Shown here one piece after another: positions 1-64,000 of a DNA stretch of 64,000 nucleotides. Below the pieces are notes generated by a model. It was not told the origin of the DNA. It did not search any database and saw nothing but the letters and a program-made list of their open reading frames with translations. Position numbers and translations under genes: made by a program. The DNA is taken from positions 8,884,156 to 8,948,155 of the forward strand of contig JADWOT020000008.1 in NCBI GenBank assembly GCA_036345935.2. Reading direction: 5' to 3'. Within the stretch, counting starts at the first letter, position 1, and every line of letters begins with the position of its first letter. Source of the stretch: Taenia hydatigena (taxonomy: Eukaryota; Platyhelminthes; Cestoda; Cyclophyllidea; Taeniidae).

Positions 1-3000
1 ATCAAACAAAGCATATTTTCATTGATCTAGCACCTGCTTTGCCTGTAAAAGACTGCATTTACTGATTGCACTTTAACTTGTTGCCTGAACATCATTTGAC
101 AGAATCAATTAGCCATTTGGTAGGTGGTTTTGATTCTGCACTGTAGCGTCCCACCAATTTCTAAAGTTGCAAATTTGGCATTGAGAACTGTTTTCCTCGC
201 TTAGTGATATGGATACAGAGGCAAGTTGCATGCCCCCATACCCATAGCATAGACGAGGCAGATGCTCGGCGCGGACGAGAATGCTTCAGTAACGAATTAT
301 CTTTGTAGACCGGTCTCGATGTTGTGGTGTAGATATGTCGGTAAAGTAGTGTGCAGTAGTGAAGAAAGGAGGCATATCTGAGATGGTAAGTGTGAATTGG
401 AACTTTCCTGTGCCCTTTGCATTGCTGACTGCAGATGGTAAACTAGGATGAGTGGCTGCGATTTGGGCATGTGTTTACGTGGTAAGGATCTCACTGATCG
501 CCTAACCTAATGTCCATTCTATAACACAAAGAAGTGTACAAAAAGGATCTTAGTGAGTTTCTAGGTCGTTTGCAGCTAGCCGGAGAAGGCAGCCTGGTTG
601 TGAGCCTAGGTAACTAAGTGGTTTCAGAGGCGCCAAGCTGTCGCAACTGATCGTCCATTGTGCATCCGTTTGTTGTGAAGGCAGATCAGTATTTGCAAGC
701 ATTTTAGCTTCTAAGCCGCTAGTATCATTAATAAAATTAATTTTACGTTTTTTGGATCCTTTTAGCAAAGTTTCGTCTGATTAAAGACAGTATTAGATGC
801 TGTGACTTAAAATGGGCAATTGCTCCTTTCCGTCACTTGCAAATGCCTCGTGTCACACAATGGGCAAGGACGATCGGTCATCCTGGCTCGTGCCGCAGAT
901 GCATTAATTAGGATAAATGGAAGCGAAAAAAGACGAGATAAGTGTATTAGAATGGGGCAGTTATCTGAGCCGAATCTGTGGTGTGGCGGTCGTAGGGCAG
1001 TCGCTGGGAGGCACATCTTCACATCTAAAATTCGAGAGCACTTGATTCTTTGCGGATTGTAGTTCTGCGTTGATGGCACGAACATTAACTTCACAGCGCT
1101 CGATTCAGTAAGTTCCCAGTGTTTGGCATGCTAGTGTGAATAAAGCTAAGGGGTGGGTACGATTTCCTCCCCGACATTATCACTCAAATATGATTACAGA
1201 TCATTTCTATTTATTTCGTATTTGTAAATTGCAACAGAATACTGTTTCCTGTTAGGTCTCCTTTGCGCTTACGTAACCAACAGTGTCAACATTTCCATAG
1301 CGACATACTGGATTTACTTTTTGCCTTCAATTCACAGTGTAATCAAAGTGGTCTCTGCTTTGCAGCATCACTTGCTTCGATGCTGGCTTATTATGTGCCA
1401 AATAAACCTTGACCACATCTAGTTGTGCGTGTCTCCCTGTTGACCAGAAGCACCGTCGTCAAGCCTAAGGTGCTGAAGTTTGCATTACATAAACTAGTGC
1501 TGTACTTTTAATACCTTGCAAAAGAGGTTATCGAACAGAACTGATGAGGCGGCCGTCAAAACAAACCCACATTTTTCATGGTTCAGACTAGCGGCAATAC
1601 CATACGTTCAGTCAAAATTGCGTATGGTAATTTAACTGCAAGTCACTTTCTCCACCTCATGGATTTTCAGGGCCTCTAAATGTTGCGTCAAGCAGGCAAA
1701 TAAGGTACGGACTAAGGCGTTTAATTTGTGACAGTATGCCTTTAGAAACTAATTATGTACCTCGAAACGCAGAGGCAGTCGAAGACTAGAATGGTTCTGC
1801 CAAACACCATAAAACTCTGCGGAAGCAAACGTGTTTCGCTAATCTTTAACAAAAAAGACAAGTTTCGAAGATTTGAAATAAACGAGAATTCAAGTGATCG
1901 GAGGAAGGAGACGCTGATGGAATGAAGCAGCGTCAGAGGAAAGACCGTTTATAGGACATCCTTCGAAAGCATTATTCGCCTTTTGCTTGGTCACATAGCC
2001 TTGCTCAAGCGTGGATTTTCTTTAAAAGACTCAAAGTCGATAAGAGACTCTTTACTGCCAGACCTTTCTGCAGACGGACAGGATCGGCACAAGCAGTGGA
2101 ATATAAATTATGAATCAGAATGCGAAAGTGAGGCAGTTGGAAGAAAAGATTGCAGTTAAGACATTACCACCATTGTTTTCGGCTCGAAGGAAATTCTATT
2201 CCTAGCAATGCACCTCAAGAGTCAGACGCCATCCAGATTTCAGCTTTCGAGGAGCTACTCGCGAAATACTGTCAATACGAAAATAGCCTCACCACAGATG
2301 GGTGGTTAAAAGAACGACTTTTTGGACAAAATTTGCTACTTTTTGTGTCCGAAACATGTTGGAATTTAACTCATTTTCTGCAAGCATTAGCATAGGGTTA
2401 TTTTGATTTTAGATGCTTCCAGCTGTTAGAGGACACCAGGTTGTAGCATTCCAAACAGTGATTATGATTTCTATGATAATTTCGATTGTGCTAATTATTC
2501 GTTTCCAGAAGAGACCGAGAACGGTGCAGTTGGACACACCGTGCTGACATGTGGCCATTGGTCACTGCGCGGATGGTCTGAAGACCACTTGCAATAGCAA
2601 ATTGTTTGTTCAAGGCGCCACAGTGTTCTGAGAGCGGCGCAAAGGCATACGGTGCAGTTTGACAATGTGGACGAAGGATATGGCCAAGAAATCACAAAAG
2701 GAAAGCGCATGTGACTTCCTGAGCATGTATAGTGGTAAAAGAAAGGAGGCGATTCTTCTTCTCTGTTAATTATTTAGCTTCTACTAAAATCTTAATATGT
2801 CGCATTATGTGACTGTTTTTTCTGTATTTTGAAGTGCTGACATCAGCGATGACTCAGATTAATGAATCACACCAAAGACTAAAGTGATTTGTAGCCAGCA
2901 TTCGCAGATGCGTTAATTTAGGCTGCAAAATACGGAACATTCCAGATCTTTATGCTAATTTTAGACTGAGGGATTTCGAGGATATATTTCTGCCGAATGA

Positions 3001-3261
3001 AATCGTTTTACTTTAGGCAAAGTCTCTTTTGTTTTTCCACTTGGCTGCCCATAAACAGAAAATGGTCGAGTCAGATAAGGATCTATTTCTCTTATTGCTT
3101 ATTCAACGAATGCGTGGCAGACCTTTGCATCATGCATATGGGTGCGTGATCCATTGGGGTGAGCTGTGCTTTGCCCATCACTCACAATGGAACCGCTAAC
3201 ACCCAGTCGGTTCTTTCATACCGACAGCTGAGTATCAGTCGCCTAAATCAAATTTAACGGT

Positions 3262-3500
3262 ACGGCAGGCTCCATGTGGCAAACGTTAAGTCTCCGTCCA
3301 AACTTGGACTGCATGTGAATGATGTTCGAGGCCGTGGGTGGTCTCCCATTTCCTCTGTTTTCCAATTCATCAGATAGTTTTCGCATTTGGTGCAACAGGT
3401 GGCAAAACAATTGGACGATCAATTTGGTGAAGATAGTGCAGTGGGCCTGTCTCCATGTCGTATGGAGGAGAAGGGAAGCTTTACACGCTCAAGCATGTCC
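3262..3500 (+). repeat. Dispersed repeat A, copy in left arm (mirrored at 23390-23628)
   Basis: It matches 17583-17835 in the same orientation at clearly diverged but easily aligned identity, including shared runs such as AAAACAATTGGACGATCAAT. Two reading frames are conserved between the copies. One gives a shared QNNWTINLVK segment. The other gives a shared VAKQLDDQF segment followed by VGLSPC. The second frame is hydrophilic and more protein-like. Both copies are too short and diverged to be functional genes. I read this as a relic of a once-coding repeat. Confidence 0.8.
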
Positions 3501-4069
3501 TCCATTATTCGGTCCATGAAGGCATTGTATAAAGTCTAAAGAAGCCTTGAGTATATGCATTCTACAATGTTGCTTCAAAAAGCCTACAACTTTCATTAAT
3601 GCAGTGGCTTTGTTTAGGACGAGACAAAAGGGGTAATGCATTAGACCGATGCGATTCTCCTTGTGGATGCATTCGCGCAGACTATAATGGTACCGTAATC
3701 ACTCAGCATCAGACTACGGCGAATGAGGACAAGAGTTTTCTTATTAATAATAATTTGAAATGAAAATCTGATGCACCAAAGGCTGTCTGCTCGCATTATC
3801 TGACTTAACTAGTCAGTCAGAAAGGATGACTGATTTTGCGACTAGATATTTCTGACTTCGTCTGCTTTCCTGCAGGTTGCATAATAATGCGCGTGGTATC
3901 AGGTGGCATATACTTGCAGACAACGAGGCGCATTTTTCCTGCCGTGACCCTCGTCGATAACCTCTCAACATTGAATTTGAGTTGTGAGTTCACACACCGC
4001 TTTGCGATGATCTGTACACACGCTGAGTTCAGGTTGAAGACAAAGGAATGTAGATTCTACAATTAGACA

Positions 4070-4860
4070 ACATTGAGTTTGCTTTCCAGTGACTGACTTT
4101 ACGCACTCTATATGTTGTTAAAATGAGAGAGCATCAACTTGAGATCAGTGAGCGTTACGAACTATGATCCGCGGTCGTAATCATAATGAGATTTCAAATC
4201 AAGGCGAAAGCTTACCTCAAATCGTGTTAGCGTCATTGAGATACAAAAGGTGGCGCATGGTTAAATGAACCTTTGATATTAAATCCACTATTTTTGCATT
4301 CTTTTGGTTAGTCTGTGTCGAACATCAACTGATTGACAAAATATGGCCTAATCGTGTTAGTTGCCCGTGCTTTGCACCTTCCTCTGGAATCACTGATGAT
4401 ATCAGCAAGGCAGGTTTAATTGCCATGAGATCGGCCTTCCAAATACTAAACAGAACGACAAATTTTTAGCAGAAACCTGATAGGCCTGTAAATGAGGGTT
4501 CGCTGGTTGTTCGTTTGCTTGAGACGTCCAATATTTTAACATGTACCTGGTTCAACTGCCCAGTTAAGTGTTTTATGTTCCATTCGCAATTAATTATGGA
4601 GTCCATATACCGGCTTGCCGCCATTATATCGTACCATCAAGCGAGCATGAGCAGTGGTTGTTTAAGTGAGAGTTGGGAGCACAACAGTCGACTACTTCAT
4701 TGTGGTATCTTAGCCTCCACGTATAATTGCCAGTAAGATGTGACGATGTTGGCAGTGTCTGAGTCATCTGCAGTCACAGTCACTTTTGATGGCAGGCCAG
4801 CCAGGCTTAAATTAGCTGTAGACCGAATCGTTAAATGGCTGACCAGCCAAGCATTTTTGG
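4070..4860 (-). repeat. Dispersed repeat B, copy in left arm (mirrored at 22030-22820)
   Basis: The complement of this stretch aligns with 6540-7190 at diverged identity over several hundred bases. Shared blocks include GGTATATGGACTCCA and ACAGGCCTATCAGGT. A frame is preserved in both copies: the 73-codon frame at 4515-4736 (+) and the 98-codon frame at 6670-6966 (-) share NILTCTW, CP, KC, HS, ESIY and HQ at the same spacing. I do not recognise the peptide. Confidence 0.85.
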
Positions 4861-5144
4861 GGGTTAGACCTCATTTTAAAGTTAGTTGGCTTTAGTTTAT
4901 AGCCCCGGACATCCTTTGGCGTCATTTTAGCGCTCTAGGCATCGTTTCTCGGATTTGAAATTCACGTGGCTCTGTCATGCTGCAAAGAATTCAGATAACG
5001 GTAGGATTTACGGTCGTTTGAAATCAATCTAGTGCCCATTTACCCATGCAGACTCACTTATTTACTTGCCATCTCAACTTTACCTCTTCCTCACCCACCA
5101 CCATCACAACTACTGGCCCTTCACTCTAACTCTACCACCTGGCT

Positions 5145-6530
5145 CGCATTCAATATCCATTCTTCCCTCTTTCTCTCTCTCTTATTCCATCTTCCTCTTT
5201 TGGCCTTGTTTTTTTTATTTTACTTCTATTCGGAGTTTCTTCGTTCTTTCCTCCTTACCCTCCACAACCACAGATTTAAGGAGAGTCACCCCGTGTTGCC
5301 TAAAATCACCTCGTTAATATCAAAAAAACTAAACAATTATAAGCAGGAATGTCAATCGCCTGCCTTTATTCAACCGATCAGCACGCAACTCGTCTGGTGC
5401 GTACTCCTGCCTTTCGTCATATTTTGGGTGGTACCACTCTCCAGGAAGAGAAGAGTGATTGTTTAATAACTTATTGTCTTGCTTATCGCAAAAAAGGAGC
5501 AACGAGGAAAAGATTATTCAAAGACCAACGCACCAACGCATTGTGTGTTTCGTTTGACCTCTGCTTTGATACACTCGAATTGCATGCAATTCATTACCAA
5601 GAGAGGCATCTGCTAGTGGGCTATGAGTAGTTGAAGGCAAGATAATGGAGAGAGATTAAAAAAATATTGGTAGACAAAAAGAAGTCGAGCCAATAAATAG
5701 AGGCAAGAAAGGGGAAATGATGAAGAGAGGGAGGGAAGAAAGAGCCTCAACTAATGTCAGTGAGGCTCAGGGTCTCATCCCGCTCTTCTGCTTGTTTGAG
5801 TAATCACCTGCAAAATCTCTCTGGTTAAAAAATGGGAGTCGCGAGTCCAAGACTAGCTACCCTGCTTAACTACACAGGCTCTGAATCTTTCCTATTGTAA
5901 CATCAACCATTCGATATGTTTGCAAGCGGCACTATATTGAGACTAAATTTAATAGTCTGATTCCTTCCATGGAGTCATTTATACAACAGCAAATTTTGCC
6001 GATTTCTGCACCATCCGCGAAGAATGAATGCAGCAAAGTCTAAAGCAGCGCATTGATCGAAAGTTGTGTCACGCATTCGCGACGTGATCCGGTGTTGCTA
6101 TTTATATTGGAAGAAAATGGTTATAGAAGGGCTGTGTACTCATGCTACATACGTAGACTTTATCAACTTCATGCACACTCACGCCGTTATTAAGCGTAAT
6201 TGATCGTTTATCGCACTCACTTTACGATACGCAATGCAAGTCATTTACTTACAGGATATTCCCGCCTCTGGATAGTTCTGTGGTCACCGATATGTGACGC
6301 TCAAAGAGTATAGGCTATTCCGCCAATAACGCTCAGCGTTGCAACTTGCTGTTTTCGCAGCAAAACAAACGTACACTGCCACTGCCTGAGGGGCTAACAT
6401 TATTTATGTAGTTTACAAACTTGTCCACGGTTGGATTCAGCTAAGTAATTGCGTTCCGGAATCAAAATTTTTAGTTATGCTGGCATTGCGCATGTATCTT
6501 CAGAGGACACCTTACCTTGATAATGAACAA
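5145..6530. other. Start of spacer between the arms; no gene recognised
   Basis: This begins inside a strongly pyrimidine-rich stretch (about 5060-5245, mostly C and T on the + strand) that straddles the end of the inverted-repeat match. An open frame of 144 codons (5032-5466, +) crosses the same junction. Its protein is dominated by Leu, Ser, Pro and Phe, as expected from translating a CT-rich tract, so I do not call it a gene. The remainder is unremarkable AT-leaning DNA with short open frames. Confidence 0.5.
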
Positions 6531-6539
6531 ACCCATGAG

Positions 6540-7190
6540 AGCAGCTGCTCAGTTGGGAGGTTAGCTGTTCATTTGGATGGTTCTGCTAGTCAGTTATTTA
6601 ACAATGCAGCTGAAAGCTCATTTGAACCTGACTAGCTGGCCATCAAATTTGACTGTGGTTGCAGATGAATCAGGCACTGCCAACATACGTCACATCTTGC
6701 TGGAACTTATGCGTGGAGAATATGAAATCACAAAGAAGTGGTGGGCTGTCGGGCTCTTGACTCTCACTTGAACTGCTAATGCGGATGCTCTCTTGATGAT
6801 GTGATTTTACAATGGCAAGCTGGTATATGGACTCCAAAATAATTTTCGAATGGAGGATACGACACTTACATGGGCAGCTGAGCCAGGTACACGTTAAAAT
6901 ATTGGGCGCCTCAAGCAAATGAACAACCAGCAAACCCACATTTACAGGCCTATCAGGTATCTTCAAATAGCGTGTGACCCCGTTTAGCGTTGAAATACCA
7001 GCCTCATGGTAATTAGACCTACCTCATCTATGCCCTCAGTGTTCCCGGAAGGAAGTTCAGAAAGCTGATTGCTATTGCGACTGCGGATCACAACTCCTAA
7101 ATCTCGCCGATCAAAGGTTGGTGCCCTCTCATTTAAACAACATTTAGAGAGTGCAAGGTTAGTCACTAGGAAGCAAAATCAGCGTTATCT
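6540..7190 (+). repeat. Dispersed repeat B, spacer copy
   Basis: It aligns with 22030-22820 in the same orientation and with the left arm in inverted orientation. The copies differ by many substitutions and small indels, in contrast to the near identity of the two arms, so the repeat family is much older than the arm duplication. The minus-strand frame at 6670-6966 keeps the Cys-rich segment described for the arm copy (NILTCTW, then CPCKC). Confidence 0.85.
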
Positions 7191-7199
7191 AATCATCCA

Positions 7200-10100
7200 A
7201 TCTGCATTTGATTTGATTTTCTGGCACAAGGCCTTTAAGGCTGACCCCCAAGACGGACTCGAATCGTAGACTATAATTTGCTAGGCGTACCGGATGAACT
7301 CGATTAATAAAAATGTAGCTTGCAGAGATAAGCTACTAAACAACGTGTTTTACTTTAATTTTAGCGAGGTTATAATGGATGCTGTGCCCTTGTTTAATCA
7401 AAATCGTGAGCAAAGCTTCAGATCGGAGGTTGGAAGAAAGTGACATTAAATGTGCATACACATGCACAAAACACAGGTTTACTCTACACATTTTGGTCCA
7501 GGAGCTCCGTGGCGTTATAACTAACCCACTCAATCAGTTGTTCAAGATTAAGCTCAAGAAGATACACGAGCTTTGTAAGGGTCCGCTCAACGAAGCACAA
7601 AGCTCTTTGCAACTTGTATCCTGTCTTTTAACTAAATAACTCATGACCAGGTGATCTTCATTTTCCTTACACTCGTTGCACATCTAATACCTCCCGCAAA
7701 CCAAACGGCTGTTCTGGTAGGCTTCATTTTGACTACATCCAGCTGGAAAAATGCCGACCCAAGCTGGCTTGCCACACACCACCGACAAGTGATTCAGTCA
7801 GACATGGGGCCTCCAGCATGGGCCGTAAGCCTGTTGGATGCCTAAAGCATGCAACGAGGCTCTAGTCTCTTTCATTTGGTAGATGGATTGTAATGCGCTC
7901 TCCCACTGACATATCTAAGTTCGTGTACTCCTTCCATTAGGCGTCAGGATGCTATTCTTAAGCCAAATTTGTCTTGTTGATACTTTATGCGTTCTTTTAA
8001 GCAAGGATATACGAAGTCCGTGATCGGTTGGCTTTCAACCGACCATTTCTGCCACCATTCTGTAGGCGACTACCACGTCCTTACGTCAACGCAGCGGGAT
8101 CTATTGTGGCAATGGTAGAACGCGAACCCTGATTTAAGACGACACCACAACTTCATTAGTCAACACGAGTGGAAGCAGATTTCGAAAAGCGAATGAGGTG
8201 GGAATCTCGCGTTCAATCTGCTCTTACAAGAAGTGCCATCAATCAGTGTTTCCGTGGTCTATTAAGCCGCTCGAAACGTGCAGACAATGACTTCCAGTCT
8301 GATACTTTGTTTCAGCAGCCTCATTATGTCATTTTAGGCTATTAAAGCCAGGTGTTGCCGCAAGTACCAGCATCCTCCATTGCAGATAAAAGAGCATAAT
8401 GTGGTTCGCTGAAGACAGACATCACTTTCATCCTTCACCTAATCGGCTGTCTTTGTCGATTGAACTATCCGCGCCAGCTGGCCTCTCCGCATTAATTCGG
8501 GGCCTAGTAATTAATCGAAGAATTCAGGCTTGCTTGTCTGTCACTAAAGCAAAGTGGAAACAAACCGAGCAGTAAAGGGAATCCTGCCTCATAGATGACA
8601 AAATTGACTATAGAGGAGTAGGGTGGCAACACGTTAACGAGAGAGAGCACAGCATGTGATTAACTAAGGGTCAGGAGGGTGTTGAAGATTACCTAACAAA
8701 ATACCACAGCAAAGTACCTAGACCTAAGGCTTTTGAATGGGGTAAAACCTGACTTTTCTACCAATATTTCAACCTGGCGGTGAAGCATCATCTTCCTGCT
8801 TACTTAAAACACGCACTATGATGCTCCAGGTAGAATTCCATTTCAGTGGTTTGGTGTGCTTAAAACGCTGTCCGCTCGATAACGGCAACAAATGAGCATC
8901 GTTGGGCGAATTCGGACACACTGCTGCTACCGCATAAGGATCATGAGTAGTAGGCGTAGCTACAACACATCCTAACTATTTTTGTTGCATAAGCATCATA
9001 GGATCCCCTAGGCGTGGACACAAACAGTTTTAAAGCCAGTCATTAAAAACCACGGTGAGGAGCGGCATCAGGCGCATTAGAGTGCTGATTGGGTGAAAGG
9101 CGTAGATGTGCTACTTAAATCGCTCACGGGTGGCACTCAAGACGGTAATGATCGGTATTTTATTAGCCCTCTGTGAAGGCCATCATCACCCATCCCTTCT
9201 CTTCTCTAGCGTTTTTATTCTATGGTCATTTTGTGATAAGCTTTTCCTGCCCTGTCATATTTCCTCTTCAATATCCCTACCAAACGAGGCGCCTTTCGAC
9301 AGAGAAAAATTGTGCATCGACATCAGATAAGTAAGTCGCAACAAACGAGGCAAACGTTAGTGCAACATCTTTCATTCCACGCATCAAAGTAACATCAGTG
9401 ATATTGGCGGTGAAAATGCGGTCTATTTTCGTAGGTAGTGCTTGACTCTAACTCTGCATCTGACACCAGTGCCCACAAAGCTGTCACACAATTTGTGGTG
9501 GTGTGCTGTACTCTCTCCGTAACTGCGTCACCCTTTAGCAACCACACACATGCCAAGTGAGGGCCGTTAAATTTGACTAGACCTCGAGCGTGGTGCCCTC
9601 TCTCTTACCACCTCTGCAGCCAACAAAATGTGAGCAACACACCGCAATGCACCTCACCTCATCGCACCACACCAATCGACTAACCTGACCTAAGTGTCTG
9701 CACCACACAGAGGGGGACCTGATGGCTCTGATTTGAGTTAGCTCTGCCAATGCTGTGTGGATAGATCTGGCCTCCTCCCAATGCCACACATCTCTTCACA
9801 CATGCGGAAGTAGAACACAGAAACCGCGTCCTGTGTGCCTCTGTGCTCTGAAGTCATGAACAACAAAAGCCATGATGGTCAATCCAAATCAAAAAATGGC
9901 GAACTCTTGCCCTGCAGGTTTTAATCTTTCTAAGCCACAAAGGCGGTGAGCCTCCTGACGTTCTCTCATCGCTTACTCATTATAAAAATATGGTTTTTCA
10001 AAAGTTACGCGTGGGCGAAAGAAGGAGGTTGTATACCCTGCGTAAAAGGCACTGGCGGCATGCATCCACTCAGCTTATGCTTTCTGTCAAATATGCGTTG

Positions 10101-12450
10101 CCCGTAACAGTTTTAGAACACCGCAGCCTACTCTTACAAAACATCGAGGAGAAACAGGCAGCACAGACATCCTAGGCTCTCTGCTACCCACCAGCAGCGG
10201 GAATTGATGCATTTTGTTTGATGAGAGTAGGCCAGGCATCATTCGTCTTCCCAAGCCACTAAATTTATAGCAGAAAACTTAAACATGAGCTTGAGATTAC
10301 TCGTATTTATGTCCAGGCCTACAAATTATGCATCCGTTTGCGTTTTGCTGCTCAACATGCCCACGTAATTGAAGTTTAGAGGCAAACAATAAATTTTCAA
10401 AAAGATGAAAAATTGGTTTCATGCAGTGTAAGAGAATTCTCATTGCAGCCAAAAGGGATGAAGAAGTTGTTCATTACCAGTAAGAAACGATTGCAATTGT
10501 CATTCCTCGACCAAGCAAACATCTATACGATCTAATCGACGTCAACTGTGAAAGCGATCTTGAGCACGTCTAAAGTTCCATCATCCATGGGGCCCAGATG
10601 CAAAGATGTCGAAGGCTTTTACAATGCTTTTAAGGGTTTCCAGCGTTGATCCTATCTCGGCAGAAAAGCGCAGATCACGCCAAGTCACAGAAAGCGTTTT
10701 AAGACCTCGGGCTAATTCAGTTATTAGAAGCTGAGAGAATTGGAACCGCTTTTAAAAGAATATTAGGCATTTGAGGAAATAGAAGCAGGTCAGGCCTATT
10801 ACATGCCAGCAAATTTGCCCTTATTGTTAATAGTCTTTCAAGCTACTCTTCGTTACACGACCAGATACGGTCTTGGAGATACAATATGCTTGAATACGGT
10901 GTTAATACCAAAGACATGGGAACTACTGTTACTAATTCGGGTGAATATTCAACCCCTCCATCTCAGGTATCGCAAGTTTGAGCATGCCAGACAAGAGTGC
11001 TTCAGCAATGTGAAGAAAGTCAAGAAGCCAATTTTGAGGTGGTGCAGGGTTACTTACAGACGGCTGGAAATGGTCCCAAGGAGGCTACGCATGCAGTAGC
11101 TAAAATTTGCCAACTTGTTACTGCGGCGTTACCCTGATGCTACACTAATGTGTGGCAACAGTTCGCAATTAAACTTTAAACTCTGGCCTGGCGTTGACTT
11201 TACCTAGCATTCAACTGCCCGTCAAATCCCTTTACACGCGCACCCACTGCAAGCAAATGCCGTTGTTAGCTTCAGCGACACTGCATTGCTCACATTAGTA
11301 CACGTGGAAGTGCATCTGTGAAGGTGTCTGCACATGTCGTCCGATGAGTTGACTAGTTCGCAGTAAGAATCCCTCACTCCCTTCTCTCGACCACTGTCCG
11401 CCCCTCTGCCATCCAACACATCCACTTCTCTCCCAACATGTAGTTGTCAATTGTGCCAAGTGTGTCAATAAATTTGTTTTTCGGTAAAGTAAGACAACAT
11501 ATCGAAGTGTAAGGCCTCCAAAAATGGCAGTAAGGGTAGAGTTAGAAGATAGCTGAAGAGAAGTCGTAGAACATCAGTTTTACACCAATCTACCCCTTCT
11601 TCTGTGGATAATTCCCTGAGTTTGCAAAATTCGAGCTTACTGAAGTTGATGGGTCGAGACTATAATTCCTTTATCGTTTGACGATGGTTGGTCTGATTCC
11701 ATCCACACTGGCATTTTCTGTATAAGAACAACAAATGAATCATGAGGCGCTTAAACCAAATAACGGCCAGTTAAAATGCGATAGAGCTAAAAGTGGAAGT
11801 GAGCTAAGAACTCAATGGTAGCATTTTTCACGTTCAAATATGATTGATTGGGGGGGTCAGTCGTCCAAAGTAGAATGAACTAAAGCGCTTTACGACTTCT
11901 CTTCAGCCATCTTCATGCCCATTTCTACTGCCCTTTTCAAAGCACTTTAACCTCTTTTGGGGTCGCATTTTGCCGTAATAAGTCATCTGCGCACTTGGCG
12001 TATTAAATGTTGCCACAAAATAATCACTCGATTGCAAAGTGGGTGATCGCGTATCAGGTGATGAAGCATAACTAGTGCAAGCAGACAATTGAGGTAGCTT
12101 TCAAATATGCTTGCGAGTCAATCGTAAGCAAAAATGACGAGGATCAAACAATTTGGAGGGACTGAGGTTGTCTCGATGCTTACTAAGCTGCCAAATCAAT
12201 CCAGCGTTGTTTAAAGGTATTCAAAAAAAAAGTCACTTAGATGTTTAATGAACGCCTACAAATGCAACTGCATACAGCTTTGAGGTTGGCGCCATCCTTT
12301 CTCAAGGTCATCATTGACTATTGACCGACTGGCCAATAAATCAATATCTTCAAGAAAGTAATCAATGTCCCATATGTCGTGATGCAATTGCGCATCGTAG
12401 GCTTTTAGAAGTGCCCTTAAGCTGCTCATCGCATATACTACCTTGACCAT
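7200..12450. other. Spacer segment without a convincing gene
   Basis: Only short open frames are present (up to 98 codons, 10803-11099 +). A tRNA-type B-box-like string, GATTCGAGTCC on the minus strand, lies near 7251-7261. It lacks a matching A box and acceptor stem, so it is at most a tRNA-derived relic. The frame at 9106-9330 (+) begins with a hydrophobic stretch, but nothing else supports it. I see no intact mobile element. Confidence 0.4.
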
Positions 12451-12708
12451 TACAATCGTGACTTCGCGGCCGATTCTCCTTGATCCTCTACTCGCCTTTG
12501 TAATCTGTTAACTCCTTCAACTCAGGAGAGGGTCCGTGAAGAGACGTCGACATTGTCTCTGCAGCTAGCTGCACTCAGTTAGGTGAGTGAAGCGTCTTGG
12601 TGTCACTGATTTCGAAACACGAAGGACGGTAGGAGGATTATAGGCAGGCAGCACTCATCCTTCCGTCTGCCTTGATTCGAAAATTTGAAGCATAAGAGGT
12701 AAGGCATA

Positions 12709-12954
12709 ATGCAAGACGCGGTGCTTAGGAGCGCATGCAGTGAATTGAGAGATAGACAAGAAAAAGTGACCTGCCGAAAATGGATTGGAGTGGTGCATGT
12801 GAGAAGAGGAGGAGGCAAGAGGGTTCCCGCCCCACCATCTCGAAGACGTCGCCGAACCTCCTTGCTGCATGTGTACATTGGTCCTTACCATCTGCCAGAC
12901 ACGGAGCCTGTGGTTGCATTAGGCCGATTCGACGTGACACATGAGGAGGAGTAA
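12709..12954 (+). CDS. Open frame of 81 codons, unknown function
   Basis: The frame starts at an ATG and ends in TAA. It encodes a basic protein with an Arg-rich segment in the middle (several consecutive Arg near residues 46-50) and an acidic C-terminus (HEEE). Three minus-strand frames overlap it (12603-12940), as expected where G and C are raised, so coding status is uncertain. There are no recognisable domains, signal peptide or membrane segment. Confidence 0.2.
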   Translation: MQDAVLRSACSELRDRQEKVTCRKWIGVVHVRRGGGKRVPAPPSRRRRRTSLLHVYIGPYHLPDTEPVVALGRFDVTHEEE

Positions 12955-13234
12955 AGGTTGGCTTGAATGGTAGGTAATGAAGACGGCTACCTACCTATCG
13001 TCTTCCTTCCCAACCTATCTCACTCTCTTCCACACCAGACTGTCATAATCAGGCATGCGTGGCTGCTCTACTCTACTCGTATTTGAATTGGTCCAGTACA
13101 GTTCGGCCTGGTTAAGCCTAGTTTTGCTTAACGTGCTACACTGCTTCTGTTTCACTACATCTGTTCCTGCTTCTGTCCCTACTCCTGCTCTCGATTAAGC
13201 AATTCGCGATCGCGTGCGACAGAGACCATAAGAA

Positions 13235-13356
13235 ATGAGAAGAGCAAAGTGGTACAAGGCATATCTGCATGGAGGGAATTGGCGAGGGGCCCGTAAACAC
13301 TGCTACGGAGCTGAAGAAGGTAACTTCTTGATGGATCTCCCTAATTATGTGTCTAC
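13235..13356 (+). CDS. Candidate first coding exon, function unknown
   Basis: An ATG at 13235 opens 40 codons that run straight into a good splice donor (GTGAGT at 13357). The encoded segment is basic and aromatic, with KWYKAYLHGG near the start and GNFLMDLPNYVS before the donor. I do not recognise it. Caution: the other + frame (ATG at 13269) and a minus-strand frame (13136-13387) are also open here. This stretch is richer in G and C than its surroundings, which lowers stop-codon density. No downstream exon was identified. Confidence 0.25.
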
Positions 13357-14115
13357 GTGAGTACTTGCTTCGCACCAGAGAAGACAAGGGTAGCTGCTGT
13401 ACCTGGCAGATGGTGACGAAGTATCACGTTTATTTAACTGAAGTAGAAGAAGGAAGTGGTGGGTGAGGAGAGAAAAAGGAGGTTGAGAAGGAGAAAGAGG
13501 TAGACAAATGTCATTGCTGTCGATTTGACTTCCGCTTCCTAGTACTTCTATTTGCCTTTATCTACCTGCTCCTATAGCCATGCTGCCTAATGCAACAAAA
13601 AGGACTTGACTTTGTGGTGACAAAATGCACTTTTACCTAATGACATGCTTTAATCATTTGCCTTTCGCTTTTTACCTTAAAGTGTATATTGCACTGGCAA
13701 ACCTGTTAGCAGAATTTTGAGGTACAGCATGCCAAAGTTGTAGAAAAGAAAAAGGGTAGGATAGATTAGAGGAAGGAAGTAAAGTAGTAGCAGTAGGAGG
13801 AAGAGGGAGGGGTGATAACGCAACTTACTCGTAGCTTCTGCGATATCTATCTACTTTGGTTCCTTGACGTCGTTGCGATGGTAGAAGGGGACGAGAGGAA
13901 GGATAGCGGGTCAGCGGGGCGGAGGCAAAAGTAAAAGATGGGAAGGAAACTGGAGGCGAGGAGGACGAACCAGGGGGAGGTGTGGTAAAAACGGGGATAA
14001 GGCAGAGAAGCAAAATGAACGGTAAAAGGCTTCACAGCGCGTACCTAAGCACATCTGGCAGATGTGGGTGTGATTGACGTCTTCGCATTTGACATGTGCG
14101 TGAATCAATCCGTAG

Positions 14116-14263
14116 CACGTGTCGCTTCGTTCCTAACAGTGGCGTTTGCTGGTGTCGGCTTTGCACAACAGTCCCCCTTATAGGTTGTTTCCTAGTAGCA
14201 GACGTTGTCTTTCCATGTGCTTCTCTACTTTGGCTTAATTGACGTCACACCAGAGCGCACGTG
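14116..14263. promoter_or_regulatory. CRE-like palindrome flanked by two CACGTG E-boxes
   Basis: TGACGTCA, the palindromic cyclic-AMP response element core, occurs at 14240-14247. The E-box palindrome CACGTG occurs at 14116-14121 and 14258-14263. Partial TGACGTC strings lie nearby at about 13863 and 14073. The segment is in the GC-richer island of the spacer (about 12.5-14.4 kb). bZIP and bHLH factors bind these motifs in animals. That they act as a promoter here is inference, and I cannot name the target gene. Confidence 0.3.
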
Positions 14264-14399
14264 GAGCTGGAGCAAAAGGAAGGGAACTAGAAGGTTCACG
14301 ACTACTAACGCACTCTGAAAGGGGTGCATCGACGCGACGAGAGTATCGGCCCTCGGCTTTGTAAATTAAAAGCCTCATTCAGACCGCAACTGTTGTCGT

Positions 14400-17165
14400 G
14401 CCGTCGTTCTGCGTCGACAAGGACACTGAAACTTGGTTCCTCATAATTGCGAAGGTTAGCCAGTACCGTAGATTGCGTGGAACTGAGGTTAATTAGTATC
14501 AGGTTCCCTCCCTAACCGCAAATGTAAATGGGATCGAAAGAGATTCAAAACATTAAATAAACTTTGTTTTTATGAAAGACTTACGTTCCTTTGATTGCGA
14601 AACCATCTTCAGCTACTCACCTTACATACACAGACTTCGTCAATAAAATTAAGTCGAGGACAGAGGATAGTGATTGCCAACTAGCAGAAAAATTTAGTAT
14701 TTGCACTATAGTTTTGCGACTGCACCTACACAGAAATGCAGTCACAAATTATTTTTAGATGCCTCACTCTCGAAACCATTATGCCTGTAAACGTTAAGGT
14801 CGAAAGAGAAGTGTCCTCACAAAAGTATTCTTGCCTTCTCTTCCTCATTTGCCACGCCTATTTCTTCCTCCTCTATTATCGCACATGCACAAGCTAGCAG
14901 CGAAATAAAGCCCTCCTTCTTAAGAGAAAGAAAACCAGGACAGGCAGTTGGGCTGGTCCTACACGTAACTTTTCCTTGACCAGGCAGCCTGTGCCGCTCA
15001 CACCTCTCTCACTTCCATTTATTTGCCTTTTCTACATCTTCCCCTTCAATTGCCTTTTCCTTCCACAGAATTTTAATCTTCTTGATTGATTTGCGCCTTC
15101 TTTTTCCTGTGCACTAGACGCGCTACTTACTTTCTCTCGCGCTGTCCGAGCAGTAGTTGTAGTGGGCCTTTAAGTGCCTTCCACTTTTATTGCCCTCCAG
15201 CCCACCCATCCCAAGCACCTACTACCACTGCTACTACTACGCATTCAAAGTCGATCTAATCTATCAACAAGATGCAAATATGTGAATAACGAAGGAAGTG
15301 CGCTAAATCTACATGGACTCTACCCAGTAATTTTGGCTTTGAGGTCATACTTTATATAATTCTACGCACTATACGCGATTGGAAGACGGAAGCAATGTCT
15401 TGAACAATTGTCATTCCCAGTGCATCCCTATGAGCTGCCGATTACCCCAGCGCATTGCACACATTGCTGTCCTTTCTCGTGATCTGTAGAATTTTAAGCT
15501 ACGACGTGCGACGACATCTAAACAAAGAGTGGGTTTGCAATGACCCCCATTACTAGGCCCCGAGTCCTTCAGTGCGCTGACTATAAGGCTTGATAGAACC
15601 CATCAAATGTGTGTTAAAGCAGCTTACGATAACTGCTATTCAAGCGAATCCCGTATTAACTATCTGATCATTTATCAGCTGTCCATTTTTTGCTACCCGC
15701 CTGTTGCGACAACCCGACAATCAATATCAGGCATCTCTCGTGGTGCCAGTCAACATTTTGAACAATCCAGTAGAGAATGACGTGACCTCAAAAGCATGCT
15801 GGATGCTAGAGCACTAATCAATCTCGTAGCGCGCTGAGGAAGGTGAGGATTTGGCAGCGAACTAAAGGCCGCACATAATGTCGACAATTATTTTATGAAT
15901 GGCTTGAGGACAGCGAGAGTTGTTGCCTGTGCCAAAAAAGCTTAGCACTAGCCCATTAAAAAGTTTCTACAATTTAATTCTCATTTCTTATCAAACAGGT
16001 CAAATATCAGACAAGACTCGACTAGATCCGTTATATGACTAGGCAGCATTCTGAGTTACCCACTACTCACACAAAACATTCATTTCAGAGGCCCATCCGA
16101 CCAATCACATTTGAATGTCAAAAGTGCTATCATTGAGTTCTCAACTGTGTGTTAACTTACCGTTATTTAGTGTGAGCTCTTCCTAAATCATTGGCAACGA
16201 TGCAAATCATTATCTTTGCATGTTAGTCTTTAGCAAAAAATGCTAATGCAGGGGATCTTAAGCCACTCATTACCTAATAAGGAAAGATTTACAAGCCCAA
16301 TGCATCAACTTCAGTATGCTTGACTTTTATAAACTCTGGAAACCATTCACAGAAGTAGCAATAGATTAGTTGAGAACGAAAACTAGTAAGCAGAAGCCAA
16401 GCTGATTGTAAGCAGACAGAGTAACTACAGACGCGCGACATGACACTCTTGCCAAGGTACGGACCAAACCACGGAGGGGGAAGGGCATCACAAAGTTTTG
16501 GTACCTTTGCAACACACGCAATGCCCAATGACACGAGCTTGGTGCATTGGCTGAAAAGACTCTGAATGTTGGTTTTGGGATGGACCGATTACCTTTATTG
16601 ATGCGGCTTTCCTTCAAACATTGTTCTTTAAGCATATATCATTCCAGCGGCTTCCACCGGCCCACATCCACTCATAAAACAGTCAATCGAGATTTACTAG
16701 CATACGCGGTATGCGTAGTCTATGCCACAGATGGTGCAGATGCCATGATGCAGACCAAATGAACTCGTTTGGTCAAAACTAGAACTAGTAAATGGAAAGA
16801 ATTGAGCTACCTACTTATATTTGCTTCATCGAGGGCAAAATAGAGGAAGTGACATTGCTGAAACGAAAGGCGTGCGCACAACCTTAAATTAGCCAATGGT
16901 AGGAAATAAATTTAAATGCGCACGAAGCACAGACAAATCATGCAAACGGGATGGGCAACACTGGTAATGGGTGAGATCCGCAGCAGTAATAAACAACAGA
17001 TGCAGCTACCCAATCGAAGAGAAATTAAGCAACAGTGGAGATCACAATACGAGTTGTGGTGATTGCAACGAAGAATCTCCTCATCGCCATGACGCAAGGC
17101 TGTTGTAGGCTGCTCTATTTCACCAATACATATAAAATGAGAAGTAGACACTTTGTTGAATGCTT
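14400..17165. other. Spacer segment; CT-rich short repeat G at about 14835-14935
   Basis: There is no convincing gene. A pyrimidine-rich tract at 14835-14910 ends in a block with GCTAGCAGCGAAATAAAG, which resembles a second pyrimidine-rich tract ending in GCTAGCGGCAAAATAAAG at about 19677-19694. Both end in an AATAAA-like signal. A further CT-rich stretch follows at 14990-15130. The rest holds only short open frames in both strands. Confidence 0.4.
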
Positions 17166-17169
17166 CGGA

Positions 17170-17465
17170 TGCTTTTCTTTACAAACGCGGAGGGGCACTC
17201 TCATTATTCTGATCGTGCAAGAGAGCATTACGATAACGTAGAGGAGTTCTTTCGTGGCCTCGCGTCAGGAGAGTTTCCTGCTAATGCACAAGCTCCGATC
17301 AGCTGTTTGATCACCACACCATGTCGCTGCACGAAAACTTCGCCGTATGGGATGAGGCGCTACAAGTGCGATTTGCCAGTACTGCATTCTGCTTCCTCCA
17401 CTCGTCTCTTCTTGGATGTGTCTAAAGACGTTCCCACCTTTTCAGACCAGTAGAATCCATTCTTG
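17170..17465 (+). repeat. Dispersed repeat C, spacer copy
   Basis: It aligns with 37430-37705 in the same orientation. Shared blocks include GTTTCCTGCT and CTCCGATCA. A frame conserved in both copies gives MSLH, then STAFCF and SSLLG at the same spacing, pointing to a once-coding sequence that I cannot identify. It is followed by repeat A in the same orientation. Confidence 0.8.
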
Positions 17466-17582
17466 ATGGCAGCAGGTGGCACCGTATTGGACATGCGTGA
17501 ATGGTCCCGGATTTTGAACATCGGGACTGTGGACACCTGAATGCTGTAGGCGACGTCCTCACGTCAAAGCAAACGCTTGTTG

Positions 17583-17835
17583 TGACAGGCTCGATGTGGC
17601 AAACACTGGATCTCCTCCCGAACTTGGACTGCATGCAAAAGATGTTCGAGGCCGTAAATGGTTTTTACTTTCTCCCTTTTTCCAAGTTATTTGATAGTTG
17701 TCGCATTTGGAGCAACCAGTTGCAAAACAATTGGACGATCAATTTAGTGAAGATGGTACAGTGGGCCTGTCTCCATGTCATATGGGAAAGGACCGGAGCC
17801 TTACACGCCCAAGAATGTTTACGACTAGTCAGTCT
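17583..17835 (+). repeat. Dispersed repeat A, spacer copy
   Basis: This is the diverged partner of 3262-3500. It lies about 120 bases downstream of repeat C and in the same orientation, so C and A may belong to one longer ancestral element. The frame holding VAKQLDDQF is still open here for 72 codons (17698-17916), and an overlapping frame of 129 codons (17501-17890) carries QNNWTINLVK. The overlap shows that at most one of the two was ever translated. Confidence 0.8.
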
Positions 17836-17839
17836 ACGA

Positions 17840-19080
17840 CAGCATTCAATGAAGTACCCAAAGCTTTCAAAATTAAATATTATATACTGATGATTGAAAA
17901 GGCCTCCACTTTTTAGTAGTGCAGTGGGTGGGTTCGGAACAAAATAGAAGTGATTTGGAATTGGCTAACCATGGCTAATAGATTGGCTCAGTGCCATTAT
18001 CGTTGTAGAGGCATTCTTGTATGCTATAAGGGCATCATTATCTCCCTCGCTAGAAATTTTGCGCAGTCAAAACACCAACTTGAGCAGGTAGTACAAATGG
18101 AAAACAACGAGTCTTCACAGCAACCGCAGCTGCTTCTTTAACGCTTTTTGTATTTAAGCAGTTAAAGGAGGCAGATAAACAGGTGTGTATATAAATGCAC
18201 ACAGTAGGTTCTTAGTCGCAAGATAATCTTCAATAAATGTCAAGCAGCTGGGTTGGTTATAACTCTCCTTAACTAAGTTACGCATCATTATTAGAAGTCA
18301 ACCTTCAGTAAAGGAGCCAACCACTTCTATAATTATCAAAACAAGCATAATTTATTGCCTGAAGTATCGTAGAGTGTAAAAATGCGGTTGTAGTTGGAAA
18401 ACCAAGCATCCTAATGGTTTCTTTATGAAGCTTTTGTGTTTACTCTGGCAAGTAAAAGTAGAAAGGAAGCAAATCGGCATCAAAATGACCTAGAACCACA
18501 AACACTAAACTTGTGACTAGCAAGAAGCATTGGATACCTACCCAACTGATATGAAACGAGGGTCCCTAAAATGCACACCACTTACACGCTCAATATACAG
18601 TACTAACCAATCACCTCAGTCTTTGCTTGATAAAACAAACAAGCTTTTAATTTTTGTGTTTTATCCTTAAGTTTAAGGCTGTTGCTGGTGCTAAGATTTG
18701 TTTTTGGTGTTATATTTGAAGAGTAAACATATAAACAAAACAAATTACAAAGCATGCAGCAATGAGAAACTCAGCAACGAATCGTAAGGATATAAAAACA
18801 AATGAAACTATTTATAAACAATGTAAAGACAAAATCACGTTTTTTTTTAAAAGGCAAACCTTTTTTGCTATTTATTTTTAGGTTTTAGGTTAGATGGAGC
18901 GTGTAGTACTTTGTTAGTTAGAACTGCCGGTTTCTGTCAGGGTCACAGTTGTGGCCGTACTGCCCTTGCTGCGTGGGCTGGCCTCTGGGCCATTCCAGCA
19001 GCCTATTTCCCTCTGCCCGATGAATATATGTATTCTATCCTGCCACTTTGCCTTCTTTTGCCTTAAGGGAGCCTCGAGAC
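17840..19080. other. AT-rich spacer segment, nothing recognised
   Basis: There are only short open frames and A- or T-rich runs (for example near 18838-18850). I see no splice-supported exon or repeat partner in the window. Confidence 0.4.
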
Positions 19081-19084
19081 GCTA

Positions 19085-19305
19085 CAGAGCGTGCTTTGTA
19101 GGTCAGAGCAGGACGACAATTTAAACCTGGTTGCGGAGTAGCGTGCTGGCTCCTAAGGGCGTAATTTATCCCTGTTTTGAACTCTCCTACAAGATCTTTC
19201 CGTGCCCACTCCCTTGTTTATCATAGAAATGTCGAAGCGTGTTCAGACTTTTTAATATCATGGGCGGTAAGAGAGAAGAGGAGGAACGCTCTAGACCCGT
19301 TGCAT
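19085..19305 (+). repeat. Dispersed repeat F, spacer copy
   Basis: It aligns with 61155-61365 in the same orientation. Shared blocks run from TTTGTAGG through TTGAACTCT to GTCAAAGCGTG/GTCGAAGCGTG and a purine-rich end (GAGAGAAGAGG against GGGGAAGAGAGG). Divergence is substantial. No reading frame stays open through both copies. Confidence 0.7.
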
Positions 19306-19330
19306 AACATGACTGACGTTTGGACTTACA

Positions 19331-20840
19331 AAAGTCAATTTTCTTTCCGATTCGCTGCAAATTTTTAACACTTGACTTTTAATTATGACCTTTCTTAACT
19401 TCATGTTACGATTAACTACAACACAAAGGACGGTTAAGGTTACGAGCGAATAACTGGCTTGTGTGGTTTGCTCCACGTTTTCTTTTACGTTTCTTTCAAT
19501 TAGGGTATGCCGATTTCTCAAAGCTTCTCATCGCCCCCCTACTTCTTTCCTCCCTTTTTGCTCTTCCTATCTTCCATTTATTCATTTATACACTGCAAAT
19601 ATCTTCTCCTATTCCTTTCCTCCTTTACCGCTCCTGATTCCTCCTTCCTTACTGTCACGCACACACACGCACACCGGCTAGCGGCAAAATAAAGTTTCTT
19701 TTTCCATGACAGGAAAGCAAACAGAAATCTCCGGTACTATCAAGCGCTTAGGGGTTCGATACATAAGCCATCCCTCTTAAGACGTGTCACCGTACCCTTG
19801 AACGCCATGCATGAGGACCCCAAAGGACCAGATATCAGCTTTAGCATTTGACTGGTAGCTGCTCATTATTGCCTCTGGTGGCAACCAACAAAAAGGTAAG
19901 CACCTAAAGAGCGATGAAGGAAGCAGAAAGAAAGCAAATCACCAATTAACGCTTTGGTCGATAGAGGAGCCGTTTATCTAATGGGCACATAAAGACCGAA
20001 TGAAACTAAATTTTGGTAAAGCCTCAACCAAAGCCAAGGATTTCTTACTCGAAGCTAGTGAGCGTCATGGAGCCACTCTCGTCTTTATCACGTTTGGCAC
20101 TCGTAAATCGCCCTCCATCACTTGCCATATCTTTAGATACCTCTCAACCATTACAGCCATCCAATCAAACAGAATACGTGCAATCCTATTATTGTTGACT
20201 GACTAATCTATCTATTATTGTAAAAATGCCTTCTCGAGGGTAAGTTACACGTAACATCAGTGGATTAAGGCAGAGGCCGAAGAACGTGCAATATGCGTTG
20301 ATGCGAAGGTCTTTGCATAATCTTTTTCTCCTCAACAAAGGCTTCAACGCTTAAGCCGTTAAAACTCTACTTCACTGCTACCCTCAACTAGCGTGTGAGA
20401 CTCGGATAGAATGTAATGAAGTTGCCCCTTCCCACTTCCTCCTCCGGCTTCAAGTCCTCTCAATGGGATGCAGGAGCCGTTGCACATAGACGTGCCTTAA
20501 CCAGACCCATCTGAAAGGTTAGAGGTCTTGCTAAGAAAGAGAAAGGGAATCGAAAAAAAAAACAAAAAGAATGCAGAAAAGACTGGTCTGATCTACTGTC
20601 AATATGAGGCGGAATTCAGAATACCGACTGTTACTAACATGAAGTTATCGGTGCAAGATGTTTCGCTCATGCAAAGCTTTAGGATCTTAGTTGCAAACTG
20701 TTTCAGGGATCTTTTTGGGATTACGACAGTAGCGAACTATGGTATTCATTTTATTTGCCATCACCAGGTCAACCGGTTCTTCTCTACTTAGGCAAGAGGA
20801 ATGGTGCCAATGACATGATATTGAGTAAGAGCACAATCTG
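19331..20840. other. Spacer segment; CT-rich tract and second copy of short repeat G
   Basis: Bases 19528-19660 are almost entirely C and T. They are followed by a short CA-rich run and the GCTAGCGGCAAAATAAAG block also seen at about 14890-14935. Overlapping Leu/Ser/Pro-rich open frames here come from the tract and are not called as genes. The remainder shows nothing recognisable. Confidence 0.4.
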
Positions 20841-21420
20841 ACAAAATATAGCAATCTGTTGCAAAAGTGCTGTAAGGATCATTTCATATGCTCAACCCAA
20901 ACGCATTTCGGGTTGAATGCGGTGAGTTGGTAGCCCATGTATATATCTGTGATCTTGTGCATCCATATTTTGATATTTTCGAGGCTGCAATTACAGGAGA
21001 GGAGTATACTTATGCCTATATCCAACTGCGTGACATCGTCACCATTCAGCATGGGGGCTAAACCATGCCGTGACAGGCTCAAGTTCTGTAGGAGGTGATG
21101 TGTGTGTGCGCGTCATCTGCTTGGTGGCCATCAAGGGGATATTGCTAACCTCTCCACAGAATGGGACCTTGTAATAGTCATCGAAGTGTGGCACTGGGAG
21201 GGTTCAGGACCTTTTGCTACGATCGTGTCCTCCATCGGTGCCATTCATCGTAATTTTAGGGCAATCTAGTGGCGGAAGTCAGGACACGAGTGCAGCCACT
21301 GCTTCCTGGACCGAACAAGGCTACGTGTTCCCAACTGCTACTTATAAATTTCTACCCTTAAATTGATGGCTGTACTAGTCATGCCAGTGCTTGTTATTTT
21401 TACGACTTCAATTCCCTCCT
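20840..21420 (-). repeat. Dispersed repeat D, spacer copy (inverted)
   Basis: The reverse complement aligns with 37712-38265. Shared segments include TCAGTGACTG-like and GACGGAGGACACG-like blocks, then CACACACACATCACCTCC and CATGGTTTAGCCCCC. One frame is kept in both copies and reads TDGGH, FDDYY and THTSPPTELEPV. The copy at 38 kb has about 80 extra bases near 38127-38190. Confidence 0.85.
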
Positions 21421-21745
21421 GATTTCACTTGGACGTATGCATTACGACTCCCATTTTCCTGACCAGAGCTGCTTTTGTTGTTATGTATGGCGCGTACTTC
21501 GTATCAACGGATCATTGTTAGCAAAACCAATCCTTGTATTTTAGGCAATAAAGGTGATAAAAGACAGCCAAGGTTGTGGTTTTTGAGAGAGAGGCTGTAA
21601 ATTGCTTATCTAATGCAACCACTACTACTGGGTGAAGCCACTCGATAAAAGAAAAATAACCGAAAACCGTCGAGACATCATCATGTGACTGGGGTGCAAG
21701 TTGTGAGCCCGCCGAGAAAGGAGGAGGAGGAGATGGGGCTATACC

Positions 21746-24700
21746 AGCCAGGTGGTAGAGTTAGAGTGAAGGGCCAGTAGTTGTGATGGTGGTGGGTGAG
21801 GAAGAGGTAAAGTTGAGATGGCAAGTAAATAAGTGAGTCTGCATGGGTAAATGGGCACTAGATTGATTTCAAACAACCGTAAATCCTACCGTTATCTGAA
21901 TTCTTTGCAGCATGACAGAGCCACGTGAATTTCAAATCCGAGAAACGATGCCTAGAGCGCTAAAATGACGCCAAAGGATGTCCGGGGCTATAAACTAAAG
22001 CCAACTAACTTTAAAATGAGGTCTAACCCCCAAAAATGCTTGGCTGGTCAGCCATTTAACGATTCGGTCTACAGCTAATTTAAGCCTGGCTGGCCTGCCA
22101 TCAAAAGTGACTGTGACTGCAGATGACTCAGACACTGCCAACATCGTCACATCTTACTGGCAATTATACGTGGAGGCTAAGATACCACAATGAAGTAGTC
22201 GACTGTTGTGCTCCCAACTCTCACTTAAACAACCACTGCTCATGCTCGCTTGATGGTACGATATAATGGCGGCAAGCCGGTATATGGACTCCATAATTAA
22301 TTGCGAATGGAACATAAAACACTTAACTGGGCAGTTGAACCAGGTACATGTTAAAATATTGGACGTCTCAAGCAAACGAACAACCAGCGAACCCTCATTT
22401 ACAGGCCTATCAGGTTTCTGCTAAAAATTTGTCGTTCTGTTTAGTATTTGGAAGGCCGATCTCATGGCAATTAAACCTGCCTTGCTGATATCATCAGTGA
22501 TTCCAGAGGAAGGTGCAAAGCACGGGCAACTAACACGATTAGGCCATATTTTGTCAATCAGTTGATGTTCGACACAGACTAACCAAAAGAATGCAAAAAT
22601 AGTGGATTTAATATCAAAGGTTCATTTAACCATGCGCCACCTTTTGTATCTCAATGACGCTAACACGATTTGAGGTAAGCTTTCGCCTTGATTTGAAATC
22701 TCATTATGATTACGACCGCGGATCATAGTTCGTAACGCTCACTGATCTCAAGTTGATGCTCTCTCATTTTAACAACATATAGAGTGCGTAAAGTCAGTCA
22801 CTGGAAAGCAAACTCAATGTTGTCTAATTGTAGAATCTACATTCCTTTGTCTTCAACCTGAACTCAGCGTGTGTACAGATCATCGCAAAGCGGTGTGTGA
22901 ACTCACAACTCAAATTCAATGTTGAGAGGTTATCGACGAGGGTCACGGCAGGAAAAATGCGCCTCGTTGTCTGCAAGTATATGCCACCTGATACCACGCG
23001 CATTATTATGCAACCTGCAGGAAAGCAGACGAAGTCAGAAATATCTAGTCGCAAAATCAGTCATCCTTTCTGACTGACTAGTTAAGTCAGATAATGCGAG
23101 CAGACAGCCTTTGGTGCATCAGATTTTCATTTCAAATTATTATTAATAAGAAAACTCTTGTCCTCATTCGCCGTAGTCTGATGCTGAGTGATTACGGTAC
23201 CATTATAGTCTGCGCGAATGCATCCACAAGGAGAATCGCATCGGTCTAATGCATTACCCCTTTTGTCTCGTCCTAAACAAAGCCACTGCATTAATGAAAG
23301 TTGTAGGCTTTTTGAAGCAACATTGTAGAATGCATATACTCAAGGCTTCTTTAGACTTTATACAATGCCTTCATGGACCGAATAATGGAGGACATGCTTG
23401 AGCGTGTAAAGCTTCCCTTCTCCTCCATACGACATGGAGACAGGCCCACTGCACTATCTTCACCAAATTGATCGTCCAATTGTTTTGCCACCTGTTGCAC
23501 CAAATGCGAAAACTATCTGATAAATTGGAAAACAGAGGAAATGGGAGACCACCCACGGCCTCGAACATCATTCACATGCAGTCCAAGTTTGGACGGAGAC
23601 TTAACGTTTGCCACATGGAGCCTGCCGTACCGTTAAATTTGATTTAGGCGACTGATACTCAGCTGTCGGTATGAAAGAACCGACTGGGTGTTAGCGGTTC
23701 CATTGTGAGTGATGGGCAAAGCACAGCTCACCCCAATGGATCACGCACCCATATGCATGATGCAAAGGTCTGCCACGCATTCGTTGAATAAGCAATAAGA
23801 GAAATAGATCCTTATCTGACTCGACCATTTTCTGTTTATGGGCAGCCAAGTGGAAAAACAAAAGAGACTTTGCCTAAAGTAAAACGATTTCATTCGGCAG
23901 AAATATATCCTCGAAATCCCTCAGTCTAAAATTAGCATAAAGATCTGGAATGTTCCGTATTTTGCAGCCTAAATTAACGCATCTGCGAATGCTGGCTACA
24001 AATCACTTTAGTCTTTGGTGTGATTCATTAATCTGAGTCATCGCTGATGTCAGCACTTCAAAATACAGAAAAAACAGTCACATAATGCGACATATTAAGA
24101 TTTTAGTAGAAGCTAAATAATTAACAGAGAAGAAGAATCGCCTCCTTTCTTTTACCACTATACATGCTCAGGAAGTCACATGCGCTTTCCTTTTGTGATT
24201 TCTTGGCCATATCCTTCGTCCACATTGTCAAACTGCACCGTATGCCTTTGCGCCGCTCTCAGAACACTGTGGCGCCTTGAACAAACAATTTGCTATTGCA
24301 AGTGGTCTTCAGACCATCCGCGCAGTGACCAATGGCCACATGTCAGCACGGTGTGTCCAACTGCACCGTTCTCGGTCTCTTCTGGAAACGAATAATTAGC
24401 ACAATCGAAATTATCATAGAAATCATAATCACTGTTTGGAATGCTACAACCTGGTGTCCTCTAACAGCTGGAAGCATCTAAAATCAAAATAACCCTATGC
24501 TAATGCTTGCAGAAAATGAGTTAAATTCCAACATGTTTCGGACACAAAAAGTAGCAAATTTTGTCCAAAAAGTCGTTCTTTTAACCACCCATCTGTGGTG
24601 AGGCTATTTTCGTATTGACAGTATTTCGCGAGTAGCTCCTCGAAAGCTGAAATCTGGATGGCGTCTGACTCTTGAGGTGCATTGCTAGGAATAGAATTTC

Positions 24701-26889
24701 CTTCGAGCCGAAAACAATGGTGGTAATGTCTTAACTGCAATCTTTTCTTCCAACTGCCTCACTTTCGCATTCTGATTCATAATTTATATTCCACTGCTTG
24801 TGCCGATCCTGTCCGTCTGCAGAAAGGTCTGGCAGTAAAGAGTCTCTTATCGACTTTGAGTCTTTTAAAGAAAATCCACGCTTGAGCAAGGCTATGTGAC
24901 CAAGCAAAAGGCGAATAATGCTTTCGAAGGATGTCCTATAAACGGTCTTTCCTCTGACGCTGCTTCATTCCATCAGCGTCTCCTTCCTCCGATCACTTGA
25001 ATTCTCGTTTATTTCAAATCTTCGAAACTTGTCTTTTTTGTTAAAGATTACCGAAACACGTTTGCTTCCGCAGAGTTTTATGGTGTTTGGCAGAACCATT
25101 CTAGTCTTCGACTGCCTCTGCGTTTCGAGGTACATAATTAGTTTCTAAAGGCATACTGTCACAAATTAAACGCCTTAGTCCGTACCTTATTTGCCTGCTT
25201 GACGCAACATTTAGAGGCCCTGAAAATCCATGAGGTGGAGAAAGTGACTTGCAGTTAAATTACCATACGCAATTTTGACTGAACGTATGGTATTGCCGCT
25301 AGTCTGAACCATGAAAAATGTGGGTTTGTTTTGACGGTCGCCTCATCAGTTCTGTTCGATAACCTCTTTTGCAAGGTATTAAAAGTACAGCACTAGTTTA
25401 TGTAATGCAAACTTCAGCACCTTAGGCTTGACGACGGTGCTTCTGGTCAACAGGGAGACACGCACAACTAGATGTGGTCAAGGTTTATTTGGCACATAAT
25501 AAGCCAGCATCGAAGCAAGTGATGCTGCAAAGCAGAGACCACTTTGATTACACTGTGAATTGAAGGCAAAAAGTAAATCCAGTATGTCGCTATGGAAATG
25601 TTGACACTGTTGGTTACGTAAGCGCAAAGGAGACCTAACAGGAAACAGTATTCTGTTGCAATTTACAAATACGAAATAAATAGAAATGATCTGTAATCAT
25701 ATTTGAGTGATAATGTCGGGGAGGAAATCGTACCCACCCCTTAGCTTTATTCACACTAGCATGCCAAACACTGGGAACTTACTGAATCGAGCGCTGTGAA
25801 GTTAATGTTCGTGCCATCAACGCAGAACTACAATCCGCAAAGAATCAAGTGCTCTCGAATTTTAGATGTGAAGATGTGCCTCCCAGCGACTGCCCTACGA
25901 CCGCCACACCACAGATTCGGCTCAGATAACTGCCCCATTCTAATACACTTATCTCGTCTTTTTTCGCTTCCATTTATCCTAATTAATGCATCTGCGGCAC
26001 GAGCCAGGATGACCGATCGTCCTTGCCCATTGTGTGACACGAGGCATTTGCAAGTGACGGAAAGGAGCAATTGCCCATTTTAAGTCACAGCATCTAATAC
26101 TGTCTTTAATCAGACGAAACTTTGCTAAAAGGATCCAAAAAACGTAAAATTAATTTTATTAATGATACTAGCGGCTTAGAAGCTAAAATGCTTGCAAATA
26201 CTGATCTGCCTTCACAACAAACGGATGCACAATGGACGATCAGTTGCGACAGCTTGGCGCCTCTGAAACCACTTAGTTACCTAGGCTCACAACCAGGCTG
26301 CCTTCTCCGGCTAGCTGCAAACGACCTAGAAACTCACTAAGATCCTTTTTGTACACTTCTTTGTGTTATAGAATGGACATTAGGTTAGGCGATCAGTGAG
26401 ATCCTTACCACGTAAACACATGCCCAAATCGCAGCCACTCATCCTAGTTTACCATCTGCAGTCAGCAATGCAAAGGGCACAGGAAAGTTCCAATTCACAC
26501 TTACCATCTCAGATATGCCTCCTTTCTTCACTACTGCACACTACTTTACCGACATATCTACACCACAACATCGAGACCGGTCTACAAAGATAATTCGTTA
26601 CTGAAGCATTCTCGTCCGCGCCGAGCATCTGCCTCGTCTATGCTATGGGTATGGGGGCATGCAACTTGCCTCTGTATCCATATCACTAAGCGAGGAAAAC
26701 AGTTCTCAATGCCAAATTTGCAACTTTAGAAATTGGTGGGACGCTACAGTGCAGAATCAAAACCACCTACCAAATGGCTAATTGATTCTGTCAAATGATG
26801 TTCAGGCAACAAGTTAAAGTGCAATCAGTAAATGCAGTCTTTTACAGGCAAAGCAGGTGCTAGATCAATGAAAATATGCTTTGTTTGAT
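21746..26889 (-). repeat. Right arm of the large inverted repeat
   Basis: This is the reverse complement of 1-5144. All short open frames of the left arm are mirrored here, for example 4515-4736 (+) as 22154-22375 (-), and 297-494 (-) as 26396-26593 (+). The single amino-acid change between mirrored frames that I saw (Ser to Leu in the frame at 3319/23571) comes from the 3368/23522 substitution. The right flank from 26890 on is unique in the window. Since the left arm is cut by the window start, the real repeat may end here or be longer on both sides. Confidence 0.97.
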
Positions 26890-29800
26890 GCGTATTGTAC
26901 AGTCAAGCATATTTCGGACACGTCTCTCTGCCAACTCAAACCTGTTGATTTTGTGATCCTGCTGAAAAGCAATGAGTAGAGGCGGTTGAAGAGGAGGTAA
27001 ACCGCGAAATTAATTTGCCTGCAGAACAGATTTTAAAGACAGTGCACCATTGCATTCGCTATTTATTTCACGATCCACATCGTCCTTACAAAACCTACAA
27101 AAAGGAGAACAAGATTTGAATGCTAACAGGGCGGATTAAGTTCCAGTGATTTAGTCCCTTATAATATGGGGTGGAACTTTTGTGTCAAGGATGGTCTGTT
27201 TAATTTCTTGTCAGAGTTCCTCAGATGAAGGTCAACGTTCCAGTTGTGCTATCCAGCAAGATTTTATGGTGCAGTAAGCTTCTGCCTCACTGGCACAGCC
27301 GTGGTTTTGCGGCGAGGGAGGCGTCCGCCCTCACAAAGTAATTTATGTGATTCATTATGTGTGCGATCTAAAGCCATTTAGGCTTAAAATCTTAGAATGA
27401 GTCCTGAGAGACAAGAAATCTATTACATGGAAGCGAGCCAGGTTTTTGCTGTTTCCAAACAAATCAAAATTTGATAAATGAACTAACCCTTGTATGGCGC
27501 GTGCCATTACGCTAGAACCTCAATTATTGAGACTCGAAGGACTGTACATCAATTATAATGCTCAGCTGGTGACCGTCCGACCTTGCCTTTCATGCTGACT
27601 AACGAAAAGAGGTGGCACCTGGAAGGCGATGAAGATGACAGAGGAGTGCAATGCGATCCTAGTTAGGACGACTAGTGTAGGATTAATGCTCTCCACTGCT
27701 ATGATCATGAAAGGATCACTGAAATCGATTGTAGATAAGCTCATAAATTTTGCATGATTCAAGCATCTTGCTGCGGTAACTTACCAACCACAACACTAGG
27801 TAGCCTGGATACCGCCTTATATTGGCAGTACACTGTAGAACGCGCGGTCATTGAAGAGTCGTGAGCGCGCAGGTCGAAGTAATTTGGGATGGGGAGATGG
27901 AGCATTCCTCTTTTTATTGCTGCCTGACCCATTTCCAATAATATTTAGTTAATCTTAGTTTTTTTTTCTGCAAATCGTTATCAAGGCAGGAAAGATGACA
28001 AAGAAGAAGAACCAAACTGATTGACGATCAAATCCCCACTCACCGACCCAATGCTAGTCATCTGCCTGTGCACAGAGTGCTGGATCATTAACATGCAGTG
28101 CACAAAGAGATGGCAGGGCGTGAGGCCGTTGCACTCGAAGGTTTATTCCGTATTGCCCTCACATTTCACTTTTTAGTCGATGCGACAGAGGTAAAATCAA
28201 ATGAAATCAAGCAAATATTCCAATCCCATGTTCCATTTCATTCTTACAACAGCATTGGCTTCGTAACCCACAAATCATAAACGGTCACCTGTACCATAAT
28301 CCAGACCCGACTTTAGCGCACTCATTCTCCTTTATCAAAACCAACCAGTATTACTGTATATCGAGATTGCGGTAATTGAAATTTCCAAGTTATGTTTCGC
28401 AAATTACCCGCTTTGATGCCTTTTAGAACAAACAAACGTTTGTACTTCCAGAATCCATTGCTCTAAGACTTTAGAGTCTTCAGCCTAAAGAGAAAGACTA
28501 ACTTGTTGCATGAATGTTTAGCATGTGTAAAGAGTGTTGGCTTCGCTTTCACGCATGCACACATTCGTAAGCATCGACTAAGGAAGGATAGTGAGTGTCG
28601 CGCCACAGCACAGTTGCTTTGGTGCTAGACATTATGCATTGGCTGATATTTAAAACAACAATGAGACAGTCCTGTCGGTGTTCAACGATGTGTGGGACTA
28701 ATGCTTGGCAGAATATCTTTGCTGTTTAGGTGGCTTGCAAGCCTAGACTGAAATGCATATGATTCTCTATCAGAAGCGTAGCCATTTACTCTGTTCTGTA
28801 CTCGAGGCAGCTAAAGAGGAATCATTGTTTCCACTGTCGTTGCTCTTGATGTAGCTTTGGCACTCCAAAGAGTATAGTCAGCAGAACAGATAAATACACA
28901 GCGCACACCGAAGAAGGAGGAAATGACGTGAGTGCTGTAGTTACATCGAATGCTCACAGCGTGGCGCAACATCCATAAGGGTGAGGACATGACCATTGCC
29001 ATAATTCTTCCCATTACACATCACAGAATAGGCAAAAAGACCATGGCTTTGTAGAATGCCCATAAACATTGCAGCATTATTGCCAGCTGCCACAAACTGA
29101 TAAACCCGCATGTCACGCATGTGTGACATGTGAACACGAGTGAGGTAACCAGGGCATGACACATGATGCTGGTAGTGTTGACGCCAAACACAAATTGCGA
29201 TAGGGGCGAATGTATGAAAATTTGACACAATTTCACATTTAATGATGTAGACAAGACTGGACTGTAACCATCATGATGCCTGCTTCAACTTAACTCCTCA
29301 GCATATTTAGGGTTCATAATTCCTCCTCTTGCTTCATTTTTAAGGTACTGCTTGAGGTGCCCATTCACATTTAGTCATATCGAAAGTTATCGTTGTTTGT
29401 AGTCTCTAGTCTGGAGAAACTTCCTCCTGCACACTACCTCATCGCGTAAGTTTAGCTTTTGTCCTCTTGTGAAAGACAGCCAAAGTGCAACAATAATATG
29501 CATCCACCTATTCTTAGTCAGACTGGGATGCACAAAACCCCATTTGCTGATTTTTGCCAATAATAATGAAGTTTTGTTAGGATTTCTTCTCATGCTCACA
29601 GTTATATTCACAATCCCTTCGTCAAATGAATTAAACCTACAACTGACCAAGTGATGCAAAATGAAGAATTGAGTGTTTCGCGACATCCATTTACGCACCT
29701 GCCCAGGCCGCTCCGAATTAAACCAACTATTCCACTAAGCACCAGTGCATCATTAACTTATCGCATTCAATGGTAGTGTTATGGAAGAATCTTGATTTCC

Positions 29801-30901
29801 AGACGAAGAGCTCGTCTTACCCTCAGTGCATGAACAAGCACATTTATGTCGAGTGGCAGCAATCAGCTGTACTGCTCCCTAACGCGCTCATGGTTGCAAA
29901 TCATCTCTGCCTTTTTACAGCTAGCCATCTGATGTGAATTGGAAAGAATTTGCAGGGCTACAACAATATTTTACAAATAAACGAGTCCAAATACCACGCT
30001 CTTGTAAATCTCGAAATTCTCAGATATGCTGAAATATTGGTAGAATTGCAGATATCATTGCTATAAAGTTAGGGTGAATGTGCTTGCCTTACAAAATGTA
30101 GTAGTTACACGTGCAAACGCACGTCACTTGGATCAACACAATGAGCAAACTTGAGTACGATCGCTTGCATCATTTCCAGAAATTTGACTCCAAATCCAAA
30201 GCAGAAAGTTTTTCAGAGAGAACGTACTTCACAATTTTTAGATGAATGCAGATATTTCTACCCTTACTAAAGGAGAAAGTTGGTTGCCTCTAGACACTTA
30301 TACTATCATAAGGTAGGACGAAGGTGTCTCGGGCTCTGGAGTGCAATTCTGTTGGTCCGCGATCAGATTAAAATTGTCCTCCCGCCTCTTGCCTACAAAC
30401 ACAATTAAGGAACATAAGTATTACAATCCTATTCGAGTAACTCAGATTCGTTGCATTTAAAATGAGGCATTGACCTTTGAGTAAATAGTTCTAAAGCTGT
30501 AAAGTTGTCAATTTTCAAGCCACTCCATATACACCACGCACACCTACACTAACTCAAAGCTTGACACATCCATCCAAGGGGCTGAGCACGCAGATTCAAG
30601 CACTCGCCATGATGCGTAGTTGGATGAGGAAGGTTCGTCCTCAGCGTCTGTGTTGCGGGTAGAGCGTTGTGCCACAAAAGCGGGTCGGTGCTCTACAAAT
30701 ACTGAAAACACTTGCGAGCAATGGGGTTTATTGGCAGTTCCGATTCCCGTTCACAATTTAATTATTCTGCAAAAATCAAAAGGACATAAAATTGGTTCTA
30801 AGAGATTCTTCGTTTGAAATAATTCGTATTTAGCAATTCAGCCAAATCTTGAAGAAATTGTTTTCGTCCCTCGAGTCCATCGATGCCAAATAGACTGAGC
30901 C
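26890..30901. other. Unique flank to the right of the inverted repeat; no gene established
   Basis: Several overlapping frames of 60-103 codons occur on both strands, for example 28941-29228 (-) and 29387-29698 (-). None overlaps a recognisable domain, and splice-site support is ambiguous. A candidate donor (GTGAGT at 28924) follows an acidic open stretch, but no partner exon was found. I leave this region uncalled. Confidence 0.4.
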
Positions 30902-30935
30902 GTGTTCTGTGTATGTGAGCTGTTATTACTTCTTT

Positions 30936-31234
30936 TAGTGAACTCGGGAGAATCGCGCGGAATTCGCATTCACCTGCGACGCGATCACACGATGGCCAGT
31001 CAAACGCATCTAGAATTCGAAAGCGAAACATGGGATCAGGCTGACCTGAATGAAGTCCGTGCTCTCCTCCACGGATGTAGCGGTTATGTTTCGCAGCAAT
31101 ACCCTGCTATTCGCATCGAGAATTCAACACTGAACGACCTCCACAACCTCCTCAATCGGGTCCAGTCTTCTGCCTTTCGGATTGCCTACATTGAGCAGTA
31201 TGAGGGATGCCAGTACTATGTTGTAATTTTTTAG
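30936..31234 (+). CDS. Probable coding exon or small single-exon gene, unknown function
   Basis: A pyrimidine-rich acceptor (TTATTACTTCTTTTAG, ending at 30935) precedes a frame open for about 99 codons to a TAG at 31232. An ATG at 30991 in good context (ACGATGG) could start an 80-residue protein. The predicted protein is hydrophilic and mixed in charge, without a signal peptide or membrane segment. It includes WDQADLNEVRALLHGC and, near the end, RIAYIEQYEGCQYYV. I do not recognise the family. A GTAATT donor just before the stop (after TATGTT at about 31218-31223) would allow splicing to further exons around 31.33-31.62 kb, where two frames are open. This is one of the longer protein-like frames outside the repeats, but a chance frame cannot be excluded. 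Confidence 0.45.
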
Positions 31235-31239
31235 CATGC

Positions 31240-34200
31240 CCCTTTATATGAGCTTAGAGCAAAATATATTTGTATACCATTTAATGCGCTGAATTCCACC
31301 GATAAATGAGGCTTCAAGAATGGGATGCTCATTAGCTTGAAAGTAGATAGCAGTCGCATTGTTGATTTGGGGTTTGACAACCTTCCAAAAGACGCGCTTT
31401 CTTTGACTGTTCCACAACATCGCAAGTCGGTATTATTGGTGATTTTTTCACGTCAAAGATCGCTATTCGTGCACTATAAATGGGAGACAGCGTTTTCACC
31501 TTGCGACTCAGAGCTGAGGATGGCTCAGTTCACAGCGTTACGGCTGCGCATAATTTGCTGACATTAGAGTCAAGTATCCTGCCACCTCCATTTCTTGATT
31601 ACACTGGATGGCACTGCGTGGTCTAAGCACCGAAGCACAACAAGCAAACTCTGTTATTCATCCGAGTTGTTGGCGTTTGATTAGGAAAACCATGTTATTT
31701 TGCTATTGGCTTTAAGAATGAAGTCTGGATATCCATCATTTCAACGTCGGAAACACTAGCAAGTGCACTTTGTTGCCTCACAGACAGGAAGATTTCCAAT
31801 AAAAGACGAAAAGAAAGGCAGATTCGGTTAATAGTGGAAAACATGAGAACCTCCAAATTAAGGCCAAAATCGGCCCTTTAAATGCTGTTTGTAGTTAAAA
31901 ACCAAATCCATTTAGAATAAAAACTGGATTAGGCTATTGACTATTTTAAGTAACCTCCTAATTGAACCAAATTGTCCATGTAGCACTCGGTTTATTTGAC
32001 TTGACTAATGCATTATCGGTCTAGTGAATAATTTCCGTTTATTGTGAATCACTAATGATGTGCACTGCTTTGTTTTTTTGTAAAACATACCAATTAATCT
32101 GGCAAATCGCATAACTTACGTAAAAAATTCTAGGCAATTAAATTAAAGCGAAATAGTGGTGCGAAGGACGGATTTTTTACTAATTCCAAGTCGCCTCCTA
32201 AAATTTACAATTCATGTCAACTGGAATAACCCACGACACTGTTTTTGATGGCACACAAGTGCACGAATAAAATGACAGATGATGTTGCTGCAGACGGTTC
32301 TTTTCTTTCCCCTTCTTCCCTTCCATCCCTGCCATGAGAAGGTTTGGATATTTCTAGCCACCCTTATTACAGCACTGGACAGATATGCAGTGACAGGGCC
32401 AAAGTGTTGACGACTGCGGAGACTCAGGCTCAGGAGACCTACCACGTGTGTCAACGACCAGGCCAAAATTGTTTTCCTCCTCTCGCCTTCAAAGAGCATT
32501 TGAAGAGCACAAGTGTTACGGTTACTGTCAGCTTTAGGAGGTCACGGGATATAGCACTTAGGAATAGGGCACTACCATCGCAGGATTTGTTGTGTCACAT
32601 ATGTGCGGCTTACTGTGGATCGACGAGTCCGAGGTTGAGCACAATGCTTCCCGCACATCCATGTTCCAAAAGTGTTTATTTATCCCGAAACATTACAACG
32701 ATTTTAAGCCTGACCTAATTTACTTTGTCAAGCATACTTTAATGCCATGAAACTACTTCTGCGACTCCTGAATGGTGCGGACTTTAGCATGGATAGGAAA
32801 GCTTTGGTCCTGAATCCTCTCACTTTGCTGCGAGTTGACATTAGGGCGTTGAATTCACAAAAATGCTGTGGTTATGACGTGCTCATAGGTCTCCTTCGAT
32901 CATGCCAAGAATACGAATTATGTCACCTTTCAAAATGTGTTATATGCAACAAATTTAAACTATAAGGGTGTCCAACTTCTAGAAACTTACAGGATCTAAT
33001 TGCATTTTAGCAAAAGATAATAATAGGTGCCAAATTTTAGAGGCTACCGAATGTTTTAATTGTGTGCATTAAGCTTGGAAACAGATTTAGCATGGTTGTG
33101 TGGCAAATCTAAGCCATGCTATGACAGATTGTGCCCAAGTAATGCAGATGAATGATTTAATGTGCAGAAGACCTCCAACATTCATGATGATGTGCATTTA
33201 TTATTTGCATGCCATACAATGTGATGCCATTAGAATTGGCGCTGACATCCATTAAGCACTTATGATAAAATGAAGTCGTAGTGCTTCAACCGTCTTTAAG
33301 GCATAAGACTTGGATACCTACAAGCATTGGTGGTGGATATTGGCTACTTGAACGAAATTGCAGACCTTGAGGACTGTAGAGTCCGTGTAGTGAGAAGTTC
33401 AGTTAAGCTGAATTCGAAGGATTACACTGCACCACCACAAACCAGTCAAAATTGTTCCCTGTGAAGAGCACATAAACGCAGCTCGCGTGGCTTTTGCTCC
33501 GCCTGTAAAAATGTCAATATCTCCCTAATTGGGGAAATGCTCTTTATCATGCCTTGCTGCGGAGTGCTGCGCCAAGTGGCTTAACTCAAAGGAATGCTGA
33601 AATTTTGGATTAAAATATCATCAAGCATTGACCGCTGATCTTAAAACGGAAAGTCTTCTTTGATTTAGTGCACTTAGTGAAAATTCGCACAAATCTGCTA
33701 CGTCATGTGCACAACTCTAACTTTTTTAAATGAACTTATGTAAAATCGCAAAATGCTGCTTTAAAGCGCTCCTGACTGACCCTCAACCTAATGGCCACCT
33801 GTTTCTGAGTATCAGGTCTGAAAGACCAATTGAATTACGAATTGAAGCCATTGAGGAAACAGTAAAATTTAATGGGGAATGAGATTTATGCTCTCTATAA
33901 TGATTGACAATTTTGACTCAGCCACCATGTAAACGTGATTCCTCTTGCCTTTTGAGCGCATTTTACTCGAACGGATGTCACTCAAATCTGACTGCACTCG
34001 GGTTGAACTCTGATAAGACCAATGATTGTCATGGAGAGGTCAGATGCCCCAGGAGTGGAGTGGATAGGATAGATTGACGCACTGCATGGATTCAATGCTA
34101 CCGCATTCATCTGAGCGAATCAATCAAAGTCTTGCTATTCTAAGGATGAATTAGTTTATCCGAACCTCAGCAATCACCTCGGGCGTGACGATTGAACCCT

Positions 34201-34970
34201 CTTTACCAGGCACAATTAATCCCACTCTTAAACGAGTGAAGTAGTGAAACACGAGTTAACTTACATTTGATTAATGTGACGAAACCTTTCTGTTATTATG
34301 GCTAATTCCATCTTCTTCTGCTTCTCAACTGCAAGGCGATAAGCAATCAAAATAAATATTTGTCGAAGAAGTGAGGAATTAGGACGCAATGCCAAATCTC
34401 ACGAGATATAGTCTTTTTGCATTGCATGGCCGAAGAAACGTCGTTAAGTTTTTACAGAAGAATGTTTTTTAAAAGCAAAATAAGTTCCAAGCAAATAGTC
34501 ACTTAGACCTCCATGAAGATAATCAACTTCACTCTCTATCGACTGTGCTGTGATACGACAATGCATCATCACTGATTGCGTGTTGACGCACAAGGCAGAA
34601 TAAGGCCGAAGAAGGAAAAGGTGTTTTGAATCGGGTTTAAGATTAGATAAAGCCTGGAAGAAGGAAGATGTTTGAAACTACAGCACAAGGGGCACAACTG
34701 CCTTGATAGGGACCAATCAACCCTTCTCAGTTGGCTAGCGCACTGTCATGCATCATTATTGCCCATACACCGTGTCATTGCCTATAACAACACCAACACG
34801 CTGGGTAATTATTTGATGTCAGCATATGGATTGTTAACAGTATTGAAGGAAGTGGACTTCTACGAATGGTCTAGACATCATTCTGCAGGATTTGTACCTC
34901 CTAGTTATTCTTCTTGCGGATCGATGCGAATGGGTGACTAGTGCATTTCCAGTTGTGTAACACCGAAGCC
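31240..34970. other. No established gene; a 124-codon open frame at 32344-32718
   Basis: The frame at 32344-32718 (+) begins with TTG rather than ATG, and a 95-codon minus-strand frame overlaps it. One frame of this length is expected by chance in a window of this size, so I do not call it. From about 33 kb the sequence is AT-rich with short frames only. I see no repeats shared with the rest of the window. Confidence 0.4.
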
Positions 34971-34975
34971 AAGTC

Positions 34976-35344
34976 GTAACAACCGATTCCAGATTCGTTA
35001 AATTGCAATTTCGAAATCTTATTCTTGGCATTGGGATTTAATGTTGTGCAAAGATGAAATCCTTACCGCGCTGTTCAAGACCAGAATAGGGTCTTCCTCT
35101 AATACCAAAACGCTGTAAAGCAGAGCATAAATATTTGCATCGTCGTGCTACTCGTAGTTTGTGGAAGTGAAGAGTAAAGTAACTAATTCTAAGCGGTTTG
35201 CAGAAATATTGCTTAACCATCAAAGCTTGCATCCTAGTGTTTTAAAATCAGGACATTTAGGCAAGTGGTTTACTGTACGAACAACATTTCAGTGGTGAGG
35301 AAGGAGGGACGCAAACCTCTTCTTTCTCTTCTGACGTTTCAAAC
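34976..35344 (+). repeat. Tandem duplication of about 370 bp, first copy
   Basis: The unit starting near CGTAACAA at 34976 is repeated directly from about 35345. Long shared runs such as AATTGCAATTTCGAAATCTT and CAAAGATGAAATCCTTACCG occur at the same offset (35001 and 35371). The two copies differ by scattered substitutions and small indels, so the duplication is not very recent. A minus-strand frame of 64 codons (35038-35232) exists in this copy but is not kept in the second, which argues against coding. Confidence 0.93.
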
Positions 35345-35716
35345 GTAACAAACAATCTTAGAATTTCTCAAATTGCAATTTCGAAATCTTATTCTTGGCA
35401 TTGGGGCTTAATGTTGTGCAAAGATGAAATCCTTACCGCGCTGTTAAAGGCGAGAGGAGGATTTTCCTCTAATACCAAAACGCTATAAAGCAGAGCATAA
35501 TACTTTGCATCGTCGTGCTACTCATCATTTGTGGAAGTGAAGAGTAAAGTAACTAATTTCAAACAGTTTAAAAAGTATTGCTTAACACTTAGAGCTTGCA
35601 TTCTGGTCTTTAAAAATCAGGACATTTAGGCAAGTGGTGTAACGTGCGAACAATATTTCAGTGGTGAGGAAGGAAGGACGCACACCTTTTCTTTGTCTTT
35701 TGACGTTCCAAACGTA
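35345..35716 (+). repeat. Tandem duplication of about 370 bp, second copy
   Basis: This is a direct repeat of 34976-35344, ending with the ACGTTCCAAACGTA segment that corresponds to ACGTTTCAAACGTA at the end of copy one. The two copies abut with no spacer. No open frame is shared between the copies, and no inverted ends or target duplications are obvious. Confidence 0.93.
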
Positions 35717-37428
35717 GAGCACTGATTGTGAATGTCCAAACAAATCATCTCATCAGTGGTAGCTATTTGATTGACAACGCATTACTAAGGTTTTCTCTGT
35801 GAGAGATTTTTGGTGCATATTTTGGTGGTATATCTGCGGGAAGTAGTAGCTGGAAAAAAAGCGCTTTTTGTTGACAGAAAAATTTAAAAAGACTTTAGAA
35901 ATAAGGCGCTCTTCGTTTTCTTACAACTTCTTTTGAATTTCCATCAGTCAGAAATCCTTCTTATTGGTTTGTTCTCATCTCAGGTGAGTCAAGTGTGGCA
36001 ATTTTGGGACTTTTAGTGAGTTAAATAAAGCGAACTGTTGATAAATTGGTCAGAAGGTTGTTTTTGCTTTGGGCAATGTCAATTCCTATCCTCCTGTTTA
36101 AATGACTAGGGCATTTAAATCTAAGTAGTTTCGGCTTGCTAACAAAGACATTTTATCTTCGCTTTAATGGCAGAATAAAGCTGCTGAACGGGATTTCGAG
36201 ATTGCAGATTAAGCTCCAGAAGTACACTTTTACAATGAATAGGCGAGTCCAGACCTTGATTGTTTGCAATAAAAATTGGCTGCTGTCATAAATGATGCCA
36301 AGACTAATGACTGTCAAGTGCATTTCTGCCCTATTCTCGATTATAAAGTAAAACATACATCCCACATCTAATGTCGTCATCAAAATTTTCGTAGAAGATA
36401 GCCATATGGCTCCTTTTGGGAGGCAAAATGAGACGGATACCACCTCTATTCATCCGCCATGTTCCTCCGGCATCACTTCTCTAAGATCAAAACAAAGCTA
36501 TTACTCCTTCTTGGCATCAGTGGCTAAAATAAAAAAAAACGCAAATTGGCTTGGGTGAGAATTTCGCATTCGGAAATGCAACTAAAGTCTGTAGTTGGCT
36601 GAGACTACTTCAGGGAGTTTTATTGACTACAAAAGCCACTCAAACTAATATGTTCCCTTTGAATTTTCTTTGGTGTATGCGAAATCGCAAAAGCCATGAT
36701 CAAGCAAAGATTATAAAGAGCCTACCTTCCCTTATGGACGTCTTCCAAATCAAACGTCGACGATATTTCCACCTCCAAGACTCACTGTGTAGACGGTTGC
36801 TATGGCGATTAATAACCTAACGAGGTTACTAACTCCGAATGGTCCTCAGCCGACGAAAATACTGTTAGCAGTTGCTCCCACTCACTGGTACTTTGTCTGC
36901 AATTTGCATTTGAACAAAACAATATTTTCCTGCAAAATATTTCTTCGAGTCTCCCTGACTAAGCACCTTTTTCCCTTTCCATAGAAGCATTTGAAGAACT
37001 TCGCACAGGAATGATTTTGCCGGTAGATCAGGTCAACTTCGAATGCGTATTGGTAGTAGTAGTAATAGTGGTAGTATTAGTAGGTGCATGGGGTAGGTGG
37101 GTTGGAGGGAAGTAAAAGAGGTGGGTACTGGATGGCCCGCTACCACCACTACTCGAGGAGTGTAAGCAAGAGATGTTTAGTGACATGTCCAGCGTGCGGG
37201 AAAAGGTGACGCGAATCGAGGAACGTTCGTTAAATGACCTTATTGAGTCCATTCCGCATTAATATTCGCTCTGATAGTTGCTGAAATTTATTATTAAGAG
37301 TTTCGTTTAGGAAGAGTCAACAGCAGAGCGACCAAATCAGGCCCTCCCATTCAAACTCCTAGGATCCACCACAGTGTAAAGGACGTAAAATGGGTAGACG
37401 CACACCTCTGCAGGGTGCTTTTCTTTGC
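35717..37428. other. No established gene; TAG/GTA-rich tract at about 37050-37165
   Basis: An imperfect trinucleotide tract (GTAGTAGTAGTAATAG and variants) at about 37053-37080 is followed by a G-rich, purine-biased segment. A 36-base open stretch with good acceptor and donor occurs just before GTGAGT at 35983, but on its own it proves nothing. Open frames at 36551-36984 (+) are not supported by splice sites or similarity. Confidence 0.4.
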
Positions 37429-37429
37429 A

Positions 37430-37705
37430 GATGTGGAGGGATGCGCGTATTATTTTGATTATGCAAGTCAGTAGTACAATAACGAAGAGGCCTTCTTTCG
37501 TTGCCTCTCGTCGAGAGTGTTTCCTGCTGATGCACTAGCTCCGATCAACTGTTCTATCACCAATTAATGTCGCTGCATAAGACTATCGCCATACTAGACG
37601 AAACGCTACAAATGCGATTTGTCAGTACTGCGTTCTGCTTCCTCTACTCGTCTCTGCTTGGACGTGTCTACGGTTGTTCCCAACTTTTCAAATCGTAATG
37701 TATCC
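37430..37705 (+). repeat. Dispersed repeat C, distal copy
   Basis: It aligns with 17170-17465, with the frame giving MSLH, STAFCF and SSLLG preserved. It is followed directly by repeat D in the same orientation, unlike the spacer copy, where C is followed by A. Together this suggests one longer ancestral element broken up differently at each site. Confidence 0.8.
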
Positions 37706-37711
37706 GCTTAA

Positions 37712-38265
37712 ACGCAATCAGGGGGATTCATAGTCATGGAAATAACAAACAATATCATGACTAGTACAGCTATCACTTTGTCTAAGGGTAGAAACTTATG
37801 AGTAGCAGTTAGGAGCACGTAGCCTCTTTCAGTCTAGGAAGCAGTGACTGCACTCGTGCCCCAACTTCTGCCACTAAATTGCCCAAACATGACAATGACT
37901 GACACCGATGGAGGACACGGCCGTAGCAAAGGGCTCCGCACCCTCCTAGTGTCACGATTCGATGACTATTACGAGGTCCCATTCAGTGGAGGGGATGACG
38001 AAACCTCCTCGATGGCCACCATGCAGATGGTGCGCACACACACATCACCTCCCACAGAACTTGAGCCCGTCAAGGCATGGTTTAGCCCCCCTGCAGATTG
38101 ATGCTGATGTCACGCTGTTGGACATAGGTCAGTTCAATCAATTCACGAAAACGCTAACGCATTGACAAACACCTATTCCTGAAAGAGAATGCATAAGCAT
38201 ACTCCTTCACTGTAATGACAGTCCCTCAAAAATATCGAAACATAGATTTCACCTTAATGTTGCGC
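37712..38265 (+). repeat. Dispersed repeat D, distal copy with conserved open frame
   Basis: It aligns with the reverse complement of 20840-21420. An 85-codon frame at 37844-38101 is acidic and contains TDGGHGRSKG, SRFDDYYEVPF and TSPPTELEPVKAWF. The other copy keeps the same frame but has stop codons. The frame may be a surviving fragment of a repeat-encoded protein that I cannot identify. It has no partner exons and is not called as a host gene. Confidence 0.85.
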
Positions 38266-38369
38266 AACTGAGTAATTATCTATTGTAAGCGGCAACAACC
38301 ACTAACTATAAAGATTGATTTTAATTATGACAAGAAGGAAAAGTCACTGCCAATTATTGAAAACAAAAT

Positions 38370-38890
38370 ACTTAACACTTGGGGCCGATGTGCTTGCAAA
38401 TATGGATCTGACCTCACCGCCAAAAGAAGCGCAAGCGCCTAAATTTTCAACAATTCTAGGGAGCTTACGAAGTTTCTAAAGACGATTTAAATGCTTCTAT
38501 AACCTGAAACCCAAGGAGATTTTATTTAGGGATGACAACTATCTGAAAGGTCAGAGATCTTTGGCAATGTACATCATCAAGTGGACTTTCTTCCCTTGTC
38601 AGCTGTCAACCACCAGGGCACCCACTGAGACTCATTTCGCCTACTCCTCTGTGTAGTGGTATGGGTATCTGTTTAGGCGAACAGTGAAGCATAGATCCCT
38701 TAAACACATACTAATAGTCGACCCCGTAAGGCTTAAACTACCACGCAAGTATCATTTGAGATAAATGACGATGATAACTTTGATGTGGATCACGATCGCC
38801 TCAGGCAACTCTCCTACTTCTACCGCGATTTCAGCAACACACTACTTTGCCAACAGCTCTTCTCCACCACTTTGATTTGAATTGATCAAA
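38370..38890 (+). repeat. Dispersed repeat E, distal copy, first part
   Basis: It aligns with 26170-26600 in the right arm (mirrored at about 290-720 in the left arm). Shared blocks include TGCTTGCAAATA, GGCGA(T/A)CAGTGA and ACACTACTTTGCCAAC/ACACTACTTTACCGAC. It lies directly after repeat D. Confidence 0.75.
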
Positions 38891-38984
38891 GGTGTGTTGA
38901 TGCGAAAAATAGACGTCAGTGCGACCTCTCATCAAGCCCCTTTCGTTCCACCCACCCTCTCTGTAGAGCCGCTGCAAACATTAT

Positions 38985-39455
38985 AATCGATTCCTTTAAG
39001 GCGCAGCAAAGCTAAGTGCTCACTGGACTTGACTTCCAGTTGTGCCACTGACACCAAAATATAGTCGGCAACGAACTAGGTGATCTCACATTTGAGTGCC
39101 AAGGTGTGCCTCCCAGTGACCAGTCCACGGTCACCGAACGTCAAGTTGGGTTCAGGCTACCGTCACCATTCCTATAATCTTATCACGTCCCTATTTGTCT
39201 ATGTTGATCTCATTTAATGCGTCCGAGGTTAGGGTCGGCACAACAGGCCATCCTTGCCTAATGAACGATCCGCGTCACACATATGTGACGCAACGGAATG
39301 ATTGAAATTTTCAACGACATTAGTTTCTAATTTTTAAAACCGTTGAATATTACAGCAGCGAAATGGCATTGCTTTTGCTTTGTTGGAATATTTGCTTGCT
39401 TAGAAGCCAACGTGCTTGCAAATGTTGATTTTATTGTCTATGCTGAAAAGTTTAA
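38985..39455 (+). repeat. Dispersed repeat E, distal copy, second part
   Basis: It aligns with 25780-26215 in the right arm. Shared blocks include GTGTGCCTCCCAG (arm: ATGTGCCTCCCAG), then CTTAGAAGC and GCTTGCAAAT near the end. The last stretch (39398-39430) repeats the beginning of the E part that also starts at 38370, so about 1 kb is arranged head to tail. A hairpin, GCGTCAC-ACATAT-GTGACGC, lies at about 39285-39304. Confidence 0.75.
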
Positions 39456-39876
39456 TGTCAAACATTTTGCCCAATCGAAAATATAGCAGTGCGAATGTGA
39501 ATACTTTGGCCTTAAAATTTTGTTAACTGAATGGTCTATAACTTTAAGCCCCAACAGACTCTCTGCCGGTGAATTAGCACAGCAATTCTGTCTTTAACCT
39601 GCTGCAGGACCATCAACGCAATTGTCAAGCCCGAGATCATTGACACCCTTGCATCTTCGTGCTACAAGGTTGCACTCGGTGCATACTCAGGCAAAGGTCC
39701 CTGCATAAATGTGCACAATCGTTGTGTCCCTTATAGCGGCTTCCATTTTCTTAATTATCTCTACCTTTCGCAAAGCAGCTGCCTCCTTGTTTCCACATCG
39801 TTTTAAGCGGCGCGGATGCATGCCACCGTCAATGAGTGGTCGGTCAAGCCTTTTAATTAAGTACTGATCGTTCGCA
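39456..39876. other. Intergenic, nothing recognised
   Basis: There are no open frame, repeat partner or clear regulatory motif beyond short AT-rich strings. It may hold the promoter and 5' leader of the gene that follows. Confidence 0.3.
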
Positions 39877-40408
39877 ATGCATATGAAAACGACGGCACTA
39901 CTGTTAATCGTTCTGTTGCTTGTCGTTTGTGTCATCCCTTTGCTGATATGGGTTGGCCTTATAAAAAAGAGGGTTAGTGAAATTAAAGTCAGCAAAGGTT
40001 CGTTTCGTTACGAGTCAATCCGACTTTTGTCGGTTTATTGCACTGCGGCAGCACCGATACCACCTAATAAACGACGTTTTTTTAAAAAATTAAGTGGGCA
40101 TTACACTCAATGCGCTAATAAGAAACGCTTACAACTAACTGTCTTGCGCAAAGACGAACCGAGTCGGTAGTAGGGTTCACTTTTGTTTCGTTATCATTTT
40201 CATTTTTTTACTGCAGAATCTAGCCAAGGTAAAGTTGATTCTAGAGGATCTTTACGACTTGACGCGTCATAGTTTAGCTGCCAAGGGTGTTACTTCCTGG
40301 GTTACAGTCTTCGCACTGCGAACTTGGTTATCAGACACGAGAACATCATCTGAGATCGTGGATAATCCCATCAACAAAAAGTCGACCATCCATTTGCAGT
40401 GCCACTGA
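39877..40408 (+). CDS. Candidate two-exon gene for a small membrane-anchored protein
   Basis: Exon 1 (39877-39972) starts with ATG. It encodes two possible initiator Met residues and then a 23-24 residue hydrophobic run (TALLLIVLLLVVCVIPLLIW), ending in IKKR. A donor, GTTAGT, follows at 39973. The intron of 244 bp ends in a very strong acceptor (long T tract, then CTGCAG at 40216). Exon 2 (40217-40408) joins in phase 0 and stays open for 63 codons to TGA. It encodes a soluble segment with LAKVKLILEDLYDL near its start. The predicted protein has about 95 residues with an N-terminal signal anchor or signal peptide, and the KKR after the hydrophobic run favours a membrane anchor with a cytosolic basic edge. 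I do not recognise the family. The unspliced frame also stays open into the intron (to 40170), so splicing is inferred from the strong acceptor and the in-phase continuation. Confidence 0.42.
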
Positions 40409-43400
40409 GAAGGGGACTTACCAATACGAGCACAATTCATACAGCACCCGTTTTGGCACCTAGATAATCCGACGGGATGGAATTAACAACAAAGTCCGAA
40501 GTGTGATGTTCGGCCCTTTTTGGCTTGCAGTGTGTTGGGACTACTTCAGCTAGGCACCAGTTAACAGCTATAGGCGTTAAAAAGCTCTCAATCCCTCTGG
40601 GAATTTTGCAAAGGATTTTTCTTGAACAAAGTCGTTAGGAACATCTAGATATCACAGTGGCTTGATGTCTTATTTTTACCTCGATGGTGACTAAGAAAAT
40701 CGGAATTCGTCTCCAATGTCACTTGCCATCTTTTCACTACGGTTGTGACTTCAAGCCAAATCATACAGAAGTACAAAAAACATGCACTTAAGCGAATCAA
40801 AAATGCTTGATTGATTCACAGTTAAGCAAAAAAATCTGCCATTCATGCAATTCAGCTATTTGTTTGCATGCAGATGGTAAAATGTTGAGGTGTGAACAGT
40901 AGGACTGGGGACGCACTTCTCGGTATTTACATCAAATAAAACAATTGTGAAAAGTCAATAGCTAAACAAGAGCATCAATATATGAGGATAACACCATGTG
41001 GGCATAGCAATACTTGATATCCGCACAATTTCTACCTTCCATTTCCTGACTTTTCATGCCAACACATCGCATCACCACAGGCTTTTCCTATTGCTCTAAG
41101 TTAAAAAAGGCAGGTACCAGTGACTGCGCATTGACTGTAGGGAGCTCAATGCGGTAAAAAGGAAGAGCGCTTTATTGGTGCCTTAAACGAACGATTTATT
41201 AGGCCTCCTACATGGCTCGGATTGAATGCTGCTGCGTGGTCATGGCAGGAGCAGAAAAATTGCCAGTTAAATGCAGTATGTACTTTCTTTGCCATTTATT
41301 ATACCTACTAACGAAGTGACGCATTTCACGCAAATGAATGATTGATGGCAAATATTTGGCTTCGTAGAAGATGCAATTAGTCACGTATGTAAGTTATCAA
41401 TTTTTGGTTATTAAAAGAGCTGATTTTTAATCATAGATGGCAAAGTAGGGCAGAACAGGTACTGAGCGATGGAAAAACACTAAAATAAGGCGGCAGCATT
41501 AACCAGCTAATATGCCCAGATGCAGTCGCTGATCACACGAAGGTTTCATAAGCTGGACACTTAATGATGGCATCGGCTTTGACACTTTAATGCTTGTATC
41601 TAATGCATATAAAATGTTGCCATTAAATAAGGTGAGATTCGAGATTACCCAAAGTTGATTGGCTTCCACCACCGTGTTAGTTTCTCAGTTTGAATTCAAA
41701 ATTATCAGGCATTGGTTGACATGTTGCAACGAATTGAGAAGTAGACAAAAAATATTAAGTTTGCAGTATGAAATGTGCGTGAATGACATAACATCATCAA
41801 TGTTGCTCATAATGGACCAATTCTTACGCATTTGATGTTTATGAAACAATAAGTCGCATGCATACATACACATTCTAGTTTCGTTTACTACATAAACAAT
41901 TATACTTGCCCGCTAACGCGCGTTGCGCCAAAATTAGCCTCAGTCGTTCTTTTTCAACTTTTGCTGAGAAGACGACCATTTCGTAAACAAACACTTTGGG
42001 CTAATTTACTGCTTTAGTGTTACCTTGATTGTCTACATATAAGCAACGTTGGACGTCTGAGGTATGATATCCGTGTATTGCATTTCCTCGTTGTTCTGCA
42101 ACCTTTTAGAAATAAGGCATAATTGACTACTACACGTCCTTCCTCCTAGTAATTTTATCTATTATAGTTTTCAATGTAAAGCAGAAATACTAAGCAACAC
42201 ACAGCGCATTTATGCTCTGAAATAGTCGCCTCTTCAGCTCCGTGTTTACTTAGTTGCTGTCTTGTTTTTCCAGAGTCAAATTATTAATGCTCCCAGATCA
42301 GCCTGGTCTTCAGCCTAAGGGGCACTCTGTGAGGTATCCATATGGTAGAGCCGTGCTAAGGCGACCCCTCTCCTCTTCATCATCAGTGCGCACATGACAC
42401 TGCTACATCTAATCCACAAGAACCACACACTTTAAGAGATATTTTAACCATCGGGCAAATGCACAATTCTAGTGGATGTCAACCTGGTTCCAACTCATCA
42501 TTTCTACCAGCAAAGCTTGGGTAGAATTGCATACACGATAAAAAGGTTGGGAATACCTTTCATTCTTTGCCTCCTTGCCCTTCCCGAAGGTGTGAATACG
42601 TCGCACAATAACTCGCTCCACCAACTATCCTCGCGTCGTTACTATCATTGGCTGCCTGAGGTGGAGCTACTACGCGATGTATTATCGCGCCAATTACCAA
42701 CATAAGTCCCGGCCCAGTGACAGCAGCGGAGGCATGATTCGGATAAAAGACCCTCGTATTAAAATGTGCCGCCATGTATCATGCATGTGAGTCTGTATTT
42801 CCTGCAGTTTATCAGCAATGGAAAGATAACAGCTCTTCATCTACTAAGGACAAGGATAAAAAGAAAGAACTGCGAGAACAATCTTGATGATGATGACAGT
42901 GACCTATGTTGCATATTTAAATATATTTTATATTTCAGGCTCCTTTAGCAGAGCCAATGCGTCCCTCTTAAATTCACCTTTAGCACATCCTGTTTTAATC
43001 GCAACCACTACTTTGTGGTCCATAAAGCACTGGTGTACTTTATGGCAACATGGAAGATAGAAACCGCCTCTTTACTTAAAAGCAAAACTACTAATCTGGA
43101 CATGCCCTAGAATCCACCTCATCACCTATCAAATTTGAGCCTAATTCAAGTGCTCTGCATGGCACACGAATACCGGAAGCCTAAAAATACGACGCAATGA
43201 GTGAGGTAGGTTCGTCAGTATAAGAAGAAAACCTCAGCACCTATAAGCTCATTTTGATTCGGCAAAACGCATAGCTAGACTGAGAGCTGCTGATATCTAA
43301 ACCATTTTGCACCAAGTTCAAAAGGAATAAACACCTCTCGTTTGCCTTTGGGTCCTCAAAATAGGCAGATGCTATGAGGAAAGCATCGGAAAACGGAAGT

Positions 43401-43999
43401 GAGGTGCTAGGAACAACTCGTAACTTCTTATATACATGCACAAAATAGCCCTTAGGAATGACTTCGTTCTTAAAATATTATGGTTACAATAAGTTTACAT
43501 CACAAAGGTCTTAAAAAGGCTGCGGAACCTATTTTCAGATCACGTTTAACTTGCCACCACTACTTACGCATATTTAGTAGTAAAATTTCACAAAATCAAT
43601 TGCTGACTTGCTAAGAGTATGCAAAAAGGGAGATGCACATGTTATTAAGATAAAGACTACATGAGTGCAAAGTAGAACTCATTTTCTCATTGCATGTCCG
43701 ATCACCTTTTAAAGATAAAGTATTAGCAAATATCTTAATCTCAAAACGGGTAAACTTGGTCTTCGAAAATGGATAAAATAAAGGAATGTATCAGCAAGTG
43801 CACACGAATAACCCACAAGCACAAAAATACACCTTGACTTACCCATGATTTCAAATGCGAGCTGTGAAACATGGATTGAGGTCCTTCACCATATCCACCA
43901 GTTAACTCTAACCTGCAGCGAAGGAATTCGCACAAACGTAAACACGGCTTTCCCTTACTAACAAAAGTGTAAGTACTTCAAGTGGTTTCCAAAACAAAT
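40409..43999. other. No established gene; isolated exon-like stretches
   Basis: This is mostly AT-rich. Two exon-like stretches stand out. At 42808-42887 (+), a TTTCCTGCAG acceptor is followed by a Lys/Asp/Ser-rich tail ending in TGA. On the minus strand at about 43860-43922, an open stretch is followed by GTAAGT. Neither has an identified partner exon in phase. A minus-strand frame at 43241-43441 could be a terminal exon, but its entry phase does not match the 43.9 kb stretch. Confidence 0.35.
42808..42887 (+). CDS. Candidate terminal exon with a charged tail
   Basis: A good acceptor (CTGTATTTCCTGCAG, ending at 42807) is followed, in phase 1, by 25 codons. They encode YQQW, a Ser run and then a Lys/Asp/Glu-rich end (STKDKDKKKELREQS), ending in TGA. 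Charged, low-complexity tails of this kind are common at protein C-termini. No upstream exon was found, so this is only an exon candidate. A second frame through the same stretch is also open (42766-42948). Confidence 0.25.
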
Positions 44000-44009
44000 T
44001 CAATATCCA

Positions 44010-44324
44010 GTGTTTGATAATAATGTAAGCAAATTAGCCTTGAAGAAACCCACATTCACATTGGCCAACAAACCCCCATACCATGTACGCGTGGTGACCT
44101 TAGAAAAGCAGTATTTGCGCAGCATATGTAAAAGAGAAACCAGGAAGAAGGGCCATTGCAAGATTGTGCCAATAAGTGCAAGAACAGCAACGCAACAAAC
44201 AGATGGAGAAATCAGAATTCCCAGGCATACCTTCCAAGCCATCCATGAGTTACTTAGTGGAACTCAGGCTCAGCCAGATTTGAGTCCGAGAGCTTTAGCA
44301 GCTAGAGCAGATGTCATGCCGTAA
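44010..44324 (+). CDS. Open frame of about 104 codons, basic protein, unknown
   Basis: An acceptor-like AATATCCAG precedes the frame, which is open to TAA at 44322. It has no upstream ATG of its own, so it would be an internal or terminal exon. The product is strongly basic in the middle (CKRETRKKGHCK) and ends with an Ala/Arg-rich segment. There is no membrane segment. A minus-strand frame (44000-44242) with hydrophobic segments overlaps it, and either could be spurious. Confidence 0.25.
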   Translation: MFDNNVSKLALKKPTFTLANKPPYHVRVVTLEKQYLRSICKRETRKKGHCKIVPISARTATQQTDGEIRIPRHTFQAIHELLSGTQAQPDLSPRALAARADVMP

Positions 44325-44550
44325 ATCATCGAAATTTTTATTCGCTAACAAATTAGCAACTGCAATTCAAAGGATTATGTGCAGCTGTCCTTTGGCCGTA
44401 GCGTTGTTTTTTATTTGCTCTTTGACATCCCAAGCGAATTTAGGTAGCAGTCCTTTTCAGTGCTCACTAGCAGAACCGCGGAGATTTTGGTCGCAAGAGC
44501 GGCCGCGAAAACACAACACATCACAGGCAAACACTGACAAAGAAGTATAA
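44311..44550 (+). CDS. Open frame with an internal signal-peptide-like start; possible secreted peptide precursor
   Basis: The frame runs from ATG 44311 to TAA. A second ATG at 44377 begins MCSCPLAVALFFICSLTSQA, which has the layout of a signal peptide: a short start, a hydrophobic core, and small residues at a likely cleavage point after SQA. About 37 residues would remain, hydrophilic, with paired or clustered basic residues (EPRRFW, ERPRKH) that resemble proprotein-convertase sites. Starting at 44377 gives 57 residues. No similar protein is known to me. The first nine codons overlap the end of the frame at 44010-44324, so both are unlikely to be real. Confidence 0.3.
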   Translation: MSCRKSSKFLFANKLATAIQRIMCSCPLAVALFFICSLTSQANLGSSPFQCSLAEPRRFWSQERPRKHNTSQANTDKEV

Positions 44551-44594
44551 CAGTAGGTGGGATGCAAAGCTGGTACACACTGGTCGGTGCAACT

Positions 44595-44672
44595 TAGAAG
44601 TCTAGGCGCATGATTCGCGTTTTTAGTGGTCGAGGTTCCGGGTTCGGATTCTGGTCAAGACCATATTCCGCC
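44595..44672 (+). other. tRNA-like relic (possible SINE head)
   Basis: This stretch contains an internal-promoter B-box-like string, GGGTTCGGATTC. It sits in a possible T arm (CCGGG, seven-base loop TTCGGAT, TCTGG; five pairs with two G-T). An upstream part, AAGTCTAGGCGCATGATT, resembles the D-arm to anticodon region of a tRNA. I find no complementary acceptor stem, so it is not an intact tRNA gene. A tRNA-derived SINE or pseudogene is likelier. Confidence 0.35.
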
Positions 44673-44674
44673 TT

Positions 44675-45554
44675 TAGTGTGTATTAAGTACGGTACGCTA
44701 TGCGATATGTCACGCGGTGAGATGCTCTCCAGTGTGGATACGGTGAGTATGAGGCTCCCTCTTGCAAGTGGTGAAGTTGAGGTAATATTGCGGAGTAAGG
44801 CGTCATGGAACCGTTTGATAAGACAGGATAGAAAAGAATGGGTGCGATGTGGGATAATGACAGGAATAGATATCGTGAATGTTGTTCCATTAAAGCCGCT
44901 CAGACTCCGCGATTAGAGTTTTATTTGGGGTAAATGAATAGGTTTGATGCAATCTATGGCCACCAGCAGGCCAGCCTTGCCAATCAACTCCTATCTTCTT
45001 AATAATCAGGATGTAGTAGTGTAGGCTCAAAAAGTAGCATTTTATTGAAATGGTGGCATCATTACTCGTGCACCGTATAAATCTTGTCCATCTGGCATTA
45101 CAGATGGGTAAATACGAATGTTCAAGGAACTAAGACTTACGTTTAACAGGTAGTCCCCGTCTTTGCACAGCGCGGTTTTGGAATTGGTGATTATTGCAGA
45201 CATCCTTGCTCATACGTTAAACTTTGATGACCTGAATTAAAATATCACGGCTCCCTTATTTCATAGCACTACTTCGTAAATTAGCATAACTTCTTTTCCA
45301 TACCAGCAAGCATAGGGAGTTAAGGCCTTTAGAAACAACAAGACTATATTTAAATGCGGTCCCAGCGATTGCGATTCATTGCGAACAGCTACTACGTTAC
45401 TAAAGATTATTAACAACTTATGCTATTTATGCTCCTCTGCGTTTTAATTAGGTGAAGAGCTAAGAACGGATTCGATTGGCGCCTTTGCTTTGCATTATAT
45501 GTACCGTAGGCTCTTTTACTGAGCACCGCGTATCTCATCTTCATCTCTGCTAAA
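44675..45554. other. Intergenic before the zinc finger gene
   Basis: An open frame of 96 codons (44626-44916, +) begins within the tRNA-like relic and contains several GTGAG strings. I do not call it a gene. The rest is AT-rich. There is no obvious TATA box at a fixed distance from the zinc finger start codon. Confidence 0.35.
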
Positions 45555-46481
45555 ATGGATAACTGCAGATGTAGAATTTGCTCCGCTCAATTCAGAAACA
45601 TTAATTCGTGCAGAGCACATATGCTTCGAGAGCATCAAGGTAGGCGCCCTTCAGTTTTTACCTACAGTTTCATTTTTGCTTCATCTAAGCTGAGTAAAGT
45701 GTAAGTTAATTAATGATGTATATTTATGCGGATTTTAAATTCGATTGCTGATTGATGAGCCGTATTAGGCATACTGACCGTTGCTTTGATCGGAATAATA
45801 GCATCTTATCCGACTAGGGATTAGATTAAGCTGATTTCGATTTTTTAAGCCGCTGAGCTATGCCATCTCATTAGCTACCAGCACAATTTTGGCACCGTAT
45901 TTTGCATATTTTACATTTTAGCTGACTTTAATGTACATTGCCCAGCTTGCCCAGTGAAGTGCAGAACCATTGCAACGATCTTGCAGCATCAAAAAGGTAA
46001 AGACGTCTGCGAAATCTCTCTTTTATTCTTGTCTAATATCTTTTGCGAAAGCACCTTCTTTTGAACTTCAAAATAGCCTCGAATCACAATACGTGCTGCG
46101 TGTGCTCTAAACCATTTACTCAATTTGAGGAATACAGCAGCCACTTTATTGCAGCCCACATGAGTGAGTTTGCGTCTGTCTAATTCTAATTATATCTGAT
46201 TTGCTCTGTCTTGCTGTAATGGTTTTAATATTTTACATGAAAACCCATGACTCCATGCCTTATTGTACCTTGCTGCAGCTCAAAAAACGGCGGATTCAGA
46301 AATGTGTCTTTGCTGCACAGAATGTAATGCAGGATATCTGACGTTGGAGGAAATGAAGGAACATTTGCTTATGCGTCATTTGTGTAAGTATTTTCTTGTC
46401 CGTCAGGCGCATTTTGTGTGGTTATGGTTTCACCGCGGTCTATTCAAATTTGCAGACTTGCACGATGTTTTGTTTGGGTAG
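45555..46481 (+). CDS. Four-finger C2H2 zinc finger protein, spliced from five exons
   Basis: Exons are 45555-45639, 45922-45996, 46077-46163, 46279-46383 and 46456-46481. All introns are GT-AG (282, 80, 115 and 72 bp) and all interrupt the codon after its first base. The predicted protein has 125 residues. Each of the first four exons supplies the zinc-binding Cys pair of one classical finger: CRIC with HMLREH; CPAC with a His that pairs with the His of ASNH from the next exon; CCVC with HFIAAH; and CTEC with HLLMRH. Spacing is C-x2-C-x12-H-x4-H (x5 in finger 2). Start: ATG in good context (AAAATGG). Such fingers bind DNA, RNA or protein in the nucleus, and the specific role is unknown. The linkers are not the TGEKP type, so a long DNA-binding array is unlikely. 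The last exon adds only eight residues. A donor-like GTAAGT at 46509 leaves open an alternative 3' end, and upstream exons are possible. Confidence 0.85.
45800..45880 (-). other. tRNA-like relic on the minus strand
   Basis: On the minus strand the segment reads GGCATAGCTCAGCGGCTTA. This has a perfect-looking Pol III A box (TAGCTCAGCGG) placed as in a tRNA 5' half. About 35-45 bases downstream, the expected B box is degraded (CTTAATCTAATCCC). It lies in intron 1 of the zinc finger gene, in antisense orientation. I interpret it as a tRNA-derived SINE fragment, not a working tRNA. Confidence 0.35.
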
Positions 46482-48013
46482 AGTGCGGCAATGGACTATC
46501 ACGCCAGCAAACCTTGTAAGTTTTCTGTATGTCTTGTCACTTCCACGCTTTCGCGCTACGAATTTTGACCTCATAGGGTAAGGTCATTCAATGAGTAGAG
46601 ATTGTAGTTCTTTTACTGAAATGGAACCATGGAAGCACTGATGAGCAAGGCTCTGCCTGTGCATAATTAGCTAAGGATTGTTTGTTGAGCTAATAAGGCA
46701 AACGTTGTGCGTCGCACCAGGTCAGATGGCAGTTTTACGTGCAACCGATTTTTAAATGGATTATAGCGTAAAACAATCGTGATAATCATGCGCTTGTTTA
46801 CCTGTGATACAGGACCACCGACAAGCTGCTCCAACTCACCCCTGCGGATACATACTTTGCTATGTGCTATAAGAACAAAAGCGTGTTCAATGTAAAAGAG
46901 GGTTACACATTTACTGTCATCTTCTACCTCAAACCTTGTTGCTACTTTAGAATACTTTACATTAAAACCTAAGAGGCTGGAGGAAGGAGCCGAAAATTGA
47001 GTAACGGTAGAGTGAACACAGCGTAGACGATGCAGATATTGTTATATTCACAGCTCCATTTAAATTGCGAGTGGTGTACAGGAAAGAGGTGCCAGTTTGA
47101 TAAGATTTAATTTAGAAGTAAACGCAGTTGCATATTAAAACGAAATTAGACATTTGTCCCTTAGCAAAAGGAAATCTTTTCGCAAGGAAATTATCAGGCA
47201 TCTTGATTAATACACAAATTGCGCTATTTCTGTTTGCTGTCAAATACTTGCCGTCATCTTTAGTCTTACAATTAAGAGTTGTGAGGATGAAACAGATAAA
47301 TCCTTCAAAGTAATAAATACATGGTTCATTGATGAAAAGAGGTCATTAGAGAACTCTTCACCACCTAAGAGAGCCCTTAAGATAAGCTACAGCAGTTAGT
47401 TTTTAAATGTGACAATCATATTTACCTTGTGCTGTCCCTGAAGGCATTTCAATCATTTATTATGGTAGGAAAGCACAAAATAGCGTTGGATTACGCGCAT
47501 TGGTGCTCGGTAGTTATGAATAACATGCTGAAGAGAAAGATAGCAAGTTGAATATAGAAGTAAACGGAGGAATTAGGGGTAATTGCTGACCGCGAGAATA
47601 ATTGTGGAATGAAATAAGCAGCCGAGAAACGTGCTATGTGAAATGCGGTGTATGAATAGAATAGACGGAGAAGCCAAACAATTAAATCAGGCTGTTGAAA
47701 AACTAAGAGCCGCTAGAATAGAAAATCGCTTTGCAATTTATATTGGCCCGTGCGCTTAATTGGGAGAAGAGTAGTGTAAAATTGTGGCGCTGGCAGGTAA
47801 AAGGCTTAGATGTCTCATATTTTTGGCGTTCAGCTCTTGCACTGGTAAATTCTTTCTGAGTGATAATTGTAATCGAGGCTGATTCGGCAACCTGAATTGT
47901 GATTTTAGTGGCTGTTTTTAAATCAATGTTTGCTTTTCCTTAGGCATAGTTCAAAACCCACACATTTATGCCGATGACTTATTATCATTTAAGCGTTGCT
48001 TCTACTTTATCAG
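46482..48013. other. Between zinc finger gene and next exon chain; two exon-like stretches
   Basis: This holds the candidate exon at 46813-46972 (listed separately) and an open stretch at 47128-47313 preceded by an acceptor-like AAACGCAG. The latter encodes a basic, partly hydrophobic segment ending in TAA, with a possible GTGAGG donor at about 47280. At about 47946-48050 a short frame contains YADD, the catalytic motif of reverse transcriptases. Its surroundings do not fit that family (see rejected items). The rest is AT-rich. Confidence 0.35.
46813..46972 (+). CDS. Candidate exon with a possible MSP/ASH-like beta-sandwich segment
   Basis: A strong acceptor (TTTACCTGTGATACAG, ending at 46812) is followed by 52 codons open to TAA. 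The segment contains LLQLTPADTYF, a short polar turn, then EGYTFTVIFYLKP. This alternation resembles one repeat of the MSP/ASH domains of ciliary proteins such as the CFAP221 and HYDIN families, in which a Pro-Gly-type turn precedes a TVTF strand and a Pro. The resemblance is a pattern seen by eye over about 45 residues. A weak internal donor (GTAAAA at about 46892) could splice it to later exons. It may be unrelated to the zinc finger gene upstream. Confidence 0.28.
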
Positions 48014-49746
48014 GCTTTATTTGAGCAAGTAAGATTGATAAAACTAAATGCTTTAGGCTGTAAAGATCAAGAAGCTGCAATTGCCATGTTACACGAAGAC
48101 ATTGGCACATGTCAAGGAGTGAGATAGTATTTTACACTCAGACCTCAAGTGTAATTTAAAGCATTTACAGCCGTAGGACTTATGTAAAGACACATTATAG
48201 TGAAGTAAAGCATTATCATTTTAAACATTTTACGGCACGCGGCACAAGAGTTATAAGGATGAAATTCTAATCCTCAATTTCACTTTGATTATTGAAATAA
48301 ACCAGCTATTTTAATGTTTGCAGTTAAATGCTACGAAATTTCAGGCAATAATATTGTCAGTCAATTGCCCCAAACACAATAATTAGGAGCACTTAGTTCT
48401 CATCCCAGTGCAATTAGGATGATGGGGTTTGGATTGCCTTGCCTCTTATCCCTCTCAGTGTAGTCGGGACTGCTAAGCTACACTTTTATTGGGTTAGTTG
48501 ACGCCTGAGAAGACTAGACTGCTGGCTTCGATTTAGGCAGATTGATGTAAATAAAAGCTTCACAAAATTCCGCAAATGCTACAATCAAGAATTCAGCGCT
48601 ATGAAGTTGTGGCTTACTGAGTTACGACCTGTAGGACTCCCGATGTACATTTCATTCATTGCGTCTTTGGCGAGAGGATTAGATTCGCTTGCCTTTGAAG
48701 GATTCCACTCAGGCTGTGAGTGCTCTTGTTTCGCCCATCCGTAGCGTCCTTAAATAAAGTATCTATTAACCGTTCCTTGTTATTTTAATAGCCATCTCTT
48801 CTTAATATTTAGCGATTTTTCTGCATGCAAACATTACATTTGATTTAATCTGTGCTATGTTTGAACCCGTCTTTAGCCATTAGGAGGCAAATCTATCCAG
48901 CATATCACATCCTCTTTACATGCAGTGTGTCTGAGTAAATTAAATTGAATAACAGGCAAAGAGCTGTTAGTAAGACTGATCCCATATATAATGAAACCTA
49001 AATTGTAGGTGACTCAGAAAAGGCAGCTTGTTGCTCCTTCAAAACACGGCCATACTTTGTGGAATGTAAAAATTTTTGCCCTTCAGAATGCCTAGTATTT
49101 TACAAGTCTTTATTGGCAAGCAGCTTCTCATCCTGCACTAAGGGAAGCTAATTCAGAAGTTGTTCATCATGCGGAGGACTGCGAAGAGGGAAGCAGAATA
49201 TGGCAAGCTCTGACACAGGTTTCTGTTGCTCAAAGGTATGGCTAATTGCGCGACTGCTGATCATCTGCTCTGGAGCCACTGTAGGCACTGTAATTTCTGT
49301 TGCAAGATCTCGTCCAACTCGATACGCCCTTTACCAAAATGGTTTTCTACAAATGCGCGATGCGCCCCTTGATGTTTGGGACCGTCACCTTAGGCCAAGA
49401 GCTCATGTTTTGCAACAAAAATGGCGGGCTTCTTTCCATTTAAGGTGATCTTTTCACTTCCATTTATATCTAGGCAAATAAATGCACATGCATATATGTA
49501 GGCGAATGCTCGGACTAAGGAGTTAAATCGGTTTAATTTTGGTTTATATCAGCCACGTTGTCACATCACTCCAGTATCTCATTACGCACATTTAAAATCG
49601 TTCAGCTGACCTGTTCGGGCATTGTCAAATTTACTCAGTGTATCGCAGAACCATTGGGCTGCTTTTATGTCATCAAAACAAAGGAAGAAGATGGGTCGTG
49701 GGGAGAGTTATACTCATTTTGCAAACAAGTTGTCTGTTTTAATTAA
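48014..49746 (+). CDS. Candidate multi-exon gene segment (six exons, 261 residues), family unknown
   Basis: Exons that join without a frame break are 48014-48118 (phases 0 to 0), 48541-48715 (0 to 1), 48813-48868 (1 to 0), 49096-49235 (0 to 2), 49307-49444 (2 to 2) and 49575-49746 (2 to stop TAA). Donors are GTGAGA, GTGAGT, GTCTTT, GTATGG and GTGATC. The third is weak. Acceptors end in CAG, CAG, TAG, TAG, AAG and CAG. The chain totals 786 bases, an exact multiple of three. The product would be soluble and rich in Leu, Ala and aromatic residues, with stretches such as KLWLTELRPVGLPMYISF, RIWQALTQVSVAQ and APLDVWDRHLRPRAHVLQQK. It suggests an alpha-helical protein, but I recognise no domain. 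No start codon is assigned and upstream exons are probably missing. The last three exons are the best supported. An unspliced 82-codon frame starting at ATG 49200 is the main alternative. Confidence 0.4.
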
Positions 49747-50672
49747 CCTAATGTTTGTCGAAGTGAATGAGCTAACTATAGGACTTGCACTAAGACGCTG
49801 TTTGATTTCACATTAACTACAAAATCGCAGACTCCGACTTGAAACATCCAATTATACCAGGGTCTTCAAATCGCAAATTTATTCAACACGGTTGTGCTTT
49901 AAATGCAACAAAGTGCAGGCATTGCACCCAGCCTATCGTTTAGCTGGTGAACATAAGCCGTATTGAGAGGCGTACCCAGCATCCCCCACGTTCACTCTCT
50001 GACTTTTATTTACTCAAGTTTTCTTACCAATTATAGCTTACCACAAAATACAGCCCAGGATGATTTGACGAATCTGAGTTAGCAGGATGATCTTCTTTAT
50101 TGGTTATAGGACATGCTATAGGTCTGTTGCGTGCTATATAATGTTAAGTCCTCTACATGTGAAGGTCCATGGAGATCAAATTCAATCGGAGCTGTGCAGA
50201 CTTTGTAATGGCAAAACAGAGTAATCATTGAGGGTGCCTCCGCTCTCGACTGCCCATTAACATGCATGATTTTATCAACTACTCAGACATTGTCGGCCGA
50301 GAAAGGGCTCCTAAGGTCGTACAATGCAAGGGGATGCTGGTAACACACGAGCCGAGCCTGGTTGTTGGCGCAATGAATGTTTGCAACGACATACGCGAAT
50401 GACCTCATATCACTGTGTCCTCAAATACATAAACTACAGAGTCATCACGCGCGTGAAAGTGAAAGTAAGCGCCGTGTCACGCTATTCAAAATGTTTTTGA
50501 TTGAACAGCATGGTCTCATGAGGAGTAATACTTGTTCTCGCGGAGGTGCGGTGTGACTCACGACTTTAAAAGTTGATCAACTCCACCCACTTAATCGGCA
50601 AAACCATTGACCTGTGAAGCCTTCAATTCTTAATTGACCTTACATTAAGCATTGATCCTCTTTAGAAATCAG
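49747..50672. other. No established gene
   Basis: This holds short open frames only. A tiny exon-like stretch after CGTTTAG at about 49946 is not enough to call. Confidence 0.35.
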
Positions 50673-50850
50673 GCTGAACAAGACAGAATACCACGCCACT
50701 TGCTACATGTGCCGCTGCTTCACTCCCACAGGTGTCAACGGTGACGTCGATGATAATGGCAAGAGGCATGCTTCTAATACAACACCTTCTGATGTTCATC
50801 TCATTCTTTTCACTTCCACTATTCTCGCAAACTCTGCTTTTTTTCAGTAG
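50673..50850 (+). CDS. Candidate exon with a Cys-rich start, function unknown
   Basis: An acceptor (TTTAGAAATCAG) ends at 50672, and the frame stays open for 58 codons to TAG. The segment begins with NKTEYHATCYMCRCF, with three Cys in C-x2-C-x-C, and continues into a hydrophilic Asp/Asn-rich part. An internal donor (GTGTCA at 50735) would end the exon in phase 1. That matches the entry phase of the open stretch at 50888-51030, so the two may be spliced together. A minus-strand frame (50662-50874) is also open, so strand is not certain. Confidence 0.28.
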
Positions 50851-50887
50851 GATCCTTATAAATAGCCATTGCACCCACCATTTCCAG

Positions 50888-51030
50888 TCTTCTTTCCTGT
50901 AAAGGCATCACTCCTAAGCCACCCTTTTGATTATCTGGGTAGAAACCTTGGTCTATCTATCGAAAACTTGATTAAAGCAATTTGCAATGCAAGTTTGCCT
51001 AAGGAACTTCAGCAATTGATGCTTGGCTAA
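50888..51030 (+). CDS. Candidate terminal exon, function unknown
   Basis: An acceptor (CACCCACCATTTCCAG) ends at 50887, and the frame is open for 46 codons to TAA. It encodes FFPVKASLLSHPFDYLG and then a Leu/Ile-rich, probably helical end (IENLIKAICN, ELQQLM). Its entry phase (1) fits the internal donor of the preceding candidate. There is no recognised family, and a chance open frame is possible. Confidence 0.27.
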
Positions 51031-51701
51031 ACAATGCTTTGACAGCCTAAATGAGAAATCACGATTTGCGACCGCACTGCTTTAGACTTATCGAACATGT
51101 CACCTGTTGCCTATGAGAAGTGAGTGCAGATGAACTCCATATCACTGCCATCTCCTCATTGTCTCTCCTCTCTTTTTACACTTTGGGGCCACAACCCTAT
51201 CCATGGATAAGAAGAGCCCATGCAAAACACGATGTACTTATTTTTGGCCTTTCATTGACTAAGCACAAAGGAGAATAATCTTGCAGAAACGTAGCTCAGC
51301 AGCATTGACGGTTTCTCTGAATGTATGGCCGAGTTAAATGAGTGCCGTGTCGACATCATAGAACTACCCCTTCCACCTCAGTAAACTGCCATTGCAGTGA
51401 GAAGGCTTAAATCAAGAGTGGCAGCTATGGCAAGGTAGAATACTAGGCTGAGGACGAATAATAAATAGTTTTTCGACAAATATATCTCTCGTTTGGTCGC
51501 TATCTCTCTTCCTTTTATCCTAGAGTCGATAACGCACTGTCACGCAATTCCACCTCTCCTTTATCTTCATTTCAAACAAATACGATGATATTAGTGCATT
51601 TAATTTTACAAATTCTTCCCTCCACCTTCTACTATCACCATATTTTGACATGCCATGCCACTTCCTGACCAAATTTCATGCATCTACCTTCCTTCTTATA
51701 G

Positions 51702-51819
51702 ATCTAACAAATACACAAGCGATTGCTTTGCAACCTTTCAGCTACTTCACTCTTCGCCGCTCAAGGCCTTTCACCGCATTTTAGAACTCGAGCGGATTCG
51801 CAAATATTGTCTCGCTTGA
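51702..51819 (+). CDS. Candidate terminal exon, function unknown
   Basis: A very strong acceptor (CATCTACCTTCCTTCTTATAG) ends at 51701. The following frame is open for 38 codons to TGA and encodes CFATFQLLHSSPLKAFHRIL followed by a basic end. Entry phase is 2. No matching upstream exon was identified. The acceptor is the main support. Confidence 0.25.
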
Positions 51820-52294
51820 TAAACTGCCCGACAAAACAGCCTACCTTCTCAAACGGCTTGGGAATCGGTCACTAGCGCTTTAGCAAAATATAAGAGCCCT
51901 ACGCTCACGAACTGCAAGGCATGTCCATTATACCTCAGGTGCACTATGCAAGGCATCTACATTTAGTTGTTCTATCAACCAAGCATCCAACACATAACTG
52001 GACAACATGGTAAAAATGCAGCCGAGACAGCACTTTGGTGGCCCCAAAATACTGATTACATAAGTTGATAAAACGAAGCCAGCTAAGTCAGAATTCGCCG
52101 TGGCTTAAGCACAGTATAGTGAGCTATGCCTTTTTGAGACTATCCTCATTTTGCAGATGCGAATGCTTGAAAGTGAGCAAACTGAGCATATACACTTCGG
52201 CACGTGAATAATTAAAGCACTAAAGGCAGTTGGTGAAATTGTCTAAATGAGTTAGTCCACATTCACTGGCCTGTGCCTGTCATACATGCGGCAG

Positions 52295-52500
52295 ACTCGA
52301 TTGCAAACGACACGGGATTAGTCTTCCCGTCCTTGGCATTCATACTCCCAGAACTAGTGAAGCCATGGTTTAATCGCAGTTCATTAAACTCAGAGCAAGA
52401 ACCAGAGTTTGCTTTTCTCACATCGAAAACCGATGAAAAAACCTGCAAAGAGATCCGCGTTCACTTGTTGGCTCACGTCAAAATAAAGCATTCAAGCTGA
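52295..52500 (+). CDS. Candidate terminal exon, function unknown
   Basis: An acceptor-like CATACATGCGGCAG ends at 52294, and the frame is open for 67 codons to TGA. The product is hydrophilic after a short hydrophobic start (VFPSLAFILPELVKPWF), then Glu/Lys-rich, ending in HLLAHVKIKHSS. A shorter frame on the minus strand (52263-52448) overlaps. No partner exon was found. Confidence 0.27.
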
Positions 52501-53695
52501 CATCTAAAAATCTCATCACCGCTACAAAGGTGAGTTAAAATCGGCTAACGGGTTTTGATTAGGTTAACTCAGCGAAAGCATCTATGCCCTTAGCTGGACG
52601 AAGCTAATATGTCGCCATATTGGTTAGCAATTTTAAACCAACCGAATTTATTAGGACCTGCCGACAGATTCCACTCCGTACGGTTACTATCCAGCATTCA
52701 AGTATTTAAGGAAGCAATTTCGTCCATTAGCACTTGCTAGCCTTTTCTAGCCTCATCAGCGTGAATGCAGTAGCATGGTCATTACACCGCTGGTCTAAAA
52801 TTTGACCAAATGAAATGGACTGGAATTGGGGTATTTTAAGACTTTTGCCAGCGACTTTCAACTGTGCTTTCCTTACATGAATAAAGGCCTGGTTGAGCTT
52901 TTTACGCTTCAATTGCTTCATTCCTTAGCTCATGCGATTGAAACATTAAAACGGACAACGTGTAAAGGTTTTCCCTGTATTTTTAGAGATTAGATTCGGT
53001 TTTCTCAAGTCCCTACCTAGCTATCTCTAGCGACCTCATTGCAATTGCACATGCTATTGTTGAGAAGGTAAACATGGGTCAAGTGGACGCTATAAAATCT
53101 TATTCTATTAAGTCTGATTATTCGCTTCATGCGTTTTTATCCTATTATGCAATTTTCTGTCATTCAGTAAGTGTCAGTGTTCACATAGAGTTCCACAGAC
53201 AGCATAAAATAGATTAACAGCCCTTCTCAAGACGACGGTATCCTCTAATAAATTAAATGAAAGCTATTGCCTTCCTTTCAACGACAAGAAACTAGCCATT
53301 CAAGGCGGTTCCTCCTTTACCTGCTGAGGTGGCAGACTTTGTCATGAAATTTAGAATGCTTCCAACTGCGCTATTTAATAAAAGGAAAGCTGTGCTCACG
53401 ATGCTGAAAAGGGTGCTTTGACCTGATTTTGTCGTGACCGTGACCAAAAGTCTATCCTTAGTTAGCAAAATGTGGGTTCCAGTGGAGCTATGTCCAATGC
53501 CACCTTTAATAGGAGTCCAAATTATAAGGTCGTGACACCGTTATCTGATGGGCAGTTCAGTCATGTCGCAGTTATTTACTAATCATGAATCGCAGTTTCA
53601 TGAGTTAGCACAAAAGCCATAGACAAAAGGAAGGAAGCGGTTTATGCATCTTTGTCAAAATGTATTGGGTGTGATGTGAAAGAACCGCTTGTTAA
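52501..53695. other. No established gene
   Basis: This is AT-rich sequence with short open frames. A GTGAGT donor at about 52530 follows the stop of the preceding candidate and has no clear coding exon before it. Confidence 0.35.
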
Positions 53696-53899
53696 ATGAC
53701 GGCTGACTACGTGGCCTACTGGAGAGGACGTCTAGCTGCAGATCAGAAAACTGCAAGTTGGAGTCCTGCCGGAGCCGCAAAATCTTTCGTCTCCCCGCTG
53801 CTTGTATATCACCGTGTCTGTCTAATAACGAATTGCAGCAAAAAGGATAAACGAGCTGCCTACCTTAACGCTAGAGACAGGAGCAGTAAACCTGACTAA
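53696..53899 (+). CDS. Open frame of 67 codons, unknown function
   Basis: An ATG at 53696 opens a frame to TAA with mixed, protein-like composition. It contains DYVAYWRGRLAADQKT near the start and a basic end (NCSKKDKRAAYLNARDR). It has no signal peptide, membrane segment or recognised domain. It could be a small gene, a first exon or a chance frame. No opposite-strand frame of similar length overlaps it, which slightly favours it. Confidence 0.3.
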   Translation: MTADYVAYWRGRLAADQKTASWSPAGAAKSFVSPLLVYHRVCLITNCSKKDKRAAYLNARDRSSKPD

Positions 53900-53984
53900 A
53901 ATTTGGAGATAAAATGACATCATTCCTGGTGAGAGGCTAGATTCCTCGACATCTACTCAATCAGGTCGATGCTCTAACCTACCG

Positions 53985-54125
53985 ATATGCCTCACCACCA
54001 CTGACCCTCTACCCCCTTTCCCCTTCATTCTCTAACTACCAACTCCCTCCGACTCCTTCACCCTCGTACTCACCCCTCATACTCACTTCTCATGTTCCCT
54101 CACTTGGCTTCTCCTGCTTACTTTA
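53985..54125 (+). repeat. Pyrimidine-rich tract
   Basis: About 140 bases are dominated by C and T on the + strand, with CTCACCCCTCATACTCACTT-type near-repeats. Similar tracts occur at about 5060-5245, 14990-15130 and 19528-19660. Such tracts can form unusual DNA structures and are prone to copy-number change. No function is visible. Confidence 0.6.
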
Positions 54126-54193
54126 TTCACCCCTATTGTCAACCTCTCTACTTCGGCCAGATGCTATGCTCCCCGATAGTTAAAGCGTGATCA

Positions 54194-54460
54194 ATGGAGT
54201 TGCGTAATGCATTGGTGGACAAGGAAGAACTAGGAGAAATATGTTTTGCTGTGTCCGTGGCTCGGAGATTAGAGCAGCTTTGAACCAGGTGAGTTTTGCC
54301 TACCTCATCGTCTCGGCTCTACCATGCCATGTTTCCTTTGCAGCTATCCGCTCTAGCAAATGTGTGGGTAGCTTATTTAATGTTATTTTGCTTCTCTGCA
54401 AAAATTAGGTGCATAAGGAAGCTGACATTTAGAACTTTCAATTAACATAGGTCTAAGCCG
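54194..54460. other. Possible short spliced gene or 5' exon
   Basis: An ATG at 54194 opens 29 codons to TGA. A donor (GTGAGT at 54289) and an acceptor (GTTTCCTTTGCAG, ending at 54343) define a 55-bp intron. A second ATG (54241) in another frame reads through the splice into a hydrophobic segment (about 52 residues in total). Which frame, if any, is translated cannot be decided from sequence alone. Confidence 0.22.
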
Positions 54461-55130
54461 TGCTTTTGGGGTTCTAAAGCATTCTTATTCTGAACAGTTT
54501 TAGAAAGGCGCAACACTGCTACATTGCCTGTCTGAATACACATTTCAACTAATAGGCGGTGATTACGAATCCGTTGGTAAAAAGAATGACTTCAGCAATT
54601 GGGGATAAAGCGTAGCATGAATGAGCACAGCCTTCAAAACCATTTTTAATTTCTACGTGATTACTGCACTCAATACAAAGGCCTGAATACTGGGGTTAAA
54701 ATAGAAACACCAGCCTTATAACCCTGACAGCTGAGATTGCATATCCCTCACTCAACCATAGTCCATCCAAACCACATAGCACACGGTCCAAAACTTATGT
54801 AGCGCATCGATACTCCGGACGGGGTGAAGAAACTAAGCCTAAAGCAATTCCAGCGGGGAGTGTGTGAAGTTAAATTAACTTACTCGTAGATGAGGCACAG
54901 TAACCACGTCCGAGACATGTGAGCTCATGCGGTAATTGTGTAATTGTTGTTTCCACCCGAATATGCAAACAATTGAGTGACATGAAATGGGGCATAATGA
55001 AATAAAGCTGAAACTTCGCATCTAGTAAAACGAAGGATGCCCTTCGAAGTGGACTTAGATATGCAAAGGTATTGAAACTGGCTGCAATAATTAATATCTG
55101 ACAGGGTGCGAGAGATTATGAGATGGCTTG

Positions 55131-55154
55131 TTGCACTTCCATATGGAAGTGCAA
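55131..55154. repeat. Perfect 24-bp palindrome
   Basis: TTGCACTTCCAT is followed immediately by its exact reverse complement, with no central spacer. It could form a short cruciform or be a dimeric protein-binding site. It lies in otherwise unannotated DNA. Confidence 0.9.
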
Positions 55155-56218
55155 TGGATCCACCAAAGTGAATCGTGCATTCATAATTGTACCGCCTGCA
55201 ACATTCCTTTGAGTGTCATATTTGACTGATGATATAATTCACGCATTCTTTAGTACAACAATACACCCTCAGGCAAGTAGGTTGCGAGTAAAATGACCTC
55301 TTATTCGCCGAAGACCTATTGACATATAAAACCTTCGTTACTTTAAATTGTTATATATGTTCCTCATGCTAATCCGCATGGGGGATGGAGCTGTAAAAAT
55401 AGCCGAAATATAAAATTCCTTATAATCGGTTTGACTTAATTATGAATTGTAAGCGTTCATAGGAATCGGATTGCTAATCACTGCATTGAAAAGCTTTGGA
55501 AGCATTTCGGATGGAAGTCGAAGGGTTGTGAGCAAAGTAACTGGTGGATAGAATCCACTCCCATCCTGGATCAGCCGAGCAGAAATTAACCAGATTTGGG
55601 ATGTCAAGGTAGTCATTCATTTTTAAGCCATTTTGGGCGGTAAATCAGTAATTTTAAGTTGTAGTCAAATTTGTGCCTAAATTGTTGGCAATACATGCGA
55701 TCGCTAGTAGCATGACGACAGGCTGAATCAAATGTAATGAAAGTAGAACATATGCACAAACAGAAAAACAAAGCATAAGAACAACTCATGTAGAGTTTTC
55801 TGGCGCCTGTCGTTATCAGAGTAAGCCAGCGTGGATTGGCGTGTGACCAAGGTGCGAAGGTTAAATAATTGGCGTCAGAGAGGCGCCAAAACATTGCTAC
55901 AAAGTCACGCAATTGCCATGATCACCTGATTTATCATTGCATACCCATTACAAATGCGATGAACTGAAATAAGAACTCAAGACCCCTTATGCATAGTAAA
56001 AACTTAATGCAGCAATGATATCCACGCCAATACCTGTTTATTGCTGATGGGTAACTACATGGTCCGATGGAAACCGTTCCTCTGATGCCATTTTCCTATA
56101 AAAGTTTAACTCATTCGTCAGTCAAGCCATTGAAGAGTGAATGAAATATTGCCATATTGTTTGATTGCATACAGTCTCCAGGAGACGAAGTATTCTGAGA
56201 AGGGTATTTCAAAATTGC

Positions 56219-56234
56219 TTGCTATCGATAGCAA
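56219..56234. repeat. Perfect 16-bp palindrome
   Basis: TTGCTATCGATAGCAA is its own reverse complement. It lies about 180 bases upstream of a candidate exon. A palindrome of this length is not very unusual in 64 kb. Confidence 0.85.
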
Positions 56235-56402
56235 ATTTTGGCAACTTTCATGTTTTACGGTCCAAGGTTTAAGCACACAGTAGTGTTATTTCAAAACAAA
56301 TGATCGCTTTTGAAGACTAATGTAACTGTCGATTGCGGCTTTATCGACTGCATTGTACAAGGGATCGGCCGCATTTCTTTCGTTTCGAACTCCAAATTGC
56401 AG

Positions 56403-56565
56403 AAAGACTCACAAGACAACCACTGCTGACTGCTATTTACTAACTACTGGCCATGTCTTCCATGGCAGCGGCCCTACCAGAACAAAATTTTCCAAAAGGT
56501 CTAAATGCACAGTTCTGCAACTGAGCAGCATGTTACAGGGAATAAGGAGTTATATCCTGCCATAA
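56403..56565 (+). CDS. Candidate terminal exon, function unknown
   Basis: An acceptor (TTTCTTTCGTTTCGAACTCCAAATTGCAG) ends at 56402, and the frame is open for 53 codons to TAA (entry phase 2). The segment is basic and rich in Thr and Ser, with KTHKTTTADCYLLTTGHVFH and then GPTRTKFSKRSK. No upstream exon was assigned. The good pyrimidine tract and hydrophilic composition are the only support. Confidence 0.28.
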
Positions 56566-56569
56566 TTAA

Positions 56570-58225
56570 GCTGAAAATAGAGAAACCTAAATTCAATCTA
56601 ACATGAATCTGTTTGTGGCGACCCAGAAAATATCTCTCAAATGTCGTTTTAATGGCCGAAAGTCTGAACGAGCTTAAGTACGCTATATTCACTACTCGGC
56701 ACAAACACACAAAAGCGCTTTAGGGATGTCACTTCCGCAGTTTACGGTTGCCTTTCCTGACTAACATTTAACGATACAGTCAGTTATTGTCACCCTGCAT
56801 CAGCTTCTGATCAGGACACTTGTATGCGGAGGTATTTAATAGATAGAGGCAGTGGTGGTGAAGTTGAAATGTAATTAAATCTATTTGCTTTAGATGAATT
56901 TATGTAGGATTTGTCTGCCACCAAAGGGCAAGAGAAGAATGAAAGAGTAAATTTCAGACGCACTTAAGTGCGGCAAAGACTGTGCCTAATACCAAATCCA
57001 TATTGTGGGCATATTAGTGAATCAGTCAGCAAAAGAGTTCACAACTTATAACCGAAGGGGCATGCTTTAACTAAAGAGCACGCAATCGCGCCATTCAGTT
57101 GCGTATGGCCCAGCTTAGCCACAATACAACCGAGATTTGAAAAACAAAGTGTGCTGGAACAAGTGAACAAAGGACAAACTAAAAGAAGATTAAGAATAGG
57201 ACAAGCAACTCATGCGTTTCGCCAGAAGGTTGATATCTAAGTCAAAGATGTGCTTTTCTGTCTAGAGTCTATGCACCAATCGGTGCTTTACCATCCAAGA
57301 TGCTCAAGGGATGAATAATGAGAGTCGACAACGGTTTTTTGTCAGGAATTTTTTTATTAATATTGGCGCTTGTAATCTGGTGAGTAAGACAGTTCTCTCG
57401 CTTTTTTTATTATAATAAGTTTGCTCAATCTGGAATGGCTAACTTCCAAGCATGACATATAAAGTGGTTTTTAAAGAGCTTGCTATTGTTTTTTGACTTG
57501 GACTAAGTGATGCGTTGCGATATTGCGTTGCCAAAAGCCGGAAGGCGGAAAAGCATTGAGACAACTTTAAAAGGGGCGTCGGATGGAGGTGTCGAAGAAA
57601 GTGACAGACGACCCTAAAAAAGCGCTGCATCGCCTGCAAAGAAATAGCTCTTAACACTGCACTGACTTCAAAGTATATGCGACTTTATTCACAACATTGC
57701 AACCGTAGATATAATCGCACTTCGCTGTCCAAATTTGTTCTCTCTTAAAGTTCTGTTCTTGCGAAATTTTGCAAGGAGCGTTAAGAATGTTTGGTAATGG
57801 TGGCTTTTCCTGCCTCTCCGTGTACACTAGCGAACTCCAAGTAATACCTTAACTGTGATATTAAAATGCCCTCGGGTAACGGACAATAAGCACCAACAAT
57901 TTATGTTCAGATTGCTGCAAGACTGCTCAATGCGACTAGTGCGTCAATGCAAAATCCTTGCATACACTTTAGTTTGTCGATGTAAAATATAGTTCTGTAG
58001 TATAGCATCAACGGAGGCAGTGCTCAAGGACTTCCGAGTTGCTGAACAACTGCAAATTATGCGAATGAACACGTATTAATGATTTTGTCGACTGCCGCAC
58101 CTCCGACATTTCTTACCTACCCCTCACCCAAACAGGCAATGATGGTGAAGCCCTGCATGATGCTATCCACATTAGAGCTAAACAGAATAGCATGATATAA
58201 GAGAAATCTTTATCAAATCACTCAG
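56570..58225. other. No established gene; short coding-like stretches near 57.5-58.2 kb
   Basis: Three frames are open around 57500-57650 on both strands (including 57439-57657, -), so none can be preferred. Short open stretches near 58010-58070 and 58133-58195 (+) do not connect in phase. The rest is AT-rich. Confidence 0.35.
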
Positions 58226-58329
58226 TTGTGGTGTTGGGTGTGGAACATGGTAAGGTTGAACAATTTCTAGCTGCGATGAAAACAAAGACTTCTTTGGAGA
58301 CCAATCCCGTGGCTCCTTCTAAGTCCCAG
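58226..58329 (+). CDS. Candidate internal exon, function unknown
   Basis: An acceptor (TATCAAATCACTCAG, ending at 58225) and a good donor (GTAAGG at 58330) bracket an open frame of 34 codons. It encodes VVLGVEHGKVEQFLAAMKTK and a Ser/Pro-rich end. Entry phase is 1 and exit phase 0. A very short in-phase terminal exon is possible at 58696-58725. A tRNA-like relic lies in between. No family is recognised. Confidence 0.27.
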
Positions 58330-58507
58330 GTAAGGTTCAGGAAAGATGCCATTGAAGAGACCTTATAGGTACTTGCCATGGCTAGATTAAAAGAAGGATG
58401 CTACGAGAGAAAGTTGGGCTCGATTCGGGCAACTTAATGCTCTGGTTAGACAGCCATTGTTATTAATCATGGGGAACTATAGGCTCCTTAAAGGTTATGC
58501 AACCGCC

Positions 58508-58590
58508 ATGCTGCCTAGCTAATTACCGCGTCAGTCGTACTTCAGTACTTTGTGTGGTTGGGCTGCTGATGTTTCGAATCCCCCATCTTA
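58508..58590 (+). other. tRNA-like relic (possible SINE head)
   Basis: An A-box-like TAGCTAATTACCGCGTCAGTC is followed about 45 bases later by a B-box-like GTTTCGAATCC. The spacing and the GCGTCAGTC anticodon-arm start recall a tRNA. The stems do not pair properly, so this is a degenerate relic or SINE fragment. Confidence 0.35.
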
Positions 58591-58729
58591 AATTGCATCG
58601 AGCCTAGATTTCCATGCTCTACTTTCTGTGCTCTTAGGCTCCAGCCAAATCATCTCATCGCCTCACTTGCACCCCTTGTGCTTGCATCAGAACAGGCGGC
58701 TCTAAAAATAGCTGTTACAGCATAAATGC

Positions 58730-61150
58730 ATGATGCGAGGTCGTATGAATTGAGGTAGGGACTAGAATTAGTTCAAACTCAGGATGGAACAAAATTGGCT
58801 CACACATTTGTGGTTGTGATTGCGCCAAAGCATAGTGCTCAGAAAAGATAGCAGATTTTACACCAAGTAGGATTACGCCTACGAGGCCATAAAAACCAGT
58901 ATCGATCAGGTTTTACGAAGACGCATTTAGGCCAGAGGAGACATTTCAACCCAATTTAAATGTGCGATTATTTGCTTTGATGCTGCCATTACCTTGAATT
59001 TTTACACTCGGTTTGAGAAGCAAAATCTGGGTAGAAATTTCTTGTAAATGGATCTACTAGGCAGCAAATTGTTTAGCAGTATGCATTGAGTACTAGAAAA
59101 TTCTAGTTATAAAGCGATTCGTTAGGACACACTTACGACAAAAATCCCCTTGGAAATAAACAAATGGTGTCTGGCCGACACATCATATTATCAAGTTAAT
59201 TGCAGTGCAGTAGTTCATAAAGGCGACAAATAGGTAGGCGCTAGTTAGGATTGCGTAGGTCTAATCTGAGTCCAGTGACAAAGCTGTGATGCTGCTAACG
59301 TGTAAATAGATGCATGCATGTCTTCTCTGCTAAATCCTCTTAAACAATTTTTTCAACCAAGATGTGAAATGTGCCACAGAAGTTAGCTTTTAAAGGTCCT
59401 CCGATAATTTCTTAGTTACCAACGGATTCTCTTCCCTGTCTTTTGAAATCCATAGCACGATTGCCTAACTTGGTGCAGATTTGTGAACCCAAGCCGCTCA
59501 ATTTACCTTTCATGCAGGCGGCGTCATAAAGAAGCCTACGCCGCCATTAATGGTTATTTGGGCTAGTGAGTAAAGAGTGAAAGGAAAGATTGGGCATTAA
59601 TGCTTCCAGTAATGCCACCATGCCTAAGTATAACCACTTTTCTCTTGCAACACTGCTAGGAATAATAGGAAGTTTTAGCCAAAGACCGAAAATGTTAGTG
59701 AGACAGAACTGAGTTGAAAGTAGAACGAGAATGGATGGTAGATAAGGAGGGAAATCCAAAGCAGGTGTAGAAAGAACAAACTATCTCTATAATACAACTG
59801 ATAAAAAGGGGTAAAACTGCTTCGAAAACATGTTATAAATTTCCCATTCCATCAAGCGGTAAGTGCCCAACAATGCATTTCCTGACCTAGTCTAAACGAC
59901 TTTCCTTTCTTTGCCCCGATTTCTCACCCATCGACTTCGTCAATGTTTAATCCCGGAATACTTTAGCATTTCTATCGATGCACATGCCTTTCTTCCTTTC
60001 CACATTTCCTCCTTCACCACTGTACTCCCTCAGTTTTCTTTGCCAATATAGACAATTCGCATTTTGGTCGCACATGCATTGTCAAATATTATAACAAGAA
60101 ATACCACAAGAATTTTAAAAAGCAGCCTTCTGATTCCCAACTTTGTGCGACTCTTAATCAAAATAGATAAAAATAGCTCACCTCTATCGCTTTGTTCTCC
60201 TAGCTTTTCTTGTCAAAATAGAACTCCTTCCACAGGCCAAACACTTCTTGTTCGGTTTTAAGACATGAACTGCCTTAGTCTTCTGCGGAACTGAATGGGC
60301 TGCTCATTTCTAATGGATAAAACTAACGGAACCTTGTAATCTTTTATTCCTTACTTCACTAAAATCTAACCATTGCTCTTCAGTCGCATCTAAATAGCAA
60401 AATGGTAAAATGAGAACTTCTAGGAACATTTACAGAAGGAGGCACGATACCCATTTTAATTCCGATCAATTTGGAATCTACCAAAATAGAAAAGAATTTT
60501 GCGCCACCAAGCGTTGATTTAACTGCCAAAAGTACCGTGGGTGTAAGTGGTGAGGTATAAGCATTTCATATTCATGAATGACAGCTTCCATTGATGCCAA
60601 TTTTAGTTCAGCAAAGGTCTTAACAGGATTGCCAATTTAAAGGCTGCCTGTAACAAAGAAGGAGAAAAGAAACAACACGTGGTTTGCCTGTAGTAAAACT
60701 AAAGGTTAGTCACTTGCCGAGTGAGCCGTAACTGACCTTAACTTTATCTAGGTGTCGATGTGTACGATTTATACGCAATCACATAATGCACGAATTCAAC
60801 AAAGGCAACTGTAGAACTTTGCGACTTACCCGAGGGTAAAAGTAGGCATATCACTTAAGCAGAACAACTATATTCATAACGTGGAAAGAATTTGTGCTTG
60901 TAGCGTGGCATTGAGGTTAGGCTACCCAACGAAGGTACGGTGGTAGTCCAAGTGACCGTAGACGAGACTGAGAGCTCAAAAATCAACAAATGCGAACTTT
61001 TGCTCCGAGTATTTCCATTACTATGCTAATCAGAAGTAGCATGGTGCTTGGTGTAGCTATGGACAACTAGCCGAGTCCTCAATTATCCGGAGAAAGCATA
61101 CCAGTAATTCATGCTAACAGTGCACAGATGTAGTACTTGTCTTCTTTAAA
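58730..61150. other. AT-rich, no gene recognised
   Basis: Only frames of 60-70 codons occur, none with splice support or a recognisable domain. There are no repeat partners in the window. Confidence 0.4.
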
Positions 61151-61154
61151 TGTG

Positions 61155-61365
61155 TTTTGTAGGCCAGAGGCGAAGGAACAATTTGAGCCTGATCGCCAAG
61201 CAATATGGTCCCTCTCTGAAGCGCGCCTCATCCTCGTCTTGAACTCTTCTACAGTAGCTTTCTCTACTCCCTCCCTTACTATTAGTAGAGACGTCAAAGC
61301 GTGCTCAGCCTTCTAATAGTGAGGGTGGAAAGGGGGAAGAGAGGGAACCTTCCACACAGATCCTC
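61155..61365 (+). repeat. Dispersed repeat F, distal copy
   Basis: It aligns with 19085-19305 in the same orientation, with many substitutions and small indels. A minus-strand frame of 62 codons (61109-61297) spans it but is interrupted in the other copy, so it is not called as a gene. Confidence 0.7.
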
Positions 61366-61369
61366 TGCC

Positions 61370-64000
61370 TATGCCTAATACGAGAAGGCCCATTACTCTG
61401 AGACGCCTTAATCGTCCTAGACGAAACGGCTGATCACTAGCGTATTATCAGTGTGTTGCAGAATTGCCTGTGTCTCAACAAAGAGATTCAATTTGTGTTC
61501 GTGTCTTTTGCTTACGACGTACGTCTAAGGAAACGTAAGCATTACACTATTATATCAATAACAAGTGCGGAATGTGAAAAACCAGGTTAATCAAACTTAG
61601 CCTAAAGGTTGCTAGTTATCAAAGAACAACCTATAAAACGACTCACCGAGACCTTGTTTGTGGCGTGAAAATCATTAAAATTATAACGTTGTGTTTAGAG
61701 TGTCCTACAAATGCCTTGCAAAACTGCATTTGCTTAGTCTTATTGGTTAAAAAAGAGAAGTTATGTTTTCACTGTGATATTTAAGGTAGATTAGAATTCC
61801 TGCAACAACTATTTGTTTTAATCGTGTCTAATACCCCTCTTATGTAGCTAGCGGCGTATATGAAGGGATGGCCTGAGTGTGTTCGTTGCTGTGCATGTTT
61901 CGTGGTTCGCGCTAACGAGTCCAGGTATGTGAGTATTCATAATTGAAATTTTTGACTTATTTTATGCGTATGCATAGGTAGCCCTTTATTATAGACATGA
62001 AAGTGTGGCTAGCGAATTTCGAGGCTTGCTGAATTCGTGGTTCGTGTAATGCTAAGATTCTGTTAACTCGCTTAATTAAATGCCTAAGCGCATTTTACTT
62101 TAGGGTGATGTCTGCTGATTTTGGCTGTTGTAAGTCTTTTGCAAGTCATGATGAAGGTTGAGGAGTCTGTTTTTACTATTATTTGTTACCACTACTTCAT
62201 TTGTGGGCAATGAATCGCGTATTAAATCGATGGACTTGCCGCTTGAGAGCAGTCGAACTAATTGAGACGAAACAGAGGTAACCTTCCTGGTTATGTGGCA
62301 TTCATTGAAGAAACAACAAAATTGATTCCAGGAAACTGTAAGCGGATGATGCAGCGATTGTGTGGTGCAAATCTCTACCTCAGGTTTCTGTCTCTAGCAC
62401 ATAGCTGAACTGAAACTGTTGGCTACAGTCATTCTAGTGGTTCACTGTGGGAGTTCACTTATCATGTGGCGTTTGCATGGCTTCCTTTCCTTTGCTCTAG
62501 TCGATTTAGAAGTTGCTGACTGCAACGACAAGTGCAAATGAAAAGTTGCATGCTGACCTCGGTGAATGGATAAAGAATCATGATTGTTGGGAAGGTGGGA
62601 AAGCGGTTTGGGTGTAACGCATCCATCGTTCCACTGAGAGATGGCATAACACCAGGAATCGTCTGAGTGTGGACGTGAAAGGAGATGCGAAATATCTTGG
62701 ATTTGAAAATGCTAGAATCATAAATCGATGGTTTATTTCTAGTTAGTGATATTATTTAGGCCTATTTATGCGGGAATTTGATATCTCTTTAAGTAAATTA
62801 CATGTCTTTAGCAGCAGGCGGTGAGCTGGAATGATTTCACTATATGGATTTGATTTATTCGCTTCCAAAAATGCTACTACACGCCATTTTTCAGTTGTAA
62901 AGGATATGATCAATGCTCCCTCTCCGCTGTACAGTCGCTGGTGCGCCAAAAGGCTTGTCACTCTTTCATCATAAAGCTTACTGCCCAATTTGATAAGGTG
63001 TGATTAATTTAGCACTCCATGGATGAGGTGGAGAAATGCAGTGAAGGCGAACGCTCGCGGTGTTGAGTTCTTGGTGGGACTGTAGGTGTCACGAGATGGA
63101 TTCTTTCCTCGCCTCTTTTCTCGGCCGTAAGTGCAGCTGAGGTCTTGGTGACTCTATTGCCTTGTAGGAAGTGCAGTAAGTGTTCACCCTCTTCTTACCA
63201 ACGTTGCATGCATTTGATGCGTTGAGTAATGCAGAGTGGCCTAATGTCGTATCTTGAACGCGTTTTCCTTATTTGTTTGTTATAATTGGCTGATGTGAAG
63301 TGCTATAAGCATATTGGGTGAGATTGGAGAAGTGAAACACACGCAAGGGTGTTCTTGGTGAATAAATGCATTTATTTTATGCAAACGAGCTTTTGATGAA
63401 AAAACAATGGAGTATCTAAGCTGTTGTGAGTCCTTTGAAAAGAGGATGGGTGAAGTCATATTTTGGGGGTTCATCCTTTTTCTTAACGTACTCTATGAAT
63501 CGGTCATTTGGTGGCCTCTTTAGCTAGATTTTGCTTGCATTGGACACGAGCTAGCCGATGAACACGCAGGGCCGCGGTGTCCCTTTTGCAACTTCGTGGC
63601 CTACTTTTCATCTGTGGAGCGCCACAACAGTAGTCTCTATTGTGATTTTTTTATTTCCTTTCATGCATCTCCTTTGGATTATGGTAGTGTTGTCATTGGC
63701 ATTCAGTGTTTTCTAATTGTTAATGATTCATAAGGCACTAGTGACCATCATAATTCAGTTGTTAGGTTGGGTTGGCACAACTGATTGTCTGTGTGGTTTG
63801 GCCCAAGTTAGTACTCTGCAGCGAAGATGGCAGCAAGACGTATGAACTGCACGTGAGAAAATATTGCGTTTATATGTGATGGTAGTCCAGATTCATCCTA
63901 GTCACCGTGGTATCTCAGTGTGGAGGTAGAACTTGTCCTTGTAAATTCACAGAGGCAAATTGGTGGCGGATGAACTAACGAAGCCGATCAGAAGTATTTC
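61370..64000. other. Right end of window; no gene recognised
   Basis: From about 61.8 kb the + strand is richer in G and T than elsewhere. Frames of 61-78 codons occur on the minus strand (62462-62647, 62752-62988, 63280-63474) without splice or domain support. I see nothing repeated from elsewhere in the window. Confidence 0.35.

What the first reader, a model, noticed from the sequence alone, without database searches (positions are those of the whole stretch)
1..26889. Near-perfect inverted repeat with arms of at least 5.1 kb around a 16.6 kb unique spacer
Every position p from 1 to 5144 pairs with 26890-p, with no net indel and only three mismatches found (1552, 1839, 3368). The arms contain old, strongly diverged repeats that are identical between the two arms. 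So either the arms were duplicated recently, or they are kept alike by gene conversion, as in palindromes on sex chromosomes. It could also be the ends of an unrecognised giant fold-back element, or an assembly artefact. The left arm is cut by the window, so its full size is unknown.
Basis: partly seen in the sequence, partly recalled or inferred. Interest (0 to 1): 0.8.

Follow-up and report, generated by a model that had tools for sequence, protein, structure and literature searches.

The report
Recent inverted duplication with unique spacer
A stretch of at least five thousand bases, probably from an animal and with no recognisable gene in it, occurs twice, back to front and almost identical, on either side of a 16,600-base segment; most likely it is an ordinary recent duplication, though an assembly error cannot be excluded.

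Summary
The arms end abruptly at 5144/5145 and 21745/21746. Their outer ends cannot be seen because the left arm is cut by the window.

Six-frame Pfam scans found no domain in the left arm. In the spacer one match passed its cut-off, a decayed tyrosine-kinase exon, which points to an animal. Nothing resembles a giant transposon or virus.

The best reading is a recent inverted segmental duplication around an unduplicated spacer, probably formed by fold-back or template-switching repair; the left junction opens on the longest, jointly most skewed polypyrimidine/polypurine tract found in the window. Four clean substitutions without indels argue against a raw-read fold-back artefact. A misplaced second haplotype, or an error at a contig end, remains possible.

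Gene conversion is neither shown nor excluded. No reads, relatives or neighbouring scaffold could be reached; the genome search did not complete in all 12 attempts. Interest is low to modest.

The parts
1..5144 (+). Left arm of the inverted repeat, cut by the window edge
   Evidence: blastn self-match 1-5144 to 26889-21746, 99.922%, 4 mismatches, 0 gaps
21746..26889 (-). Right arm, reverse complement of 1-5144; 26889 mirrors the window edge and is not a proven end
5145..21745 (.). Spacer of 16,601 bp, single copy within the window apart from old diverged repeats
   Evidence: six-frame Pfam scans
5138..5263 (+). Polypyrimidine tract that starts at the left inner junction, up to 90% C+T in 60 bp; the longest of the 10 strongly skewed tracts listed, and tied for skew with a purine tract at 13434
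   Evidence: sequence
1552..1552 (.). Arm mismatch, G (left) / A (right, reverse complemented; partner 25338)
1839..1839 (.). Arm mismatch, C / G (partner 25051)
3368..3368 (.). Arm mismatch, C / T (partner 23522); the diverged repeat copy at 17586-17927 has T, so the left arm is probably derived here
5015..5015 (.).
19768..19899 (-). Decayed tyrosine-kinase-like exon in the spacer, with an in-frame stop
   Evidence: PF07714 E = 5.7e-06; translation; phmmer to kinase domains of ROR1 and BTK, E about 3e-5

Best explanation
A real, recent inverted segmental duplication in a gene-poor region of what is probably an animal genome. One copy of a segment of at least 5.1 kb was re-synthesised in reverse orientation 16.6 kb away, leaving an unduplicated spacer. 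I infer repair by fold-back or template switching, with one breakpoint at or beside a polypyrimidine tract. Weak base-composition evidence favours the left arm/spacer junction (5144/5145) as ancestral and the spacer/right-arm junction as new. After that the two copies began to collect independent substitutions. Shown: arms, spacer, abrupt inner ends, four substitutions. Inferred: that it is real, the direction of copying, and the mechanism. Such a pair should allow the spacer to flip by recombination between the arms; this was not tested.
For: 99.92% identity without indels across arms that hold repeats only 74-77% alike to copies elsewhere in the window, so constraint does not explain the identity. 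The differences look like ordinary mutations: three transitions, one of them CpG/TpG, and one transversion, with no sign of clustering (KS p = 0.77 on four points). Identity falls at once to chance at both inner ends. The window has no N. The left junction opens on a strong polypyrimidine tract; a random stretch is that skewed on either strand in about 0.25% of cases at 60 or 100 bp, and at least one of two random sites is in 0.4%. Human inverted duplications have unduplicated spacers of 766-70,466 bp (PMC3907307, passages).
Against: The outer ends are unseen, so neither the full arm length nor insertion scars can be checked. No reads, relatives or second assembly were available. The polypyrimidine observation was made after the fact, nine other strongly skewed tracts are listed in the same call, and no mirror repeat of the type sought lies in the tract. 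The spacer is longer than 20 of the 21 sequenced human fold-back spacers (under 15 kb), and the duplications in the two table rows that I saw are 4.6 and 41.7 Mb (PMC3907307). The identity is also what two alleles in a mis-joined assembly could show.
Confidence: 0.56

Rival explanations
1. Assembly artefact: a second haplotype copy or a chimeric read path was joined in inverted orientation, perhaps at a contig end near window base 1.
For: Divergence of 7.8e-4 is within the range of allelic differences (recalled). The left arm reaches the window edge, so a contig end there is possible. Whole-genome amplification makes artificial inverted repeats that enter assemblies, and missed sequencing adaptors also give palindromic reads (PMC6218980, passages). 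The change of one arm at 3368 and probably the other at 5015 fits two alleles as well as two copies.
Against: No N in the window. A fold-back chimera of one molecule should give either no differences or mostly indel errors, not four clean substitutions. The 17 homopolymers of 5 or more bases are equal, but the longest is 6 and this follows from the gap-free alignment, so it adds little. A 16.6 kb unique spacer is much longer than I would expect for a simple fold-back read (inference). None of this speaks against a misplaced allele.
Confidence: 0.26
2. Old palindrome kept alike by gene conversion between arms, as on sex chromosomes, possibly with a flipping spacer.
For: The architecture (arms about 99.9% alike, unique spacer) is that of human Y palindromes, whose arms exceed 99.9% (PMC3723533, passages), and of conserved primate X palindromes, median arm identity 99.953% (PMC8981503, passages). 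Arm GC (42.7%) is slightly above the right flank (41.4%), the direction expected.
Against: Arm GC is below the spacer (44.0%) and within the spread of 5144-bp stretches of spacer and flank, mean 42.2%, SD 1.5%, so it shows no clear GC-biased conversion. No protein domain was found in the left arm. No test of age was possible.
Confidence: 0.1
3. Inversion with staggered breaks: the 16.6 kb spacer is an inverted segment and the arms are the duplicated breakpoint sequence left on both sides.
For: [quoted passage not shown]
Against: Arms of at least 5.1 kb are long for the single-chromatid version: the passages quote up to 3 kb of single-stranded DNA at stalled forks and overhangs of 58 and 534 nt in that paper's own case. 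They do not count against the sister-chromatid version. Nothing in the window tells this from the best reading.
Confidence: 0.06
4. Terminal repeats of a giant transposable element or virus-like element.
For: Long terminal inverted repeats around a central region.
Against: Six-frame Pfam scans of left arm and spacer found no mobile-element domain at E <= 1 with a working control; heavily decayed or undescribed genes could be missed. The spacer carries a decayed kinase exon and old repeats.
Confidence: 0.02

Closest known systems
Inverted segmental duplication with an unduplicated spacer (fold-back type, PMC3907307, passages)
   Same: Two inverted copies around a single-copy spacer of kilobases
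   Different: Visible arms of 5.1 kb, full size unknown, against megabase duplications in the rows seen; not known to be near a chromosome end; any original microhomology cannot be separated from the arm without a relative
Sex-chromosome palindromes (human Y P1-P8, primate X palindromes; PMC3723533, PMC8981503, passages)
   Same: Arms about 99.9% alike and a non-duplicated spacer
   Different: Visible arms (a lower bound) shorter than the 37 kb median of the conserved primate X set, no protein domain found in the left arm, chromosome unknown, gene conversion not shown
Staggered-break inversions of Drosophila (PMC7584159, passages)
   Same: Inverted duplications flanking a segment
   Different: Arms here are longer than the overhangs of 58 and 534 nt described there; ancestral order unknown

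Membership tests
Inverted segmental duplication with spacer | Two inverted copies, at least 1 kb and 90% identity (threshold recalled) | tested here: met
   5144 bp, 99.92%
Inverted segmental duplication with spacer | Single-copy spacer | tested here: inconclusive
   No second copy within the window beyond old repeats of 68-81% identity; the rest of the genome was not searchable (12 unanswered attempts, last)
Inverted segmental duplication with spacer | Both copies physically present in the genome | not testable with these tools
Gene-converting palindrome | Arms more alike within a species than the age of the duplication allows | not testable with these tools
   No relatives reachable
Gene-converting palindrome | Raised GC in arms (often, not always) | tested here: inconclusive
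   Arm 42.7%, spacer 44.0%, right flank 41.4%
Sex-chromosome palindrome | Lies on a sex chromosome | not testable with these tools
   Organism and chromosome unknown
Staggered-break inversion | Spacer inverted relative to the ancestral order | not testable with these tools
   No relative reachable
Giant TIR transposon or virus-like element | Encodes transposase, integrase or polymerase | tested here: not met
   None at E <= 1; control lacZ found
Giant TIR transposon or virus-like element | Target-site duplication at outer ends | not testable with these tools
   The left outer end lies beyond the window

The most novel reading that the evidence does not exclude
An old animal palindrome without recognisable genes in its arms, kept at 99.9% by ongoing gene conversion, whose spacer flips back and forth in the population, showing that palindromes can persist without the genes usually invoked to explain them.
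Probability: 0.07. Interest if true: 0.55.

Novelty: new member of a known kind. Interest (0 to 1): 0.2.

Why it matters
If real, it is one more case of recent inverted duplication and a site prone to spacer inversion: in humans nearly all studied inversions between highly identical inverted repeats recur (PMC6748972, passages). Two inner junctions and four arm-specific variants are given here as markers for testing age, gene conversion and flipping. If it is an artefact, it flags a mis-join that would create false copy number in this assembly.

Tried and rejected
Giant transposon or virus ends: disfavoured by six-frame Pfam scans of left arm and spacer. These have a seam without overlap at 5000/5001, and frameshifted or undescribed genes could escape. 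Gene-bearing palindrome: no domain in the left arm; the 107-aa frame at 810-1130 (-) had 1 candidate and no relative at E <= 1 in the large protein search. A repeat-derived frame at 17501-17887 had 6 candidates and none at E <= 1. MicroRNA: the only Rfam match at E <= 1, mir-263 at 21178-21256, is far below its gathering score (23.7 against 51.3 bits, E = 0.23) and lies inside a repeat found again at 37693-38128, so I treat it as chance. Other Pfam matches below cut-off, treated as chance: zf-C2H2_13 in the spacer, E = 0.35; Herpes_UL14, E = 0.071; DUF261, E = 0.0044. Triplex-type mirror repeats (arms of 9 or more, loop up to 10, at least 90% purine or pyrimidine): none in the tract 5138-5263; the nearest is at 5492-5511. 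Homology beyond the junctions: none seen. Two exact short patterns from a repeat shared by arms and spacer gave 0 matches, one in viral contigs and one in genome contigs. Organism: not identified beyond 'probably animal'. Paper searches for general inverted-repeat surveys in invertebrates gave 3 papers, none read. Pfam was not run on 31890-34000, 48901-49000 or 54001-59000, nor separately on the right arm.

Full report
Observation. The inverted repeat is in the given sequence. A self-comparison gives one match of 5144 bp, 1-5144 against 26889-21746, with 99.922% identity, four substitutions and no gap. Beyond 5144 the pairing drops at once to chance (6218 of 8301 positions mismatch), and the two 600-bp inner flanks align with a score of 25.5 against 22.8 +/- 5.5 for 200 random pairs of window stretches. 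The second longest inverted match in the window is 416 bp at 83%. The left arm is cut by the window, so 5144 bp is a minimum and 26889 is not a boundary.

Content. The window has 42% GC with mild CpG depletion (0.76 observed/expected), one tandem array above the score threshold, no tRNA by ARAGORN, no Rfam match at gathering score and one stop-to-stop frame of at least 130 codons. Period-3 signal hardly exceeds one shuffled sequence (best 4.2 against 3.9). Six-frame translations with X at stops were scanned against Pfam for the left arm and the spacer and for about 29.9 of the 37.1 kb of the right flank; not scanned were 31890-34000, 48901-49000 and 54001-59000, and the right arm on its own. 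The E. coli lacZ control, read the same way, was found at E = 1.1e-128. In what was scanned, one family passed its curated cut-off: a tyrosine-kinase stretch at 19768-19899 on the minus strand, inside the spacer (PF07714, E = 5.7e-06, 26.3 bits against 23.1). It carries an in-frame stop and aligns with kinase domains such as ROR1 and BTK (E about 3e-5). Tyrosine kinases of this type point to an animal genome (recalled; close unicellular relatives of animals have them too). Weaker matches, all below cut-off, are listed under rejected leads and noticed items.

Real or artefact. All four differences are substitutions, three of them transitions, without sign of clustering (KS p = 0.77 on four points). 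All 17 homopolymers of 5 bases or more in the left arm match the right arm; this follows from the gap-free alignment, and the longest is only 6, so it is a weak test. Uncorrected long-read error would favour indels, and a polished copy of one molecule would favour no difference at all, so the four differences look like true variants (inference). That leaves two real paralogues, or two alleles wrongly joined. There is no N in the window. At 3368 a diverged copy of the same repeat at 17586-17927 has the right arm's base, so the left arm is probably derived there. At 5015 the TpG of the right arm is the likelier derived state (CpG decay, established knowledge). One change in each arm is consistent with two independently evolving copies, but equally with two alleles. 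This cannot be settled without reads.

Junctions. The left junction stands at the start of a tract of 126 bp with up to 90% C+T in 60 bp. It is the longest of the 10 strongly skewed tracts listed; a purine tract at 13434 is as skewed. The arm end is 70% C+T over 100 bp, and the right flank, read in the same sense, is 67%. At 100 bp a random stretch reaches the left value in 0.14% of cases on one strand and the right value in 1.8%. At least one of two random cut sites is as skewed as the stronger flank in 0.4%; both in the same sense in 0.0075%. The last figure overstates the case, because one of the flanks must be the natural continuation of the arm. If the left one is (my preference, since the milder skew of the right flank is then the only coincidence needed), the right junction is the new one. 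The choice to look at pyrimidine content was made after seeing the sequence, and no mirror repeat of the type sought lies in the tract.

Mechanism. The simplest account is a single recent inverted duplication with a spacer. Human cases with this layout carry unduplicated spacers of 766-70,466 bp, 20 of 21 under 15 kb, and are explained by a broken end folding back (PMC3907307, passages). Staggered-break inversions leave the same layout (PMC7584159, passages); arms of 5 kb are long for the single-chromatid version but not for the sister-chromatid version. Sex-chromosome palindromes look alike and are kept so by gene conversion (PMC3723533 and PMC8981503, passages). Here the arm GC (42.7%) is below the spacer (44.0%), slightly above the right flank (41.4%) and within the normal spread, and no domain is found in the left arm. 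With four differences, no useful test of conversion is possible. If real, the spacer may flip: nearly all human inversions between highly identical inverted repeats in one study recur (PMC6748972, passages).

Limits. One exact pattern in viral contigs and one in prokaryote genome contigs gave 0 matches, as expected for animal DNA. Two protein searches found nothing at E <= 1. Of the papers named, I saw passages only.

Verdict. A confirmed observation with an ordinary most likely cause. The probability that it is an artefact is about one quarter; that it is a long-lived, gene-converting palindrome, about one tenth.

Noticed in passing
45555-46001 (+): Two zinc-finger-like stretches in one frame with stops between: a perfect C-x2-C-x12-H-x4-H shortly after an ATG, and about 300 bases further on a C-x2-C-x12-H with a C nearby. 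Pfam scores are below cut-off (zf-C2H2_2 E = 0.028, zf-met E = 0.22; translation); possibly exons of a zinc-finger gene.
   Followed up: partly
34975-35347 and 35344-35716: Direct tandem duplication of about 373 bp, 86% identical.
   Followed up: no
37413-38128: Composite of two old repeats side by side: 37413-37690 matches 17167-17444 directly (79%), and 37693-38128 matches 21015-21447 in inverted sense (81%).
   Followed up: no
window 1-64000: AA and TT are under-represented (0.84) and GC over-represented (1.26), with one tandem array found; this seems unusual for an animal genome (recalled comparison).
   Followed up: no
43903-48900 (-), residues 1286-1306 of that frame: Weak Pfam match to DUF261 over 21 residues (E = 0.0044, 17.6 bits, below the cut-off of 26.1); probably chance.
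   Followed up: no
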